Shown: positions 1 to 64,000 of the stretch, one piece after another
Layout of the letters: each line of letters starts with the position of its first letter
Numbering within the stretch: position 1 is the first letter of the stretch
Assembly (NCBI GenBank): GCA_024231855.1
Contig: JAAEQD010000159.1
Location: 1 to 64,000, forward strand
From: Candidatus Zixiibacteriota bacterium
GTDB taxonomy: Bacteria > Zixibacteria > MSB-5A5 > UBA10806 > 4484-95
Reading direction: 5' to 3'
Length of the DNA stretch: 64,000 nt
Position numbers and translations under genes: made by a program
Notes under the pieces: model-generated
The model's database searches: none
What the model was told of the DNA's origin: nothing
What the model saw: only the letters and a program-made list of their open reading frames with translations

Positions 1-12
1 AAAATTAGATAT

Positions 13-3000
13 ATGATGGAGTATATGACTCTCTGCGCCGATCCGACGCTATTCGAGTTAGACTCTAACACTCATCGACACCCCGCACCGAACGGGGTCC
101 CCATGGGCATTGTGACTTTGCCTGATTTTGTGGTCGATGTAGCCGTGAATGAGGTTGAGACTTCCATACCGGGCAACAGGGGCTCTATCGATCCATTAGA
201 CGTGGGTGGGCGAGCGGGTAGACTGGCATGGGTGCTCCAGGAATTCGGCGGACTGCGGAACGGCTGGTACAATATAAAATACATTGCCAAGGCGGGAGAC
301 GTTGGCCGAATCGTGCTCGAACGGCGATTCACCAAGAGAAACAACTATGCCGGTTTTGAAGCGATTTCATTACGGCACATTATCCCTTCCAATCAAGACT
401 ATGACTGGATTCACATCTACGGTAAAATGAAGAAACCTGTTGAATCGTCACATGACGGCCTCGATGTGAAGATTGAGGATATTGACAAATCCTCCTTTTC
501 CCTGACGGACCTTTTCATCGACTCGCGGTACATTGTCATCTCCAGCAAGCATGCTGATCACGCAATTAGCGCTATCTCTCTTGTGGGAGAAGGACTCGAC
601 AGGCTCTCCGGAATGCTCCCTACGCAAATTCACGGAAAGCTCCCTATTGGCATCTTACTCGATCTCAGCGCACTGGGGAACTGCGACCACATTCCTGGTG
701 TCATTGCTTCATTCGCAAAAGTAAAGGAGCGTGCATCCGCGTTTGTGATTGATTCCACGGCGTTGTGCGCGCAAGAACTTGACTCCGGTAAGGAACACTT
801 TGAGCACGTTCTGGTTCGTGAGAATGAGATTGTCCGATTGGGCGATTCTGAATACCCACTTTCGGCGAGCGGGCCGACAGTGCGTGAAGCGTTCACGGCG
901 GGCTACACTCTGGCGACTGCCTGTGACTTGGGCTGGAAACTCCTTCGCCGTTGGTATGATTACTTCCCGAAGATTCGTCCGATCGACGGAAGTCCCCACA
1001 AATCATATCCACAAGAGGAGAAAGGGGAGCCAGGGCAATTGGCGGACGATGGTGATTTGCTGCCGAGCCTGGACATTAACGGTGGTGATCCGATTAGCCC
1101 GGCAGACAGAGTGCGGTTTGCCGCGTTGTTGGCTGAGGCCACGGAATCGACTCCCTTATGCTATAGTGATTTGGTCAAGACAGTGACGCCGAAAGACACA
1201 CAGCTTCTTACGCCTATTGAGAAACTGGAGGTGAAGTATGCCACCAGTCAGCAAGATGCACCCAAAGACCAGATGAATGACTGCGAGAAAAAAGCGTCAA
1301 TGGAGCTAGTGTTAAAAAAGAGATTTCAGGATCCAGAGTCGGAAGATACTCTTTCTCTTCATGCGCCGCCATCGAAGCTCGATAGTTTCGTTTCATCTTG
1401 CCGACTGAGGGACGCTCGGCGTGTAGTCGAAAGCCCAAAATCAGAAATCGACAAGGCGGTCATGTTTGACCTTGATGCAACGCTTATTGATTCCAGCAAA
1501 ATGATACGGGCTTGTTGGAAGATAGGACTTCGCACTTTCTTCAACGAGGTTGGAATCCGGGCGGAGGACGATGAAATCAAGACCATTATCGACGTTTATC
1601 AGACGTTCATCTATAAGAACTACGAGCGTTTCCACTTGCTTCTAAGAGATCAACCCGACATTCCTCCCGAATTACAGCCGTGTGATTTCAGACAAGTGTG
1701 GAACCATCCATATGCGTGGGCGGCATTACTTTTGGTACTCAACCTGGACTCAACCTCTCCAGAAATCGATAGGTCTCAGCACAAGCAGTGGCGAGACGCC
1801 CTCGATAAGCACAAGCAGTGGCTAGACGTCCTTGATAAGTACAATCAGTGGCGTGAAGCCTTGGATAAGTACAAGAAAGAGCAGGAAACATCTGCCGGAG
1901 ACCAAGACTCGTCCTCCGAAAATCCGAATGATCCGTGGCTAGACGTCCTCGATAAGTACAATCAGTGGCGAGAAGCCTTGGATAAGTACAAGAAAGAGCA
2001 GGAAGTATCTGCCGGAGCCAAAGACTCGTCCTCCGAAAAGCCGAACGAGCAGTCGCGAGACGTCCTCGATAAGCACAATAAAGAGCAGGAAGCATCTGCC
2101 GCAGCCAAAGATACGTCCGCCGAAAAGCCGAACGAGAAGTGCGATTGCGATATTTGTAGCCAATTGGAACCAATGCTGCGTGAAAACTCCAAAGACACTA
2201 AAGATGGCGAGAAACGTAAGAATCGTAAAAAACCTGTGAATCTTGAAGATGTTCGTCGCCTCGCTACACGGAACCTTCGCGAGCAACTGACCCATTTCCG
2301 GTTTGCGATTCGCGAGGGACGGAACGCTTTTTGGAATGTGGATTATCCCTCTTACCCACAAGTGCGGTCTTGTGTCGAGATGCTCCGCGCAATGCCAGGA
2401 TGCGAAGTGTACGTCGTCACCGAAGGCCATGAAGAGACACAACTAATGAAGCTCAAGTGTACCGGTCTGGACGACCTGTTTCCTGCCGGTAGGGTACTAA
2501 GTACGGGTGCGGCAAGCGCAGCGAAGGAAGTCAGGAACGATCTTACAAAGCTAATCCAACAGGACAAGCACACGAGGGACTTCCTCCTCCGCGAGGTCAA
2601 TGAGGTCAATGTGGATGAGTTCAAACGCTTGACCGAGACGCTCAACGCGATCAAAGACGCCGTTGACCTTCTTCACCAGCTCCTTGAACTTCTGTATTTG
2701 AAGGCTAATAAGAGGTTCTATTCCGCCGTTATCGATTCTATCCGCCTCAAACCTGAGTCGCCTGCTCAAGTATTGCAGTCACTCCTTGAGAGAGGTAGGC
2801 ATGCTATTGAGTACTTTGAGAAGATCAAGGATAAGATCAGTGAAGGGCGCCCCATCAAATTCTTCATGATCGGGGATCGTTACGACAATGACTGTGAGCC
2901 GTTGCTCAAGATATTTCCTTCGGCTGATCAAGAAGTAGGCGTGGGCACATGTCGGCTCATGAGCGGAAAACGTTCGTGGGAGGAATATCCACCGGAGAAG

Positions 3001-3774
3001 AAACCCGCTGAGCCTGGTATAACTACCGAGGTTCGGAAGCCTACAATGTACGTGTGTGATACACTGGCGCAGGTCGCGCACATTATGCACAGCGCCGAAG
3101 CGTGGCGCCGAATAATCCCCTTGAAAGCTGTATCACCTCCAGCCCTCCTTGAGGTGAACGATGATGAAATAGTCTATGGCCCTACAAAGGAGGGCAAACT
3201 AAAGGGCTTAGCGCCGCAGTTTGCCAATCTCGCCTTGGCGATCCAGCATGAGGCTCTGAGGAAAGAACCGGCTGTTCATGAGATGCTTGGGCAGATCCAG
3301 CGGGATATCGCTGTGTGTGACGCAACGAGCATAGCGCGATTATTTCAAGATTTAAGGGAGCAGGTCGAAGCAGGGTGGCAACTGCCAAAGCAGAGCGATC
3401 CCGCGCTGGTTCCTGAGGAAGTCCTGGAGAAAGGTGCCCTGAAGATTCTCGCCGCTGTCAATTGGTGGAGATGGTTACTGAAGAGGCCGCTTCTACCGAG
3501 GGCCGATGATATCACAACGACACTGGAGTGGACACTAAGTTCTCAGCTTTTGGCTTACTACGACATCCAATCCGTCACTATTGGAGACAATAGAATGAGC
3601 CAAACTAGACCAGAGCAAGAGGACATCAAGGACAGTGAAATTCTAGAAGCTATTCCCTATTCCTTCGACGGCATTGAAATTATCAAAACGATCGGGGTTG
3701 CGCCGAGCCTTGGGATCGACCACCGAAAAAACCTAACGGATTGGATCGTTAAGTCAGATCGGCTAACTCGATAA
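13..3774 (+). CDS. Large multidomain protein: N-terminal PfkB/ribokinase-like region (divergent) plus HAD-superfamily phosphatase with a long repeat-bearing insertion
   Basis: ORF 1253 aa. HAD motif I VMFDLDATLIDSS and motif IV region KFFMIGDRYDNDCEPL. N-terminal DVGGRAGRLAWVLQEFGG...IKYIAKAGDVG and ...SGPTVREAFTAGYTLATACDLGW resemble PfkB motifs. The frame is open to the window edge, so the true start could lie upstream. Confidence 0.6.
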   Translation: MMEYMTLCADPTLFELDSNTHRHPAPNGVPMGIVTLPDFVVDVAVNEVETSIPGNRGSIDPLDVGGRAGRLAWVLQEFGGLRNGWYNIKYIAKAGDVGRIVLERRFTKRNNYAGFEAISLRHIIPSNQDYDWIHIYGKMKKPVESSHDGLDVKIEDIDKSSFSLTDLFIDSRYIVISSKHADHAISAISLVGEGLDRLSGMLPTQIHGKLPIGILLDLSALGNCDHIPGVIASFAKVKERASAFVIDSTALCAQELDSGKEHFEHVLVRENEIVRLGDSEYPLSASGPTVREAFTAGYTLATACDLGWKLLRRWYDYFPKIRPIDGSPHKSYPQEEKGEPGQLADDGDLLPSLDINGGDPISPADRVRFAALLAEATESTPLCYSDLVKTVTPKDTQLLTPIEKLEVKYATSQQDAPKDQMNDCEKKASMELVLKKRFQDPESEDTLSLHAPPSKLDSFVSSCRLRDARRVVESPKSEIDKAVMFDLDATLIDSSKMIRACWKIGLRTFFNEVGIRAEDDEIKTIIDVYQTFIYKNYERFHLLLRDQPDIPPELQPCDFRQVWNHPYAWAALLLVLNLDSTSPEIDRSQHKQWRDALDKHKQWLDVLDKYNQWREALDKYKKEQETSAGDQDSSSENPNDPWLDVLDKYNQWREALDKYKKEQEVSAGAKDSSSEKPNEQSRDVLDKHNKEQEASAAAKDTSAEKPNEKCDCDICSQLEPMLRENSKDTKDGEKRKNRKKPVNLEDVRRLATRNLREQLTHFRFAIREGRNAFWNVDYPSYPQVRSCVEMLRAMPGCEVYVVTEGHEETQLMKLKCTGLDDLFPAGRVLSTGAASAAKEVRNDLTKLIQQDKHTRDFLLREVNEVNVDEFKRLTETLNAIKDAVDLLHQLLELLYLKANKRFYSAVIDSIRLKPESPAQVLQSLLERGRHAIEYFEKIKDKISEGRPIKFFMIGDRYDNDCEPLLKIFPSADQEVGVGTCRLMSGKRSWEEYPPEKKPAEPGITTEVRKPTMYVCDTLAQVAHIMHSAEAWRRIIPLKAVSPPALLEVNDDEIVYGPTKEGKLKGLAPQFANLALAIQHEALRKEPAVHEMLGQIQRDIAVCDATSIARLFQDLREQVEAGWQLPKQSDPALVPEEVLEKGALKILAAVNWWRWLLKRPLLPRADDITTTLEWTLSSQLLAYYDIQSVTIGDNRMSQTRPEQEDIKDSEILEAIPYSFDGIEIIKTIGVAPSLGIDHRKNLTDWIVKSDRLTR
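1819..2130 (+). repeat. In-frame tandem repeat, ~117 bp (39 aa) unit, inside the HAD insertion
   Basis: tggctagacgtcctYgataagtacaatcagtggcgWgaagccttggataagtacaagaaagagcagga starts at 1819 and again at 1936; a partial third copy starts near 2050. Confidence 0.85.
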
Positions 3775-3822
3775 TGTGAAGTACAAGAGTGAGTAATTGT
3801 CATAAAACAGGAAAAAAGCGAC

Positions 3823-6800
3823 ATGAAAGCAGAATCATACGTGACACAAGACGAACTTGTAGACGCTCTTGATAGTGATGGCAAACCGTTGCCCCATCCC
3901 GTTTCCCGGTCGTACGCTCATCGGCACGGGATCTGGCATCGTTCAATCTCAGTCTTCGTGCTCAATCGTTACGGTGAAGCCCTGATCGAACGCAGAAGCA
4001 AAAATAAGGACTTGTTTCCCGGCTTCTATGATATCGTCGGTGGCCACGTGCATCCTGAACAGACGCCTTTAGAGACGGCTTGTCGAGAGGTTTATGAAGA
4101 ACTGAACCTTAAAGTTTCTCGCAAACGGTTCGAACTTCTTGCGCCGGTAGATAGCGTGATCGAGCGCGTCGTACTGCCCGATCAGTCGATTGTCAATCTG
4201 GAACGAAAGACGATTTATCTGCTTCGCCTGACCTTGGATGAGGAATCCGCGGTAGCACGACTTGCGGCGGAGTTGCTACGCCTGACTCCTGAAGAACTTG
4301 AGGAACGTGGCACATCGGGTGAGGTTTCGCAACTTGAGTTGTGGCCCTGGGAGCGCCTGTTCGATGCGTCGCGCCTGAGTCAAAATCATCGCATGGCCAG
4401 TGGAACCTTGTCTGCTCTGAGCGACGATCGGGTTCGGGAACAGGTTGCCGTCTGTTGCTTGTCGCTTCGCAACGACCGCCGAGAGGAATTTGTGGAACAC
4501 TACGCATTCCTCAAAGAAGGAAATGGCGATGATGACGGCTTCGACCAGAGCCTATTCGATCGGTTTCTACCGCGTCCGACATCCCCGGCGCCAATTGAAG
4601 AAGTGAACGCTGTTTTCAAGAATGGACCGGAACAGTTGGCAGGTGCTTACGAGTTGGGACGATTTAGCCAAACCGCATCGGGTGATGACCATTGGGGTCC
4701 AAAGCTCCGAGATCCGGAGACACGGTATGTACGCAGTCTTCTTACGGCTATCGGCTGCGGTAGAAAGGCAGGCGTTCGACAGGAGTTGGACCGAATTTCC
4801 ACCCAAGTCCAGTCATTCGTAAGCGACTTGCTGAATCTCCCGTTGTCAGACGGAAACCGCTTCCGGGATAAATTGGGCAACCTGGCGCATATCGCCGCCG
4901 CGCGAAGGGCAGTGCTTGTCTGGTTAGAGCACGCCGCGCCGGATTTGGCGAAGACTGAGAGTCTCGACCGACCTACTGGGTTAGTGACAGAAGCTTGTTT
5001 ACAGGCCGGTAATGACATCCTGAGACGATTTTTAAGGTCGAATCGTTTGCCGGATTTGGGCCGCTTTCGCGAGCTCGTTTTAGTGGGCCTGCGAGCGTCT
5101 TCCGCAGATTTCAATAATCCGCCGTTTCAGAAGCATTTGAAGGCACCGCCCCCAGACAGCCCACAGATCGAACGCTTCCTCGAGCAAAAAATCCCGCAAG
5201 AGTTTGCGCCGGAGATGGGAGGTGATCAATTTCTCTCGCAATTCTATTCGAAGTTCGTAGAATCCGGCGAGTCAGTCACAATCGCGTACCTTGCCGGTAA
5301 TGCGGCCCAGGCCTCTATCAGCCTCGCAATTGCTCAGGAGATCCTAAGCATCAATGGTAATGCCAAAATACGATTCGTACCCAAGTCAGACTCTCCGGGA
5401 AACGACCTGACATTTGCGGATGCGGAGAGGATACTCGCCGCAGGCGAACACGGGATTTTCTCAGAATTGATCCGTTTCCGCAACGAAGGACGTTTCGCCG
5501 TGGAGCAAGACGGGCCGCTCTGCCATGGACTGGACCCCCGGCGGCTTTCTGCGAGCATCTCGAAGGTTCTTGTCGATGCGCAAGTCATTCTGGCCGAAGG
5601 GCAAGCATATGCTGAGATCTGTGGATGGAAGAAGCCGACATACATTTCATTTCGAGTAAACGGCCGGGTCGCCGAGGCAATCCACGGCATCTCGCGGCAG
5701 CGCGGCGTGTGCGGGTTCGTTGGTTTGACACCCGGTGTCGATCATTTCCAGAACTTCGAGAGTGCGATCTGCCGAAGCATCGTGGACGCGGGCGATAAAC
5801 GCACTTTACGTGTTGCGGCCCAAACGACGGCCGAGTATGTTCGAGCGATTCGGGGAGAAAACCTGGACCTGATCGTGAACCATCTTTTTCAAGGAAACCT
5901 TGTCGAAGCCTGTGAGCACGTCCAAGCTGAAGCCGACCGGCTTGGCAAGAGCTTTGCCCAGATCCTTATTGGGGCGGCATCGGAACCCCCGGACGCCACG
6001 AACGTCGCTCAGCTCTTTCGTAACGTGCGTTTTCCGGTGTTCGCCTGCGGTGGCGGAGGCGGATTCAGCAGCGTGACACTCCGAGCTTTGCGTATGCTAG
6101 GCTTGCCCACGGTCGCGGGCGTCCCCAGTACGGATGACGGAGGTAGTACCGGTGAGCTTCAGCGTTGGCTTGCCAGTGAACGTGGCTTCGTCTTTGGGAT
6201 GGGCGACATGGCGGCAATCATGCAGGACGCTTTGCCCAACCGCGGCAAACAGGCAGTGCTTGCATACCGCTTCGACAGCGAACCCAAATCGCTGGCATTA
6301 GCTACAATTATGAGGATCGTGGCAGAAATCGCGAGTCCTACGTACCCTGATTCTCCAATCGGGTCGGCCGACGATTTCCTGTCGTTTGTCTGTGGTCAGC
6401 TCAATCTTGCCCGCGTTGTTGATGGAAGTTTTCGTGGGGCCGACAGTCTAAGTAAGCTTCCGATTAAAGGTGCGAGCATTCGTAACTTAAACATCATTGC
6501 AGCGTACGAGCTATGCGATTTGTTGGGAGACCGAGGAACAGTTTCCGAGGAATCGCGACTCGCTGCTTTCTATATGCTTCAGGAAGCATTGGGATTGCCA
6601 CCCGATTTACTTGTTGTTCCGGTGACCTATTCTGAATCTGTACTCTACCTCGAATACGAGAATCCGATTCAAAAAGAGCTGGCCGAGGAGTTCGACGTGC
6701 CAGACAAAGCGATCGGGAATAACCAGCGACGTCTATATGGCCAACAATTCATCGACAAGCTACCACAAAGCGGGTCGAGGTCGACCGTCGGCGTGGCCAA

Positions 6801-7644
6801 GTCGCCCAGCAATCTTCACCGTCCGCGTGCCAATCCGGAGTACCTGTCACGCCTGCAAGACGCAGAACTTTTCGTGATGGGCGCCGGATCACTCATCGGT
6901 AGTCAGCTTTCGCAATTAGCGATTCCAGGCGTTGTGGATGTTCTCTTGGAGCGATCAAGCATGCGGCGGATTCTTGTGCTCAATCATGTGAAGATGGACG
7001 AAACTCTTGGCATGTCTCTTCGAGATCAAATCCGACTCATCGAAACGGTTGCCTCCGAGACCGCCTCCAGACATCTGTTTGATAGGTGGGCGGAAACCGA
7101 TGGACGGCTGCGAATTTCCGATCTGTTCACGGACATCGTCGTGCCGCGGACGATAGCTCGGGAACTCGAAGCTGAAATGAAGGCTGAAAAGGTCTCAAAA
7201 GAAGTGACTGAGAATGGTGATCCAAATTATGTATTTTTTCCCACGCCAGGGACCAATCAGACGATACGTGTGTTCTGTAATAGGTACGTGAAGTTCCTCC
7301 TCGATCATCCGAACATTGGCGAGGAATACGGCATTACAAAACGTGAGATAGAGGTGCTTTCCTATCTGGATCAGCCCTCAACTCTCTATAACCGGCGCAG
7401 CGAGGGAGGACGCTATCGCGGCGCCTTATTCGCTACAACGGGCGACATCGATTTTCTCGTGGATCGGGGAATCCAACGTCGCAGCATCCACGAAGTGGAC
7501 TCTATCGGAGAGAATTGGAAGATCGTGAAGGCCGAAGGAGCCCCACGCCTTGAGTTCTTTCCGGGGCTCGTACCGGAGGCATTGGTTGGGATATTCCGCA
7601 TCGCTTTAGAGCGAGCGAGTTCGACTTCGACACCTACTCGATGA
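3823..7644 (+). CDS. Fusion protein: Nudix hydrolase + DUF89/ARMT1-like region + YvcK/CofD-like domain
   Basis: Nudix box GGHVHPEQTPLETACREVYEELNL. Middle region ...GNAAQASISLAIAQEIL...KIRFVPKSDSPGNDLTFADAERIL...DAQVILAEGQAYAEI resembles DUF89. C-terminal FACGGGGGFSSVTLRALRMLGLPTVAGVPSTDDGGSTGELQRWL and FVMGAGSLIGSQLSQLAIPGV resemble YvcK/CofD. Confidence 0.75.
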   Translation: MKAESYVTQDELVDALDSDGKPLPHPVSRSYAHRHGIWHRSISVFVLNRYGEALIERRSKNKDLFPGFYDIVGGHVHPEQTPLETACREVYEELNLKVSRKRFELLAPVDSVIERVVLPDQSIVNLERKTIYLLRLTLDEESAVARLAAELLRLTPEELEERGTSGEVSQLELWPWERLFDASRLSQNHRMASGTLSALSDDRVREQVAVCCLSLRNDRREEFVEHYAFLKEGNGDDDGFDQSLFDRFLPRPTSPAPIEEVNAVFKNGPEQLAGAYELGRFSQTASGDDHWGPKLRDPETRYVRSLLTAIGCGRKAGVRQELDRISTQVQSFVSDLLNLPLSDGNRFRDKLGNLAHIAAARRAVLVWLEHAAPDLAKTESLDRPTGLVTEACLQAGNDILRRFLRSNRLPDLGRFRELVLVGLRASSADFNNPPFQKHLKAPPPDSPQIERFLEQKIPQEFAPEMGGDQFLSQFYSKFVESGESVTIAYLAGNAAQASISLAIAQEILSINGNAKIRFVPKSDSPGNDLTFADAERILAAGEHGIFSELIRFRNEGRFAVEQDGPLCHGLDPRRLSASISKVLVDAQVILAEGQAYAEICGWKKPTYISFRVNGRVAEAIHGISRQRGVCGFVGLTPGVDHFQNFESAICRSIVDAGDKRTLRVAAQTTAEYVRAIRGENLDLIVNHLFQGNLVEACEHVQAEADRLGKSFAQILIGAASEPPDATNVAQLFRNVRFPVFACGGGGGFSSVTLRALRMLGLPTVAGVPSTDDGGSTGELQRWLASERGFVFGMGDMAAIMQDALPNRGKQAVLAYRFDSEPKSLALATIMRIVAEIASPTYPDSPIGSADDFLSFVCGQLNLARVVDGSFRGADSLSKLPIKGASIRNLNIIAAYELCDLLGDRGTVSEESRLAAFYMLQEALGLPPDLLVVPVTYSESVLYLEYENPIQKELAEEFDVPDKAIGNNQRRLYGQQFIDKLPQSGSRSTVGVAKSPSNLHRPRANPEYLSRLQDAELFVMGAGSLIGSQLSQLAIPGVVDVLLERSSMRRILVLNHVKMDETLGMSLRDQIRLIETVASETASRHLFDRWAETDGRLRISDLFTDIVVPRTIARELEAEMKAEKVSKEVTENGDPNYVFFPTPGTNQTIRVFCNRYVKFLLDHPNIGEEYGITKREIEVLSYLDQPSTLYNRRSEGGRYRGALFATTGDIDFLVDRGIQRRSIHEVDSIGENWKIVKAEGAPRLEFFPGLVPEALVGIFRIALERASSTSTPTR

Positions 7645-7670
7645 CCGAGGTTTAAGTCAGTCTTGTTAGT

Positions 7671-7696
7671 ATCCGAAAAACGCTCGTTTTTCGGAT
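7671..7696. repeat. Perfect 12-bp inverted repeat with 2-nt spacer (dyad copy 1)
   Basis: atccgaaaaacg-ct-cgtttttcggat. Confidence 0.9.
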
Positions 7697-7789
7697 GTAA
7701 ACCTTAATAATTAACATTTCAAACGGACGGGATAATCGAACCCCCCGACCCTATTGTTCGCCATAAGTTAATACACGGTGTGACCCAAT

Positions 7790-7950
7790 TGTAACGATTT
7801 ATCACGAATTTATATATTTTATAACTATTTTTCTAGTTTTGTAACCATTTTTCTACATCAGCCGACAATAATGTGGACTGCAGTTTTATAATTATTTTTC
7901 TTGACTTATAGTGAAATATAATAATAATTCTTGCGTTGTAATCATTTTTC
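7790..7950 (+). promoter_or_regulatory. Five degenerate direct repeats TRTAAYNATTTTTC upstream of the fic start codon
   Basis: TGTAACGATTTATC at 7790, TATAACTATTTTTC at 7820, TGTAACCATTTTTC at 7840, TATAATTATTTTTC at 7887, TGTAATCATTTTTC at 7937. Confidence 0.7.
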
Positions 7951-7961
7951 CAGAGGAAGCC

Positions 7962-9482
7962 ATGGTTGATAACAATCAAAATGAATCGATAGACAGACTT
8001 GCAGGATATGCGGCACTTATCGAGCGGTACGATCTTGATGTATTCCCGCACTGGCATAGGTCACGAGTGACAACAAGCGGAGTCCACCGGATAGATTCAA
8101 GCGGAGGTGTGGTCAAGGAAGTATATCCTCCTAAGTACTGGCCAGGAGATACGCTGGGTGATCATCTTGAATTTGCGCTCAAATATGACGGTACGAACCT
8201 CGCAATACTAGCTTGTCTGTTTCAGGAAGTAGCAGAAGAGGATATTCTCGATTATATCCGATCAAAGCCAACTGGCAAGTATGCCCGGCGGCTATGGTTT
8301 CTGTACGAATTCCTGACCGGTAAAACGCTCCCCATACATGACCTAAAGAGAGGTAACTACATCGACCTGCTTGAAATGAATAAATACTATACGGTTACTC
8401 CGATCCGCAGGGTCCAACGTCAGCGGATTAACAATAATTTGCTAGGTGATCAAAGATTCTGCCCGACGATACGCCGCACCGATATCCTTCGTAAATTCGA
8501 AACGGACGACCTGCCTAATCGATGCCGCCAAGTTGTTTCAGCTTATTCCCCGGAATTGCTGAAGCGAGCACTCAGCTATCTTTACACCAAGGAGACTAAA
8601 TCATCATTTGAGATCGAAAACATTAAACCCAGTTCGACACGGACTGAACGCTTCGTGGCGCTACTTCAAATGGCTGAGCGAGAAGACTTCTGCGAGAAAA
8701 AACGATTAATCGAGCTTCAGAATCGCATAGTTGATCCACGGTTTCGCGATTCCGATTATCGCTTTAACCAGAATTATGTCGGGGAGACCATCGCCTTACA
8801 GAAAGAAAAGATACACTTAGCATGTCCAAAGCCCGAAGACCTGGCCGATTTGATGGAAGGGTTGATAGCTGCCCATAAACGTATGGATGCAAGCGACGTA
8901 TCGGCCGTGATTCACGCTACTGCCATCTCCTATGGTTTTGTTTTTTTACACCCGTTTGAGGATGGTAACGGCCGAATCCACCGCTTCCTGATTCACAACA
9001 TTTTTTCCAGAAGAGGTTTTACTCCCAAAGACGTTATGTTTCCTATATCAGCATCCATGCTGAAGAACTCGATTGATTATGATGACTCTCTGGAAGCGTT
9101 CTCCCGGCGGCTTATGCCTCTTGTGGAATACTCTCTTGATGAAGAAGGTCGCATGACGGTTCATAATGATACCGCCAAATGGTACCAGTATATTGATATG
9201 ACGCCTCAAGCGGAAGCGCTTTTCGGATTCATTGTTCATACTATCGATACCGAGCTCTCAAGTGAATTGGCATTCCTTGCTAATTATAATGAAACCAAGA
9301 AGGCTATTCAAGAGATAGCCGACATACCCGATAGGAAAATCGACCTCTTCATTCGATTCTGTTTGCAAAACAATGGGAGATTATCCATACGGAAACGCAA
9401 TAGTCATTTCGATTTTCTTTCCGATGAGGAAATTAGTCGAATGGAACAGGTGGTGTCATCTGCCTACATTGAAAAACCATAG
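7962..9482 (+). CDS. Fic/DOC family protein, class II-like with putative N-terminal inhibitory motif
   Basis: Fic motif HPFEDGNGRIHR; upstream SFEIEN fits [S/T]xxxE[G/N]. The start at 7962 (MVDNNQNE) has a gaggaag RBS; the ORF-track start at 7911 lies within the upstream repeats. Confidence 0.9.
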   Translation: MVDNNQNESIDRLAGYAALIERYDLDVFPHWHRSRVTTSGVHRIDSSGGVVKEVYPPKYWPGDTLGDHLEFALKYDGTNLAILACLFQEVAEEDILDYIRSKPTGKYARRLWFLYEFLTGKTLPIHDLKRGNYIDLLEMNKYYTVTPIRRVQRQRINNNLLGDQRFCPTIRRTDILRKFETDDLPNRCRQVVSAYSPELLKRALSYLYTKETKSSFEIENIKPSSTRTERFVALLQMAEREDFCEKKRLIELQNRIVDPRFRDSDYRFNQNYVGETIALQKEKIHLACPKPEDLADLMEGLIAAHKRMDASDVSAVIHATAISYGFVFLHPFEDGNGRIHRFLIHNIFSRRGFTPKDVMFPISASMLKNSIDYDDSLEAFSRRLMPLVEYSLDEEGRMTVHNDTAKWYQYIDMTPQAEALFGFIVHTIDTELSSELAFLANYNETKKAIQEIADIPDRKIDLFIRFCLQNNGRLSIRKRNSHFDFLSDEEISRMEQVVSSAYIEKP

Positions 9483-9515
9483 TCACCCATTTGAAACAGT
9501 GATTTCTAATGTTAG

Positions 9516-9563
9516 GCTGATATTAATGGCAATTGTCTGGTCATTGGCAGTGATGTGACAAGG
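9516..9563 (+). pseudogene. Fragment of a dockerin-like C-terminal module (remnant)
   Basis: Frame reads ADINGNCLVIGSDVTR, matching (A)D(A/V)NGDCxVIGSD(V/L)T(K/R) in six intact genes of this window. An in-frame stop (TAG, 9513-9515) lies immediately upstream and a GC-stem/T-run hairpin immediately downstream. Confidence 0.8.
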
Positions 9564-9588
9564 GCGATCTTGGTAGGTCGCCTTTTTA
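9561..9588 (+). terminator. Rho-independent terminator-like hairpin
   Basis: ggcga-tcttggtagg-tcgcc followed by ttttt. Confidence 0.6.
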
Positions 9589-9664
9589 ATCGGCATGCTC
9601 TCGTCAAAGTCATCGTCACAATACACTAACTCATTAAAAGACATTTAGATATGTAATTATATAG

Positions 9665-9688
9665 TCCGTAAAACGAATGTTTTTCGGA
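9665..9688. repeat. Imperfect inverted repeat (dyad copy 2)
   Basis: tccgtaaaacgaatgtttttcgga, similar to 7671-7696, and also preceded by TAGT. Confidence 0.7.
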
Positions 9689-9886
9689 AATCTCTTTTGC
9701 ATATGCTTGATTATATAAATATTTAAAGCTGTAAGCAAAATTGAAATAACCAGTCTGTGTACATAGAGGTTATCAATTATATTTGCCTTTTGAGCGGAAA
9801 TTCGTTATTAATATATAATTAGGAGCTATCTATAATGTAATTTGATTGATTTGTCAAACTTGACGTAGAATAAACCAGAATATACA

Positions 9887-12800
9887 ATGATGAAATCTGA
9901 AGATCTCAAGAAAAATATTATTGTAACCGGTCCTATTTTTTCAGAACCAGTCCAGATTATAATGGCAACTTCGTTAGGTGATTCAATCAAACTTGTAGGA
10001 AAAGGGATTCACACCGGTCAAGTTCACGAACCTATCTTAACGAATGACCAAATTGCATTACTTAAAGCTTCCCCTGAACGGGAGCCTTTTGATGGTAATC
10101 CTATACGATTCAAACTTGGTATAGAAGCTTTAAGATTATCCCTTGCTTTCGAATATGATCCTTACTTTTCCCTCTCAATTGCCAGAGTAGATCCGCTTCC
10201 GCACCAGCTAGAAGCTGTTTATGACTATTTTATAAAACTTCCTCGTATCAGATTTCTTCTTGCTGATGATCCTGGTGCTGGGAAAACGATAATGGCTGGA
10301 CTTCTTTTGAAAGAGCTGAAAATCCGCGGATTAGCAAAACGCACTTTAATCGTTTCTCCCGCAAATCTGTGCTTTCAATGGCAACGCGAAATGAAAGATA
10401 AATTTCATGAAACATTTGATGTAATGCGAGGAGAAGTATTACGGGCCGCCTACGGAACAAATCCTTGGCAAGATCGCAATCAGGTGATTACTTCCGTATC
10501 CTGGGTATCGCGCGTTGAAGATGCCAACGAGAGTCTATTACGAAGCCATTGGGATCTTATTATTGTAGATGAAGCGCATAAAATGAGCGCCTATAGCTCT
10601 GAAAAAAAGACACTTGCCTATCGCCTGGGCGAACACCTTTCGACTATGACGGACCACTATTTGATGATGACTGCTACGCCACATAAAGGAGATCCTAAAA
10701 ATTTCTGCTTATTCCTAGAATTATTGGACAAAGATGTTTATGGTGATGTGAGAAGCCTTGAGGACGCCATGGCGCGTAATAGTGCGCCATTTTATCTCAG
10801 GCGTGTTAAAGAGGCGTTGGTTACCTTCCCCTCTCCGGATACAGGTGAAGTTAAGAAACTTTTCACAAAACGTGAGGTTAAGACAGGGGATTTTAAAATT
10901 TCGGATCAAGAATATGACTTTTATGACACATTAACTCGATATGTTGAAGACCAATCAATAAAAGCTTCTTCGGACGATTCTGCGCGTGGACGTGCTCTGG
11001 GTTTCACTATGGCCATGTTACAGCGACGGTTTGCCTCCAGCACCTATGCTGCAAGACGAAGTCTTGAACGTATGAGGGATAAACGCCAGAGAATTCTCGA
11101 TGACCCCGAAGGTTATAGGCAAGAGCAGATTGAGCGTCGCATGCCTGATGATTTTGACGAATTGACCGATGCCGATCAACAGAAAATTGTTGATCAACTC
11201 GAACAAGTTGTTATATCTATTAATCCCCCTCATCTTCGAGATGAAATTATTCAATTAGACAAACTGGTTACTTTGGCAAAAGCCCTGGAGAAAGCAGAAG
11301 TTGAAGCCAAGCTTACAAAATTAAAAGACGTAATCACCACCGAGGGCATATTTAAAGATCCTAAAATGAAACTGCTTGTATTCACCGAGCACAAGGACAC
11401 ACTTGATTATTTGGTAAAAAAACTCGAAGAATGGGATCTTACGGTTACCCAAATACACGGCGGAATGAAGATCGGTGATCGAAACCAACCGGGAACGCGG
11501 CTTTACGCAGAAAGAGCTTTTAGAGATGAAGCCCAGGTTTTAGTAGCCACTGAAGCGGCTGGTGAAGGCATAAACCTTCAATTCTGCTGGTTTATGATTA
11601 ATTATGATATTCCATGGAATCCTGTCAGGCTTGAGCAGCGTATGGGACGTATTCATCGTTATGGTCAGGAGCACGACTGTTTAATTTACAATTTTGTAGC
11701 TTTAAATACTCGAGAAGGTCGTGTTTTAAATAAGCTATTATTTAGATTGAGTGAGATTAGAGATGAACTAGGAACCGATCAGGTTTTCGATGTAGTTGGT
11801 GAGATATTTCCTGCTAATATTTTAGAGCGTATGTTCAGAGAGATGTATGCTAAACGCAGAGACGAAAAATCAATAAATGATAGAATTGTTAAGGATGTTG
11901 ATGCTAATCGTTTTAGATCGATAACGGAATCCACATTGGAGGGGCTGGCTAAGAAACAACTAAATCTCTCGGCGATAATTGGCAAATCAGTTGAAGCCAA
12001 AGAGAGGCGATTAGTTCCCGAAGTTATTGAAGAATTTTTCACTACTGCTTCTGTTGTTTCGGGTATTAAACCAAAAGAGACTCGAAAAGACTCACATATC
12101 TATCGAATTGGCCGCATTCCTCGCAACTTATGGTCTATTGGTGAAAGATTAGAACCTCGTTTTGGAAAATTAGGTCGGGAGTACAAGCAAATCGTATTTA
12201 ATAAATCGATTCTTGCTAAAGATCCAACCTGTGAGTGGGTAACACCTGGGCACCCGTTATTTGAGACTGTCCGTGAGGATGTTGCTGAACGTGTAAGAGC
12301 CGATTTACAGCGAGGAACTGTTTTTTATGATGTTAACCAATCTCAATCTTATCGACTTGATGTATTCTCTGCATCCATAAAAGATGGCCGTGGTCATCCC
12401 CTTAATCGGAGGCTTTTTGTGGTTCAAATTAATGAAGATGGATCATTAGATATCAAACAGCCGACAATTTTCATCGATTTAAATGCCACCAATATGAAAA
12501 CAGAACCGCCTGCTATTGATGGTTTGCCGGGCCGAGAATTGGCGGAAAGATTCCTTGTTGAACAAGCGTTAAATCCGTTCTTGGTTGAAGTATCAAAGGA
12601 GCGTGCCCGAGAGACTGATATGATTGCCCGCCATATTGAAATCAGTCTGAATGAATTGATTAAACGGCAAAACTTAAAGATGGCAGAGCTTTTAGAATTG
12701 CAGCAAAAAGGTGACACATCACAGCCGCTAGCTGCGAATATTAAGCAGGTTGAAGACCGCATAGATGAGCTTAATGGCAGACTTGAAAGACGTCGCAATG

Positions 12801-13297
12801 AGCTAAAAATGGAAAGCCAGTGCCTGATTGGAGATATTCAATTTATCGGTAGAGCCTGGGTATTACCGCATCCTGAACGTTCCGCCCCCGATGTATCTCC
12901 GATGGTTAAGAATGATGAAATTGAAAAGATAGCGGTTGATGCTGTAATAGCCTATGAAAAGAAACAGGGGCGTATTTGTGAGAGCGTTGAAGATCAAAAC
13001 CGGGGCTTTGATCTAATATCACGCAAGCCGCACCCGGAAGATCCAAAGACGGCTATTGAAGTTAGGTTTATCGAAGTTAAGGGGCGTTCTGAGATAGGAG
13101 AAATTGCGCTAACGCCAAATGAATACAAAACTGCTGAAAGACTAAGACGTGATTTTTGGCTATATGTAGTATTTAATTGTTCTAATAATCCAGCGGTTAA
13201 TGTTGTGAATGATCCTGTCCGGCTAGGGTGGAAACCTCTGGTAAAAGTTGAACACTATCATGTTAATTCAAGCAAAATTATCAAGGCCGCAGAATGA
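9887..13297 (+). CDS. SNF2/DEAD-like helicase with C-terminal DUF3883 (DrmD-like / Hma helicase)
   Basis: Walker A LADDPGAGKTIMAGLLLKEL, DEAH box IIVDEAHKMS, helicase C motif ATEAAGEGINLQFCWFMINYDIPWNPVRLEQRMGRIHRYGQ, DUF3883-like C-terminus NRGFDLISRKPHPED...RFIEVKGRS. Confidence 0.9.
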   Translation: MMKSEDLKKNIIVTGPIFSEPVQIIMATSLGDSIKLVGKGIHTGQVHEPILTNDQIALLKASPEREPFDGNPIRFKLGIEALRLSLAFEYDPYFSLSIARVDPLPHQLEAVYDYFIKLPRIRFLLADDPGAGKTIMAGLLLKELKIRGLAKRTLIVSPANLCFQWQREMKDKFHETFDVMRGEVLRAAYGTNPWQDRNQVITSVSWVSRVEDANESLLRSHWDLIIVDEAHKMSAYSSEKKTLAYRLGEHLSTMTDHYLMMTATPHKGDPKNFCLFLELLDKDVYGDVRSLEDAMARNSAPFYLRRVKEALVTFPSPDTGEVKKLFTKREVKTGDFKISDQEYDFYDTLTRYVEDQSIKASSDDSARGRALGFTMAMLQRRFASSTYAARRSLERMRDKRQRILDDPEGYRQEQIERRMPDDFDELTDADQQKIVDQLEQVVISINPPHLRDEIIQLDKLVTLAKALEKAEVEAKLTKLKDVITTEGIFKDPKMKLLVFTEHKDTLDYLVKKLEEWDLTVTQIHGGMKIGDRNQPGTRLYAERAFRDEAQVLVATEAAGEGINLQFCWFMINYDIPWNPVRLEQRMGRIHRYGQEHDCLIYNFVALNTREGRVLNKLLFRLSEIRDELGTDQVFDVVGEIFPANILERMFREMYAKRRDEKSINDRIVKDVDANRFRSITESTLEGLAKKQLNLSAIIGKSVEAKERRLVPEVIEEFFTTASVVSGIKPKETRKDSHIYRIGRIPRNLWSIGERLEPRFGKLGREYKQIVFNKSILAKDPTCEWVTPGHPLFETVREDVAERVRADLQRGTVFYDVNQSQSYRLDVFSASIKDGRGHPLNRRLFVVQINEDGSLDIKQPTIFIDLNATNMKTEPPAIDGLPGRELAERFLVEQALNPFLVEVSKERARETDMIARHIEISLNELIKRQNLKMAELLELQQKGDTSQPLAANIKQVEDRIDELNGRLERRRNELKMESQCLIGDIQFIGRAWVLPHPERSAPDVSPMVKNDEIEKIAVDAVIAYEKKQGRICESVEDQNRGFDLISRKPHPEDPKTAIEVRFIEVKGRSEIGEIALTPNEYKTAERLRRDFWLYVVFNCSNNPAVNVVNDPVRLGWKPLVKVEHYHVNSSKIIKAAE

Positions 13298-13626
13298 GCA
13301 AATGGTCTGATTGGAAGCGCTTTCCCGATCCCAGGAAGGGCGATTATATTTGTGTTCCATATGGACCTGGAGTATATGAACTACGGCATATTGGCAATGG
13401 CCAAAGAATACTTTTTGGAGAAGGAAGTTGTGTTGCATATAGAATGTCTTCTTTGTTGTCGAAACCATTAGGCTGTGGCACTAGAAATAATTATAAAAAG
13501 AGAGAATACGTTCTAAAAAATATCAATGACGTCGAATTTCGCACCTGTGCGTGCAAGAATAGAAATTCAGCAAAAGAGTTGCAACGTGAAATTAAAACAA
13601 AATGGAAATATGTTTTTAGGACTTAG
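13294..13626 (+). CDS. Small GIY-YIG-like protein (putative nuclease)
   Basis: 110 aa; PGVYEL...RILFGEGSCVAYRMSSLL...GTRNNYKKREYV...EFRTCACKNRNSAKELQREI pattern. Start overlaps the helicase stop by 4 nt (ATGA). Confidence 0.55.
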   Translation: MSKWSDWKRFPDPRKGDYICVPYGPGVYELRHIGNGQRILFGEGSCVAYRMSSLLSKPLGCGTRNNYKKREYVLKNINDVEFRTCACKNRNSAKELQREIKTKWKYVFRT

Positions 13627-13632
13627 TTTAAT

Positions 13633-16600
13633 ATGAAAACCCATAGATATTGCAAACGCCTAATAGAAGTTGATTTACCCATTAAACGTATTTCGGAACA
13701 TGCTCGACGAGAGAAATCCATAAGGCATGGGCATATATCCACGCTTCATCTTTGGTGGGCAAGGCGACCTCTTGCCGCTTGTCGTGCTGTTATTTGTGCT
13801 TCTTTATGGCCTGACCCTGCCGATGATTTATGTCCTATAGTATTTAGGAAAGCCGCAAAGAATGAGATGATGGTTTGGGGAAGAGATAGTTTAAAGTTAA
13901 TGAGCGACGAAAGTTATAAATTCTTTAGATCCAAATTAGACAATCCATGTTGTTTCGATGATCCTATCAACCTAAGAAAAGCTTTGTTGCATTTTATAGC
14001 AGATTATTCAAATTGGGATCATACAAACAACTCTAAATTCAATTCAACATCCAACCGTTTGACGAAAGCAGCTTATCAAACTGAAGGCACTATTAAGTAT
14101 TCCCGTCCACTAGTAGTAGATCCGTTTGCGGGTGGTGGGGCGATCCCTCTTGAAAGCTTGCGTGTTGGAGCTGATGCTTATGCATCTGACTTAAACCCTG
14201 TAGCCGTTTTGATAAATAAGGTTTTACTCGAGTACATACCACAATATGGGACCAAACTTTCAACGGCCGTAAAAGAATGGGGATTATGGATTAACAAACA
14301 AGCATCAAAAAGATTATCAGTATATTACCCCCCGACAGGTAAAGATTTAACACCACTTGCATATATATGGGCTAGAACAATAATATCAGAATCACCAAGC
14401 GAAAAAAATATTCCAATTGAAATACCGCTCATTTCATCGATGTGGTTATCAAAAAAACCTCATCGAAAACGTGCGCTACGTTGGGTCCTGAATAAAGGCG
14501 GAAGAGTTGCAACGAAAATACTTTATAAAAAATATGCAAATGGCATTAATATGCAAATTCAACAACCTCTTCTTGAAGTATTTGAGCCCAAAAATATATC
14601 GGATGTGCCAAATGGCAACGTCGCACGCGGATCTGCTACATGTCCGGTTACAGGATATACAGTTCCAGTTAAGAATGTGAGAATTCAATTGGAAAAAAGA
14701 AAGGGTGGGGCATCAGACGCTAGAATGATTTGCACGGTAAGTGTTTCCAAAATCAGAAAAGGTAGAACATATTGTATTCCAACCAATGACGATCTGGAAA
14801 CGTCAGAAATGGCTAATGTTCATTTCAATAACATTGGAGTGAAAAGTGAAGAGAATTCCAATTTTCCAAATGAACCTACACCACCTAGAAATAGTCATAG
14901 AGCAGTAAGCAGCTTTCCAATTTATGGAATGAATAAGTTCATTGATCTTTTTACGCCTCGCCAGGCTCTAGTTCTTAAAACGTTTACCGAATTAATTAAG
15001 GAAGCCGGAAATAATATTGAAGCTCAATCTAATAAAGAATTTGCTTTTGCGACACAGAGTTGTCTCGCGCTCTTGATTGGAAAGATAGCCGACTATTGTT
15101 CTAGTCTGACCCCTTGGGCGTCTCCAGCTACACAAGAAACGGTTAGAAATACTTTCGGCCGTCAGGCATTAGCAATGGTGTGGGATTTCGCCGAAGCAAA
15201 TATTTTTGCAAAAAGTTCTGGGGGATGGTGCCATGCACTTGAATATATTTCACGTGCAATAGAGCACACAGCGAAAGGTATTAATTCTCAAGGTACGGCA
15301 AATATAGAAGATGCGTGTCAATTAAGTTTACCAGATAACATTGCAGCTGCCTTAATAACAGATCCTCCTTATTACGATTCGATTCCGTATGCGGAATTAT
15401 CGGATTATTTTTATGTTTGGCTGAAACGTGCAATACCGGACTGTCATGCGTCTTTGTTCAAGGATGTACTCACCCCCAAGAAAGAGCAAATTATTGTCTG
15501 GCACCCAAATGCAGTTGATGAAAAAGACAGGTTTCAAGACTTAATGAAAAGAGCATTGTCAAATGGCCGCAGGATTTTGAATAATAATGGTATAGGCATT
15601 GTTGTTTTTGCCCATAAATCTACATCAGGTTGGGAAAGTCAATTAAGGGCCTTGATTGAATCAGATTGGATTATTACCGCATCATGGCCAATAGATACTG
15701 AGAGATCTGGCCGTATCAATGCAAAAAACACGGCTTCGCTGGCATCATCTGTCCATTTAATTTGCCGACCCCGCGAGAATACTCGCGGCACCAAACTTGC
15801 AGCTGACATAGGTGATTGGCGTGATCTACTAACAGAACTTCCTGAGAGAATTCATGAATGGATGCCTCGCCTTGCGGGGGAAGGGGTAGTAGGCGCTGAT
15901 GCTATCTTTGCTTGCCTAGGTCCGGCATTGGAAATCTATTCCCGTTATTCTTCGGTGGAGAGAGCCAGCGGGGAAGAAGTGAGCTTGAGCGAATATCTTG
16001 AAGAAGTCTGGGCGACTGTTTCGCGTGAAGCCTTGAACATGATATTTGAAGGTGCTGATTCCTCCGGTTTTGAAGAGGATGCCCGACTAACTGCCATGTG
16101 GCTTTGGACAATCTCAACAGGAGTAAACGGACAAACCAATGAAGAGGATAAACCTATAAGTAGTTTAGGATATACACTAGAATTTGATGCTGCACGAAAA
16201 ATCGCTCAGGGTTTAGGCGTACACCTAGAAAGATTGATGAATCTCGTCGAAATCCAAGGAGATAAAGCAAGGTTAATACCTGTATCTGAAAGATCAAAAT
16301 ACCTATTCGGAAAAGAAGGAACGGAATCGTCGCAACGAAAACGCAAAAAGAAAGACCCTCAGATAGGTTTGGGATTCCTGGCGGAACTAGAGGAATCTGA
16401 AGAGCAGGCCAAGATTAAAGGATCATTCTCGGTCAACCTGGGTAAGACGGTGCTTGACCAACTTCATCAATGTATGCTTTTATTTGCTGCTGGTAGAAGT
16501 GAGGCATTGAAGCGGCTGATTGTCGAAGAGGGCGTCGGTAGAGATCAAAGATTTTGGAAATTAGCACAATCATTATCAGCACTTTACCCAAAAAATGTAG

Positions 16601-16656
16601 ATGAAAAGCGTTGGGTGGATGGCGTATTAGCAAAAAAGAAGAGTTTTGGATTTTAG
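13633..16656 (+). CDS. DUF1156 domain-containing DNA (adenine-specific) methyltransferase
   Basis: N-terminal RLIEVDLPIKRISEHARREKSIRHGHISTLHLWWARRPLAACRAV; SAM motif VDPFAGGGAIPLESLRVGADAYASDLNPVAV; catalytic TDPPYYDSIPYAELSDYFYVWLKR. Confidence 0.9.
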   Translation: MKTHRYCKRLIEVDLPIKRISEHARREKSIRHGHISTLHLWWARRPLAACRAVICASLWPDPADDLCPIVFRKAAKNEMMVWGRDSLKLMSDESYKFFRSKLDNPCCFDDPINLRKALLHFIADYSNWDHTNNSKFNSTSNRLTKAAYQTEGTIKYSRPLVVDPFAGGGAIPLESLRVGADAYASDLNPVAVLINKVLLEYIPQYGTKLSTAVKEWGLWINKQASKRLSVYYPPTGKDLTPLAYIWARTIISESPSEKNIPIEIPLISSMWLSKKPHRKRALRWVLNKGGRVATKILYKKYANGINMQIQQPLLEVFEPKNISDVPNGNVARGSATCPVTGYTVPVKNVRIQLEKRKGGASDARMICTVSVSKIRKGRTYCIPTNDDLETSEMANVHFNNIGVKSEENSNFPNEPTPPRNSHRAVSSFPIYGMNKFIDLFTPRQALVLKTFTELIKEAGNNIEAQSNKEFAFATQSCLALLIGKIADYCSSLTPWASPATQETVRNTFGRQALAMVWDFAEANIFAKSSGGWCHALEYISRAIEHTAKGINSQGTANIEDACQLSLPDNIAAALITDPPYYDSIPYAELSDYFYVWLKRAIPDCHASLFKDVLTPKKEQIIVWHPNAVDEKDRFQDLMKRALSNGRRILNNNGIGIVVFAHKSTSGWESQLRALIESDWIITASWPIDTERSGRINAKNTASLASSVHLICRPRENTRGTKLAADIGDWRDLLTELPERIHEWMPRLAGEGVVGADAIFACLGPALEIYSRYSSVERASGEEVSLSEYLEEVWATVSREALNMIFEGADSSGFEEDARLTAMWLWTISTGVNGQTNEEDKPISSLGYTLEFDAARKIAQGLGVHLERLMNLVEIQGDKARLIPVSERSKYLFGKEGTESSQRKRKKKDPQIGLGFLAELEESEEQAKIKGSFSVNLGKTVLDQLHQCMLLFAAGRSEALKRLIVEEGVGRDQRFWKLAQSLSALYPKNVDEKRWVDGVLAKKKSFGF

Positions 16657-16693
16657 CGTTTATTTATGATAGTATGATTTGGGGAGAAAACAT

Positions 16694-19630
16694 ATGGTAC
16701 TGAAACCCTGGTATAAGGTCGTTACTCCAAGAGAAGACCTCCGTGAAGGAAAACCATTAGATGCATCTGAGTTTGCCGTTCACCTAGACCAGGTTCGCAA
16801 TGGTCGGGCAAACAAGGACTATCAAGATCCTGAGCGGTTTTTTGAAAGAACATATCTAACCCAAAATTTAAAGAGCTTATCTGCTGAAGTTATTAGAAGA
16901 TTATCAGGTGAAAAAACCGAGACTTCTGCCGTATTCAACATGGCCACTCAGTTCGGCGGGGGTAAGACTCATGCCTTAACCCTTCTATATCATTTAGCGC
17001 AAAATGGTAAAAAAGCTTCTGCCTGGCGAGGAGTAAAATCGGTACAGCAGCGGGCCAAGATTAAGGAAATACCTAAAGCCAATACAGCAACATTTGTAGG
17101 TACAGAATTTGATTCAATAACCGGCCGCGGCGGAGATGATGGTACACCGCTTAGAAAAACACCGTGGGGCGAGATAGCATTTCAGCTTGGTGGCAAAGAA
17201 GCATTTAAAGTCATTGAGCAACATGATAAAGAAATGACAGCGCCTTCCGGTGAGGTTATTCGAAAATTTTTACCAAAGAACAAACCCAGTTTAATTCTAA
17301 TCGATGAGCTTATGAATTACATAAGCCGGACGAGAAAAATGGGTATGGCAGCACAGACGTATAATTTCCTCCAAAACCTGTCAGAAGAATCCCGCGCCCA
17401 GGATAATGTAGTATTAGTTGTATCTGTACCCGCTTCCGAGATGGAGATGAATTCGGAACAGCAATCTGAGTATGACAGAATTAAGAAACTTTTGGATAGG
17501 TTAGGCAAAGCAGTTATAATGTCCGCCGAACAAGAAACTTCTGAAATCATTCGCCGACGTTTATTTGAATGGGGTGGTTTACCGGATGATGCTAGAAAAA
17601 TAATAAGTGAATACAATAACTGGTTTATTGAGTACCGGCAATCTTTGCCAAACTGGTTCCCCATCGATAATGCCAAAGATTATATAATGGCAACCTACCC
17701 GTTTCATCCGACAGCTATTTCTGTATTTGAGCGTAAGTGGGCTGCGTTACCGCGGTTTCAGCGTACTAGAGGTGTACTCCGATTGTTGGCGCTATGGGTT
17801 TCCAGGGCTTGGGAAGAAGGTTATAAAGGAAATCACAAAGATACTCTTATTGGCTTAGGAACTGCACCCCTTGATGACCCGCTATTTCGAGCCGCTGCTT
17901 TTGAACAACTTGGAGAAAGTCGACTGGAGGGAGCTGTAACAACTGATATTTGCGGCAAGAAAGATTCAAATGCAATCCGACTCGATAAAGAAGCAATTGA
18001 TGCGATTAAGAAATCCAGATTACATAGGAAGGTAGCGACAACTATATTTTTTGAGTCAAATGGAGGTCAATCTCAAGGATATACTACACTGCCAGAAATA
18101 CGCTTGTCAGTAGCAGAACCGGATTTAGATATTGCAAATGTAGAGACTGTTCTGGATGCTTTGGTTCCACCTGACGGTGCTTGTTATTTTATGGATTCGG
18201 CCAAAAACAGGTATTGGTTCAGCGTTAAGCCTAATCTTAACAAATTATTATCAGATCGTAGAGCTAGTGTTCAAGCACCTCAAATAGAAGAATTAATTAA
18301 GACCGAAATTCAGACTGTTTTTGTTACAAAAAAGGATATAAATAGGATTTTCATTCCCGAAAAAAGCAATCAAATTGCTGATCGCCCAGCTTTGACGTTA
18401 GTAATATTAGCGCCTGAAATATCGATGAAGGATTCAGTAGCCACCACGAAATTAGTGGAAACGTTTACTAGAGAGCATGGCACTTCGTCTAGAACATTTA
18501 AGAACTCACTAATTTGGTGTATACCTGAAAATCCGGATATATTATATGATGCCGCTAGGAAAATGCTCGCGTGGGAAGCAATTGAAGACGAGAAAGATGA
18601 TCTGAAATTAGACGACAGCCAGAAACGGCAACTTACCGAGAATCTTAAGAAAGCTAAACGCGATATCAAGGAAGCCGTTTGGAGAACTTACAATAATCTG
18701 ATGATATTAAGTAAGGGTAATTCAATTCGGCATTTACCCCTTGGCCTCGTCCACTCAAGTGCTGCCGAATCTTTAGTGGAATTCATAATCGATTCATTAA
18801 AGAAAGAAGATGAGGTTACTGACTATATCCAACCTCGTAAATTAATAACAAACTGGCCGCCTGCATTTAAAGAATGGGGTACAAAACAAGTTAGGGATGC
18901 GGTCTATGCTTCTCCGCAGTTTTCTAGATTGCTAGATCCTGATTCAATTAGGGAAACAATTGCGAGAGGTGTAAGCGGTGGTATGATGGCATATGTGGCT
19001 AAATCATCAGATGGGCGATATGAGCCATTTGTTTTTGATGAAGCTATATCTGCTTCAGAAATCGAAATCTCTGATGATGTTTTTATAATTTCTGCGGAAG
19101 AAGCGAAAAAACATATTGAACCACCTAAACTATCATCAGTTATAATTTCGCCGCAGAATGTAAATATTCAACCTGGACATAAACAAACGTTTACATTAAA
19201 AGGCATAGACCAAAACGGAATTGATATAACAATGAAGAAAGTAAACTGGTCAGCATCTGGTGGTGAGATTGATGAAAATGGTTTGTTTTCATGTAGCGAA
19301 GAAGGAAGTTATATAGTAAAGGCAATAGTGGAAGGCGTTGAGGGAAATACAAATGCAATAGTTACCAGACCGGGTGCAGCAACACCATTGCCTAAGCCAA
19401 CGGAACTACCTAAAGTAATCAAGTCAGTAAGTTGGAAAGGAGAAGTTCCTTCGCAAAAATGGATGAATTTTTATACCAAAGTATTGTCAAAACACGCAGG
19501 GAAAAACAAATTATCTATCGAAATCGCAGTAAACATATTATCAGAAAGAGGATTTCCTGGGCAGGAAATAAATGAAATCAAGACAGCATTAAGAGAATTG
19601 GGACTTTTAGAAGATATTAATATGGAATAA
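16694..19630 (+). CDS. DUF499 domain-containing ATPase with a C-terminal Ig-like (BIG_2-like) domain
   Basis: Walker A region NMATQFGGGKTHALTLLYHL, Walker B LILIDELMNYIS; C-terminal VIISPQNVNIQPGHKQTFTLKGIDQNGIDITMKKVNWSASGGEIDENGLFSCSEEGSYIVKA. ATG at 16694 has a ggggag RBS. Confidence 0.85.
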   Translation: MVLKPWYKVVTPREDLREGKPLDASEFAVHLDQVRNGRANKDYQDPERFFERTYLTQNLKSLSAEVIRRLSGEKTETSAVFNMATQFGGGKTHALTLLYHLAQNGKKASAWRGVKSVQQRAKIKEIPKANTATFVGTEFDSITGRGGDDGTPLRKTPWGEIAFQLGGKEAFKVIEQHDKEMTAPSGEVIRKFLPKNKPSLILIDELMNYISRTRKMGMAAQTYNFLQNLSEESRAQDNVVLVVSVPASEMEMNSEQQSEYDRIKKLLDRLGKAVIMSAEQETSEIIRRRLFEWGGLPDDARKIISEYNNWFIEYRQSLPNWFPIDNAKDYIMATYPFHPTAISVFERKWAALPRFQRTRGVLRLLALWVSRAWEEGYKGNHKDTLIGLGTAPLDDPLFRAAAFEQLGESRLEGAVTTDICGKKDSNAIRLDKEAIDAIKKSRLHRKVATTIFFESNGGQSQGYTTLPEIRLSVAEPDLDIANVETVLDALVPPDGACYFMDSAKNRYWFSVKPNLNKLLSDRRASVQAPQIEELIKTEIQTVFVTKKDINRIFIPEKSNQIADRPALTLVILAPEISMKDSVATTKLVETFTREHGTSSRTFKNSLIWCIPENPDILYDAARKMLAWEAIEDEKDDLKLDDSQKRQLTENLKKAKRDIKEAVWRTYNNLMILSKGNSIRHLPLGLVHSSAAESLVEFIIDSLKKEDEVTDYIQPRKLITNWPPAFKEWGTKQVRDAVYASPQFSRLLDPDSIRETIARGVSGGMMAYVAKSSDGRYEPFVFDEAISASEIEISDDVFIISAEEAKKHIEPPKLSSVIISPQNVNIQPGHKQTFTLKGIDQNGIDITMKKVNWSASGGEIDENGLFSCSEEGSYIVKAIVEGVEGNTNAIVTRPGAATPLPKPTELPKVIKSVSWKGEVPSQKWMNFYTKVLSKHAGKNKLSIEIAVNILSERGFPGQEINEIKTALRELGLLEDINME

Positions 19631-19661
19631 CTTAAAGTGCAATTGATCTTCTTGATTTTTT

Positions 19662-20006
19662 ATGACTAAAAAACAACACATAAAAGCTGGGATTATAACA
19701 GGAATAGTAGTTAATTATGGCCTTAAATGGTTAGTGAGGAATGACCTTTCAGTAGGTTTAATATATTCAATAATTCTTGGAATCATTGGTGAAATACTTC
19801 CAGATATACTTGAACCACCTACTTCTAGATGGCATAGAAAGCTTTGGCATAGCAAAAAAATGATTATGTATATGGCTTTATTAGTTCTTGTTCTGTTAAT
19901 TATTCCGCTGCTAAAAGATTCGATGAAAGCGGGAATAGTTATAGTATTGATTTCATATCTGATTCACTTAATCTTGGATAGCCGAACTCCTGCTGGATTA
20001 CCTTAA
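19662..20006 (+). CDS. Small membrane protein, YdjM/DUF457-like
   Basis: 114 aa with hydrophobic segments and GEILPDILEPPTSRWHRKLWHSKK...SYLIHLILDSRTPAGLP. Confidence 0.6.
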   Translation: MTKKQHIKAGIITGIVVNYGLKWLVRNDLSVGLIYSIILGIIGEILPDILEPPTSRWHRKLWHSKKMIMYMALLVLVLLIIPLLKDSMKAGIVIVLISYLIHLILDSRTPAGLP

Positions 20007-20114
20007 ACCCTAATAGCTTAATCTGTAAACATTTCGCTGTCCTTTTCATGGTATTGATAATTTGAATTCATATGAATATTGCAATTGTAATTATTTGATT
20101 TAGCTGTGGGTGTT

Positions 20115-20140
20115 ATCCGAAAACCGGTCGTTTCTCGCAT
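20115..20140. repeat. Degenerate inverted repeat (dyad copy 3)
   Basis: atccgaaaaccggtcgtttctcgcat; same length and register as 7671-7696, about 9/12 self-pairing. Confidence 0.5.
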
Positions 20141-20157
20141 GACGCAATCAAACTCAT

Positions 20158-20886
20158 TTAACCCCCCAAAAATGCATTCTTCACTTCTTCGTTTTCTTTA
20201 AGCTTATCACATGTATCTTCTTGAATAATTTCACCAATGCTGAATACATATGCCCTTTGTGCCACCTTCAGAGCCATATAGGCATTCTGTTCAACTAACA
20301 ATATAGCGGTACCGGATTCACTTATTTGCGTAAACTTCTCGAAAATTAATTCAACAAAATTTGGGGAGAGACCCAATGAAGGTTCATCCGCCAAAATAAA
20401 CTTGGGTTTGTTCACCAAAGCTCTAGTAATTGCTAGCATTTGCTGTTCGCCGCTAGAAAGAGTGCCAGCTTTCTGCTTCAATCTGTTTTTCAGTTGCGGA
20501 AACAGGTCAAGTATTCGCTCTATATCTCGCTTAATTTCAGCTTTATTAATCCTGATATAAGCCCCCATTTTAATATTCTCAAGAACGGTCATTGATTGGA
20601 AGACGCGCCTTCCTTCCGGTAATAAAGAGATACCATCTTGAACGAGTTGATCGGTTCGTTTATTGAGTATTGAATTTCCATCCAACAATACCTGGCCGCT
20701 TTCAATACGACCATTCGAATCATCCAGCAAACCACAAACCGCTTTCAGTGACGTTGACTTACCCGCACCATTTGGACCAATCATAGCAACTATTTCGCCG
20801 GTTCTAATGTTAAATGAAACATCATTCAAAGCTTTGACCTGTCCGTAGCAGACTTTCAGATTTCTGGCTTCAAGCAACACCGGCAA
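20158..20886 (-). CDS. livF: Branched-chain amino acid-type ABC transporter ATP-binding protein
   Basis: Walker [17 protein letters not shown], signature [15 protein letters not shown], LivF-like length and operon position. Confidence 0.92.
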
Positions 20887-21643
20887 TCCTCCTGCCCAGA
20901 TAGGCGGTTATTACATCCTCGTTAGTCTGGATTTCCGCGGGCTTTCCGTCTGCGATCTTCTTTCCATAGTTTAGGACCACTATCCTCTCAGCCAAATCCA
21001 TCACAACTCTCATATTATGTTCAATGAAAAGAATTGTTTTGCCGACGTCTTTAAGCTTATTAATAATCCGTTTCATATCTGTTATCATACCTGGAAACAG
21101 GCCGGCCATAGGTTCATCCAATAAAATAAGATCCGGTTCGAGAGCGAGAGTGCGGGCGATCTCCAGAAGCCGGCGCTGACCGTGCGACATGTTTTCGGCG
21201 GGTTCATCTTTTTTATTCAGCAGGCCAACGAGCTTTAATAAATTAATCGCTTTTTCAATGTTATCGGCCTCTTCGCATTTCATTTTTCTTGACTGTAATA
21301 TTGCCGCGACCAGGCTATCTCCTTTATTATAGCGAAGCGCCAGCATCACATTATTCAGAACAGTCAACTGAGGGAATAATCTGATATTCTGAAAAGTTCG
21401 GGCTATTCCCAGGCGGGCAATTTTGTATGATGGCAAGGATGATATCGGCTTATCATGGTAGTAAATGATCCCGGAATCGGCCCGTAAAAAACCTGTGATA
21501 ATATTAAACGCGGTTGTCTTACCGGCGCCGTTAGGTCCAATTAAGGCGGTGATCTCGCCGCGATTGACCTCGAAATGGAGATCATCAAGCGCCTTAACTC
21601 CATCGAATTCTTTTCTAATCTTTTTTAGGCTTAAAATACTCAT
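20870..21643 (-). CDS. livG: Branched-chain amino acid-type ABC transporter ATP-binding protein
   Basis: Walker [37 protein letters not shown], signature [15 protein letters not shown]. Confidence 0.92.
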
Positions 21644-21649
21644 CGATAC

Positions 21650-22519
21650 TTACCTGAACCTGAATTTCCCGAGTATTCCCTGGGGACGTTTAACCATCAA
21701 CAGTATCAGAAGCAGGCCGTATATCATCTGCCGAAGCGGTGCGGCTATCGAACTTGGCAGGCCGAGGAATCTGAGCAGCTCCGGGAGAATCACCAATGCC
21801 GCCGCGCCGATAAACGATCCCCACAAGCTGGCCAGGCCGCCGAATACCACCATCAAGAGAATGGTTATCGATTCCATCACCGTAAAACTCGAGGGATCGA
21901 TAAAAGTGATATAATGCGCGTAGAGACTACCGGCGATTCCGGCAAAAAACGCGCTCACGATAAACGCGGTTATTTTATGACGGTTTATGTTTTTGCCCAT
22001 AGCCCGGGTAGCGACTTCATCTTCCCGTATCCCTGTCAGTATCCGCCCGAACGGCGAGCTGACGATGTTCCTAATCACGATATAGGTCAGGGCAACAAAT
22101 AGTGCCACCAGAAGCAGGTACGACCAGGTTTCATCTATGCTCCAATAAAATATCTTGAATCCAGGTATTCCCGGAAGTCCCAACGGTCCGCGGGTGAGAT
22201 CGACCCAGTTTTTGGATATCGAGTATACTATGATGCCCAGCCCGAAAGTGGCCAGGGCGAAATAATCGCCCTTGAGACGCAGCGAGGGTATACTGATAAT
22301 CACACCCATCACAGCGGCAAAGCTAGCGGCTATCGGCAATCCCAGCCAGGGGGTGATACCGTAATTCAGCGCCAGCAGGGAGGAGGTATACGCGCCGACA
22401 CATGAGAACGCCGCGTGCCCCAACGCCGGCAGACCGGTGTAGCCGACTACCAGGTTCAGGCTGAGTGTCAGGATAATATAGATACCCGTTATCACCAGTA
22501 TGTGAATCAGATATTCCAT
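21650..22519 (-). CDS. livM: Branched-chain amino acid-type ABC transporter permease
   Basis: LSLNLVVGYTGLPALGHAAFSCVGAYTSSLL; GLASLWGSFIGAAALVILPELLR. Confidence 0.92.
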   Translation of the reverse strand: MEYLIHILVITGIYIILTLSLNLVVGYTGLPALGHAAFSCVGAYTSSLLALNYGITPWLGLPIAASFAAVMGVIISIPSLRLKGDYFALATFGLGIIVYSISKNWVDLTRGPLGLPGIPGFKIFYWSIDETWSYLLLVALFVALTYIVIRNIVSSPFGRILTGIREDEVATRAMGKNINRHKITAFIVSAFFAGIAGSLYAHYITFIDPSSFTVMESITILLMVVFGGLASLWGSFIGAAALVILPELLRFLGLPSSIAAPLRQMIYGLLLILLMVKRPQGILGKFRFR

Positions 22520-22522
22520 CGC

Positions 22523-23401
22523 CTATAAACGCTCCTTGTCCGTTTTGATACCCATTATGCCACCTGGCCGGATTAGTAAGAATATAATCAGGATAGCGAA
22601 AGCAATCGAGTCTTTCCAGCCTGCCTGGATTTTCCATATACCGAAGTTTTCGGCGATCCCCAGGAAGAAGCCGCCGAACATCGCCCCGGGAATCGAGCCA
22701 ATCCCGCCGATTATCGAGGCGATTATGCCTTTGAGGACGGCGTTCATGCCCATAGTCGGTTCGAGGTTGGTCTCGTAGGCAATCAGCACACCGGCCGCCC
22801 CGGCCAGCATCGACCCGATAGCGAACGCGGCGGTGATAATTTTCTCCGGGTAGATACCGACCACGCTGGCCGCCATAGGGTCATCCGCCACCGCCCGCAT
22901 AGCTTTGCCGAGCCTGGTATATTTGATATATAACCACAGCCCTAATGACAGAGCCAGGCTGACCACCAGGATCAGTATTTGAATATCGGTGATAATTGCC
23001 CCGAATACGCTATGCCCAACCTTCACCGGCCCGGTTCTGATAGACAGTATCTGCGCCCCATAGATAAGCTGGATAAGATTCTGAATGAAAATAAACACCC
23101 CGAACGAAGCGATAAGGAACACCAGGTTGGAAGCTTTGTGCTTGCGAAGCGGATAATAAACCAGCCGATCGATAGCGACGCCCACAACTCCCGCCAGAAG
23201 CACACCAACGACAAACCCAACGATAGGAGGCAGCCCCATGCCGATTACCACCGAGTAAGCGACATAAGCCCCCGATGTATAAACCACCCCATGCGCAAAA
23301 TGAAAAAACCGCACCGTACGGTAGATAACAGAAAAGCCAATGGCGATAAGGGCGTATATGGAGCCGGCGATTAGGGAGTTAGCTAATAATTGTGCAAACA
23401 T
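22523..23401 (-). CDS. livH: Branched-chain amino acid-type ABC transporter permease
   Basis: LLANSLIAGSIYALIAIGFSVIYRTVRFFHFAHG; GIIASIIGGIGSIPGAMFGGFFLGIAENFG. Confidence 0.92.
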   Translation of the reverse strand: MFAQLLANSLIAGSIYALIAIGFSVIYRTVRFFHFAHGVVYTSGAYVAYSVVIGMGLPPIVGFVVGVLLAGVVGVAIDRLVYYPLRKHKASNLVFLIASFGVFIFIQNLIQLIYGAQILSIRTGPVKVGHSVFGAIITDIQILILVVSLALSLGLWLYIKYTRLGKAMRAVADDPMAASVVGIYPEKIITAAFAIGSMLAGAAGVLIAYETNLEPTMGMNAVLKGIIASIIGGIGSIPGAMFGGFFLGIAENFGIWKIQAGWKDSIAFAILIIFLLIRPGGIMGIKTDKERL

Positions 23402-23405
23402 TATA

Positions 23406-24173
23406 TTATGTTTCGCAAACCAGAATTATATCATGGTATGGACTGGGGCAGATATCTATTGCATAAACTCGATTGAAAACAGCTTCGCAATAAGCTATGA
23501 GTTCGGATTTATCATAAAGATGGCTAATTAATCTAACAGAAAATTCGTACTCTTGGCTATTAGAGTTAGAAGCAACTAAACAATTCCATGTCTTTTCCTT
23601 TGATTTCCAATTATAATGAAGGGTCCATTGCATATTATAGATTAATCCGTCTATTCTCTTTGGGGGGAAGGGTATGGGATCAACATCTTTGCTTTTTTTA
23701 TACAGTTTACATATACCTATCAATACATGTCCTCCCTTTTTTGTAACTTTCTTAAAGCCTTGGAGGTACTTAATAATCGAGTGGTGGTTTGATGATAACA
23801 TTCTAACATTCTCGTCCCAGGAATCAAAGTATGTTATACTGCTTCCCAAACATATTACAGCATCGAATTGGTTTTCTAATTTATTTACATCAAGATTTTC
23901 CCAAGAAATGTGATAGATAGGGAAACTTATTTTTTCATTATTCATTTTACTCTTTAGTATATTTAGACTTTCAAAATCGTTATCTGAAGCCGTTACTTTA
24001 AATCCATGTTTAGCTAATTCAAGGCTTGGAAAACCTGTCCCACAAGCACAGTCTAGGATACTTTTAGCCCCAATGTCGGCAAGAAAATTAACATATGCTT
24101 CCAATTCAATGTCATTGTGGTATAACTCAGAAACAATATTCCATTTTGCAGCTAGCGATAAATTTCTTTTCAT
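23406..24173 (-). CDS. Class I SAM-dependent methyltransferase
   Basis: SILDCACGTGFPSLELAKHGFKVTASDNDFESL; FDAVICLGSSITYF. Confidence 0.8.
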   Translation of the reverse strand: MKRNLSLAAKWNIVSELYHNDIELEAYVNFLADIGAKSILDCACGTGFPSLELAKHGFKVTASDNDFESLNILKSKMNNEKISFPIYHISWENLDVNKLENQFDAVICLGSSITYFDSWDENVRMLSSNHHSIIKYLQGFKKVTKKGGHVLIGICKLYKKSKDVDPIPFPPKRIDGLIYNMQWTLHYNWKSKEKTWNCLVASNSNSQEYEFSVRLISHLYDKSELIAYCEAVFNRVYAIDICPSPYHDIILVCET

Positions 24174-24188
24174 TTTGCATTCTTGGTT

Positions 24189-25427
24189 TTACAATGGAAC
24201 ATCATAGTGTTTATCTTTATGAAAACCATTCCCACTTACATGTATGCATGATGATCCATCCTCGTTAGCTTTCAAAGTAAGAGATATACGATGATCATCT
24301 TTTATAATTAGATTATAGATTTTAAAATAGGTATTTAATTCTTTAGGATTGGAGTTAGTAATAAGACTAACTCGTTCAGTTTCTCTTACCTGACCGACAA
24401 GCCACGCATCTTCAGGTTGATCACCAAATATTACAAATTCTTGAAACTCTCCGCCCTTATTACCTAAAACATCTTTAAACCTATCTGTTGGGAATATTAA
24501 CTGTTCTTTTATGTTCCATTCTTTTTGTAATTCAAGAACGTGTTTCCATTGAGGACTATCATCAAAGAACTTCTTGCCAGCAAGTATTAATAAATCGATT
24601 CCATCTTCGACTATGAAAATTCTATGTCGCTCTTTTATTTTAGAAGTCTTGTTATCAAGTAGCTTTCCTAATTCTCTAAAATATTCCTTCCATTCACTTA
24701 CCGGTTCATATTTATTTTGTTTTAAATCTTTAGTAAATACATCTTCGGGAGGATATAAAAAAGTATTCCATACTCCACGGAATCTATCCGGATGCATTGT
24801 TGCTGAATAGCATAATAGCTTTGCGAATATATGAGCTGGTAGAATTAGTCCAGAGTCTTCCAATTGTTTTCCGACTTCTATTATACGCATGGTATTGTTA
24901 TTTTGCAGAGAATTAATATGAGTATTTTTTGCAGATAGCGTATCCTTAATAAGCCAAAGCATAAACTTAATGCTAACGGGATGAAGATTTTTCATTTTTG
25001 TACTAATTTCTTTTAATTCAGATCTTAAGAAATAAAACAAGATGGACCTTCTCCATCGCATTATAATCCAACTACTGAACAATACCGATAAAACTACAAG
25101 CGCTATTTGCAAAAATGTAATTCCTGCAAATATTTGGCCTTTTATAAATGACTGTACTTTCACTAAAACATTTTCAAATTCAGGATTGATAATTAAATAT
25201 ATTAATAACGAAGGAATAGCAATTACTATGAAACCGCTTATACAATTTAAAATTATTCTAGAATTGTAATGCCTTAATATAATATTGGACAATCTGGAGT
25301 AAGTAGCTAAAGAGTCGGTTTCATATTGATCATTAGAAATTTTTATTCCCGATTTTATTATTAAATATGAAAATACTTTACGGAACATATCAAAACCCGC
25401 TCTTACCGTATTGATTGTATACGCCAT
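24189..25427 (-). CDS. Hypothetical protein with two N-terminal transmembrane segments
   Basis: 412 aa; hydrophobic IILNCISGFIVIAIPSLLIYLII and ITFLQIALVVLSVLFSSWIIM; no recognised catalytic motif. Confidence 0.6.
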   Translation of the reverse strand: MAYTINTVRAGFDMFRKVFSYLIIKSGIKISNDQYETDSLATYSRLSNIILRHYNSRIILNCISGFIVIAIPSLLIYLIINPEFENVLVKVQSFIKGQIFAGITFLQIALVVLSVLFSSWIIMRWRRSILFYFLRSELKEISTKMKNLHPVSIKFMLWLIKDTLSAKNTHINSLQNNNTMRIIEVGKQLEDSGLILPAHIFAKLLCYSATMHPDRFRGVWNTFLYPPEDVFTKDLKQNKYEPVSEWKEYFRELGKLLDNKTSKIKERHRIFIVEDGIDLLILAGKKFFDDSPQWKHVLELQKEWNIKEQLIFPTDRFKDVLGNKGGEFQEFVIFGDQPEDAWLVGQVRETERVSLITNSNPKELNTYFKIYNLIIKDDHRISLTLKANEDGSSCIHVSGNGFHKDKHYDVPL

Positions 25428-26554
25428 TTGGATTGACCATTCTCAATCTCTCTTATCCCAAATGGTTTGTTGACTTCTCCATTCTCATCAAATTCAATTG
25501 GCCCAGAAACTCCTCGGTACATAGTCATAATTTCTAATTGCCTTTTTATTTCTTGACCAGAAACAGTATCAACTTTTTCAAGCGCAAGAGCTATTATCAT
25601 AGCACCATCATAACCTTCAGCAGCTAGAAATTGTATTTGTTTATCGTATTTTTTCATATATGCTTCTTTGAAATCTTTATATAAATCCGAAGATGTATCT
25701 ATCTCAGCAGGTAAAGGGTAAATTAGACCGTTTGCAGCTTGACCGGCTTGTTCAAGAAATTTGCTGTCCTCTAATGCAACTGCGCCAACAACAGGAATTG
25801 AACAGCCAAGTTCTTTTAATTGTATTATTAACGGTGCCCCTTGATTAGGATAAGCTACAATGTATATTACTTCTGGATTTGTATTGAGAACTTTGGATAT
25901 GGATGTTCTAAAATCGGCTATGCCTTCATCAAAGCTTTCTGAAATTGTAATATGGCCGCCAAGTAATTGAAATTTATTCGTGAAAACTTTATTTAATCCT
26001 TTGCCATAGCTGTTGTTAACGAAAAGAATTGCTGCCGATTTTGCTTTAAGACTATCTATAGTATATTTTGCAATGAATGATCCCTCAAGAGCATCTGAAT
26101 TCCAAATCCTATAAATATATTCACCAGCATCTGCAATGTCTGGCGAGGATGCTCCTGTGACTAATTGGATAGTATTGTTTGACTCTGCAATGGGGGCCAT
26201 AGCAAGTGTTACTGAACTATTGCTATTATCGATAATAGCTGGTACTTTGTCTATATTAATAAGCTTTTTAATAGCAGTAACACCTATTGAAGGGATTCCT
26301 TGCGTATCTTCATAGATAACTTCAATTTTTGTACCATTAATTCCACCATTATTATTTATAATATCAATAGCAAGGTCTATTCCTTCTTTTGTCGGTTGTC
26401 CCCATAATGCCGAATTGCCAGTTAATGGAAGCGTCGCCCCTATCTTTATCACATCCGGCTCACTCTTGCCGCAGCTAAAAAGGATTGAAACTACTGCCGC
26501 CATCAATATAACAATGCTTAATATCCTGATGCTCATGCCAAGCTTTGATCTCAT
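25403..26554 (-). CDS. ABC transporter substrate-binding protein, Leu/Ile/Val-binding type (Peripla_BP_6)
   Basis: Lipoprotein-like signal AAVVSILFSCGKS; IKIGATLPLTGNSALWGQPTKEGIDLAIDIINNNGGINGTKIEVIYEDTQG. Confidence 0.92.
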   Translation of the reverse strand: MRSKLGMSIRILSIVILMAAVVSILFSCGKSEPDVIKIGATLPLTGNSALWGQPTKEGIDLAIDIINNNGGINGTKIEVIYEDTQGIPSIGVTAIKKLINIDKVPAIIDNSNSSVTLAMAPIAESNNTIQLVTGASSPDIADAGEYIYRIWNSDALEGSFIAKYTIDSLKAKSAAILFVNNSYGKGLNKVFTNKFQLLGGHITISESFDEGIADFRTSISKVLNTNPEVIYIVAYPNQGAPLIIQLKELGCSIPVVGAVALEDSKFLEQAGQAANGLIYPLPAEIDTSSDLYKDFKEAYMKKYDKQIQFLAAEGYDGAMIIALALEKVDTVSGQEIKRQLEIMTMYRGVSGPIEFDENGEVNKPFGIREIENGQSKWRIQSIR

Positions 26555-26795
26555 CTCATCACTCCTTGTTTACGCAGTATCATTACTGCTTAAAACTTAA
26601 TACTGCATTTTGGGAACTACTTGCTTAATAAGCTAAAGCGCTTATGAAGGGTCAGTAAAAAATGAATCCTGATGTAAATCATTTGACCCCTCAATAGGAA
26701 ATTTACAAAAACACCGAAATAAAGGCAAGTAAAATATTAGGAAAATAGCCCTACAATGTAATATATATTATTTAATGTCAATTAGCCGACAACTC

Positions 26796-29700
26796 TCAAT
26801 CGTCATTGGCACCTATGGGTATCACCTTTGCCGTTACCGGTATCGACGCGCAATTCGGCCAGCCGACGGGCGCTTCTGCTGGCAAATCATCTGGTGTTGG
26901 CCAGGCCGGTTCGTAATCGATACAGTAAACAATATCGGTTAGACCTCTGAAATAGGTAACCAGCTTGGTTACATCGCTACCGATTACCAGGCAGTCGCCG
27001 TTGGCGTCCGCTGAGCACCAGAAATCACCAAGTAAACAAGCCGGGCTTGCCTCCAGGCCTCGGAAATAGTTCACCAGGTAAGTTACATCGCCGCCAATAA
27101 CCGATGGTGGCCAGGCGCCGTTGTACATATTGGCGTCGCCGGGAAGGTATTCATAATCCGATTGTGATGGTACGAAAAATACCTGGCTGAAAAATACCGT
27201 AAGCGGATAACCTCGAATGCCGAGCGTATCGCTTGCCGATGAGAGCCCATATGTCGAATTTATACCGGCGGCCAAACATGATACCGTGTCGCCGATTATA
27301 TTGGTGTCATCAACGGTGTTTACTACGAATTCCAATAATAATGTCGGCGTTTCGAAATGAAGCCAGGGATTTGGCGAAATCGCCTGGCCGTTAAACGATT
27401 GGCTTGACCAACCATAAGGATTAGGTGGTGATCCCTCGGGACCTAAGAATTCCGCGGTATCCCATTCACTGAGCGGATAATATAACTGCCCCTCGGTAAC
27501 TCCCAATAAACCGGTAATATATTGATCATCGGTTCCCAGGCATAGATGCAGATTACCCAGATGCGCGTTTTCGGGAGTTTGAATAAAAGCACCGATGTTC
27601 AACCTGCTGTCCGGAGAAGCGACTAACGCGGTACCGTCTGGAAGGCCGAACCAAAACGTTACCCAGGTATAGCTGTCACTGACCACTAGTGATGTATCAT
27701 TGCTGTTATTCATATCACCCGAAAGAAGAGAATATGCAACCAGGTCGTAAGTGGCGTCCACATCCGGCATGAATGTTTCGCCAAATTCTACCGTATCGAC
27801 ACCGCCGGCCGGCATATCGATTATTGTTATAGTGTCTTCAATTTCAACTAAAGGCGATCCCGATTTATAAACTTCGAAAACAACATCGAATGTTTGACTG
27901 TAAGATCCGTAGTTTCTCACTTCGGCCATCAGGGGATAGGATGATCCGGTTACCATCGAATCCGGCGGGTTGATTACACCCGATATGCCAACATCGGTAA
28001 TCGGCGTGGTCGCCACGATGAAAGCGCAGGGGATGTCAACATCGGGACTGTCGGGATCGTTAGTTTCGAGGTTAATATTGCCCGAGTAATTCCCTTCATC
28101 CAGCATAGAGGCATCAAACGTGATTGTAGCATCTGAGCTTGTATAGGGATCTATTACCCCGGATAGGGGAGACGCGGTCAGCCAATCGGTGAATATCCCG
28201 ATAGCCAGGTTGTCATGCATATAGGACGCGTTATATACGACCTGTAAGCCATCGGTCGCGTCGCTGTTTTCTATTCCGATAGTACATTCATCCAACCGTC
28301 CCGGCCCCATCTCCAGGTACTGAAACTTTATCTTGGCCGGGGCTCTCAATATTATCTGGAAGGTGAAAATCCCCTCCTGCCGCCAATCCGGAACATGATC
28401 CCAGGTTATTATAGCTGAATCCGTGTTATTGGTGTAAAAATATCCGGTACCGCCGTTTTCAAGATTCATATCATCGAAAAAGACGGCCAGCAAATCATTG
28501 GGCGCCTCGGGATCGGGTATCATTGGGTTGCCAAACTCAACCGAGGTGCTATTTGTAAACGATGCCCAGCCGTTTGTGCAGACATTTATCGCGTTGACAT
28601 TATTTCCATAAAACAGGAAATCGAATCCAAGCGGAAGCGGGCCCGAGTTGCCGTCGTCAATATCCAACCCAAAATCGATCGGCGTGCCAATTGATGATAT
28701 ATCAATCCAATTAAACGCGGGTCCTCCCGGTTCATCCGAATCTATCCAGGAATGACCGTAATTATCAGGGCCTCCCTGACCGGTGATGACCGGCGGATAA
28801 TATGGTTCATTAACTTTTGCCGCTTTACCGATGTCGGTTATCCGGTAGCCGATAGGCTCAAGATTTTTACTTTCGGATATATTAATCCGCGAAAGAACAT
28901 CATCAATCTCGGTCCAGAGCGTGTAGTAAAGCGGGCCGCCGCCATTGTTAGTGATAGTTAGATCACGCGATTCAATGTTGCCGGGCTGGGTTGCCACATT
29001 AAATAACGTAGGATTATAAGCCAAGTCCGCCGGTGGCCAGGGCGTGAGTTCGAAATTCAGCGAAACGGTATCATCAATTTCGACAAAGATAGATTGCTCT
29101 TGTGAGAAATATCCAAAAAGAGATGCTCGCAATGTATAAGTCGTATCAGCGGGAGCCCCAAGTAAATAATAGCCCTGGCTATTTGCCTGAACAGATATCA
29201 TCGAACCAACCACTTCAACCGTTGCCGCCAGAGGATCTGAAGTCGTGGCATCGGTAACATATCCATCAACATAGCCGAAATCAGTCATAGCCATAATAAC
29301 GGCCTCATAGGCGTCAATCATACCCCAACCATAAGAATTGTCCTCGCCGGCGGGGCCGAGATCATAAGCGGTGTCATATATGATCTGCTTTATCATCTCC
29401 ACGCTGATATTGGGATTTGCCTGGCGCATAAGAGCGACCACGCCGTTGACATGTGGCGAGGCCATCGAGGTTCCGCTCATTGATGTGTAGCCGCCGCCTG
29501 GATACGCCGATCGAATGTTTACGCCGGGAGCGGCAATATCCGGCTTGATTGCGGCGGTTTGATCCGGTGTGCAGTAAGTAGGTCCGGTCGAGGAGAAAGA
29601 AGCAAGCGGCCAGCCGGCCGTATAAGCATCGACAGCAGCTACGGCACAGGTACGATAATCATCAGTCGCCCTATCGCCGGGGCGGCGCAAGCCGGATGAT

Positions 29701-30764
29701 CCTTCATTGCCCGCCGAAAACAGAATTACGGTTCCGGCAGCTTCGCAGGCATCAAGATAACTCCAGAAAAGCGTGTCGCAGGGCGGATACCCATGACTCG
29801 TCGTTACGCCCCAAGAGTTCGAACAAACGGCGGGAACATCCCAATTTGTAAACGGATTACCATCGGGATCAACCATCCATTGAAACGATAGAATGGCATC
29901 GGCCACGGTACCCGGAATGCCGCCACCTCTATCGATTGGCGCGGATGCTATCCAAAGCGCGCCCGGCGCTACGCCGACCGTATCACCCGTGGTGGGTGAA
30001 GCGCCGCATACGCTGCCCATAGTATGTGTTCCATGGCCGCCGTCATCATATGGAAAATCATTCTGGCCCAAATACGGATCGTACCAGGCCCATTCAGGAT
30101 GACCGGCATATCTTGGATCGGCGACACCGGCCCACCGGTCGGCAAGCGCGGGATGGTCTCCCTCCACGCCGGTATCCATGTTTGCCACCAGCACGCCGCT
30201 GCCATCTATACCCAGCGCCCATACCTCGGGCGCCCGAATTGCCGTTAAGCCTATTTCAACTGATGTTATAGTACCCGGTTCGCTTTCTTTTATCTCTACC
30301 GGTTCAATTAATTCCGTTTCATAATTGAAATATACCCTGGCTACATCATTACGTTCAGCTAACTCCTCGATCACGGATTTTGGAGCGTCAATTCGGATTG
30401 CGTTACTTATCCAGAAAGCCTCATATTCGATAATTTTGCCATCTCTTTTTAAATCCGATAGTGACGCGATAATAATACCCTGGGTGGTTGATGCGATATT
30501 TTGCAGCGATGTAACTACAACTTCATGACGTTTTCGAAGAGTGACATTCTGACTGGTCATGTCGCGGGAGATAGCATCCAGATCGACTTGATCAGACATA
30601 AATACGATAACGGAAACGATTTGATCGGCTGATTTCGATTCCAGAATTTCGCGTAGTCCGATATCGATATCGCCCGCCCGAGCGGTAATTGTCCCGCCGG
30701 CGAGCAGGAAAACCAATACAAATAAATAGCCCAATTCTGATTTGATAAAACTTCCGAGTTTCAT
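26796..30764 (-). CDS. Secreted S8 (subtilisin-like) peptidase with beta-sandwich modules and C-terminal dockerin-like module
   Basis: VLVANMDTGVEGDHPALADRW, DDGGHGTHTMGSVCG, SMSGTSMASPHVNGVVALMRQ; C-terminal GDANMYNGAWPPSVIGGDVTYLVNYFRG...ADANGDCLVIGSDVTKLVTYFRG. Confidence 0.92.
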   Translation of the reverse strand: MKLGSFIKSELGYLFVLVFLLAGGTITARAGDIDIGLREILESKSADQIVSVIVFMSDQVDLDAISRDMTSQNVTLRKRHEVVVTSLQNIASTTQGIIIASLSDLKRDGKIIEYEAFWISNAIRIDAPKSVIEELAERNDVARVYFNYETELIEPVEIKESEPGTITSVEIGLTAIRAPEVWALGIDGSGVLVANMDTGVEGDHPALADRWAGVADPRYAGHPEWAWYDPYLGQNDFPYDDGGHGTHTMGSVCGASPTTGDTVGVAPGALWIASAPIDRGGGIPGTVADAILSFQWMVDPDGNPFTNWDVPAVCSNSWGVTTSHGYPPCDTLFWSYLDACEAAGTVILFSAGNEGSSGLRRPGDRATDDYRTCAVAAVDAYTAGWPLASFSSTGPTYCTPDQTAAIKPDIAAPGVNIRSAYPGGGYTSMSGTSMASPHVNGVVALMRQANPNISVEMIKQIIYDTAYDLGPAGEDNSYGWGMIDAYEAVIMAMTDFGYVDGYVTDATTSDPLAATVEVVGSMISVQANSQGYYLLGAPADTTYTLRASLFGYFSQEQSIFVEIDDTVSLNFELTPWPPADLAYNPTLFNVATQPGNIESRDLTITNNGGGPLYYTLWTEIDDVLSRINISESKNLEPIGYRITDIGKAAKVNEPYYPPVITGQGGPDNYGHSWIDSDEPGGPAFNWIDISSIGTPIDFGLDIDDGNSGPLPLGFDFLFYGNNVNAINVCTNGWASFTNSTSVEFGNPMIPDPEAPNDLLAVFFDDMNLENGGTGYFYTNNTDSAIITWDHVPDWRQEGIFTFQIILRAPAKIKFQYLEMGPGRLDECTIGIENSDATDGLQVVYNASYMHDNLAIGIFTDWLTASPLSGVIDPYTSSDATITFDASMLDEGNYSGNINLETNDPDSPDVDIPCAFIVATTPITDVGISGVINPPDSMVTGSSYPLMAEVRNYGSYSQTFDVVFEVYKSGSPLVEIEDTITIIDMPAGGVDTVEFGETFMPDVDATYDLVAYSLLSGDMNNSNDTSLVVSDSYTWVTFWFGLPDGTALVASPDSRLNIGAFIQTPENAHLGNLHLCLGTDDQYITGLLGVTEGQLYYPLSEWDTAEFLGPEGSPPNPYGWSSQSFNGQAISPNPWLHFETPTLLLEFVVNTVDDTNIIGDTVSCLAAGINSTYGLSSASDTLGIRGYPLTVFFSQVFFVPSQSDYEYLPGDANMYNGAWPPSVIGGDVTYLVNYFRGLEASPACLLGDFWCSADANGDCLVIGSDVTKLVTYFRGLTDIVYCIDYEPAWPTPDDLPAEAPVGWPNCASIPVTAKVIPIGANDD

Positions 30765-31047
30765 ATCACACCTCGCTTTAAGTTTATGATTTCAACATTT
30801 GATTTCCACGATATCTTCTCCGGGATAAAGACAGAATACCACAATCAAAGAAGCTTATATAGAATATATGCTAAATTATCATAAAATGCCAGAATTCTTT
30901 TATTGATTGTTAACTATTATTATGTGAGATGATTTCCGAGCCGCACGTAGCCAAAGCCAATTTAAAAGAATTGGTTATATACCAGGAGATAGCTTTAATA
31001 ATTTCAAGTTATAAACTGTTCTTCTAAAATTTGACGTTTTCTCAACC

Positions 31048-31884
31048 TTATTTATCCTGGCTGGCCGTTATCAATGAATCCGCCAGTGGCGCCAATTCGA
31101 GCCAATAATAGTGCAAGACCGGCAAGGATTGATTTTTCAGTAAGTTGCCAATACTGTATGTAGTAGCAGGCGGAGCGGGGAAGTCGTGCCAGGGCGGCAA
31201 ATCCTGTCGTGTAGGAGATTCATAATCCACGCTAACAGGCGGCCTGGAAACATAATCTGTGGTTTCCTTAATAATAGCTGTCGTATCCGGCGGATCGACA
31301 TCTGAAATCAACGCCTCGTTTTCGCCTTCAAGATACTCTTCTTCCATCTCTTCAAGCTCTTCATAGGTGTAATTGTTTATCAATGATGTGCTATCAAAAG
31401 TCGGTTCGGTATGATAGCCGAGTGCTTTTCTGGTTTCCACCGACGATTCGTTGGCAAAACCTTCATACCATAGTTCATCGTAAAGAAAGCGGTAGGCGGT
31501 CGCGATCTCGTTCTCATCAAGGTGTTTATCCAGTTTTTTCATCAGGTCTGAGATTTTCCCGGAATAATCCTTAAATAACTTAGCATGCGCGTCGCGATAG
31601 TTCTGTAATACGCCAACTTTTTCTTTCACATGTCCTGAGCGCATTTTCGATTCAAATTCACTTTTAGCGTCTAAAATCATGGTGAATTTCCGGCCGGTTT
31701 CTGATAGCGACGATCTAATTTCCACAGCTGCTTTGTTATCGATTGAAAATGATTTTAGGAAACCTTCGAGACGCTCAACTCTAGCTTGACGCGCATCACT
31801 TTCATTAGCAAAAACGATAGCGCTTAATGACATCAAACAGGCTAGTAAAAACGCGATTATCTGAATTATTTTTACGTGATACAT
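31048..31884 (-). CDS. Hypothetical secreted/periplasmic protein
   Basis: 278 aa, N-terminal signal peptide IIQIIAFLLACLMSLSAIVFA. Confidence 0.5.
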   Translation of the reverse strand: MYHVKIIQIIAFLLACLMSLSAIVFANESDARQARVERLEGFLKSFSIDNKAAVEIRSSLSETGRKFTMILDAKSEFESKMRSGHVKEKVGVLQNYRDAHAKLFKDYSGKISDLMKKLDKHLDENEIATAYRFLYDELWYEGFANESSVETRKALGYHTEPTFDSTSLINNYTYEELEEMEEEYLEGENEALISDVDPPDTTAIIKETTDYVSRPPVSVDYESPTRQDLPPWHDFPAPPATTYSIGNLLKNQSLPVLHYYWLELAPLADSLITASQDK

Positions 31885-31903
31885 TATCTGCTCCTTACAT
31901 TAG

Positions 31904-34900
31904 CTATTTCCAATCTATCTCTACCGTTCCGATAAGCCAGTCATCCTCATCCGGTATGAATGTGTTGATAACGACATCATTGCCCGATCTGGCTATCGAC
32001 CAGTAGACGGTATCATCATCTTCCTCGTGCGCGTAACCATTCAAGCCCTTGATGGTGCATGGACCGGGACGTCCTTTTATTCTGAAAGCCCAGGCCGGAT
32101 GACCGGTACACTGGACATGGGAGCCGCAAAATGACTGGTTGCCTTTATTGCGAATGAAGAAATGCCAGACCTCTTTGCCCGCGGAATTATTGGGAGGCGC
32201 TTGCTCCTGTATCGCCATCCCAAAAACAGGATGGATCTCCGTCCGCCCGCCATGAGCGCCGTCATGTGTCCAGATTCCCAGTACAATTGCTTGTTTACCA
32301 TCTACTTTCTGCTGGTAGTAATATTTACCCAAAACGCCGACCGCCTCGAATCCGGGTGAATCAGGTCCGGCCAAACCATCGAAATCCTGCCAGTAAGGAT
32401 GGCTGTTCCAATCTTCGAATGATTCCTCTCTGTCGATTTCAAGGGTTAAAATCGGCGCATAACCTGTCGAATCTAGATAGTGCTTTATGTAACCGTATTT
32501 ATCGTCAGGCCAGTCGTTGAAATCGCAATAACTTTCCTCAGGGCATTCCAGCCTATCATGCCGGTCAAGCGAACTGTCCGGATTGAAATATCTCTGAGTG
32601 AGAATCGTAACCCCGGTGCCCGGCGGTGTCATCAAACCGAAATTACTATCCATGTCGAAAAATTGATTTACATAACTTTCAAAATAAAGTTCACCCGTGA
32701 ACAAAACCGGCATCTGATAATTGATAAATGGCCCGCAGAAAGCACCGGTCGTGAAAAATATTCTATGAGCGAATCCGGGTACATCTCGCACCGCGGAACT
32801 GTTGAATAATTTAGATACTCCCCAAACATGACGAGTATATTTTTTAGGTACCATGTTTCCCCAGCCGCCGTGAAAATGAGGGTTTAAGGGTAAATAATTA
32901 TCCGGGTCCAAACGCCAGTAGTCCATATCGAACGGCCACTGACCGACATGAGAGGGATTCGCGGGCGGGATGAGAAACTCCGATGTATTTTGCCCGAGGC
33001 TATCCGAAATTAGAAATGTAAATTGTGATCCCCGCATCCTGACTTTCGTGCCGAACCAGCCGACCCTGACGCTATCGGGAATAATATTAGTCGCTTCAAG
33101 AAATCGGCCTTCGTTGAGATAGTCGGAATATATTTCTACTTTATGCCGGGTATAAACAGTATCCATCTGGCCAATGATATAGTATTCGTCCCCGCCCAGG
33201 GGAATATTCTCCCAAATTCTAAGCCAGGGATGATCGCCATGAGCCCCGTTTATCAAGCTGATACCCTTGCCGTCATTATGATATATCAGGTTTGAAACAA
33301 TGGAGTTATTTGCGCAGTCCGGGCCCTCGACATGAACGCCGTCGCCGTTGTTATACGCGATCGTGTTGCCCCATTCGACCGCGCCGCCTATTTGATTTTC
33401 CTGAGCGGAATAATATAGAGCTATACCCTGACCGTTGGGAAGCTGGAGGTTATTTCTGCTTGTCCCGATTAAGTTGTTGCGGATGAAATTATATTTCGCG
33501 TTCGTATCCAATCTGATCCCGGCCCCGTTGTTACCGGAAATTACGTTGCCGTAGCTGTCATTATCGCCGCCGATCATGTTGGACTCGCTTGCCGAAGTCA
33601 ACAATACTCCGCGATGAATATTGGGCACTGTCATCGTTCCACCATCGTTTGTTCCGATATAATTACCTTCTATTCTATTTATAACCGATTTCCGAGCCGG
33701 CGATCTTTTGAGCACAATGCCATCACGATTACCGCTTATCACATTTCTGAGATTATCTCGACCGCCACCGACACGGTTGCCATGAGAACCCACGATAACA
33801 ATGCCGTCCGTTCCATTTCCGACCGCGGTGTTTCCATCTACTCCTACTCCTATGTAAGAGCCAACGATCGTGTTCTGATCTCCATTTGAAATTCTTACGC
33901 CTATTTCATTGTTGCCGCTTATAATATTGCATCCCTGGTCGCATTGTCCCTCGGTTCGGGAGCCTGCCCCGCCTACCGCGTTGGTTCTGGCTCCGTTTTC
34001 TATTGATATTCCGATTTTATTGGGTAGCTTAGTCAGGCCATCGGTTTTAACTCCGATATAATTCCCTTCTATCGATGTATTCCTGACATTACCGTAAAGC
34101 AAAATTCCGTTATTCGTATTGCCCGATATTAAATTACCGGCATCGGGCAGGCCTATTTTATTGTTAGACGCGCTTACTCTCAGAGCTACGCCCGCTGAAT
34201 TACCAAGCCCAGCCATCTGGTTACTATTGGTTCCGATATAGCAGCATAGAACCTGATTGCCCCTGCCTTCTATTCGAATCCCCGGCCCGTTGGAATTGTA
34301 TATCGCTAATCCCTTGATAATACTCCTATCACCTGTTACAAATATCCCGTTATTTAAACCGGTTCCATCGAGTCCGATTGCCGGCCGGTTGCAGGCGCCA
34401 ATGCCGGGTAAATCAGATCCCCCATTTGGTGCATTCCCTAAACTTCCGTCAATAGTGGTTTCATCATCGGTTAAACCAGGCAGCTCACGATTGAAGTTAA
34501 ATTCCCAGACTCCTGATTGAGCGTCGTAGCCCTGATCAGAGGTTGGAATGTTAAAGGCGATAGTATCCGGCCGGCTCCTATAGTTAGCCCAGAGAATTGC
34601 CTCCCGTAGAGATAAAGGCCTTGTCGGGTGATTCCTGTGGTCATATATCGAATCCAGCGTTGTCGTAACGACAATTGAGGGGTATATTACCAACTCCTCA
34701 ACTTCGATTAGCAAAAGGCCATATGTAAATGTCCATATCTCGCTTTTACCGTTATTCTCGCCGATAGGATAACCATCCTCGTCGACTGCCTGTATCTGCC
34801 AGGCGTACTGCTTGTCAACCTCGAATTCCTGGGCGCCAACCGAATAAAGCAGCGAAGTGGCTGAATATATCTCCTCCTCAAAGTGGGCGATTGAATTTAT

Positions 34901-35524
34901 CGCGTCCAGGGGAGTTTGATCCTGGCGGATTTCGCAGATTCTAACCATGTAAGACACTTGCGCTTCAGGCGGCAGGGGAATGGGCGCGGTCCACTGAAAT
35001 AAAGGAGTGTTTTCGATAACTATAGATAAATCTACGGGCGAAATTAGCCCGGGGGCGGCGGGTAAAGTCGCGACAAAATTATAGCACGCGCGTCCCAGAA
35101 CTTCATCATTTTCGATAAATCTGACCTCGACACAAACCTCGTAATCGCCCGCGGGAAATCGGCCGCTTCTCTGAATGAACCGATCGAATTCCGGATCATA
35201 CCGGGTATCGTAAACGTCTTCGATATCATTTGGATAGAAAGTCGTTCCACCGGGCGGTACGATCAGAGGATTGCTGCGACCCCGGAACATCATGCCTCTT
35301 TCGCTCTCATCCACCGCGCCATATAGATAGATTTCAAGCGGGTCGATTTCATTGTTTATTATGTCCAAGTACCACAAATCTTCCAGGTATAGGTTATAGC
35401 CCGTCGGCGCATGAAGAATAATATTCCAATCAGGTGTCTGGGCGGAAACATTTAAATTCGGCAAAATAGAAATTGCCATAAGCCCGAGCATTACAATTCC
35501 CCGTTTTATGTCTGTTTTGAACAT
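31904..35524 (-). CDS. Secreted right-handed parallel beta-helix repeat protein
   Basis: 1206 aa, signal peptide; repeated NxIxGNYIGT / GNxISGNNxxGIxL motifs. Confidence 0.8.
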   Translation of the reverse strand: MFKTDIKRGIVMLGLMAISILPNLNVSAQTPDWNIILHAPTGYNLYLEDLWYLDIINNEIDPLEIYLYGAVDESERGMMFRGRSNPLIVPPGGTTFYPNDIEDVYDTRYDPEFDRFIQRSGRFPAGDYEVCVEVRFIENDEVLGRACYNFVATLPAAPGLISPVDLSIVIENTPLFQWTAPIPLPPEAQVSYMVRICEIRQDQTPLDAINSIAHFEEEIYSATSLLYSVGAQEFEVDKQYAWQIQAVDEDGYPIGENNGKSEIWTFTYGLLLIEVEELVIYPSIVVTTTLDSIYDHRNHPTRPLSLREAILWANYRSRPDTIAFNIPTSDQGYDAQSGVWEFNFNRELPGLTDDETTIDGSLGNAPNGGSDLPGIGACNRPAIGLDGTGLNNGIFVTGDRSIIKGLAIYNSNGPGIRIEGRGNQVLCCYIGTNSNQMAGLGNSAGVALRVSASNNKIGLPDAGNLISGNTNNGILLYGNVRNTSIEGNYIGVKTDGLTKLPNKIGISIENGARTNAVGGAGSRTEGQCDQGCNIISGNNEIGVRISNGDQNTIVGSYIGVGVDGNTAVGNGTDGIVIVGSHGNRVGGGRDNLRNVISGNRDGIVLKRSPARKSVINRIEGNYIGTNDGGTMTVPNIHRGVLLTSASESNMIGGDNDSYGNVISGNNGAGIRLDTNAKYNFIRNNLIGTSRNNLQLPNGQGIALYYSAQENQIGGAVEWGNTIAYNNGDGVHVEGPDCANNSIVSNLIYHNDGKGISLINGAHGDHPWLRIWENIPLGGDEYYIIGQMDTVYTRHKVEIYSDYLNEGRFLEATNIIPDSVRVGWFGTKVRMRGSQFTFLISDSLGQNTSEFLIPPANPSHVGQWPFDMDYWRLDPDNYLPLNPHFHGGWGNMVPKKYTRHVWGVSKLFNSSAVRDVPGFAHRIFFTTGAFCGPFINYQMPVLFTGELYFESYVNQFFDMDSNFGLMTPPGTGVTILTQRYFNPDSSLDRHDRLECPEESYCDFNDWPDDKYGYIKHYLDSTGYAPILTLEIDREESFEDWNSHPYWQDFDGLAGPDSPGFEAVGVLGKYYYQQKVDGKQAIVLGIWTHDGAHGGRTEIHPVFGMAIQEQAPPNNSAGKEVWHFFIRNKGNQSFCGSHVQCTGHPAWAFRIKGRPGPCTIKGLNGYAHEEDDDTVYWSIARSGNDVVINTFIPDEDDWLIGTVEIDWK

Positions 35525-35562
35525 GTTACCCTCCTATGTATACAACTAAACAAAATATTTAC

Positions 35563-37254
35563 TTATTTCCCGAATGTTTGGCTGATCGAAAAATATATTA
35601 CAAATTCATCGTAATCTTCTTCGGGGCTGGTTTTCTCATTGTAATATTTTCGTTCGATTTTTATACCGGCGTTAGTATTTTTGAATCTATAGTTGCTTCG
35701 TAAGCTAAAAGAAAGTCTATTAGAATTTGCGATAGCTGTCGCTCGTTCTCTGCCGGTATTATATGAAATCAAAAATTTTGTGGTTAGTATACTTTTAAAA
35801 ACCCGATGGATTGCGCCAATGGAATAAGCCGAACGATCACTTCTATTGCCGCCTTTGTGATGGAAGTTCTGGACTCTGTTCCAGCCTGTTATTAGATTGA
35901 CGGAATTGTTCACCCTCGTATTCGTTGCCAGATTGAACGCGTGGTTATCGTAATTTAAGCCCGGGGACATCGCCGCTTTCTCATCACGATACCATCCCAG
36001 GCTGTAATTCGATGTTATGGTATGATCCAAATCCAGCAGCTTCACTCTTTGGGTTATACCGATTATAAACGACCGGTTTGCGTTATCAACTTTGTAATCA
36101 TATTCGATGTCATCATTGTTTTGCGTATAAATACGAAAACCCAGATTCAATGTCATGGACCTGCTAAATACGATATTGGCATTGGCCATGCCGGAATTAG
36201 TATTTAACGTTGATCTTTTTTGATTGTTCAGGTTATCTCTGGATTTGAAGTACTTAACGCTTAGAAAAAATTTGTTATTTATCAATCTCTGATCAAATGA
36301 ACAGGCAAATTTGCGGATGTCATTTCGATTGTAAGCCAATCCTAGAGATACGAAAGCCGGGTCAATGCTCGAATACGAAAATCCTGCCTTGGTATTGCCC
36401 AAATCAAGATTGGGATTAATGTAATAGGCCAGGCCGTACTGGCTGCTTACGCGCGGAGTATAAAATGTTTTAAGAAGCCCGGGAACTTTATCGGAAATAT
36501 CTATTTCCGCGCTTTCTAAATTTCTGCTATAAGCGCTTCCGGATATTTCAGCTTTGATGGTAAATTTGCCGCTAAACGCTTTTAGTACACCGTCGATGCC
36601 GGCTAGAGCATTCTCAACCGGTTTAAGTGTTCCGGATGAATCGATTGAACTTTCATCATCATTGAATTTGACGTAATTGAAATTGATCCGGGATGAATTT
36701 TTCTTACCATAACCGACTTTGAATCCGTGCATCGTTTGCCGAAAACTCGGAACATTGTTGTCGGTACCATCGATAGCTTTTTTAGTCTGGCCCAAAACCA
36801 TGGCCAATCGAAAACGCCCCCTATAGAGATCTATGCTGCCGCCTCTGATCGGTATGCTTTTTAATGTATAACGGGAATAATCGGGGTAAGTATCGCCGAG
36901 ATACAGATCAATCCAGCTCTTTGATACATGCAGGCTCAGCCTGTTGAAATATTGCCTGATGCTCTGATTAAGCGAAGAGAGTTTGAATTTTAGATCAATG
37001 GGAGGTATTCCAGGCACATTCAAACTTCCGGACAGATACAGGGACCTGATCCAGCGTGGACGGTTTTGGCCTGCTCCCTTTATATCATCATATTTTAATT
37101 CAGCCTGGCACTCACCGGACCAGGAAAATATCCGCCCGGAGCCTAATGGCAGTTTCTGCGCCTTAATTTCCGCGGAAAGGCTAAGATATATAAGAAATAT
37201 AAGCGAGAGCTGCGAAAGTTTTGACAATATTTTTGTAATTTTTCTTGCTTTCAA
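35563..37254 (-). CDS. Putative outer-membrane beta-barrel protein
   Basis: 563 aa; signal peptide, many alternating amphipathic strands, C-terminal EFVIYFSISQTFGK. Confidence 0.5.
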   Translation of the reverse strand: MKARKITKILSKLSQLSLIFLIYLSLSAEIKAQKLPLGSGRIFSWSGECQAELKYDDIKGAGQNRPRWIRSLYLSGSLNVPGIPPIDLKFKLSSLNQSIRQYFNRLSLHVSKSWIDLYLGDTYPDYSRYTLKSIPIRGGSIDLYRGRFRLAMVLGQTKKAIDGTDNNVPSFRQTMHGFKVGYGKKNSSRINFNYVKFNDDESSIDSSGTLKPVENALAGIDGVLKAFSGKFTIKAEISGSAYSRNLESAEIDISDKVPGLLKTFYTPRVSSQYGLAYYINPNLDLGNTKAGFSYSSIDPAFVSLGLAYNRNDIRKFACSFDQRLINNKFFLSVKYFKSRDNLNNQKRSTLNTNSGMANANIVFSRSMTLNLGFRIYTQNNDDIEYDYKVDNANRSFIIGITQRVKLLDLDHTITSNYSLGWYRDEKAAMSPGLNYDNHAFNLATNTRVNNSVNLITGWNRVQNFHHKGGNRSDRSAYSIGAIHRVFKSILTTKFLISYNTGRERATAIANSNRLSFSLRSNYRFKNTNAGIKIERKYYNEKTSPEEDYDEFVIYFSISQTFGK

Positions 37255-37485
37255 GATAATCAGTATTCAATTTTTTAATTCGATTTTTGCTGGGCTAGAT
37301 TATAAAAACAAATCTACCGCAGTCAGATTGGCAATGTAATACTATTTTTATACCATATAATTTTTATTAATACTACTATTATTTTTCTGATGACAGGTTA
37401 GAATATTTTAGATCATTCTATATTCAAATCATATGTTTATCAGATTAATAATTCAGCCATAATTATCGAAGTATTTATGGCGCAT

Positions 37486-37512
37486 TAAAAAAGGCGGTCA
37501 GCCGGCCGCCCA
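37486..37512 (-). terminator. Rho-independent terminator for the 37546-42225 gene
   Basis: On the minus strand ggcgg-ccggctga-ccgcc then tttttt. Confidence 0.7.
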
Positions 37513-37545
37513 ATTCTATCTTTTGAGTGTAGGGTAAATCGAGAT

Positions 37546-40500
37546 TTATTCTTCACAATTCGGCCAGCCAGATGGCGCTTCAGCCGGTAAATCATCTGGT
37601 GTTGGCCAGGCTGGCGCGTAATCCGGGCAATATTGAATACTCGTCATACTCCTAAAGTAAGTTACCAATTTAGTCACATCGCTACCAATGACACTGCAGT
37701 CGCCATTGGCATCCGCTGAACACCAAAAACTGTCAAGCAGACAGGGCGGGCTTGTTTCCATACCGCGGAAATAGTTCACCAGATAGGTCACATCACCCCC
37801 GATTACCATTGGTGGCCAGGCGCCATTGGCCATGTTAGCGTCGCCGGGGAGGTAATCTGAGCCGATATTATAAGCAATGACGATATTAAAATAGCACGTA
37901 TCCGCTAAACCGGCGTCATCCGTCGCGATAACCTCAACCATCGTGGTGTCAAGCGCGAACCATGAGCCTGAAGCCGGATCTGATTCTATAGTTACTCCCG
38001 GGCAATTTTCAATAGCATCCGGCGAAAATTCTACATAAGCTCCTGTTAGACTGGAGTCAATCTCAACCGTCATATCCGCCGGACAGATAGCTACCGGTGG
38101 TTCAGTATCATTCACCGATACACTAAAATCGCAGGTATCGGCGTTGCCGGCGGCATCCGTGGCGATAACCTCAACTTGAGATAATCCTATGGGAAAGAAA
38201 CTGCCGGAGGGGGGATTTGCCGCGACATTTACATCAGGGCAATTATCGGATGGATTCAAAGCGAACGTTACCGTCGCCCCGCATTGGCCCGGATCATTGG
38301 AAGCTACTATATCGGCCGGACAACCCGGTACGGGCAATTCGATATCATTTACCGTTACATTGAAATAACAGGTATCGGTATTCCCATAATCATCGGTGGC
38401 TATAACCTCAACCGGATTTACTCCAACGGCGAAGAGACTGCCCGATGGAGGATTGGATGAAATCGTAACACTCGAGCAGTTATCGGTAGCGTCGGCCGTG
38501 AATGCCACCACCGCGCCACACTCGCCCGGATCGTTGTTAACCGTTATATCGGAAGGGCACGTCACATCGGGAGGTACGATATCTATAACGTTAACATTGA
38601 AAAAGCAAGTATCGGCATTGCCGGCGATATCGCTGGTTATCACCTCGACAGGTGTTGTCCCCATATCAAAGAAGCTTCCAGATGGCGGAGTCGCGTTAAT
38701 ATAAACTACTGAACAGTTGTCGGATGGATCGAAAGTGAAAGATACGATTGCCCCGCATTGATCTGGATCATTAGCTACTTCAATGTTGGCTGGACAGCCA
38801 GGATCCGGGATTTCAATATCGTTTACTGTTACATTAAAATATGAAGTGTCGGTATTGCCAGAGGAATCATTCGCATAAATAGTTACCTGTGTCGAACCGA
38901 CCGGGAAATGACTCCCGGATGGAGGATCTGCGACTATACCGGCTAACGCGCAATTATCTGTTGCGCTTATCGAGTAATTTACAACTGCCTCGCATTGGCC
39001 CGGAGCATTATCCACAGTGATATCGGCGGGATAATCGGTAACCGGTGGTTCATTGTCGATAACCGTTACATTGAAATAACAGGTATCGACATTAGAGAAC
39101 GCGTCTCGTATGGCAACCTCAACCGGAGTCGTACCTAAATCAAAATAACTTCCGGACGGCGGATTAATGTACATCATGACCGAAGAGCAGTTATCATTAA
39201 ATCCGGGTTCGAAAGAAACAATTGCCCCGCATTGGCCAGGATCATTACTTACTATTGTATCTTCCTGACAAATAGCAATCGGTGGTTCGTTATCATAAAC
39301 CGAAACAAAGAAATAACAGCTATCGGTATTGCCGGAAACATCAGTAGCGATAACATTTATCATTGTTGATCCGGGTCCAAAGAAAGATCCCGATGGTACA
39401 CTGACGTCGATAGAAACATCAGAGCAGTTGTCGGTTGCATCCAGTTCAAACGTGACGACCGCGCCGCACAATCCCGGATCGTTATCCACCGCTATATCAT
39501 CGGGACATACAATAATCGGGGCTTCACCCTCATTAACAGTTACGTTGAAATAGCAAGTGTCGGCATTGCCCGAGTTATCTATGGCTATAACTTCAACCGG
39601 TGTTGTCCCAATGCCGAGGAAACTTCCGGATGGTGGATTGGTCGTTACAGAGTTCACGCCGCAGTTGTCGGTGGCGCCGGGGCTGAATGTAACTGTCGCG
39701 CCGCATTCACCCGGGTCGTTTTCTACCATTATATCTGAAGGACATGTGGCTACCGGGGCTTCACCCTCATTAACAGTTACGTTGAAATAGCAAGTGTCGG
39801 CATTGCCCGAGTTATCTATGGCTATAACCTCAACCGGCGTAGTCCCAATGCCAAAGAAACTTCCGGATGGCGGATTGGCCGTTACAGAGTTCACGCCGCA
39901 GTTGTCGGTGGCGCCGGGGCTGAATGTAACTGTCGCGCCGCATTCACCCGGATCATTATCAACCGTTATATCCAGGGGACATGTGGCTATCTGTGTTTCT
40001 GCCTCGTTGACAGTTGCGTTGTAATAGCATGTGTTGGCAGTCCCCGTGTTGTTGATGGCTATAACCTCAACCGGCGTAGTCCCAATGCCGAAGAAACTCC
40101 CGGATGGCGGATTGGCCGTTACTGAACTCACGCCGCAGTTGTCGGTAGCGCCGGGGCTGAATGTTACTATCGCGCCGCATTCACCCGGATCATTATCTAC
40201 CATTATATCCAGGGGACATGTGGCCACCGGGGGAGTATTATCGTTTACAGTAACCGTAGCCTGGCAAGTATCTGCCAATCCTGAATCATCGGTTACGATC
40301 AAGCTGACAATTGTTTGGCCGGCAGAGTAGGGACTTGCTGGAATCTGTAGCAGCGTTATAGAGTCACCATCTGGATCATAAGAGCCGTTGTCTACCGAGA
40401 TATCAGCCTGGCAACTCGCGTTCGCGTCAGTAGTGATATCAATACAAAGGGCGACTGGAGGATTATTTCCAGTCGATGAACTTAAATTGACGGAACTTAC

Positions 40501-42225
40501 CACTGAATAATACTGCGGCGATGCTAAAGTTCCTTTATGGGAAATTGTAAACTTATATTGTCCGCTTGAAGGGGTTCCGACATATATCTGTTCAACATTG
40601 TCGCGAATATTATCGCCGGTAGACGCCGGATTATCGGGAACTAGCGGATTCAGCGTATAAGGCATGGTTACAATACTTGATCCGATATGTTCCAGTCTTA
40701 TGTCGAGATCATTAACCAGCATTATTGTTGTAGGATTAAGTGATGGCGATGGCGGCGTACCGGCCGGATCTGTCCAGGCAGCCGTGATTTTGATAGGAGT
40801 TATGCCATCACATGTAAAATAGAATTCATCGATTTCCATATTGGCCAGCGAATCCTCCAGTACCATACCAGGTGATATCGAATCGTTCTGAATTAATTGC
40901 GCCGATTTCAACGAATTTAATAAACCCCAGCCAAATTTATAATCCGGCCCGGGATTCGATCCGGATTCATCGGCAGTCTGTATTACTAAAGCTTTCATTG
41001 TTGAAGAACGCGGAGTAATCCCCACGTGGCTTTCCTCATAATAGCGAATTAGTAAATTTAACGAGCCGGAAAAATTCGGCGCGCTCATTGAAGTACCGCT
41101 TAAATAATCATAGGCGCTGTTATTATTATCCATGGTGGAATAGAGATTGATTCCGTTTGCTACTATATCCGGTTTTATCCTGCCATCGTCTGATGGTCCC
41201 CATCCGGAGAATGAGCTCATCACAACATCGCCCGGTACGGAATAGCCGCCAGTAATATCATTAACGGCGCCCACGGTGATTATATTTTTCGCGTTTGAAT
41301 TATAAGAAATACAATCATAGCCGTCGGTTCCGCCATCGGGATCGCGTGTGGCGGTACTCCATACCCAACCGCCATCCCAGACATAATGTCCTCCGCCTGA
41401 CCCCGGACCGGCATCATTACGGTCATTACCGGCAGAATTGACTATAGTGTAGTAGGGAGCGTTGTACGCGATTTCATCCCAGGCCTGGGCATCGGCGCTA
41501 TAAAAGCCAAAACCATAATCTTCCGTGGCGCTGATCGAGATATCGCCATACCAATACCAGCTACTGCCCGACCAATACCAGCCGGTGATGTAACTGTATG
41601 AATGGTTTGAGACATTCAAACCGGCGGCGGCTGCTGAAGCCATCTCCGAATTATCATTGTTCCAGTCATAAGCCGCCAAGTTAGCTTCATACGACATTCC
41701 TTTAGCTTGCGCTTGTACTCCTGTAGCCATCATAGTCCCGGCCACATGAGTCGCATGATAATGGGTACCTCCCGGGCTGTCTATCTGAGTTACTCGACTG
41801 CCAAACTCCTGATGCGTAGCCCTTACACCTCCGCCATCCCAAACTGCGAGCAGCCCGGTGCTTGTACCCTGACCCGATAACGAATATCCGCCACTGCCTC
41901 CGGGCCAGATATCATCGCTGCTGACTGTTCCAGCGGCATCGAGGTTGTCGATCTGGTAATAGACAGGTAAACTCCGGTTATCGATATACATTAACTGAAT
42001 GTCGGAGTTTCTATTCAATTGGATCTGAGCCGAATCGGCGCTATTTAGAAGATCATAATACAGTTGAGGACGTTTTGCTTCTAGTTGCTCGCCAAGTGAC
42101 AAGCTAAGTCGTTCAAGATTATCTTTTTGCGTTTTAGACTGGGCATCCGCGATGCCGAAACATAAAAGTATAATAATGGCGGTTGAAACTACAGTTTTCC
42201 TTATTGCGGCAAATAAGCTCATCAT
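37546..42225 (-). CDS. Secreted S8-type peptidase with ten tandem HYR domains and C-terminal dockerin-like module
   Basis: LAVWDGGGVRATHQEF, THYHATHVAGTMM, LSGTSMSAPNFSGSLNLL; ten copies of (V/I)xxCPxDIxVxNDPGxCGAxVxFxxxAxDNC...; dockerin-like C-terminus. Confidence 0.92.
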   Translation of the reverse strand: MMSLFAAIRKTVVSTAIIILLCFGIADAQSKTQKDNLERLSLSLGEQLEAKRPQLYYDLLNSADSAQIQLNRNSDIQLMYIDNRSLPVYYQIDNLDAAGTVSSDDIWPGGSGGYSLSGQGTSTGLLAVWDGGGVRATHQEFGSRVTQIDSPGGTHYHATHVAGTMMATGVQAQAKGMSYEANLAAYDWNNDNSEMASAAAAGLNVSNHSYSYITGWYWSGSSWYWYGDISISATEDYGFGFYSADAQAWDEIAYNAPYYTIVNSAGNDRNDAGPGSGGGHYVWDGGWVWSTATRDPDGGTDGYDCISYNSNAKNIITVGAVNDITGGYSVPGDVVMSSFSGWGPSDDGRIKPDIVANGINLYSTMDNNNSAYDYLSGTSMSAPNFSGSLNLLIRYYEESHVGITPRSSTMKALVIQTADESGSNPGPDYKFGWGLLNSLKSAQLIQNDSISPGMVLEDSLANMEIDEFYFTCDGITPIKITAAWTDPAGTPPSPSLNPTTIMLVNDLDIRLEHIGSSIVTMPYTLNPLVPDNPASTGDNIRDNVEQIYVGTPSSGQYKFTISHKGTLASPQYYSVVSSVNLSSSTGNNPPVALCIDITTDANASCQADISVDNGSYDPDGDSITLLQIPASPYSAGQTIVSLIVTDDSGLADTCQATVTVNDNTPPVATCPLDIMVDNDPGECGAIVTFSPGATDNCGVSSVTANPPSGSFFGIGTTPVEVIAINNTGTANTCYYNATVNEAETQIATCPLDITVDNDPGECGATVTFSPGATDNCGVNSVTANPPSGSFFGIGTTPVEVIAIDNSGNADTCYFNVTVNEGEAPVATCPSDIMVENDPGECGATVTFSPGATDNCGVNSVTTNPPSGSFLGIGTTPVEVIAIDNSGNADTCYFNVTVNEGEAPIIVCPDDIAVDNDPGLCGAVVTFELDATDNCSDVSIDVSVPSGSFFGPGSTMINVIATDVSGNTDSCYFFVSVYDNEPPIAICQEDTIVSNDPGQCGAIVSFEPGFNDNCSSVMMYINPPSGSYFDLGTTPVEVAIRDAFSNVDTCYFNVTVIDNEPPVTDYPADITVDNAPGQCEAVVNYSISATDNCALAGIVADPPSGSHFPVGSTQVTIYANDSSGNTDTSYFNVTVNDIEIPDPGCPANIEVANDPDQCGAIVSFTFDPSDNCSVVYINATPPSGSFFDMGTTPVEVITSDIAGNADTCFFNVNVIDIVPPDVTCPSDITVNNDPGECGAVVAFTADATDNCSSVTISSNPPSGSLFAVGVNPVEVIATDDYGNTDTCYFNVTVNDIELPVPGCPADIVASNDPGQCGATVTFALNPSDNCPDVNVAANPPSGSFFPIGLSQVEVIATDAAGNADTCDFSVSVNDTEPPVAICPADMTVEIDSSLTGAYVEFSPDAIENCPGVTIESDPASGSWFALDTTMVEVIATDDAGLADTCYFNIVIAYNIGSDYLPGDANMANGAWPPMVIGGDVTYLVNYFRGMETSPPCLLDSFWCSADANGDCSVIGSDVTKLVTYFRSMTSIQYCPDYAPAWPTPDDLPAEAPSGWPNCEE
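37860..40250 (-). repeat. Tandem HYR-domain coding repeats (~237-240 bp unit, 10 copies), the N-terminal three (39540-40250) near-identical
   Basis: Period visible in both translation and nucleotides, e.g. gtagtcccaatgccgaagaaactcccggatggcgg recurring with 237-bp spacing. Confidence 0.85.
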
Positions 42226-43228
42226 GTTAAACTCCCCATTACCTACCTGTTTTTGAAATACTCATTAAAAATTAATATTCGAAAATGATAGAATATAACT
42301 GGCAGGTTGCAGAACATAAGGGAATTGAAATCATTCCCGGCTCCATAAAAGGATTGCCCGGCGCAATTTAGTTTAATTCTGAGAATACTTAAGTCCAACA
42401 ACATGTTACGAAGAATTAATTAAGTTTCAAGATACAGCGTAGTATCTAAATCAGGCTATGCGCAAATAAATTATAACAGCCAGATATTTTACTTTTACTC
42501 CAATCGCAATATAACGCTAAACCAATATTTGTCAATCTACATTTTGACTATATATTTTTAGATTTCAGCTATTTAGAACGACCGATATCATCCCGATAGT
42601 CTTTGTAAGTTGTTAGCCTGATTGAGATTTCACCGTATATTACATACAAGCGCTTACTCTAAATAGACTTGTCTCGGGCGTGGATTATGAGAATCGGATG
42701 GCTTCAGAGCAAGATTAACTCCATTAAACCGCCCTAATTGGTTATTTTATCGAAAATTTGAGAATAATTTAATTCTGAAGGTATTTCCTTTAATTTGACG
42801 CCACATATAGTATTTGGTATACTTTCTGGCAGCATAGCAGTAATATCTCGATAGACACACTTAGATAGACACCATTAGGCGATATTCGTAATGAGGCTAA
42901 TATATAATTCATATTATGATTTGGGGAAAATCCCGGGCTATTGAAAATCGATTTAGTAAATATTTACGGAGAGTTCCTGGTTAGGACGCGCGGATCAGGA
43001 GGTGAAACTATCAACTGTAACATCTGCATCAGTATTATTCCTGGTTACTTTGGTACAGAAAGAATATCAAAAACGAATCGCATAGTCAGCATGTATACCG
43101 ATGAAACAGTAGGAGGTTGAATGATCTAGGTTTTAGTACTTTATTATATCTTCTGTCATGCTCCTGTGCTCTAGCTATATTATATTTCAGAAGATGGCTG
43201 TAAATTCATAAATAGAAGGGGTATTGTA

Positions 43229-45070
43229 ATGGCTCGATTTTATCTTATATTATTTTTGCTAGCGTCCTTTCTCTTGTCAATGTTTTCTCCGGTGATCGCG
43301 CAGGATTGTCCATCCTGGGTTTTAGGATCAGAAAAAGGTAATAAGCTGTACCTGTATTTTCCTACAGCCGTGGATAATACTTTCCCTGAATATCATTCAT
43401 CTCTTCAAACATCACCTTTGAATCCATTCGATGTATCCGATCTTGATGCTACTATAGGCACGACAGCCCAATTGCGCGATATAATATTTGATATCGTAAC
43501 TGATGATTACTGCGAGTTCAATGTCGAAGTTATAATGACAACCGCCTCTCCCACAACGTCCGGATCACGCTGGCAAATCGTGGGAGTAGGCTCAGATGAT
43601 GAGGTTATTGGGACGAGTATTTTCTTTGGGGTTGCTCAAGCTGTTGATATTAATGATGCCGACGGCCAGGATTACGCTCGAGTTTATGCCGGTTCCTTTG
43701 GTACCGCCTATGGTGGTACAGGGGGAGAGCTAAACGGCGCTAATTCGACACTTGAACGTTGGGCAAGAATGATTGGCCACACCGCGACTCACGAAGCGGG
43801 ACATAATTACGGTCTAGGTCATGGAGATTCGGCGCCGATAACGGGAGAGGACCAACAAAGCAATCATATTATGGCTACCTATAGCACCGGCTTGACCGGC
43901 GAAGAGCGCGCAACAATTGATAGACACTTCAGTAACACAAGCTATGAGATCCTTGGACATAACATCGGGCTTAATGTCTATACGGTTCATAATTGGGATT
44001 TTGTCAATCCGAATAGCAGCGACGCCCATTCGTTAGTGTTGACGATTCTTAGTCCAGCATCTTCATTATCAATTAGTTGGTACTATACGGGATCCAGATG
44101 CCCCTGGACAAATCCATCAATCAGCAGCACAGGCTCAACACAAAGCTTTCAAGGTACTACCTATAACGTTTTCGAGATGGTTTATAGCGCGCCTCAAGCC
44201 TGGGAGAATGGAGCTAATGGAGTGGTGCCACCGGCAGCCGAACTTCATATCGGATCGGCTTTTAATGAGACAGACCTCGTAATCGTAAGCGAGGCGACAT
44301 TGCGTGATGCCAGCAACAATGACTTGGCATTGCATCCGCGTTTTCCCGGTTATGATGCTGGAGCGGCCGATATGGAGACCGGTGATTTCGCCATGAGCTT
44401 TTTCAATATGCAAAGCGATATGGAACCGTTGATCATCAGAGATATTGAAGTTTCATTCCTGCCACGTATGGCCAGTATTGAATCAATGATCGATGGTGAT
44501 ACGCTTGTTGATACACGTGGTAATCCGGTTGAAATGAGACGGCCTGGAAAAAGTTTCAAACCTCAACGATCGCTTGAAGTTCGAGACAAGGCGAGTTTTA
44601 AACTTGCGAGATTAGTCGACCCACGCCATGTTGATATAACTTATGATTCTACCGACTGTGAGGAAGGAATACGGGAAATTGGTGGCGTTAATGATATGGT
44701 GGGAGGCGAGTTGATGTATTGCCCGCATGGCACGGCCTTGAGTTTATTTCCCACCACGTTCGTTTATGTCGTAGCTTCGGTCATTGATCCCAACGCCAAA
44801 CACTGGGATGTAACCGCCGGAGATTTTGCTACCGGACCTCTGGAAATGAAGTTGTTTTACCAGTTCGCCGGATTTGTTCCTGATTTCAACGACAACGGAA
44901 TTGATGATATCCTGGATATTCGACACGGAACATCAATTGATGAAAACGGCAACGGTATCCCGGATGAAGCAGAAGACAGGGGAACTGAATTCCCGTGGTG
45001 GTGGTTGTTGATAATTCTGCTCATTATCTTGATTCTTATCTGGCTATTGCTTAGATTAATCAATAAATAA
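43229..45070 (+). CDS. Secreted metzincin-like zinc metalloprotease with C-terminal transmembrane tail
   Basis: HTATHEAGHNYGLGHGDSAP fits HExxHxxGxxH; signal peptide; C-terminal DFNDNGIDDILDI...DENGNGIPDEAEDRGTEFPWWWLLIILLIILILIWLLLRLINK. Confidence 0.8.
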   Translation: MARFYLILFLLASFLLSMFSPVIAQDCPSWVLGSEKGNKLYLYFPTAVDNTFPEYHSSLQTSPLNPFDVSDLDATIGTTAQLRDIIFDIVTDDYCEFNVEVIMTTASPTTSGSRWQIVGVGSDDEVIGTSIFFGVAQAVDINDADGQDYARVYAGSFGTAYGGTGGELNGANSTLERWARMIGHTATHEAGHNYGLGHGDSAPITGEDQQSNHIMATYSTGLTGEERATIDRHFSNTSYEILGHNIGLNVYTVHNWDFVNPNSSDAHSLVLTILSPASSLSISWYYTGSRCPWTNPSISSTGSTQSFQGTTYNVFEMVYSAPQAWENGANGVVPPAAELHIGSAFNETDLVIVSEATLRDASNNDLALHPRFPGYDAGAADMETGDFAMSFFNMQSDMEPLIIRDIEVSFLPRMASIESMIDGDTLVDTRGNPVEMRRPGKSFKPQRSLEVRDKASFKLARLVDPRHVDITYDSTDCEEGIREIGGVNDMVGGELMYCPHGTALSLFPTTFVYVVASVIDPNAKHWDVTAGDFATGPLEMKLFYQFAGFVPDFNDNGIDDILDIRHGTSIDENGNGIPDEAEDRGTEFPWWWLLIILLIILILIWLLLRLINK

Positions 45071-45095
45071 TAAGGAGACAATTATTGTTACCAGA

Positions 45096-45851
45096 TTGAT
45101 GTTTGCCCTCATCATACCACAATTCATGGTCATGCTGCCAGCCCTGGTGTTACTGGCGGGGCTATTGAGCTTTGCTATTGATACGCGCGCGGATAACGTT
45201 TTCGCGGATTCAAATCATTCGGACCGGACAAATGTGTCCGGTCCGGAGGACAAGGCCGCTGGAAGAACTATCGATTATGAACAGGCTCCGCTGTACCGGC
45301 TGATCGGTTTTGCTGACCTGATTGCCGCAGGCGAAGTAATCAGCGTATCAGAATCGACCTTTACGTTTCATATCGATGAGGCGCTCATCGGGGAACCAAA
45401 TGAATCGATTATCCAGGTCTCGAAAGCCATTTTTATGGAATTTGATGAACCTCGGGCGATACCATACGATAGTGGCCAGGTTTTTTTGGTATTTTTGATG
45501 AAAGACGCGACAGCAGATCATGAACTTATATGGCAATCGATGAGTGTAGCGGGAGGAAGCGAATTCCCCCTTGAGGGGGAATTCGTGTATTTTACAGGTC
45601 GGTTTGTTCAGGGATTAGAACACAAAGATTACCTCGTACATGGTGTTACCCGTAATATTCAGAGATACGACGCGTCATTGTTCAAGCAGGCAATTCGCGG
45701 CTATCGAGATTGTTTCAACTGGCCGGGTGAATCCATTTATGCGCGGCGAAGTCCGGAGCTTCTATGTAATGATTCGCTATTGACCAACTATCGCCGTCAA
45801 AGCGGCATGCATGAATACCTGGCTCGGGAAACTGTAAAAAGAATCCCATAA
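45096..45851 (+). CDS. Hypothetical secreted/membrane protein
   Basis: 251 aa ORF 25 bp downstream of the metzincin-like gene; hydrophobic N-terminus. Confidence 0.55.
   Translation: MMFALIIPQFMVMLPALVLLAGLLSFAIDTRADNVFADSNHSDRTNVSGPEDKAAGRTIDYEQAPLYRLIGFADLIAAGEVISVSESTFTFHIDEALIGEPNESIIQVSKAIFMEFDEPRAIPYDSGQVFLVFLMKDATADHELIWQSMSVAGGSEFPLEGEFVYFTGRFVQGLEHKDYLVHGVTRNIQRYDASLFKQAIRGYRDCFNWPGESIYARRSPELLCNDSLLTNYRRQSGMHEYLARETVKRIP
45220..45245. repeat. Perfect 11-bp inverted repeat with 4-nt loop inside a CDS
   Basis: cggaccggaca-aatg-tgtccggtccg. Confidence 0.9.
45560..45585. repeat. Perfect 11-bp inverted repeat with 4-nt loop inside the same CDS
   Basis: cgaattccccc-ttga-gggggaattcg. 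Confidence 0.9.
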
Positions 45852-45923
45852 TATTTTTATAAAATATACAAATAAGAAATACGCCCAATAATCTAAAATT
45901 GTGGCAGGATTTAGATGAATAAT

Positions 45924-45957
45924 AAAAGCCGGGCGGCTCGATGGGCGTCCGGCTTAC
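45924..45957 (-). terminator. Rho-independent terminator of the M28 gene (possibly bidirectional)
   Basis: Minus strand aagccggacg...cgcccggctt followed by ttatt. Confidence 0.6.
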
Positions 45958-45981
45958 TTATATGATTAATACAATCGAATC

Positions 45982-48900
45982 TTAATCAGTTACGGATGGG
46001 ATCACTCTCGCCGTTAATGGCGCAACATCGCAATTCGGCCAACCATCAGGGGCTTCAACGGGCAAATCATCCGGGGTTGGCCAAAGCGGCTCGTAATCAT
46101 CGCAATAACTCAGTGTTGTCATACCTCGGAAATAACTCACCAGTTTGGTCACATCGCTGCCTATTACATTGCAGTCGCCGTTGGCATCAGCGGAAGCCCA
46201 GAAACCGGTTATCAAACATGGCACACTGGCTTCGACACCCCGGAAGAAGTTCACCAGGTAGGTGACATCGCCGCCGATAACCGTGGGCGGCCAGTTGCCG
46301 TTGTACATATTGACATCGCCGGTAAGATATGGATATCCGGCAAGCTCCGACAATGTTTGATCCTGAATCGTTCCCGATGGGCCATCGTTGATATGGAAAG
46401 CGGTGAGTACCACCGTCTGATAATCGACATGAGAAAACGTTACCGTGTAGTCGCCATCGTAGATCTCTCCAATCGAGTAAGCGCCGGCTATATCGCTGTA
46501 ATCCTCACCGATTAAAGCCAAATCATCCTCAACCGCTACATGAACACCTTCGACAGGGACCGAACCGTCATCGATAACACCCGAAAGCGAACCGGGCGAA
46601 CGGAAAACGACATCCTGATTCTCCATATCCGTATCATCAAATATCGTGAACTGGGCCGAGGTGAATGTTGTCCAGGCATCCTTCTCGAACGTCGCCACGT
46701 AATCGCCGGGCATAAGAGTCAATGTGAATTCGCCGGCGGCGTTGGTAAATATATTATCCACGGGATCGACATCCAATAAGATGGGGCCAGAATCATCATT
46801 AATTCGGGTTGTGGCAACCTGTGAAATCGCGGTAACGTGAACGTCTTCGACCGGTGTGCCGTAGTAATCATCGACCACACCGCCGTAGGTGCCGAGCCGG
46901 TGAAGTGTCATATCGACAATGGTGCTTTCTCCGCTTGATACTTCAACATCAGATTCGATTACATCATAGTAACCAACCTGACTGAAATCCAGATCATATA
47001 TTCCGGGCGTCACACCTCCAAAACTGTAGTTACCGCCCGAATCGGTATTATCCGATCCGATTATATCGACGCCGTCGATTAACTCAACCAACACATCCTG
47101 AATTGGAGCCGTATCGTTATCGGTGGCCATACCCGCGATTGTCCCAGTGGCAACCGAATCACAGACGATATTCGTTATAGATAGCGCGTCGATACCGGCC
47201 TCGACAACCGAACCGCTGTTCAAATCGGAAGCTTCGAATCGCACCTTTACCAGGCTGGTGGGCGCGATAAAATCATCCACTAAAAAAGAATGTTCGGTCC
47301 AGCCCGGTGAGGTTGTTGGCCCGAATGTTTCGACAGGCGTCCAACTCGAACCGTTATTATTTGATACCCAGACTACGAACGAATCATTGTTGGGATCGTC
47401 GCCGGAATTATTCGTGTACCACAGGGCGTAATTGAACAGCGCGTTACCTTCACTGAGATCGAATGTTGGCGAAATGAGATAGGTCGTGCCGCCGTCGACA
47501 TCAGAGTTGCCGTAAACGTTATCGGTTAGATAGCACTGGCCCGAACCGTCGTGATCGGCCGGCGGGTCGCCGCGTTCGCCCAAACCCGATGGAACACCGC
47601 GATCCCAATGACCGTCGGTGGCATCACCGGACACGCTCCAACCCTGATCCGTTTCGAAATCATCCTCGTATAACGAAGTGAATTCGGAAGCGCTAAAAGC
47701 CGAAAATGATATCCCCGGCGCGTCTCGCGGATCGGTTACGAGAGCGCTATCGGTGGTTTCCACGCTAATATAAAACGCAATATCTTTGCCACACTCAAGG
47801 GCCGGGAAAACAGCATCGTAAACATTTGGACTAACGACTTCCATGGGCAGACTGAAATAAGTATCACCGGTGCTATAGTACAACACTCCTGTGCCTGTCT
47901 GAGGATCAGATGATTCCGCGCTGACCTCAACCCTGAAAGACGTTCCGCCTGATGGGTCGATCAATTCTGGTAGGCCGTCAGGATAGTTGAATTGCAGAAG
48001 CGGGGGAGACCATAATCCCGCGACAGTAGCCAAAGTTGCCGCGGCTCCTTTAACGACTTCAGTCGCGTAATCGAGATCAATATTCGTTATGACATCGCCG
48101 GTCGTATGATACCAGGGATACCAATCGGGAGCGTCCCACATTTGAGCGTCGATAGCGAATGGGGCCGGAAAGCCGTAATAAGAGAAGTAATAGTGGTCGC
48201 TGCCATAAGTAGGCCCTGCCGTATTGACGCGTATCGAATAGGCAGTCGAGTACTGATCGGTTAATTGAGCCAGAAGATCAGCCAGGGCGACCTCTTCGGG
48301 GAAATTTTGATCGCTATAAATATTGATATCCCAGCCATAGCCGCCCTCGTAAGCTATCATATCGAAATTAAAGACGCCGCCGATATTCTTATTATTGAGA
48401 AAACAATACTCAGCGTAGGCTTCAGAACCATAAAGACCTTGCTCTTCGCCGGAGACAAGAACAAATTCTATCGTGCAATTGAAATCGTACTGGCTTAAAA
48501 TGCGTGCCGCTTCCAGAACCCCGGCCGATCCCGAGCCGTTATCTTCGGCGCCGGGGGCGGAGAAATCGGGATTCTCCGAGGTTGCGTCTATATGCGCGAT
48601 GATAATGTAGATCGAATCGGGATAGGCAAGGCCGACTTTTCTGCCGATAGGATTATACCAGGTATTACCGGAGTAGTCGTAAGAGAATAGCTCGGTTTCC
48701 AATCCCAGGTCTGAGAATGTATTTATTGCCCAAAGTTCTGCCGCCCGACATGAATCGGAATATGAATAACGAGTTACGAAATCCTGCAGCCTCTGTAAAT
48801 AAGCGGTATACTCGGTTTGGCTAACCTGGCTAACGATATCACCGATTTCCACATCCGTAAGTAAACTATACGAAGGAATTGCTGGCTGTTGTCTCGGTTT

Positions 48901-49326
48901 TGGCTTGGGCGTAAACGAAATATGAGTTAATCCATTCATAAGATTTGAAGAATGATAATCAAGCCCCGGTTTTAATTTGGCTATCGCATCGCCATCCTTA
49001 TAATATAATATATCTATGTCCGTTAAAAGCCTTTCGATATCTTGATGATCGATTTGAAAAAGGTAATACTCACTATCTTCATCTCGCTCATCTATGTTTA
49101 TTATGGAATAGCCTTCATCCGACATATTCTTCGTTCCAGCAGGTGTCGTGCCAACAAGAAGGCCGCTTTTCATAACCGCGTAAATATCGACTTTTTCTAC
49201 CGAATCCAACTCATTCAATCCCGGAGATTCAATATCGATGACTATCAGATCCTCAGCTTGGGTAAAAGAGAAAAATATAAAAAACGTGCAAATCGAAGCC
49301 ATAATCTTTATTGAACTGGTGTACAT
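45982..49326 (-). CDS. Secreted M28-family peptidase with carboxypeptidase-regulatory-like domains and C-terminal dockerin-like module
   Basis: IIIAHIDATSENPDFSAPGAEDNGSGSAGVLEAARIL, VLVSGEEQGLYGSEAYA; GTIAGMATDNDTAPIQDVLVEL...; dockerin-like C-terminus. Confidence 0.92.
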   Translation of the reverse strand: MYTSSIKIMASICTFFIFFSFTQAEDLIVIDIESPGLNELDSVEKVDIYAVMKSGLLVGTTPAGTKNMSDEGYSIINIDERDEDSEYYLFQIDHQDIERLLTDIDILYYKDGDAIAKLKPGLDYHSSNLMNGLTHISFTPKPKPRQQPAIPSYSLLTDVEIGDIVSQVSQTEYTAYLQRLQDFVTRYSYSDSCRAAELWAINTFSDLGLETELFSYDYSGNTWYNPIGRKVGLAYPDSIYIIIAHIDATSENPDFSAPGAEDNGSGSAGVLEAARILSQYDFNCTIEFVLVSGEEQGLYGSEAYAEYCFLNNKNIGGVFNFDMIAYEGGYGWDINIYSDQNFPEEVALADLLAQLTDQYSTAYSIRVNTAGPTYGSDHYYFSYYGFPAPFAIDAQMWDAPDWYPWYHTTGDVITNIDLDYATEVVKGAAATLATVAGLWSPPLLQFNYPDGLPELIDPSGGTSFRVEVSAESSDPQTGTGVLYYSTGDTYFSLPMEVVSPNVYDAVFPALECGKDIAFYISVETTDSALVTDPRDAPGISFSAFSASEFTSLYEDDFETDQGWSVSGDATDGHWDRGVPSGLGERGDPPADHDGSGQCYLTDNVYGNSDVDGGTTYLISPTFDLSEGNALFNYALWYTNNSGDDPNNDSFVVWVSNNNGSSWTPVETFGPTTSPGWTEHSFLVDDFIAPTSLVKVRFEASDLNSGSVVEAGIDALSITNIVCDSVATGTIAGMATDNDTAPIQDVLVELIDGVDIIGSDNTDSGGNYSFGGVTPGIYDLDFSQVGYYDVIESDVEVSSGESTIVDMTLHRLGTYGGVVDDYYGTPVEDVHVTAISQVATTRINDDSGPILLDVDPVDNIFTNAAGEFTLTLMPGDYVATFEKDAWTTFTSAQFTIFDDTDMENQDVVFRSPGSLSGVIDDGSVPVEGVHVAVEDDLALIGEDYSDIAGAYSIGEIYDGDYTVTFSHVDYQTVVLTAFHINDGPSGTIQDQTLSELAGYPYLTGDVNMYNGNWPPTVIGGDVTYLVNFFRGVEASVPCLITGFWASADANGDCNVIGSDVTKLVSYFRGMTTLSYCDDYEPLWPTPDDLPVEAPDGWPNCDVAPLTARVIPSVTD

Positions 49327-50250
49327 TTTCTACTCCTTATCCGTGAAAAATGACAAATGACTTGAAAAACTCTATTTTCTTAGGAAACCGATCTGGTTTC
49401 ATGTTCAATTTTACAGTCCATAAAGAGAGGGCATAAATCCGAATTCTTGAATTTATTAGCTCTTTAGGAAATATAGGACGAATTTTTAGCCAGTCAAGGG
49501 GTATATTTCCCCGGAATTATCCCTAATCCACCCAATGTGGCTTATTATCGCGTTTTGACAATTCAAACATCAAGTGTGATTGTAGCCGTTATCTAACAAT
49601 ATCTTATGGGATCAACTCGTTTTCTAATAAGACCTTTGTACTCTATGATCTTTAATAAAATCGAATATTATAATTGACGAATCTGACTAAAATGTTATAT
49701 TTAATACGTGCCTTCATTGTGGAAGGGTTGTACTGACCAGTTTTGTGTATTGAGGAAAATGAAGAATTGATAGTAAGACATCCATGTTTATTAAGTAACA
49801 GGAAAATGGAAATTCTTCAATAAGTGTGTTTTTATAACTGTAATATCAAATAACAATCGGCTGATGTCAGGTTGACTTGATCGACTTAAACACCGCGCCG
49901 GGCGATGATGGAAGAAAATAGATAATTGAGTGAACGTATAAACAGAGAACAACAAGGGTCGCACTGCAAAGGAGGTTTACGGGTATATATATTGTCGCTA
50001 TATAAAGTAACACTTCGATTAGTAGTACTTATTTAGTCTTTGCCGCGCTGGAATTGATATGGCGTGGCCCCGTTATATGAAACAAACTTCATAGCCGCTC
50101 TGTCGACAAGAGTCCGTAATTAATCGGCAGGTATCGGCTTCTATAGATTCACTTTTAAATACAGGGTAAAAATAGTTAAGCCTTTTGGTGGTAGCAATGA
50201 AGCTGAACCTGAGGTGAAAGAGAATTTATCAACTTAAACGAGGAGTGTTC

Positions 50251-53200
50251 ATGCGTAAGGTTTTAGTACTCGCACTGCTTATCCTGATTACGGGAGCCTT
50301 ACAGGCAAGCGAGGAAAATCAATTCATCTACAAGTCGGATTATATCCACTTGAAAAACTCCACGGTTACCCACTCTAACGATGTTTCGACAGCTTTGAAT
50401 TTTCAACTGGGTGGAATCGAATTAACCGAACCGGATATAGCCCGTAGCGGCTATGTCAAACCCGAACCAATGGCGGAAAATCCCGAGATGTTCGGCCGCA
50501 CACATGAAGAGGGTATGCCGGATCTGCCGTTATATTCAGACGCTATCATAATTCCTGATCAGGCCGGCGTCAGGGTAAATATCATTTCGGTTGAATACGA
50601 AACAATTCAAAATGTAGATATTGTACCTACTCAGCCCTTTAAAATCGAAGGTAACGAAGATCCGCTTCCGTTTGCCAAAAACAACGAAGCTTATTCGCGG
50701 GATGAATTCTATCCCGGCGATATCGTATCTGTCGGCGAGCCGATGATTATGAGGGATTTTCGTTTCATTCAGACTGTCGTTTATCCCACGCAGTACAATC
50801 CCGTTACGAAAGAGCTTCGGGTTTATACTCATGTTGATTATGAACTAATCTACGAGGGTATCGACACCAGAAATGTTAAAGTAAGAAACAATAACCAGAT
50901 TTCCGAAGCTTTCGTGCCCATGTACAGAAGCGTTTTCAATAATGCCGAAGACGTTTTGACTGATTTTGACGTAATCAAGGGTGGTTTTCTGATTATAACT
51001 GAAGACAGTTACGGTTTTCCGACTCTTTTAGAGACTCTTGCTACCTGGAAACATCAAAAAGGTTATTATACGCATATTGCTCCCTCGACTGAGATAACAC
51101 CCTCGGGAGCGCCATCATATGCTCAGGTAAAAAGCTATATTCAGGATGCCTACGATACCTGGGAAACTCCGCCGGATTATGTGCTTATCGTCGGGGATGA
51201 GAACATGGATATCCCCAATTATCCATACTCCGGTTACACCTCAGATCATCAATATACTACCGTTGATGGTTCTGATTATATTTCCGATGTATTAATCGCC
51301 CGAATGGCGGCCGATGACGCAAATGAACTTCTGACGGCGATGGAAAAAGTTTTAAGATATGAACAGGATCCGGATATGACGGATCCCGATTATTATACTC
51401 GCGGTTTAGGCGTAGCCGGTAACTGCTGTGGTACGCCAACTCCAACAACACCTCGTATAACCAATCTCTGGGTTCGCCACCAGGCGTTGTTAAACGGTTA
51501 TAGCCATGTCGATACGGTATTTAGCTGGGGTGATGTACCTCCAAATGATTATCTTATTGATGATGCTATCCAGGACGGGGTATCATATGTTTCTTATCGC
51601 GGCTGGGCCGGATCAAGCGGCTGGTACTATCCTTCCTGGGGAACAGGCGATATTAGCGCGCTCAACAATGGTTTCAAGATGGGGATTATGGCCTCGGTTG
51701 TTTGCGGTACAGGTAATTTTGGCGCCGATGATTGCCTTGGCGAAGCCTGGACTCTTTATGGTTCTACCACCGTTCCCGATGGCGGTCCCAGTTTTTATGG
51801 CTGCACCGATGGGAGCACTCATACGGCTTGGAACAATCCCAACATGATCGGCTTTTTCTGGGCGTTATTTGAACAGGATATGTACCATTTCTCACAATTA
51901 GTATTCATGGGCAAGCAAAGGGTTTTTGAGTGTTTTCCCAGGTACACAAGTTCCGGCAACTATGTAAATAAGTATTTCAATACTTATAATGCCCTCGGCG
52001 ATCCATCGCTTGAAGTCAGAACAGATACGCCGCAAACTATGGCGGCCAGTTATCCGTCCAGTATTCCCGTCGGCACCAACAATCTGACTGTCAGCGTTAC
52101 CAGCGGAGGTTTCCCTCTTGAAGGAGCCTATGTGAACCTGGTTAAAGGTCATGACGCGAGCGAAGAAATATTCGTGGGCGATTGGACTGACGCGGGCGGA
52201 AGCGTCACTTTGAATTTCACCAATACCGTGGCAGACACTATTTATGTAACTGTCACAGCCCGGGATTATATTCCGCATAGAGGACATTGCTTATCCACTT
52301 CGGCGACCGTAACCGTCGGTATCGAAAGCCATCAGCTTGATGACGACGATTTTGCCGGCTCCAACGGTAATTCCGATGGCCGGGCGAATCCCAATGAAAT
52401 TTTGGGCTTGGATATTAATCTGAGGAATTTCGGTGACATGGCGCCTGCTACCGGGATTACTGTAACCTTATCATCTTCCGATTCGAGAATCAATTTCGCG
52501 AATCCGTTGATTGCCTATCCTGATCTACAACCGGGCGGTTCAGCCTTACCCGATGAGCAGTTTATAGTCGAGTTGACGGATAATATACCCCACGGCGAGC
52601 ATATTTTAATCGACGCTTTAATCGAGTCGAATGAGGGCAGTTGGAATGCCATGATCGACCTTGAGGTTAAATCAATTAAACCGATATCTTTCGTGTCCAG
52701 TTATCCTGGACAAGCCGACGATCGCCTCGATCCGGGCGATCTGGTAACGGATTTCGTTGTAAGCTTCTCGAATGCCGGACAACTCAACGGTCAGCAAATC
52801 ACCGGTGTTTTAAGCTGTGAGGATGACTATATAACTATTCTCAATGGCACTTCATTGTTTGGCGATATCGATATAGGGCAAAGCGGCGACAACAGCTTTA
52901 ATCCATTTATGGTATCGGTGAGTGAAGATGCTAATAACGGCCGAAACGTAAACTTCACCGTGAGCTTCACATCTAATATGTTCGATATGAGAAGCGTCTC
53001 ATTTGAGAAGACTTTTTCGATCGTCCTTGGCACGAGAGAAGTGTTCGATCCGGTTGGACCAGATAATTACGGTTATTACATGTACGATGATACTGATCTG
53101 GGTTATGACGCGGCGCCTACATATGGCTGGATTGAGATCAATCCAAACCTCGGTGGATCGGGTACCAGAGTTACCATGCCAGATGATGACGATTCATCGA

Positions 53201-56200
53201 CGCCTATTACCTTACCGTTTGATTTCGTTTATTACGGCGAAGCGCATCGTGAAATAATCGTGTCGACGAATGGTTTTGCCGCTCTGGATACGATCCCGTA
53301 CGATGTTGGCGGTAACTACTGGCATACTTGGGATAACTGGCCGATTCCTGATCCCGGTAATGCCAGAGGCCAAATTTCACCGTTCTGGGATGACATAAAA
53401 TCCACCGGCAGCACCAATGGAATTTACACCAAGAACGATGTCGGCGGTGGCAAGTTTATAATCGAGTGGAGTGGATTTACCCATTCGGTTACCGGATCGC
53501 CGCAAACGTTCCAGATGATTATCTGCAATCCCGCGTACTTTCCGACCCCGACCGGTGATTGCGAAATAATCTTCCAGTACAATGTAATTAACAATGACGA
53601 TGATGACACAAATCCCAATGGCCCGGCGACTTATTCATCGGTGGGTTTCGAGAACTGGGATCAGAATGATGGTCTGCAGTATGAGTACGATAATACTTAT
53701 CATGGTAACGCCGCGGTACTGCAAAGCGGCCGCGCGATAAAGATCACGACCGCGACCGGTACGGCCCCTCCGCCGGATATGGCATACAGCCCCAGCGTGT
53801 TCAACCTTGCCTGCGATCCAGGCGCTGAAGACGAAGATGATTTAACTATCGAGAATAACGGAGAAGGATTATTGTCCTATAGCATTTCGGCTGAAGTGAT
53901 AGACGGCGGAGTGTTGAGATCTGTCCCCGTAAAAGTCTCTTCCAGATCGCAAATCGATTTGACGCCTGAGAGTAATATCAAAACCGAAGACTTCTCCGGC
54001 CCATACAATCCGCCGGTAATTCTGGATTCAGGCGGCCCGGATGCTTTTGGCTACACCTGGAGAGATTCAAATGAACCGGGTGGGCCCGTTTACAGTTGGA
54101 AAGATATTTCCTCGATTGGCACGGAGATAACGGGCATGGGCGATGAGTCCAGCCAGGGTCCATTTCCGATTGGTTTTAGTTTCAATTTCTACGGCACTGA
54201 TTTCACTACATTCAGGGCGACTTCAAACGGTTTTGTTTCGTTTACCAGCACTAATTATCCTTATGATAATGGACCGATTCCAACCGCTGCCGAGCCTAAC
54301 AATATGTTGGCGGTTTATTGGGATGACTTGAATTTCAATTCTGGCGGGAATGCCTACTACTACAATAACGGTTCCGATAGCTGTATAATTTCCTATGAAG
54401 GTGTTCCGCATTATAGTGCTGAAGGTTCATTCACTTTCCAGATAATTCTGCTCGCTTCAGGTAAAATCGTCTACCAATACCAGGAGGCGACCGGAGAGGA
54501 TGTAAACCAGGAAACTATCGGTATCGAAAACGGCGATGGCACGGATGGCTTGATGGTTTGCTATGACCAGGCTTATGTGGTGTCCGGCCTGGCAATCGAA
54601 TTCGCCGCTTTCCCAATATGGCTATCGACAGACCCGGCTTCCAATATCGTTGATCCCTACAGCACCGAGATAGTTACGGTTACGGCCGATGCCGCTGATT
54701 TGGATGAGGGACTTTACGAAGGAATTCTTCATATGAGTTCAAATGATCTGGATTATCCATCCGTGGAAATCCCGGTTCATTTTACTGTCTCCAGTTCCAC
54801 TCTTCAAAGCCCGAGTTTGATTTCGCCGCCTAATGGAGATGAATCTATTGATCTTACACCGACTCTCACTTGGTCGGATGTGTCAGAAGCGACGGTGTAT
54901 CATCTTCAGGTTGATGATAACAGCAATTTCAGTTCACCGGTTTACGAGAATGCTTCCCTTACGGGTCAATCTTATACATTCCCGTCGAATTTAGCTACGG
55001 GCCAATATTATTGGCATGTTAGATGCAGCGATGGAGAACAGTGGTCCGTTTATTCCTCCACCTGGAATTTCACTCTCGCCACGCTTCAGTCTCCAACATT
55101 GGTTTCGCCGCCAAATGATGATATTTCCGATGATCTAACGCCAACCCTCACTTGGGCGGAAGTGACGGAAGCAACGATATATCAACTTCAGGTTGACGAT
55201 AACAGCGACTTCAGCTCGCCTGTTTACGATAATGCTTCCCTTGCGGGTGAATCTTATACATTCCCATCCGCGTTAGGCACTGGTCAATACTATTGGCATG
55301 TGAGATGCAGCGATGGAGAGCAATGGTCAAACTATTCATCTTCCTGGAATTTCATCCTTTCAATACTTGAAGAACCTGTTACGGAATATCCCGGCGATGG
55401 TGAATCCATATTTGATTCCGAACCTACATTTGTCTGGCATCAAGCAACTGGCGCGATACGTTACCATATTCAAATTGATGACGCGTCATCCTTCACGTCA
55501 CCGATCTACAATAACTCGAACGTCACCGACACTACCTACCTGGTTTCATCGCCTTTATCCTCAGGGACTTTCTATTGGCATATTCGAGCGTTTGATGGCA
55601 TAGTCTGGTCCGATTATACAGCCACCTGGGATTTCTCTGCCTCCGTTCCCGAGGTGCCGCAACTGACATCGCCGCCTAACGGTAATGAGAGCTCTACTGA
55701 TCCGCCGACATTCGCCTGGCAGACCGCCGACGGGGCGACCTCTTATACTATCCAGGTTGACAATAATAGCGATTTCAGTTCGCCGATAATCGATATTGGC
55801 GGATTATCGACAAATTCATTTACCCCGGCCGCGCCTCTGGGCGAAGATACATATTACTGGCATATTTCGGCGGAAGGTGATTTTGGCAACTCCAGTTTCT
55901 CCGCCAGTTTTTCCTTTACGATCAACTATGGTTCTACCTCTCTAGAATATTTGCCCGGCGATGTAAATATGGCTAATGGCGCCTGGCCGCCAATGGTTAT
56001 AGGTGGTGATGTAACGTTCCTGGTAAACTATTTCCGAGGTATGCCGTCGAGCGAACCATGTCCTCTCAGCGGGTTCTGGTGCTCGTCAGATGCTAACGGT
56101 GACTGTTTGGTAATCGGTAGTGATGTTACCAAGCTCGTAAACTATTTCCGTGGTACAACTGGCTTAAGTTGGTGCGGAGATTATGAACCTCAGTGGCATG

Positions 56201-56298
56201 AACCCGGTGAATTACCGCCCGATGCTCCCGCAGGTTGGCCAAATTGCGAAACCGTAACGACTGGAAAAGATATTACCGGTGGAATGCTTGACAAATAA
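50251..56298 (+). CDS. Secreted C25 (gingipain)-like protein with FN3-like repeats and C-terminal dockerin-like module
   Basis: FLIITEDSYGFPTLLETLATWKHQKGYYTHIAPS...YVLIVGDENMDIPNYP...ISDVLIARMAADDANELLTAMEKVLRYEQDP...ASVVCGTGNFGADDCLGEAW...NALGDPSLEVRT. ATG at 50251 has an aggag RBS. Confidence 0.8.
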   Translation: MRKVLVLALLILITGALQASEENQFIYKSDYIHLKNSTVTHSNDVSTALNFQLGGIELTEPDIARSGYVKPEPMAENPEMFGRTHEEGMPDLPLYSDAIIIPDQAGVRVNIISVEYETIQNVDIVPTQPFKIEGNEDPLPFAKNNEAYSRDEFYPGDIVSVGEPMIMRDFRFIQTVVYPTQYNPVTKELRVYTHVDYELIYEGIDTRNVKVRNNNQISEAFVPMYRSVFNNAEDVLTDFDVIKGGFLIITEDSYGFPTLLETLATWKHQKGYYTHIAPSTEITPSGAPSYAQVKSYIQDAYDTWETPPDYVLIVGDENMDIPNYPYSGYTSDHQYTTVDGSDYISDVLIARMAADDANELLTAMEKVLRYEQDPDMTDPDYYTRGLGVAGNCCGTPTPTTPRITNLWVRHQALLNGYSHVDTVFSWGDVPPNDYLIDDAIQDGVSYVSYRGWAGSSGWYYPSWGTGDISALNNGFKMGIMASVVCGTGNFGADDCLGEAWTLYGSTTVPDGGPSFYGCTDGSTHTAWNNPNMIGFFWALFEQDMYHFSQLVFMGKQRVFECFPRYTSSGNYVNKYFNTYNALGDPSLEVRTDTPQTMAASYPSSIPVGTNNLTVSVTSGGFPLEGAYVNLVKGHDASEEIFVGDWTDAGGSVTLNFTNTVADTIYVTVTARDYIPHRGHCLSTSATVTVGIESHQLDDDDFAGSNGNSDGRANPNEILGLDINLRNFGDMAPATGITVTLSSSDSRINFANPLIAYPDLQPGGSALPDEQFIVELTDNIPHGEHILIDALIESNEGSWNAMIDLEVKSIKPISFVSSYPGQADDRLDPGDLVTDFVVSFSNAGQLNGQQITGVLSCEDDYITILNGTSLFGDIDIGQSGDNSFNPFMVSVSEDANNGRNVNFTVSFTSNMFDMRSVSFEKTFSIVLGTREVFDPVGPDNYGYYMYDDTDLGYDAAPTYGWIEINPNLGGSGTRVTMPDDDDSSTPITLPFDFVYYGEAHREIIVSTNGFAALDTIPYDVGGNYWHTWDNWPIPDPGNARGQISPFWDDIKSTGSTNGIYTKNDVGGGKFIIEWSGFTHSVTGSPQTFQMIICNPAYFPTPTGDCEIIFQYNVINNDDDDTNPNGPATYSSVGFENWDQNDGLQYEYDNTYHGNAAVLQSGRAIKITTATGTAPPPDMAYSPSVFNLACDPGAEDEDDLTIENNGEGLLSYSISAEVIDGGVLRSVPVKVSSRSQIDLTPESNIKTEDFSGPYNPPVILDSGGPDAFGYTWRDSNEPGGPVYSWKDISSIGTEITGMGDESSQGPFPIGFSFNFYGTDFTTFRATSNGFVSFTSTNYPYDNGPIPTAAEPNNMLAVYWDDLNFNSGGNAYYYNNGSDSCIISYEGVPHYSAEGSFTFQIILLASGKIVYQYQEATGEDVNQETIGIENGDGTDGLMVCYDQAYVVSGLAIEFAAFPIWLSTDPASNIVDPYSTEIVTVTADAADLDEGLYEGILHMSSNDLDYPSVEIPVHFTVSSSTLQSPSLISPPNGDESIDLTPTLTWSDVSEATVYHLQVDDNSNFSSPVYENASLTGQSYTFPSNLATGQYYWHVRCSDGEQWSVYSSTWNFTLATLQSPTLVSPPNDDISDDLTPTLTWAEVTEATIYQLQVDDNSDFSSPVYDNASLAGESYTFPSALGTGQYYWHVRCSDGEQWSNYSSSWNFILSILEEPVTEYPGDGESIFDSEPTFVWHQATGAIRYHIQIDDASSFTSPIYNNSNVTDTTYLVSSPLSSGTFYWHIRAFDGIVWSDYTATWDFSASVPEVPQLTSPPNGNESSTDPPTFAWQTADGATSYTIQVDNNSDFSSPIIDIGGLSTNSFTPAAPLGEDTYYWHISAEGDFGNSSFSASFSFTINYGSTSLEYLPGDVNMANGAWPPMVIGGDVTFLVNYFRGMPSSEPCPLSGFWCSSDANGDCLVIGSDVTKLVNYFRGTTGLSWCGDYEPQWHEPGELPPDAPAGWPNCETVTTGKDITGGMLDK
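54800..55925 (+). repeat. Four tandem FN3-like domain-coding repeats
   Basis: LQSPSLISPPNGDESIDLTPTLTWSDVSEATVYHLQVDDNSNFSSPVYENASL...GQYYWHVRCSDGEQWSxYSSxWNF recurs; first two copies near-identical. Confidence 0.85.
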
Positions 56299-56323
56299 GT
56301 CAAACCATTCACCAAACTAAAAT

Positions 56324-56355
56324 AGAAGGCGGTCAAATGACCGCCTTCTTTATTA
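56324..56355 (+). terminator. Rho-independent terminator, 12-bp perfect stem
   Basis: agaaggcggtca-aa-tgaccgccttct-ttatt. Confidence 0.85.
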
Positions 56356-56463
56356 AGGGATAGTTCGGAATACTATTACCGCGGGCTTTAGCAGCTTGTA
56401 TATTCAATGTAAATGCAAAGAATAAAACAATTGAATAAAAATATTTCTATAAATTAGATATGG

Positions 56464-56500
56464 TAAAGGCGGTCTTGTGAGACAGACTCACTAGACCGCC
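56464..56500 (-). terminator. Terminator-like hairpin for the convergent minus-strand gene
   Basis: ggcggtct-t-gtgag...ctcac-t-agaccgcc. Confidence 0.65.
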
Positions 56501-56565
56501 ATAACTCTTTTTATTATGCGGTTGCATAATATATTGAGCCCTTATTATGCCCAATATTACTACTA

Positions 56566-59346
56566 TCATTCACAATTCGGCCATCCCGGCGGAGCTTCTT
56601 CGGGTAGATCATCAGGTACCAGCCAGGCGGGTAGGTAATCGGCGCAATGGCTTAGCGTCGTCATACCTCTGAAATAAGTGACCAGTTTGGTAACATCGCT
56701 GCCAATGACAACGCAATCGCCGTTGGCATCGGCTGAGCACCAAAAGCCATCGAGCGGACACACAGGGGAAGAGGAAAGACCGCGGAACCATGAGACAAGA
56801 TATGTCACATCACCGCCAATAACCATCGGCGGCCAGGCGCCATTATACATATTTACGTCGCCCGGAAGATATTCTAAAGCATCTGATCCAACAGTCACTA
56901 TAAAACTGCAGGTATCGCTGTTGCCTGAGCTATCCTGACCAACGCAGTTCACCGATGTTTGACCAATCGGGAAAAACGATCCTGATGGGGGATCGCATTC
57001 GACAATTGAATTGGGGCAATTATCAGAAACCGAGGCTTCAAATTCACATATCGCGCCGCCTTGGCCCGGTTCGCTCAATAAAGTTGTGTCATCGGGGCAA
57101 ATAACATCGGGATTCTCGTTGTCATTCACGGTGATATCGAAATGACAGCTATAAGTGTTTTCCGATCCATCGATAGCTTCTATATCGACTTGAGTGATTC
57201 CTATCGCGAACATCGAACCGGGCGGCGGGTCCGCCGTAACAATCAAATCGGGGCAGTTATCGTCTCCTATATAGCTATAAGTGACGATCGCGCCGCATTC
57301 TCCCGGATCGTTATCTACGATAATATTATTAGGGCATGGCACAAACGGCGACGTTGTATCCGATACCGTAACGATTGCCTGACATGTATCGGCCAACTCG
57401 CCATCATCGGTAACTATCAGTGAAACCGAAGTTTGACCTAATGGGTAAGGCCCATCGGGTTCCTGCTCTATTGTGATTGGATCATCATCGGGATCATACG
57501 AGCCATTATCGATATCGGCAAATGCCTGACACTCGTAATCCGCGTATATGGTTATATTCTGGCATAGCGCGATCGGCGGACCGTTAATCGGCCCATCAAA
57601 CATCTCATGAGAGCAGATAATCGAGAAGTATTGGGTTTCGGCCAGAGTTCCTTCATGTGAAACCACTATCCGGTAATTTCCCACTGAGGCCGGATCGACG
57701 TAAATCTGCTCGGCATTATCCCGAAAGTTATCGCCGGTCGCAGCCGGGTTGGCGGGATTGGCCGGATCGAGGATATAGGGTTGATGGACTATTAAGTCAT
57801 TCAAATCTTCCAACCTTAAATCCAGGTCGTTCACCAGCATGAGATCGGGCGGGTTAAGCGATGGTGTCGGCGGGATCCCCGGCGGATCTGTCCAGGCCAG
57901 AGTCAGTATTATAGGCTCGGTACCATCGCTGAAAATATAATAATCATCATTTGAGCCGTTTACCAGAGAATCTTCGATAATCCGGCCGGGCCGCAATGAA
58001 TCATCCTGAATCAATTGCGTCGCTTTTAGAGTATTGGCAAGCCCCCAGCCGAATTCGTAATCGGGGCCTGTTGCCGAGCCGGCTTCATCGGCGGTTTGAA
58101 TAAGAATCCCTTTCATTGTAGACGATAGTGGTGTCGAATTATTATGGGTGGCCTCATAGTGCCGCACGAGCAAATTTAATGATCCCGCCAAATTGGGGGT
58201 GCTCATCGAGGTACCGCTTAAACTCTGGTAAGCGTCATTACTATCATCCATACAGGAGTACAGGCCTATCCCATTGGCGACCAGATCGGGTTTTATTCTG
58301 CCGTCATCGGTAGGTCCCCAGCCGCTGAACGAACTTATAACGACATCACCCGGTCCGGTATAACCGCCGGGGATATCTTCGACCGCTCCAACAGTGATAA
58401 TATTCTTGGCGGTGCCATTCCACGACACGCAATCATAACCATCAAGCCCGCCATCGGGGTCGCGCTCATCATAGCTCCAGACCCATCCCGAATCATATAC
58501 ATAATGACCTTCGCCGGATTCAGGTCCATAATCGTTACGGTCATTTCCCGCGGATTTACAAATCGTGTAATAGGGCGCGTTTGCCGCGATATCATCCCAG
58601 GCTTGAGCGGCGTAATTATAGTACCCGAAACCGTAGTCTTCTGTCGTGCTTATGGCAATGTCGCCATACCAATACCAATCACCATTCCAACGCCAGCCAG
58701 TAATATAACCATAGGAGTGGCTGGAAACGTTCATGCCCGAGGCCGCTGCCGAAGCCATTTCGGAATCGTCGCTATTCCAGTCATAGGCTGCCAGGTTCCC
58801 CTGATAAGACATACCTTTCGCCGAGTCTATAAGGCCGCTTGATATCAAGGTTCCCGCTACATGCGTGGAATGATAATGAGTTCCTCCCGGGCTGTCCATC
58901 TGGATCGCTCTCCCGGCAAACTCTTGATGGGTTGCCAAGACGGCTCCGGCATCCCATACACAGAGCTCTCCCAGATCGGTATCCGAGCCATCCAGAGAAA
59001 ATCCGCCGCTGCCCCCGGGCCATACATCATCGGTGCTGATCGTCGAAGCCGCGTTTATATTCTCAATGGCGTAGTAGAAGGGTTTGCCATTATAACCGAT
59101 AAACATAAGCTGGATATCGCTGTTTCGGTTTAATCGTAGTTGAGGCGAATCAGTGCTACTCAAGAGATCATAATAAAGTTGGGGACGTTGAGCCTGCAAT
59201 CGATCTTCAAATAGACTGCTCATTTGCCCTAATGCCGTATTATCAGTTTGGGGCTGGGCATTAGCCAAACATGCGTAACTTAAAATCGCTAAGGAAATTG
59301 TCAGAAGAAGAATCATTCTTTTTGTTGATTGCTTACGCTGAATCAT
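56566..59346 (-). CDS. Secreted S8-type peptidase with HYR domains and C-terminal dockerin-like module (paralog of 37546-42225)
   Basis: LCVWDAGAVLATHQEF, THYHSTHVAGTLI, LSGTSMSTPNLAGSLNLLVRHYE; two HYR units; dockerin-like C-terminus. Confidence 0.92.
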   Translation of the reverse strand: MIQRKQSTKRMILLLTISLAILSYACLANAQPQTDNTALGQMSSLFEDRLQAQRPQLYYDLLSSTDSPQLRLNRNSDIQLMFIGYNGKPFYYAIENINAASTISTDDVWPGGSGGFSLDGSDTDLGELCVWDAGAVLATHQEFAGRAIQMDSPGGTHYHSTHVAGTLISSGLIDSAKGMSYQGNLAAYDWNSDDSEMASAAASGMNVSSHSYGYITGWRWNGDWYWYGDIAISTTEDYGFGYYNYAAQAWDDIAANAPYYTICKSAGNDRNDYGPESGEGHYVYDSGWVWSYDERDPDGGLDGYDCVSWNGTAKNIITVGAVEDIPGGYTGPGDVVISSFSGWGPTDDGRIKPDLVANGIGLYSCMDDSNDAYQSLSGTSMSTPNLAGSLNLLVRHYEATHNNSTPLSSTMKGILIQTADEAGSATGPDYEFGWGLANTLKATQLIQDDSLRPGRIIEDSLVNGSNDDYYIFSDGTEPIILTLAWTDPPGIPPTPSLNPPDLMLVNDLDLRLEDLNDLIVHQPYILDPANPANPAATGDNFRDNAEQIYVDPASVGNYRIVVSHEGTLAETQYFSIICSHEMFDGPINGPPIALCQNITIYADYECQAFADIDNGSYDPDDDPITIEQEPDGPYPLGQTSVSLIVTDDGELADTCQAIVTVSDTTSPFVPCPNNIIVDNDPGECGAIVTYSYIGDDNCPDLIVTADPPPGSMFAIGITQVDIEAIDGSENTYSCHFDITVNDNENPDVICPDDTTLLSEPGQGGAICEFEASVSDNCPNSIVECDPPSGSFFPIGQTSVNCVGQDSSGNSDTCSFIVTVGSDALEYLPGDVNMYNGAWPPMVIGGDVTYLVSWFRGLSSSPVCPLDGFWCSADANGDCVVIGSDVTKLVTYFRGMTTLSHCADYLPAWLVPDDLPEEAPPGWPNCE

Positions 59347-59704
59347 CTAAACCTCGTGTTCTTTCATTAGAGATAAGTCTTAATTACTTCTCTTTGTTGT
59401 ATTATCTTTTCTCATCCAAACAACTTAATCAGTAGAACTTTTTCCAAGCACTTTCATAATATAATGTTGTATCGATTACCGTCAAGGATTAATGTTTAGC
59501 TGATAGCTTGTTAAGGCCATGTTCCTTCTCATTCGAACAAGCAAAAATCCATTCAATCAATTCGATTGATGTAGTTAATCCTTGCGAATTATAGAAAATT
59601 CAGTATATTTATCCTTGATATCTTTTGCATTGCTACGGAGAGAACCGTAATAAAACATATTAAGCTCAATTTACAACTTAATACGTATCGAACCGGAGGT
59701 AATC

Positions 59705-62700
59705 ATGATTTTCAAGACTAATACTCTGATAGCGATTATCTTTATCATTTGCGGTTCCATTTCAATGGCGAGCATAATTAACGTGCCTGCGGATTACTCA
59801 ACGATCCAGGCGGGCATAAATGTGAGCACGGATAACGACACAGTCCTGGTTCAGCCTGGCATGTATGTTGAAAACATTATATTTAATGGACACAATGCCA
59901 TATTAGCCTCACTATTTCTAACTACACGAGACTCATCATATATTAGTTCTACAATAATTGATGGTGATTCTTCGGGTTCGGTAATCAGATGCCGAAATGG
60001 TGAGGATCCAAGATGTACAATAATCGGATTTACTATTCAAAATGGATTCGCGGAGAAAGGTGGAGGAATCTATTGTTCATACACAAATCCCACGATTATG
60101 AATAACATAATTAGAAATAATACTGCCACTGGCACTAATTCAGACGGCGGCGGTATATGCTCTTATCGGAGCTCAGGCCAGCTAATTCAAGGCAATATCA
60201 TTACGGGGAATAGTGTAATTTACAGTTCAGAAGGTTTGGGCAATGGTGGCGGAATCTATTGCAAGGACGCGGTGATTAGAGACAATATTATTACTAATAA
60301 CCAATGCACAGGATTTGGTGGCGGTTTTTATTGCCAAAACTCCATAATACTAAATAATGTAATTAGTGAGAATTCCGCCTATCGTGGCGGTGGAATGCAT
60401 TGTTCGGGAAATTCCGAAAACATATCATATAATACTATATCGGATAACATAGCCACAGATTTTGGTGGGGGGATTCTTTTATATAATCAATCAAGTGTAT
60501 CGATAGATAATAACATTATCAATAATAATTCCGCCAATGAGGGAGCCGGCATTTTTTGCTCTCAGTCCTACCCGGTTATTACTAATAACACGATTGCGGA
60601 TAATATCGGACAAACCGGTAACGCGATCTATGTTTATTTTTATTCAACGCCGGAAATAACGAATACGATCGTTTGGAGTTACGGCGATCAATTATCTGAA
60701 TTGTATATTGATAATACTTCATCGGCGATAGTAAGATATTGTGATATTCAAGGCGGCTGGACTGGCATCGGTAATATTGATACTGATCCAATGTTTAGAG
60801 ATCCCGAGAACACTGATTATCATTTAATGTCCCTTGATTGTGGCGATCCCGCTAATTCTTTATGCATTGACGCGGGCTATCCCGATATAGCCGACGACTC
60901 AATGGACTGCGATTGGGGCCAGGGAACCGAAATTAGTGATATGGGAGCGTATGGCGGCGGCCGGGTAATCCCAAATGTGCCCCGGACTATTACTATACCT
61001 ACGGATTATCCCACGATTCAGGATGGTATAAACGCAAGCCGAGATCTGGATACAGTATTGGTGTTGCCAGGGATTTATTATGAGAACATTAATTTCTTTG
61101 GACGCGGTATTGTATTAAGCTCTTTATTCTTGACCACCGATGATACATCATATGTTTCCTCAACCATCATCGACGGTGATCTCTCCGGATCGGTTATTAC
61201 TTTAGATAGCGAAGAGGACAGCAATACTGTCATTTGTGGGTTCACAATACAGCATGGATATTTTATTCACGGTGGTGGGATTCTGAGCGCTAATCATGCT
61301 CAGCCCAGGATTTGCCACAATCATATTAAAGATAACACCGCCTACCATGAATATGGGGGAGCAGGCGGAGGTATCTATTGTCGGTTTCATTATTCAACCA
61401 TTGCCTTTAATACCATAACCAATAATAAAGCCACCGTAGGTGGTGGAATCTATACCACAAGCGCTGAGCCTTTAATCCTCAATAACACAATCAGCAATAA
61501 CGAGGGTACAGAATCGGGAGGGGGAATTGAAGTATGGCATTATGAGCCGGAAATCGTTAATACGATCGTATGGGGCAATAGCGCTCCTGAAGGCTCCTCG
61601 ATTTATACTAACAGCACACCACAGGTCCGCTTCAGCGACATCGAGGGCGGATGGAGCGGTGAGGGCAATATCGATTGCGATCCGTTGTTTTGCGGAGCCG
61701 GTATCGGTAATTATTTTCTTGAGGGAATTTCGTGTTGCGTAGGCGCGGGCGAAGAAGGTGTTGATATCGGTTCAATTGGGGTGGGTTGTGAATTTCTCGG
61801 CTCGATAAAGGGAATCGTAATAGATCAGTACGATGATTTCGCGCAGGCGGTCAGCGTTTTCGCCGAAGGAACATCTATAATCGACAGTACAGATACCGGC
61901 GGCGAATATAGGCTTGAAGGTCTCGCTGCCGGTTACTATGATATTTCGTTCACTCATCCCGATTATCGAGATACATTAGTAATGAATTTTGAAGCAATTT
62001 CCGGAGATACCGTGACATTGAATGTCGTGATAGTCGAATTACCCGGAGTAATTTCAGGATTTGTGACGAATTGCTCAACCGCCCCTGTTGAAAGCGTCTA
62101 TGTTGAGATTAATGATGTTTCCACATTGATAGTTGAAAATGCTAAGACCATCTTCGAAGATGGCAGCAAACTTGCCAGCGAGAATAAAGCCGAAAACAAT
62201 TCCTTTTTACTACTGATAGATTCGATTTACACCGATGAATTCGGATATTATGAATTCACGATACCTGCCGGGACCTATGATATCTTATTATCGCATGAGG
62301 AATATAACCAAACAATTTTAACCGATGTTGAAGCAACGCCGGCCGACACCATATATTTACTTCCACAATTGACATCATATGGTTATCAATACCTTCCCGG
62401 AGACGCGAATATGTTTCTGGGGAGCTGGGTCCCTCAAGTTGGTACCGAGGACGTCACCTACCTCGTGGGATATTTTCGAGGCTTGCAATCCAATTGTATC
62501 ATAGGAGAGTTATACCGCTCGGCAGATGTGAACGGTGATTGCCATGTTATTGGCAGCGACCTCACTCGCATGGTTAATTATTTCCGCGGTTTGGTTTCTA
62601 TGTCGTACTGTCCGGATTATCCCCCTGCCTGGCTGACTTCCGATGATTGCCTGGATGAATGCCCGGAAGATCCGCCACCTGGTTGGCCTGGATGCGATAC

Positions 62701-62746
62701 TTTAACAACTGGAAGTGGTACTCAAAGTATAATAGTTGAATATTGA
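59705..62746 (+). CDS. Secreted parallel beta-helix protein with C-terminal dockerin-like module
   Basis: IxVPxDYxTIQxGIN...DTVLVxPGxYxENIxFxG present twice; GGGIYC..N..I.NN repeats; C-terminal GDANMFLGSWVPQVGTEDVTYLVGYFRG...ADVNGDCHVIGSDLTRMVNYFRG. Confidence 0.88.
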   Translation: MIFKTNTLIAIIFIICGSISMASIINVPADYSTIQAGINVSTDNDTVLVQPGMYVENIIFNGHNAILASLFLTTRDSSYISSTIIDGDSSGSVIRCRNGEDPRCTIIGFTIQNGFAEKGGGIYCSYTNPTIMNNIIRNNTATGTNSDGGGICSYRSSGQLIQGNIITGNSVIYSSEGLGNGGGIYCKDAVIRDNIITNNQCTGFGGGFYCQNSIILNNVISENSAYRGGGMHCSGNSENISYNTISDNIATDFGGGILLYNQSSVSIDNNIINNNSANEGAGIFCSQSYPVITNNTIADNIGQTGNAIYVYFYSTPEITNTIVWSYGDQLSELYIDNTSSAIVRYCDIQGGWTGIGNIDTDPMFRDPENTDYHLMSLDCGDPANSLCIDAGYPDIADDSMDCDWGQGTEISDMGAYGGGRVIPNVPRTITIPTDYPTIQDGINASRDLDTVLVLPGIYYENINFFGRGIVLSSLFLTTDDTSYVSSTIIDGDLSGSVITLDSEEDSNTVICGFTIQHGYFIHGGGILSANHAQPRICHNHIKDNTAYHEYGGAGGGIYCRFHYSTIAFNTITNNKATVGGGIYTTSAEPLILNNTISNNEGTESGGGIEVWHYEPEIVNTIVWGNSAPEGSSIYTNSTPQVRFSDIEGGWSGEGNIDCDPLFCGAGIGNYFLEGISCCVGAGEEGVDIGSIGVGCEFLGSIKGIVIDQYDDFAQAVSVFAEGTSIIDSTDTGGEYRLEGLAAGYYDISFTHPDYRDTLVMNFEAISGDTVTLNVVIVELPGVISGFVTNCSTAPVESVYVEINDVSTLIVENAKTIFEDGSKLASENKAENNSFLLLIDSIYTDEFGYYEFTIPAGTYDILLSHEEYNQTILTDVEATPADTIYLLPQLTSYGYQYLPGDANMFLGSWVPQVGTEDVTYLVGYFRGLQSNCIIGELYRSADVNGDCHVIGSDLTRMVNYFRGLVSMSYCPDYPPAWLTSDDCLDECPEDPPPGWPGCDTLTTGSGTQSIIVEY

Positions 62747-62953
62747 AATTAGATTAACGGGTATTTTATTTTCTTTTGTCTTTATTTACAATTTGCATTA
62801 ATGGTTCATTGATTATCGTCCAAATATCGTGTTACGCGATTTTCTTAGTTGGGTAATGCTAATGAGAAAAACCATTTGATTTAATTGCCGTTTTTTAGTA
62901 TTTATTAGAGCGAGCAGATGGTGCTCAGGAAATCGCATTTGACTGGAGGTATA

Positions 62954-64000
62954 ATGAAAACTGATAAATCATGTGATATTCTGCCCAATTATGTTGGTGG
63001 CAAATGGATCGAACCGGCCGGCGGTAATGAGCTGGATGTTATCAATCCCGCGACCGGCGAAAAACTTGGTATCGTAAGGCTGTCTTCCAAGGCGGAAATG
63101 GATCAGGCGATATCCGTCGCCAAGGACGCGTTTCGTTCCTGGCGCGATACTCCACCTGTCGATCGAGCCAGGTATTTTTTCAAGCTAAAAGAGTTACTCG
63201 AAGAGGATTTCGAAAACCTATCCCGAATCCTCACTATGGAAAACGGCAAGACGCTGGCCGAAGCCCGCGGTTCCGTGCGCCGGGGCATCGAAAATGTCGA
63301 GGCCGCCTGCGGTATGCCATCGCTGATGCAGGGTTATACGCTTGAAGATGTCGCGGTGGGAATAGATTGCCAGGCCGTGCGTCAACCGATGGGCGTGTTC
63401 GGATGTATTACGCCGTTTAATTTTCCGGCTATGGTACCTTTATGGTTTTTCCCCACGGCGGTTGCCTGCGGAAATACATTTGTGGTAAAACCCTCCGAGC
63501 AAACTCCGCTTTCACAGAGGCGAATGTTTGAGTTGGTCGATAAAGCCGGTTTCCCGCCCGGCGTGATAAACCTGGTAAACGGCGATGGTGAAGCGGCCGG
63601 CGCCATGATCAGCAATCCTGATATAAAGGGTGTTTCGTTTGTCGGCTCATCCGCGGTGGCGGAGTCGGTCTATAAAGAAGCGTCAAAGTATGGTAAGCGC
63701 GTTCAGGCATTGGGCGGAGCAAAGAATTTCGTTGTGGTAATGCCGGATTGCGAACTGGATAGCACCGTTTCCAATCTGATCGATTCGATCTATGGCTGCG
63801 CCGGCGAAAGATGTCTCGCGGCCAGTGTTGTTTTGGCGGTCGGTGATATTTACGACCGATTTAAGGCAAAGCTTCATGAAGCGGCTAAAAAGATAAAGAT
63901 CGGCAACGGCCTGGATGAATCGGTGAATATGGGGCCGGTTATATCAGAAGCACATAAGGCGAGAGTGGTTTCATATATCGAGAAGGGAGTAGCGGAAGGC
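62954..64000 (+). CDS. mmsA: Methylmalonate-semialdehyde dehydrogenase (CoA-acylating), truncated by the window end
   Basis: Open frame from ATG 62954 (RBS ggaggt): NYVGGKWIEPAGG...FNFPAMVPLWFFPTAVACGNTFVVKPSEQTPLS...GERCLAASVVLAVGD. Not in the ORF track because it runs off the end. Confidence 0.88.
   Translation, partial: MKTDKSCDILPNYVGGKWIEPAGGNELDVINPATGEKLGIVRLSSKAEMDQAISVAKDAFRSWRDTPPVDRARYFFKLKELLEEDFENLSRILTMENGKTLAEARGSVRRGIENVEAACGMPSLMQGYTLEDVAVGIDCQAVRQPMGVFGCITPFNFPAMVPLWFFPTAVACGNTFVVKPSEQTPLSQRRMFELVDKAGFPPGVINLVNGDGEAAGAMISNPDIKGVSFVGSSAVAESVYKEASKYGKRVQALGGAKNFVVVMPDCELDSTVSNLIDSIYGCAGERCLAASVVLAVGDIYDRFKAKLHEAAKKIKIGNGLDESVNMGPVISEAHKARVVSYIEKGVAEG

Follow-up and report, generated by a model that had tools for sequence, protein, structure and literature searches.

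A putative compact island operon of Candidatus Zixiibacteriota shares modules with the giant open reading frames of Omnitrophota

The window analyzed here, the whole 64,000 nucleotide stretch JAAEQD010000159.1:1-64000 of a Candidatus Zixiibacteriota genome (GCA_024231855.1), opens with two very large adjacent genes, and these raise the question of what kind of locus they belong to, where it came from and what it might do. A sequence-only reading had assigned to them five domain types that act on phosphorylated small molecules (PfkB-like kinase, HAD, Nudix, DUF89-like and YvcK/CofD-like) and had proposed an undescribed phospho-metabolite system. The two large consecutive ORFs were found as described, with ORF1 at positions 13-3774 (1253 aa) and ORF2 at 3823-7644 (1273 aa), both on the + strand and 48 bp apart, and change between ORF1 alleles was mostly purifying. 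The first base of the window is also the first base of an 81,642 bp contig (C159) in a genome bin of 5.37 Mb and 415 contigs, with 96.5% completeness and 8.5% contamination. Four of the five domains (HAD, Nudix, DUF89 and CofD) were recovered, while the PfkB-like kinase was not. The features of ORF1 are the following.

1-3774, + strand: ORF1, encoding a HAD protein with an N-terminal region without an assigned fold; open at its 5' end, which lies beyond the contig edge
103-990, + strand: N-terminal region of ORF1, earlier called PfkB-like (unsupported), with the lookalikes DVGGRAG at 199-219 and SGPTVREAF at 868-894
1459-1599, + strand: HAD half containing motif I (Pfam HAD_2, E value 5.6e-5), with DLDATL at 1465-1491
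1758-2138, + strand: in-frame 30 bp/117 bp tandem repeat (minisatellite) of QWRDALDKYK-type units within the HAD insert
2338-2892, + strand: second HAD half (Pfam Hydrolase, E value 6.5e-7, at 2338-2496), with motif II VVTEGH at 2413-2436 and motif IV GDRYDND at 2872-2892

Pfam placed the two HAD halves at residues 487-533 and 780-832 of ORF1, at or above gathering scores, on either side of an insert of about 250 residues. The motifs DxDxT, hhhT/S and GDxxxxD were all present and in the correct order (DLDATL, VVTEGH and GDRYDND), and together with the two Pfam halves they bear out the HAD phosphatase domain. The kinase assignment fared differently. Pfam gave no match to PF00294 (PfkB) in ORF1; the genome contains three PfkB genes, all of them elsewhere. 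Even when every filter was switched off, an HMM built from 24 PfkB proteins of relatives did not match ORF1, and HHalign of PfkB against ORF1 returned a probability of 0.2%. An AlphaFold model of ORF1 residues 1-480, made from a two-row alignment in which one row was the allele on contig C34 described below, was of low confidence (pLDDT 35) and uninformative, and a Foldseek search with it gave no significant match. Two segments of ORF1, DVGGRAGRLAWVLQEFGG and SGPTVREAFTAGY, resemble PfkB motifs by eye only, and the GAGD of the DTTGAGD-type signature is missing from the lookalike SGPTVREAF. With no profile signal and no GAGD, an active PfkB kinase in ORF1 was not accepted. The features of ORF2 are as follows.

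3823-7644, + strand: ORF2, a fusion of Nudix, DUF89 and CofD/YvcK domains (Pfam)
3937-4170, + strand: Nudix domain, YfcD/IPP-isomerase-like (residues 39-116, Pfam E value 7.9e-10)
4420-5817, + strand: DUF89/ARMT1-like domain (Pfam residues 449-595, E value 2.9e-6), with the catalytic Asp replaced by Gly492 and Asp528 kept
6025-7197, + strand: CofD/YvcK-like domain (Pfam residues 740-1109, E value 1.5e-15), with DDGGST at 6133-6153 and GAGSLIGS at 6880-6903 kept

The three regions that had been recognized by motif in ORF2 (NUDIX, ARMT1-like/DUF89 and CofD) each scored above the Pfam gathering score. The Nudix region keeps the REVYEE helix, with the first Glu of the box (GX5EX7REUXEEXGU) changed to Gln and the late Gly to Asn. 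ORF2 resembles the YvcK/CofD family (TIGR01826, PF01933) in its GGGGGF, DDGGST and GxGSL motifs and in its Pfam match, but it fell far under the cut-off of TIGR01826, the model of the UDP-GlcNAc-binding regulator YvcK (52.6 bits against 196), and its CofD domain is fused after DUF89 and carries long inserts. The GAK-system CofD (TIGR04357) was also rejected for ORF2, which scored 13.7 bits where the cut-off is 340.

Two aspartates are essential in DUF89 phosphatases, D623 and D659 in PANK4 (PMC9352595). Their counterparts in ORF2 are Gly492 and Asp528, at a spacing of 36 residues equal to that in PANK4, and because the Asp that is essential in the family is Gly in ORF2, the domain has probably ceased to work as a phosphatase. 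PANK4 resembles ORF2 in having DUF89 fused into a multi-domain metabolic protein of which one part is inactive; in PANK4, however, the DUF89 is active and the kinase is dead, whereas in ORF2 it is the DUF89 that has lost its Asp and the partners are Nudix and CofD (PMC9352595).

The locus appears to continue beyond the contig edge. The end of another contig, C34, is homologous to positions 1-413 of the window with 88% identity overall, the first 122 bp being identical before the two diverge. A branch in a (de Bruijn) assembly graph leaves a contig that begins with a short identical stretch, roughly one k-mer long, and since the stretch seen here looks like such a branch, C34 probably continues into C159 or a sister allele of it, the join consisting of a 413 bp homologous overlap with no assembled molecule across it, in a bin with 8.5% contamination. 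The true start of ORF1 probably lies about 13 codons upstream of the window edge, as the homologous end of C34 runs on to an ATG there. In C34, a 356 aa adenylyltransferase-like gene ends 74 bp before the ORF1 homologue and itself lies downstream of a frameshifted tyrosine integrase and a tRNA-Gln. The locus is a genomic island beside this tRNA-Gln, and a repeat of the tRNA-Gln 3' region, sought downstream in C159 as the right border of the island, was not found. ORF1 and ORF2 are probably the last two genes of a three-gene operon in which the adenylyltransferase comes first.

The 356 aa protein keeps the motifs GTMNPxHxGH (HxGH) and SATK (SxTxxR/K). An AlphaFold model of its relatives, with a mean pLDDT of only 64, gave near-exclusive matches to NMNAT/NadD (top probability 1.00, E value 3e-3), and the motifs and the relatives' modelled fold together suggest that the upstream gene encodes an NMN/NaMN-adenylyltransferase-like (NMNAT/NadD-like) protein. 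Although it shares the GTMNPxHxGH and SATK/R motifs and, through the relatives' model, the fold of NadD/NMNAT (PF01467), it has an extra N-terminal helical region of ~100 residues and falls in a clade apart from housekeeping NadD. Weak sequence similarity to phosphopantetheine adenylyltransferase was also seen.

The C159 and C34 alleles of ORF1 were compared over 137 shared codons, giving a dN of 0.072 and a dS of 0.224 (dN/dS 0.32); outside one variable loop these fell to 0.030 and 0.179 (dN/dS 0.17). Since dN is lower than dS, the frame is subject to selection in one lineage or more. This comparison bears on whether the locus is a decaying island remnant, in which large ORFs were left by chance and several domains are already inactive, as the lost DUF89 Asp, the change from Glu to Gln in the Nudix box, the lack of a PfkB signal and the frameshifted integrase could suggest. 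However, two frames of ~1250 aa are intact, the ORF1 alleles differ mainly at synonymous sites outside the one loop, and the HAD, CofD and adenylyltransferase motifs are intact. We consider decay very unlikely.

A search for the fused pair across genomes gave no second full-length ORF1 or ORF2. Neither whole ORF was found in GTDB (searched by peptide patterns), viral contigs, phages or plasmids, where only ordinary Nudix/YvcK matches occurred, and the pair was absent from all sampled relatives. The alignments A2 and A3 contain artificial rows used for choosing search motifs; viral contigs gave nothing, and these alignments lie outside the evidence used. The statement that this architecture matches no named pathway held up, the domain combination being absent from the named pathways, database families and literature searched. 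No paper combining DUF89 with CofD was found in that literature; a preprint on giant genes by West-Roberts et al. 2023 (cited in PMC12057145) falls outside the comparison.

The proposal of a phospho-metabolite system fits these data and gains strength from the upstream NMN/NaMN-adenylyltransferase-like gene, but its kinase is unsupported and its DUF89 is probably inactive as a phosphatase. One form that such a system could take is an operon for metabolite repair or for salvage of an NAD- or CoA-like cofactor, in which the adenylyltransferase makes the cofactor and Nudix, HAD and DUF89 clear damaged or excess forms. Every family assigned here acts on small molecules that are phosphorylated or linked to a nucleotide, the upstream enzyme is NMNAT/NadD-like with its weak similarity to phosphopantetheine adenylyltransferase, and the DUF89 of PANK4 dephosphorylates 4'-phosphopantetheine (PMC9352595), all of which agree with this account. 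It is nonetheless unlikely in our judgment, as the Asp essential to a DUF89 phosphatase is Gly in ORF2, and the island location and the absence from all sampled relatives do not suggest housekeeping. Downstream of the pair the following features were found.

7672-7695, + strand: near-perfect 24 nt hairpin, 28 bp past the ORF2 stop; probable operon end
7911-9482, + strand: Fic-domain protein (PADLOC PDC-S24), a neighbour outside the operon
9887-13297, + strand: HmaA helicase, a neighbour (E value 9.1e-195)
13633-16656, + strand: HmaB methylase (DUF1156), a neighbour
16679-19630, + strand: HmaC ATPase (DUF499), a neighbour

The Fic gene and the complete HmaABC set confirm that the pair adjoins a defence-type island. 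The pair had also been described as more GC-rich than this island, which is true relative to the adjoining Hma genes (51% and 54% for ORF1 and ORF2 vs 40-41%), but its GC content is not unusual for this genome, where other genes have, for example, 52-53%. A signalling or conflict system had been among the suggested functions, and an anti-phage or inter-element conflict system producing or degrading a nucleotide signal would suit an operon that adjoins a Fic gene and a full HmaABC set and lies downstream of an integrase and a tRNA. The link to defence is one of position. No specific PADLOC model was matched, the only result being a generic Nudix-type match to PDC-S07, and the locus showed no effector, CARF/SAVED, nuclease or toxin domain. 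The GC content is unlike that of the defence genes and the hairpin lies between them and the pair, and a non-systematic look at those Omnitrophota giants examined in detail (see below) revealed no obvious defence link. A defence role is decidedly unlikely. The polyvalent proteins of phages and conjugative elements (PMC5512222) likewise carry many unrelated enzyme domains per polypeptide on mobile DNA, but a text search of that paper returned no CofD, PfkB or adenylyltransferase and one mention of Nudix, and no conjugation or virion gene was seen at the present locus.

Clear relatives of the adenylyltransferase, DUF89 and CofD modules were found in the giant ORFs of Omnitrophota. The host belongs to a different phylum. 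A GTDB scan with the 356 aa protein yielded two loci, one of them in a Candidatus Omnitrophota, with 43% and 38% identity, the relatives forming part of ORFs that range from 849 to 5280 aa. Across 384 Omnitrophota genomes there were 8 strong copies of the adenylyltransferase in 5 genomes (E values of about 1e-53 to 1e-82), all within frames of 850-9619 aa, these and the frames below being stop-to-stop open frames, which do not prove that each encodes a single protein. A large gap, from 4e-53 to 7e-6, separates these copies from housekeeping NadD. No relatives of the adenylyltransferase were found in viral contigs, phages or plasmids. ORF2 gave matches in 111 of the 384 genomes. The best was to a DUF89 segment in G444 (34% identity over 273 residues, E value 5.9e-37), in a frame of 9108 aa where a related Nudix is also encoded, and further Omnitrophota DUF89 matches had E values between 1e-19 and 1e-9, the longest of their frames measuring 37,731 aa. 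As a control, ORF2 minus its Nudix region was searched against 390 genomes of other bacterial groups, with no DUF89 match and only YvcK matches of 50-115 residues (best 4e-6). Nudix, HAD and CofD are promiscuous families, and Nudix matches of similar strength also occurred outside Omnitrophota. Judged by these searches, the modules appear closer to those of the giant ORFs than to stand-alone proteins of other phyla, with the exception of ORF1. For ORF1 no relative was detectable anywhere, the 384 Omnitrophota genomes included, so that half of the pair falls outside the set shared with Omnitrophota as far as its sequence can tell. Other domains seen in the giants were guanylate kinase, NDK, Maf, ROK, APH, glycosyltransferases and PP2C.

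By profile mapping, a single polypeptide carries DUF89 and then CofD in G526, G412 and G290, while the adenylyltransferase occurs together with Nudix in G333 and G196, and DUF89 together with Nudix in G444. The first DUF89 Asp is kept in seven of nine Omnitrophota relatives and lost in G412 and G526, which like ORF2 are DUF89-CofD fusions; the fourth fusion, in G290, retains it. This gives loss of the Asp in 3 of 4 fusions, ORF2 included, vs 0 of 6 DUF89 modules in which no CofD was seen (one-sided Fisher test ~0.03, calculated by hand on a tiny sample in which contig ends could hide a CofD). The Omnitrophota giants, which the one detailed account describes as mostly adhesin- or coat-like, poorly conserved and with few annotated domains (Seymour et al. 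2023, PMC10066038), have in common with the present locus related DUF89, CofD and adenylyltransferase modules and the order DUF89 then CofD. They differ in being thousands to tens of thousands of residues long, whereas ORF1 and ORF2 encode ~1250 aa each, the adenylyltransferase is a separate gene, and the phylum is another.

We regard it as somewhat probable that the locus is a compact island operon built from the domain set of the Omnitrophota giant proteins, perhaps acquired by gene transfer, that would make, cleave and bind a nucleotide-like phospho-metabolite. The best-supported part of this reading is the kind and origin of the locus, a compact operon on a genomic island with modules in common with the giant multi-enzyme proteins of Omnitrophota. 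A mechanism can be proposed because of what these families do elsewhere: the adenylyltransferase would link a phosphorylated small molecule to a nucleotide, the resulting dinucleotide-like product would be cleaved back by Nudix and HAD, and CofD/YvcK with the catalytically dead DUF89 would bind the metabolite and set its level or activity. It is tempting to go further and to suppose that the operon is a transferable, compact offshoot of the Omnitrophota giant proteins which both synthesizes and breaks down a novel NAD-like dinucleotide, with CofD coupled to a dead DUF89 sensor as its reader, but we hold this version to be tentative and rather unlikely. If it were true, the giant proteins would be at least partly metabolic multi-enzyme machines and not only adhesins.

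No function has been established for the giant ORFs of Omnitrophota, which reach tens of thousands of residues, and here related modules occur in ordinary-sized genes that lend themselves to cloning and assay. The recurrent pairing of CofD with a dead DUF89 phosphatase provides a testable hypothesis on the function of part of the giants, and the adenylyltransferase clade, found otherwise only in giants among the sampled genomes, provides a second. The compact operon may therefore offer a practical route to the function of the Omnitrophota giant proteins.

A Fic gene and a defence system neighbour the ORF pair in the window. The Fic protein, encoded at 7911-9482, belongs to the candidate family PDC-S24, and it is followed at 9887-19630 by a complete HmaABC defence system, consisting of a helicase, a DUF1156 methylase and a DUF499 ATPase. 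Farther along, positions 26796-49326 encode large secreted-type peptidases, namely subtilases, in which CarboxypepD_reg or HYR repeats occur, and a CarboxypepD_reg-containing M28 peptidase.

On contig C34 of the same genome, locus L018 carries, at 12154-13142, a tRNA-Gln followed by a tyrosine integrase in which a frameshift splits the N-terminal from the catalytic part. The gap of approximately 2.1 kb between this integrase and the NMN/NaMN-adenylyltransferase-like gene contains no ORF of at least 80 aa.

Related modules were found in Omnitrophota. Three consecutive ORFs at 2-16880 of locus L023 (3070+, 1424 and 849 aa) each contain a copy of the adenylyltransferase domain, and two of the three also have guanylate-kinase-like segments, as read by eye. 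In a single ORF at 2-2752 of locus L025, a CofD-like domain is fused with a stretch (CVCNSNYNRSPAMQ) that is reminiscent of low-molecular-weight phosphatases. In the Omnitrophota genomes, G304:C2 and G439:C2 contain stop-free frames with Nudix matches inside; at 70,450 and 57,756 aa, these frames exceed in length the giant Omnitrophota example of 39,678 aa described by Seymour et al. 2023 (PMC10066038).

Within ORF1, the insert separating the HAD halves holds a coding minisatellite (window 1758-2138) with 30-bp and 117-bp units encoding QWRDALDKYK-like sequence. A loop of ORF1 (window 148-189 versus L018 16587-16628) is hypervariable between both alleles, while the allele differences in its flanks are mostly synonymous; this loop is possibly a diversifying site.

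Follow-up and report, generated by a model that had tools for sequence, protein, structure and literature searches.

What is the short sequence that separates two defence modules in the 64,000-nucleotide stretch of DNA analysed here (the window), and how did it come to lie there? Upstream of it stands a fic gene and downstream an Hma system. In between, a frame of 16 codons reading ADINGNCLVIGSDVTR is preceded by stops and followed by a hairpin (Table 1). The initial annotation took these codons for the second loop of the dockerin-like module that ends six intact genes at 27-63 kb, and saw in them the trace of a secreted-protein gene that was deleted or replaced as the island took shape. The reading we favour, with a probability of roughly 0.8, is that the stretch is a relic and not a working element, namely a piece of a dead host dockerin-like gene that was fused behind fic by deletion or recombination.

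Table 1. Positions of the relic, its neighbours and the intact modules in the window
Feature	Position	Strand	Remark
First dyad, TCCGAAAAACG-CT-CGTTTTTCGGA	7672-7695	+	upstream of fic
fic gene	7962-9482	+	PADLOC PDC-S24; likely ATG start at 7962
Junction stretch	9468-9499	+	neither fic-relative nor, above chance, dockerin (shuffle comparison)
Decayed dockerin-like module fragment, loop 2 region	9500-9563	+	nhmmer, 115 intact modules; BLAST 83% over 59 bp
TAA TGT TAG, two nonsense codons	9507-9515	+	each a single base change away from a frequent intact codon (TAY Tyr, TCG Ser)
16-codon core, ADINGNCLVIGSDVTR	9516-9563	+	sole residue change against nearest paralogue: D->N
Terminator-like hairpin, GGGCGATCT-TGGT-AGGTCGCCT and T-run	9562-9588	+	starts where dockerin homology stops
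Second dyad, TCCGTAAAACGAATGTTTTTCGGA	9665-9688	+	the genome has no close copy of the first dyad besides this one
HmaA	9887-13297	+	PADLOC E 9e-195
110-aa ORF		+	between HmaA and HmaB
HmaB	13633-16656	+	PADLOC E 7e-123
HmaC	16679-19630	+	PADLOC E 7e-130
Intact dockerin-like module, example	26850-27149	-	profile match
Intact dockerin-like module	37555-37854	-	
Intact dockerin-like module	46030-46329	-	
Intact dockerin-like module	55948-56247	+	
Intact dockerin-like module	56572-56871	-	
Intact dockerin-like module	62390-62695	+	

Identity, limits and decay of the fragment

The six module-ending genes are present in the window as described, and their shared module is 100 residues long with two similar loops. 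When a protein profile of the six modules was run against all six frames of the 64-kb window with filters off, the relic scored 19.6 bits and the next match outside a module 4.4 bits. At the nucleotide level, nhmmer with 115 intact modules as the model gave 37.2 bits for 9500-9563 (E 6e-12 for bases 1-20,600; E 1.5e-10 when 489 kb of the source genome's own DNA were searched). When 7645-9886 was compared with the whole genome by BLAST, the matches were the segment itself and dockerin genes only, the latter covering up to 9504-9562 with 83% identity over 59 bp (E 1.7e-9). The core matches 12-13 of 16 residues of loop 2 in the six window modules (13 for the gene at 26796-30764), and the paralogue closest to it over the 16 codons, L039, shares 15/16 amino acids and 41/48 nucleotides. 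At such E values, and with 19.6 bits standing against 4.4, a chance match of 16 residues, a concern raised by the initial annotation itself, is a negligible explanation. Sequence comparison thus confirms that 9500-9563 derives from loop 2 of a C-terminal dockerin-like module with two loops and has since decayed. As a pseudogene remnant it is ordinary, and it has no evident function.

The extent of the fragment had to be redrawn. An in-frame TAG does precede the 16 codons (9513-9515), and the homology begins upstream of it, at 9500 rather than at 9516, and runs to 9563; homology to fic stops at 9467. An upstream extension into the junction stretch, where AGTCACCCA resembles AGTCAGCCATGT, was rejected with a best score of 18 against a shuffle mean of 18.3, as was an extension past the hairpin through TTGGTAGG (LVG codons), which did not score above shuffles. 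With the 115-module model, bases 1-20,600 contain no second significant dockerin piece, and no stranded 5' half of the module.

Read in frame, the relic is F*C*ADINGNCLVIGSDVTR. Three stops fall in this frame, TGA at 9492-9494, TAA at 9507-9509 and the TAG already mentioned, and intact copies carry Tyr and Ser at the last two. Against L058, the best paralogue over 20 codons, 11 codons differ, comprising eight synonymous, one missense and two nonsense changes (TAT->TAA and TCG->TAG). The missense change, GAT->AAT, hits an Asp that is invariant in 115 of 115 intact copies. This combination of mostly synonymous changes with nonsense codons and the loss of an invariant residue indicates a gene that was once under purifying selection and is now dead. 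The relic is thus disabled by TAA and TAG and by the lost Asp, and both ends of the module are missing. The core has changed at a single residue and the few codons upstream hold two stops; with numbers this tiny, the milder decay of the core could hint at recombination or constraint.

These changes also bear on the reliability of the contig. In a metagenome-type bin with 8.5% contamination, two contigs might have been joined at a dockerin repeat, and the conserved loop, present about 140 times in the genome, is the kind of repeat that misleads assemblers. However, the nonsense and D->N changes of the relic are absent from every intact copy and unique sequence lies on both of its sides, and we consider an assembly chimera very improbable.

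The module itself is restricted to the lineage. Profile matches in the whole genome number 163, well over 100 of them full-length, whereas only two of the 146 genomes searched contain it, the source genome and one genome of the same family. BLAST of 7645-9886 against relatives found one dockerin gene, also in a same-family genome (G002), and one fic gene. The copies, well over 100 in a genome of 5.4 Mb, share a conserved tail, DY.P.W..P...P.GWPNC. We name the module 'dockerin-like' only, since it stays below the Pfam cut-off: neither Pfam nor NCBIfam recognises it at their cut-offs, and with Dockerin_1 (PF00404) the best intact window module reaches 13.9 bits against a gathering threshold of 22.9, two others having no Dockerin_1 match. 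In the literature searched, no paper names both Zixibacteria and dockerin. A structural model of the module from six sequences is of low confidence (pLDDT 43.6) and places helices at 19-31 and 57-69, after the loops.

Flanking modules and the origin of the relic

The gene upstream of the relic, fic, is an anti-phage-type gene. Its relatives, 84%, 76% and 74% identical, all lie in genomes of another family (f9), and homology to them ends at or before 9467 in every case (SAY|IEKP*), so that the last four fic codons and the stop are private to the window. No dockerin piece occurs at any of the relatives' fic loci. In one relative (G066, L102 1288-3326) the fic unit is flanked by a tRNA-Pro on one side and a 23-bp repeat of that tRNA's 3' end on the other, at a spacing of 1965 bp; in a second (G045, L104 1202-3396) the flanks are 107-bp direct repeats at a spacing of 2088 bp; and in the third (G069, L103 about 3640-3720) a tRNA-Met T-arm-like piece is found upstream of fic. 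Judging from these sequences, the fic unit of the relatives looks like a small mobile unit of about 2 kb without an integrase of its own. On the 3' side of the window's fic there is neither a tRNA end nor a direct repeat of the relatives' kind; that side adjoins the relic.

Two similar 24-bp dyads flank the fic segment of the window, 1993 bp apart. Were the dyads at 7672 and 9665 the ends of a unit, the relic could be a scrap that the fic unit took up and moved along, as its place inside the dyad-bracketed 2-kb segment would allow; the dyad spacing can also be set beside the repeat spacings of 1965 bp (G066) and 2088 bp (G045). Yet the dyads differ from the relatives' tRNA-end or gene repeats in being palindromic, they give no sign of recombining, and the relatives' fic units are without the scrap, which makes a passenger origin unlikely. 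Two further features lie upstream of fic. Direct repeats of the type GTAAC(C/T)ATTTTTC, at 7820-7853 and 7887-7950, keep their position in G066, G069 and G045 and are probably operator sites of fic regulation. On the minus strand, 7722-7748 resembles the T-arm of a decayed tRNA (GGGGGTTCGATTATCCC); its reading as an old attachment site or tRNA 3'-end remnant is only suggestive, with 8 of 300 shuffles scoring as well.

Downstream of the relic, the helicase HmaA, the methylase HmaB and the ATPase HmaC are adjacent and in order over 9887-19630 (PADLOC). At the cut-off applied to the 146 genomes, the nearest relative of HmaA is 37% identical and belongs to another part of the tree. On the far side of fic, 3823-7644 encodes a 1273-aa fusion of NUDIX, ARMT1-like and CofD-like parts that has no relative at E 1e-60 in the 146 genomes, and its neighbour at 13-3774 encodes a HAD-containing protein with charged repeats.

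The hairpin joins the relic directly, as first described, and has the form of an intrinsic terminator, with a GC-rich stem and then a T-run. Its fold has an energy of -21.4 kcal/mol (z -3.2). Searching directly for stems gives one of 7-9 bp before the T-run, in which five T were found rather than the six reported. A promoter/terminator pattern scanner did not include 9562-9588 among the terminators it listed. The form of the sequence suggests that the hairpin most likely ends the fic transcript. A claimed resemblance to the hairpins after intact dockerin genes did not hold up, and a dockerin-type terminator was rejected, the mean alignment score being 12.8 after dockerin genes and 12.5 after other ORFs. 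T-run hairpins follow 22 of 114 dockerin genes and 6 of 101 other ORFs, a set that includes spurious frames. The adjoining T-run hairpin, and the fact that the relic continues in fic's frame after the fic stop, could be taken to mean that the stretch now serves fic or hma as a 3'UTR or regulatory element. With several in-frame stops, no Rfam match, and fic genes in relatives that do without the relic, we see little room for such a function.

Taken together, a module found in 2 of 146 genomes, a fic of another family's affinity (84-74%) and an HmaA with 37% identity to its nearest relative place the relic as host-lineage DNA between two foreign-affinity modules. To this extent the initial annotation's interpretation is supported; the argument it drew from the hairpin falls with the alignment scores. 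In the reading that we prefer, a gene of the host family with a two-loop dockerin-like tag would have been broken by deletion or illegitimate recombination, and the break, whose far end would be where the hairpin now stands, would have joined the last codons of a horizontally acquired fic to an internal point of loop 2. The 64 bp left over, no longer translated, would then have gained nonsense and missense changes and would persist as a 3' untranslated stretch of fic, with the hairpin probably serving as its transcription terminator. Against this reading, the junctions of the relic carry no diagnostic repeat, and no syntenic genome with an intact ancestor was found.

The deletion, and its place in time with respect to the arrival of fic and Hma, are inferred; as to timing, one special case deserves attention, in which an intact dockerin-tagged gene at the site was replaced by the defence island and the relic marks an old host boundary. 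The position of a host-lineage relic between a fic of other-family affinity and an Hma without close relative fits such a replacement, which we regard as possible and put forward tentatively. Against it, an internal 64-bp piece alone remains, with no 5' half upstream, and the neighbouring genes tested have no syntenic counterpart in relatives (58-146 genomes searched), none of which was found to share the flanks. Moreover, the fic units of two relatives adjoin a tRNA 3'-end repeat and not a dockerin gene, which makes a later deletion fusing fic to a dockerin gene at least as likely as replacement.

Other remnants in the genome

Remnants of the module are rare in the genome and not unique to this locus. 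In the genome stretches searched, which set a lower bound on the count, decayed module tails lie at about 71584-71791 of C178 (L063), which has a TAG and starts inside loop 2; at about 67027-67126 of the same contig, starting just after loop 2; and at about 15737-15890 of C37 (L065), which starts within loop 2, some 170 bp behind an intact module. The tails on C178 and C37 adjoin intact dockerin-like genes. Among 100 loop-2 sites listed, as judged by comparing two lists, all but three lie in intact modules. The exceptions are the relic, C178:71597 and C47:43146, the last being a two-loop region of another kind within a long reading frame. With at least three other decayed tails, such remnants look like the product of ordinary turnover in a family with well over 100 copies.

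The breaks of the relic (9563), C178:71584 and C37:15737 fall within loop 2 or at its end, and C178:67027 begins just after it. That loop 2 of the tag family is a recurrent genomic breakpoint nevertheless seems improbable to us; the clustering is suggestive only, since the search best detects pieces that keep loop 2. If true, the tag would act as a hotspot of recombination, reshuffling genes for secreted proteins and allowing foreign modules to settle among them.

The relic provides direct evidence of the piecewise assembly of a defence island in this lineage, with lineage-specific DNA sandwiched between an other-family-related fic unit and an Hma system that lacks close relatives. The relic also illustrates that debris from a large, repeated C-terminal tag stays recognisable. 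Apart from this evidence, it is routine genome decay, ordinary in kind.

Comparison with known systems

Loop 2 of the module aligns weakly with positions 2-23 of Dockerin_1 (type I, PF00404), and five of seven weak PDB matches, the best at E 0.15, are dockerin or GH9-dockerin chains aligned in register. Unlike type I dockerins, the module has an atypical loop 1 (NM..G.WPP.VIGGDVT) and the extra conserved C-terminal tail. Hma is a candidate defence system of the PADLOC authors (PMC8565338); the window agrees with it in having HmaA, HmaB and HmaC, in this order and on the same strand, downstream of the relic, but the relic is only a neighbour of Hma and no part of the system. As in bacterial pseudogene remnants, the relic combines nonsense and missense decay with truncation on both sides, and has intact paralogues in the genome. 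It differs from them in being very short (64 bp) and in lying directly after the stop codon of a foreign-affinity gene, with a defence module on either side.

Follow-up and report, generated by a model that had tools for sequence, protein, structure and literature searches.

In Candidatus Stygibacter (Cloacimonadota), dockerins are found on secreted S8 and C25 peptidases, together with a scaffoldin-like protein that carries tandem cohesins and a C-terminal surface-attachment domain (PMC8542988). A hypothetical cellulosome-like peptidase complex of freshwater Planctomycetes, the Planctosome, is composed of anchors and adaptors, and one of the adaptors has a HYR domain, a cohesin and a dockerin (PMC6461901). 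Large non-cellulosomal sets of dockerins and cohesins have also been reported in ANME archaea, including proteins that combine a dockerin with up to five cohesins (PMC9012536), and another study describes a scaffoldin that contains an S8-like domain and ends in a cohesin-dockerin pair (PMC11557425). In our literature search, no paper was found that names Zixibacteria together with dockerin. Here, we analyzed a window of 64,000 nucleotides (contig C159) from a Candidatus Zixiibacteriota assembly of 5.37 Mb in 415 contigs, with a completeness of 96.5% and an estimated contamination of 8.5%. We consider it quite probable that this organism possesses a non-cellulosomal cohesin-dockerin system, which would network secreted proteins by fastening them to one another at or close to the cell surface.

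Six proteins encoded in the window have in common a C-terminal module of about 99 residues, with the consensus LPGD(A/V)NM..G.WPP.VIGGDVTYLVNYFRG ... C ... SADANGDC.VIGSDVTKLVTYFRG ... C.DYEPAWPTPDDLP.EAP.GWPNC and the conserved repeat DVTxLVxYFRG. The preliminary description had placed such modules at the ends of S8, M28, C25-like and beta-helix proteins; all six are present at essentially the same coordinates, at the C-terminus or 1-17 residues short of it, and the Pfam assignments of the hosts agree (S8 in three, and M28, C25 with propeptide and right-handed beta-helix in one each). On the minus strand, the ORF at 26796..30764 encodes a signal peptide-like start, an S8 protease, a CarboxypepD_reg domain, a region that we take to be CARDB-like, a domain of predicted cohesin fold (27168..27686, minus strand) and, 7 residues further on, the module (26850..27146), which is followed by a 17-aa tail. 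Two other S8 proteases on this strand carry HYR domains along with the module, namely ten in the ORF at 37546..42225 (module at 37555..37851, the copy that was modelled with AlphaFold2) and two in the ORF at 56566..59346 (module matched by the profile at 56572..56868). The M28 peptidase, also on the minus strand (45982..49326), contains a MAM/choice-of-anchor-J-like domain and CarboxypepD_reg repeats ahead of its profile-matched module (46030..46326). On the plus strand, the C25 (gingipain-type) peptidase with its C25 propeptide and Ig-like domains (50245..56298) has a profile-matched module at 55951..56247, and the right-handed beta-helix protein with CarboxypepD_reg domains (59705..62746) ends in the most divergent of the six copies (62393..62695). 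Pairwise identity among the six modules is 55-83% across catalytic classes. The modules had been called far more conserved than the catalytic parts, which holds for distant S8 proteases (0.31 and 0.33 for the catalytic domains versus 0.83 and 0.77 for the modules) and much less for the two close S8 paralogues (0.72 versus 0.78).

Several other features of the window were recorded. A secreted protein of 613 aa (43229-45070, plus strand) has no Pfam match and contains a metzincin-type HExxHxxGxxH motif (THEAGHNYGLGHGD); at its C-terminus, a hydrophobic anchor rich in Trp, Leu and Ile takes the place of a dockerin or type IX secretion system (T9SS) tail. The ORF of 1273 aa at 3823-7644 (plus strand) is an unusual fusion of NUDIX, ARMT1-like and CofD in one chain. 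The gene row at 7911-19630 (plus strand), with a Fic protein, an SNF2-type helicase with a NO VEIN C-terminal domain, a DUF499 protein and what may be a DUF1156-type methylase, looks like a defence island. The genes at 20158-26554 (minus strand), which we take to be an ABC transporter cluster of the branched-chain amino acid type, are interrupted by a methyltransferase-like gene (23406-24173) together with the gene at 24189-25427.

To find all carriers, a profile was built from the six window copies and run on the whole genome. The six copies themselves scored E-values of 1e-49 to 6e-59, far beyond chance, although they are the same sequences from which the profile was made. Scoring of 150 of the 227 candidates gave at least 136 matches at E ≤ 1e-10, and the genome stretches retrieved around matches contained at least 130 module copies above the threshold of 70 bits in 124 ORFs. 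A hydrophobic N-terminal stretch was present in 107 of the 114 carriers having a start, as judged by a crude hydrophobicity measure (not SignalP) at a cut-off of 2.0, compared with 97 of the 172 other, mechanically defined ORFs at a slightly stricter cut-off of 2.2. The module is C-terminal in most carriers and internal in some, with up to three copies per protein, and in a few carriers it lies directly behind the signal peptide (contigs C273, C402 and C14). Two of these loci (L140, C402 150617; L139, C273 8094-9010) show a signal peptide, the module and then further domains, and a similar arrangement occurs in the genome G113 (L043). The tails that follow the final Cys of the module fall into two classes, a short one of 1-3 residues (70 ORFs), ending mostly in E, and a long one of 12-25 residues (38 ORFs). 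Examples of such tails in the window are 56248-56295 and 26799-26849.

Protein identity among the module copies of this genome is 0.65, and their 4-fold synonymous sites differ at 0.62, compared with 0.69 at saturation. The nearly saturated sites, together with 65% protein identity, indicate that purifying selection, not recent copying, keeps the copies alike. Recent gene duplication or conversion was therefore rejected as the cause of their likeness.

By sequence, the module escapes the standard domain models: PF00404 (dockerin type I) gave no match in the six window proteins at E 0.1, nor in the isolated module at E 1, and neither NCBIfam nor the models of the T9SS type A sorting domain (PF18962, TIGR04183) matched it. 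The AlphaFold2 model (pLDDT 91.5) has helices at residues 22-32 and 60-70 and resembles solved dockerins of type I. In a Foldseek search of this model against PDB, the best 27 of 29 matches were all dockerin chains, with E-values of 0.06-2.8 (none ≤ 0.001), probabilities of 0.2-0.99 and target TM-scores up to 0.82; with VIA, every chain listed was a dockerin (Z up to 8.6, 72 residues, 2.2 A). When order relatives were added to the module profile, hmmsearch matched the solved dockerin 4fl4_A at E 4.9e-7, and other dockerin sequences also scored below 1e-3. The second loop (loop 2) has the canonical EF form of 12 residues, D-x-N-x-D-C-x-V-x-x-x-D, with D47, N49, D51, V54 and D58, and its D, N and C positions are 99-100% conserved in 130 copies. 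The insertion that had been noticed in the first loop is real and amounts to a net 5 residues (17 positions versus 12) in 120 of 122 parsed copies; with 17 residues, loop 1 departs from the 12-residue Ca loop, and its Ca site is uncertain, which counts against a docking function. Four Cys are invariant, and the Trp and Pro positions are nearly so, a combination that is unusual among dockerins. It seems probable that the module represents a divergent dockerin peculiar to this lineage, which docks onto a cohesin and has two F-hand helices, each behind a Ca-binding-type loop of which the first is long, and a Cys/Trp-rich C-terminal extension; it would presumably bind Ca.

The domain of about 170 aa (173 aa in the window) that adjoins the module N-terminally in the S8 protein at 26796-30764 is a candidate receptor. 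Pfam and NCBIfam returned no match to it, and PF00963 was absent at E 1 from 27168-27686 and from related proteins. Its AlphaFold2 model (pLDDT 88.2) gave 50 listed Foldseek matches, all of them cohesins or cohesin-containing chains (E 7e-7 to 9.5e-4), and 50 listed VIA matches, all of them cohesin entries, the best with Z 15.7 over 140 residues at 2.4 A. A PDB sequence search with the profiles of this family found no cohesin, and hhalign of its thin profile against the six Pfam cohesins of the same genome gave a probability of 3.8%; since no sequence search connected the family with known cohesins, its assignment is based on the predicted fold, a point that weighs against the docking interpretation. 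The search for cohesin-like partners envisaged in the preliminary description ended in a family invisible to Pfam. Iterated searches identified 47 copies in the retrieved ORFs, most of these copies in carriers, and 60 copies genome-wide, spread over about 44 ORFs. The Pfam cohesins, the more obvious partner, were rejected: only seven matches exist in the genome, four of them above cut-off, and these lie mostly in T9SS-tailed proteins or in proteins with other dockerins. The cohesin-fold domain is likely to be the partner of the module.

The architectures of these proteins are in line with such a role. The cohesin-fold domain and the module occur together in 22 ORFs, including six tandem genes on contig C208 that each encode a signal peptide, two cohesin-fold domains and a module. 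Nine ORFs combine the cohesin-fold domain with a T9SS tail and lack the module; the smallest of them, consisting of signal peptide, cohesin-fold domain and tail, are only 290 and 296 aa long, and small proteins of the same kind are found in two other genera (G113 and G112). No protein with more than two cohesin-fold domains was seen in the 415 contigs of this genome, which counts against the docking interpretation. The order relative G115 has a scaffoldin-like frame of 1559 aa in which five cohesin-fold domains stand in tandem and a dockerin forms the C-terminus. At L103:12180-13135 (contig C141), an ORF with the cohesin-fold domain is followed by one with the module, with a stop between them; this is either a split gene or a separate small cohesin protein. 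In most of the proteins with both domains, the cohesin-fold domain ends 4-8 residues ahead of the module. This spacing could also fit an X-module-like stabiliser, as X modules adjoin type II dockerins in similar fashion, and it counts against the assignment of the domain as receptor. The module could then be a dockerin whose partner is a Pfam cohesin or some other surface component, the neighbouring domain being such a stabiliser or an unrelated sandwich; the Pfam cohesin matches and the missing sequence similarity of the domain to known cohesins point the same way. We regard this alternative as unlikely, since T9SS-tailed proteins of at least three genera have the domain but no module, since it also forms a tandem of five, since its 60 copies stand against seven weak Pfam cohesins, and since its fold is nearest to true cohesins in all matches listed by both structure searches.

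At least 150 T9SS tails (PF18962, TIGR04183) and the SprA translocon are encoded in the same genome. Module and T9SS tail coexist in a single carrier (L074:4530-8390, C208_52741), in which the module is internal; this chain also has M28-like and beta-helix-like regions and, as we read it, possibly a further cohesin-like stretch. The preliminary description had left open whether the module serves as a secretion, sorting or scaffold-docking signal. Docking is favoured by the dockerin fold and by a cohesin-fold family with anchor and adaptor architectures, whereas secretion or sorting is less likely in view of N-terminal signal-peptide-like starts, copies that are internal or follow the signal peptide, and T9SS tails that hardly overlap with the module. 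A C-terminal export or sorting signal, used in place of the type IX tail and read by a secretion or attachment machine, not by a cohesin, would account for the mostly C-terminal position of the module, its near exclusivity with T9SS tails and the two classes of tail length, of which the longer ends in K/R in 28 of 38 ORFs. Such a signal is nevertheless very unlikely: apart from the export signals that carriers appear to have at their N-termini, up to three modules may lie in one protein, and the predicted fold belongs to a module known for protein binding.

Within the phylum, the cohesin-fold family was detected at E ≤ 1e-8 in nine of 132 genomes, all of one order, and best module-profile E-values below 1e-25 were confined to the same nine genomes, with at least 31 matches each; 49 other genomes of the phylum showed weaker dockerin matches to the module profile. 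As the nine genomes are one clade, their co-distribution represents one evolutionary event and not nine independent ones, which limits what it can add to the docking hypothesis. The inserted form of the module, at E ≤ 1e-25, is restricted to the genome under study and G113, which belongs to the same family and another genus. The rest of the order has the same double repeat with a loop 1 of 12 positions in nearly all relatives seen, and G112 contains one copy with the inserted loop (L045). A search for the exact module pattern in GTDB r220 contigs returned 35 pattern matches, of which 0 were confirmed. The estimated contamination of the assembly also counts against the proposed system, although the same module is present in a second genus (G113). 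Identity between the modules of this genome and those of other genera is 0.41-0.58, and most genomes show their own recognisable style. These styles bear on another explanation, that the module is a structural cap stabilised by Ca and possibly by disulphides and has no specific partner, for which the invariant Cys and the nearly invariant Trp and Pro positions could be cited. Genome-specific styles, near-saturated synonymous sites and the DVTxLVxYFRG repeat fit a shared binding partner better, and cohesin-fold domains are abundant in the genome; we therefore consider a mere cap highly improbable.

In the cohesin-dockerin arrangement that we favour, exported proteins would dock via the module onto the cohesin-fold domains, of which the same genome has about 60. 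Surface anchoring would fall to proteins in which a cohesin-fold domain is joined to a T9SS tail, and those with both cohesin-fold domain and module, such as the product of the ORF at 26796-30764 and of the six C208 genes, would act as adaptors and enlarge the network. The putative clients are S8, C25 and M28 peptidases, beta-helix proteins and beta-propeller proteins, consistent with the Pfam domains of the carrier sets (peptidases, beta-helix and beta-propeller). A more far-reaching view is possible, though on balance doubtful: the whole order may display much of its secretome by a self-contained network, with anchors shown by T9SS, a new cohesin class, more than 100 tagged proteins and docking codes that diverged by genus, so that the proteins of each species fit no sockets but its own. 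If the proposed system is real, cohesins can escape sequence models entirely, and cohesin-dockerin systems are probably more widespread beyond plant-fibre degraders than is currently estimated. Dozens of surface proteins that lack annotation would become one system whose interaction can be tested directly, in a phylum that is represented here by metagenome assemblies only, and the secretome could be read by a simple rule, with T9SS tails on anchors and dockerins on clients. For a single genome, the set would rank among the larger dockerin collections known, and its new, possibly orthogonal docking pairs might be of use in protein engineering.

Compared with the type I cohesin-dockerin pairs of clostridial cellulosomes, the proposed system shares a predicted dockerin fold with two EF-type repeats and a predicted cohesin fold, as well as adaptor architectures that pair cohesin with dockerin and putative anchors that join a cohesin to a surface-attachment signal, according to the classes in PMC11557425. 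In contrast to the clostridial system, the module is missed by PF00404, has a loop 1 that is five residues longer and bears a Cys/Trp-rich C-terminal extension, and the cohesin is missed by PF00963. The putative clients here, which are proteases and proteins of the beta-helix and beta-propeller types, have no evident connection with cellulose. In each carrier set, the 25 Pfam families that occur most often include no glycoside hydrolase, and anchoring is proposed to occur via T9SS tails, not via SLH or sortase. The T9SS type A sorting domain (PF18962, TIGR04183) likewise tags the C-termini of many secreted proteins in this genome, but its sequence is unlike that of the module. The complex of Candidatus Stygibacter also has dockerins on secreted S8 and C25 peptidases, but it was found by standard annotation and has one scaffoldin of 3,755 aa with tandem cohesins (PMC8542988), whereas the cohesin-fold domains described here are scattered over dozens of ORFs. 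The Planctosome resembles the present system as a peptidase complex with anchor and adaptor proteins, both inferred, and differs from it in being likened to simple cellulosomes, in its lamin-tail domain anchor and in its other peptidase families (PMC6461901). The ANME system is similarly a large non-cellulosomal set, but it is archaeal, has other clients and was annotated via standard domain libraries (PMC9012536). What is new here is a cohesin class invisible to sequence models, a long first dockerin loop with a Cys/Trp-rich extension, and the scale.
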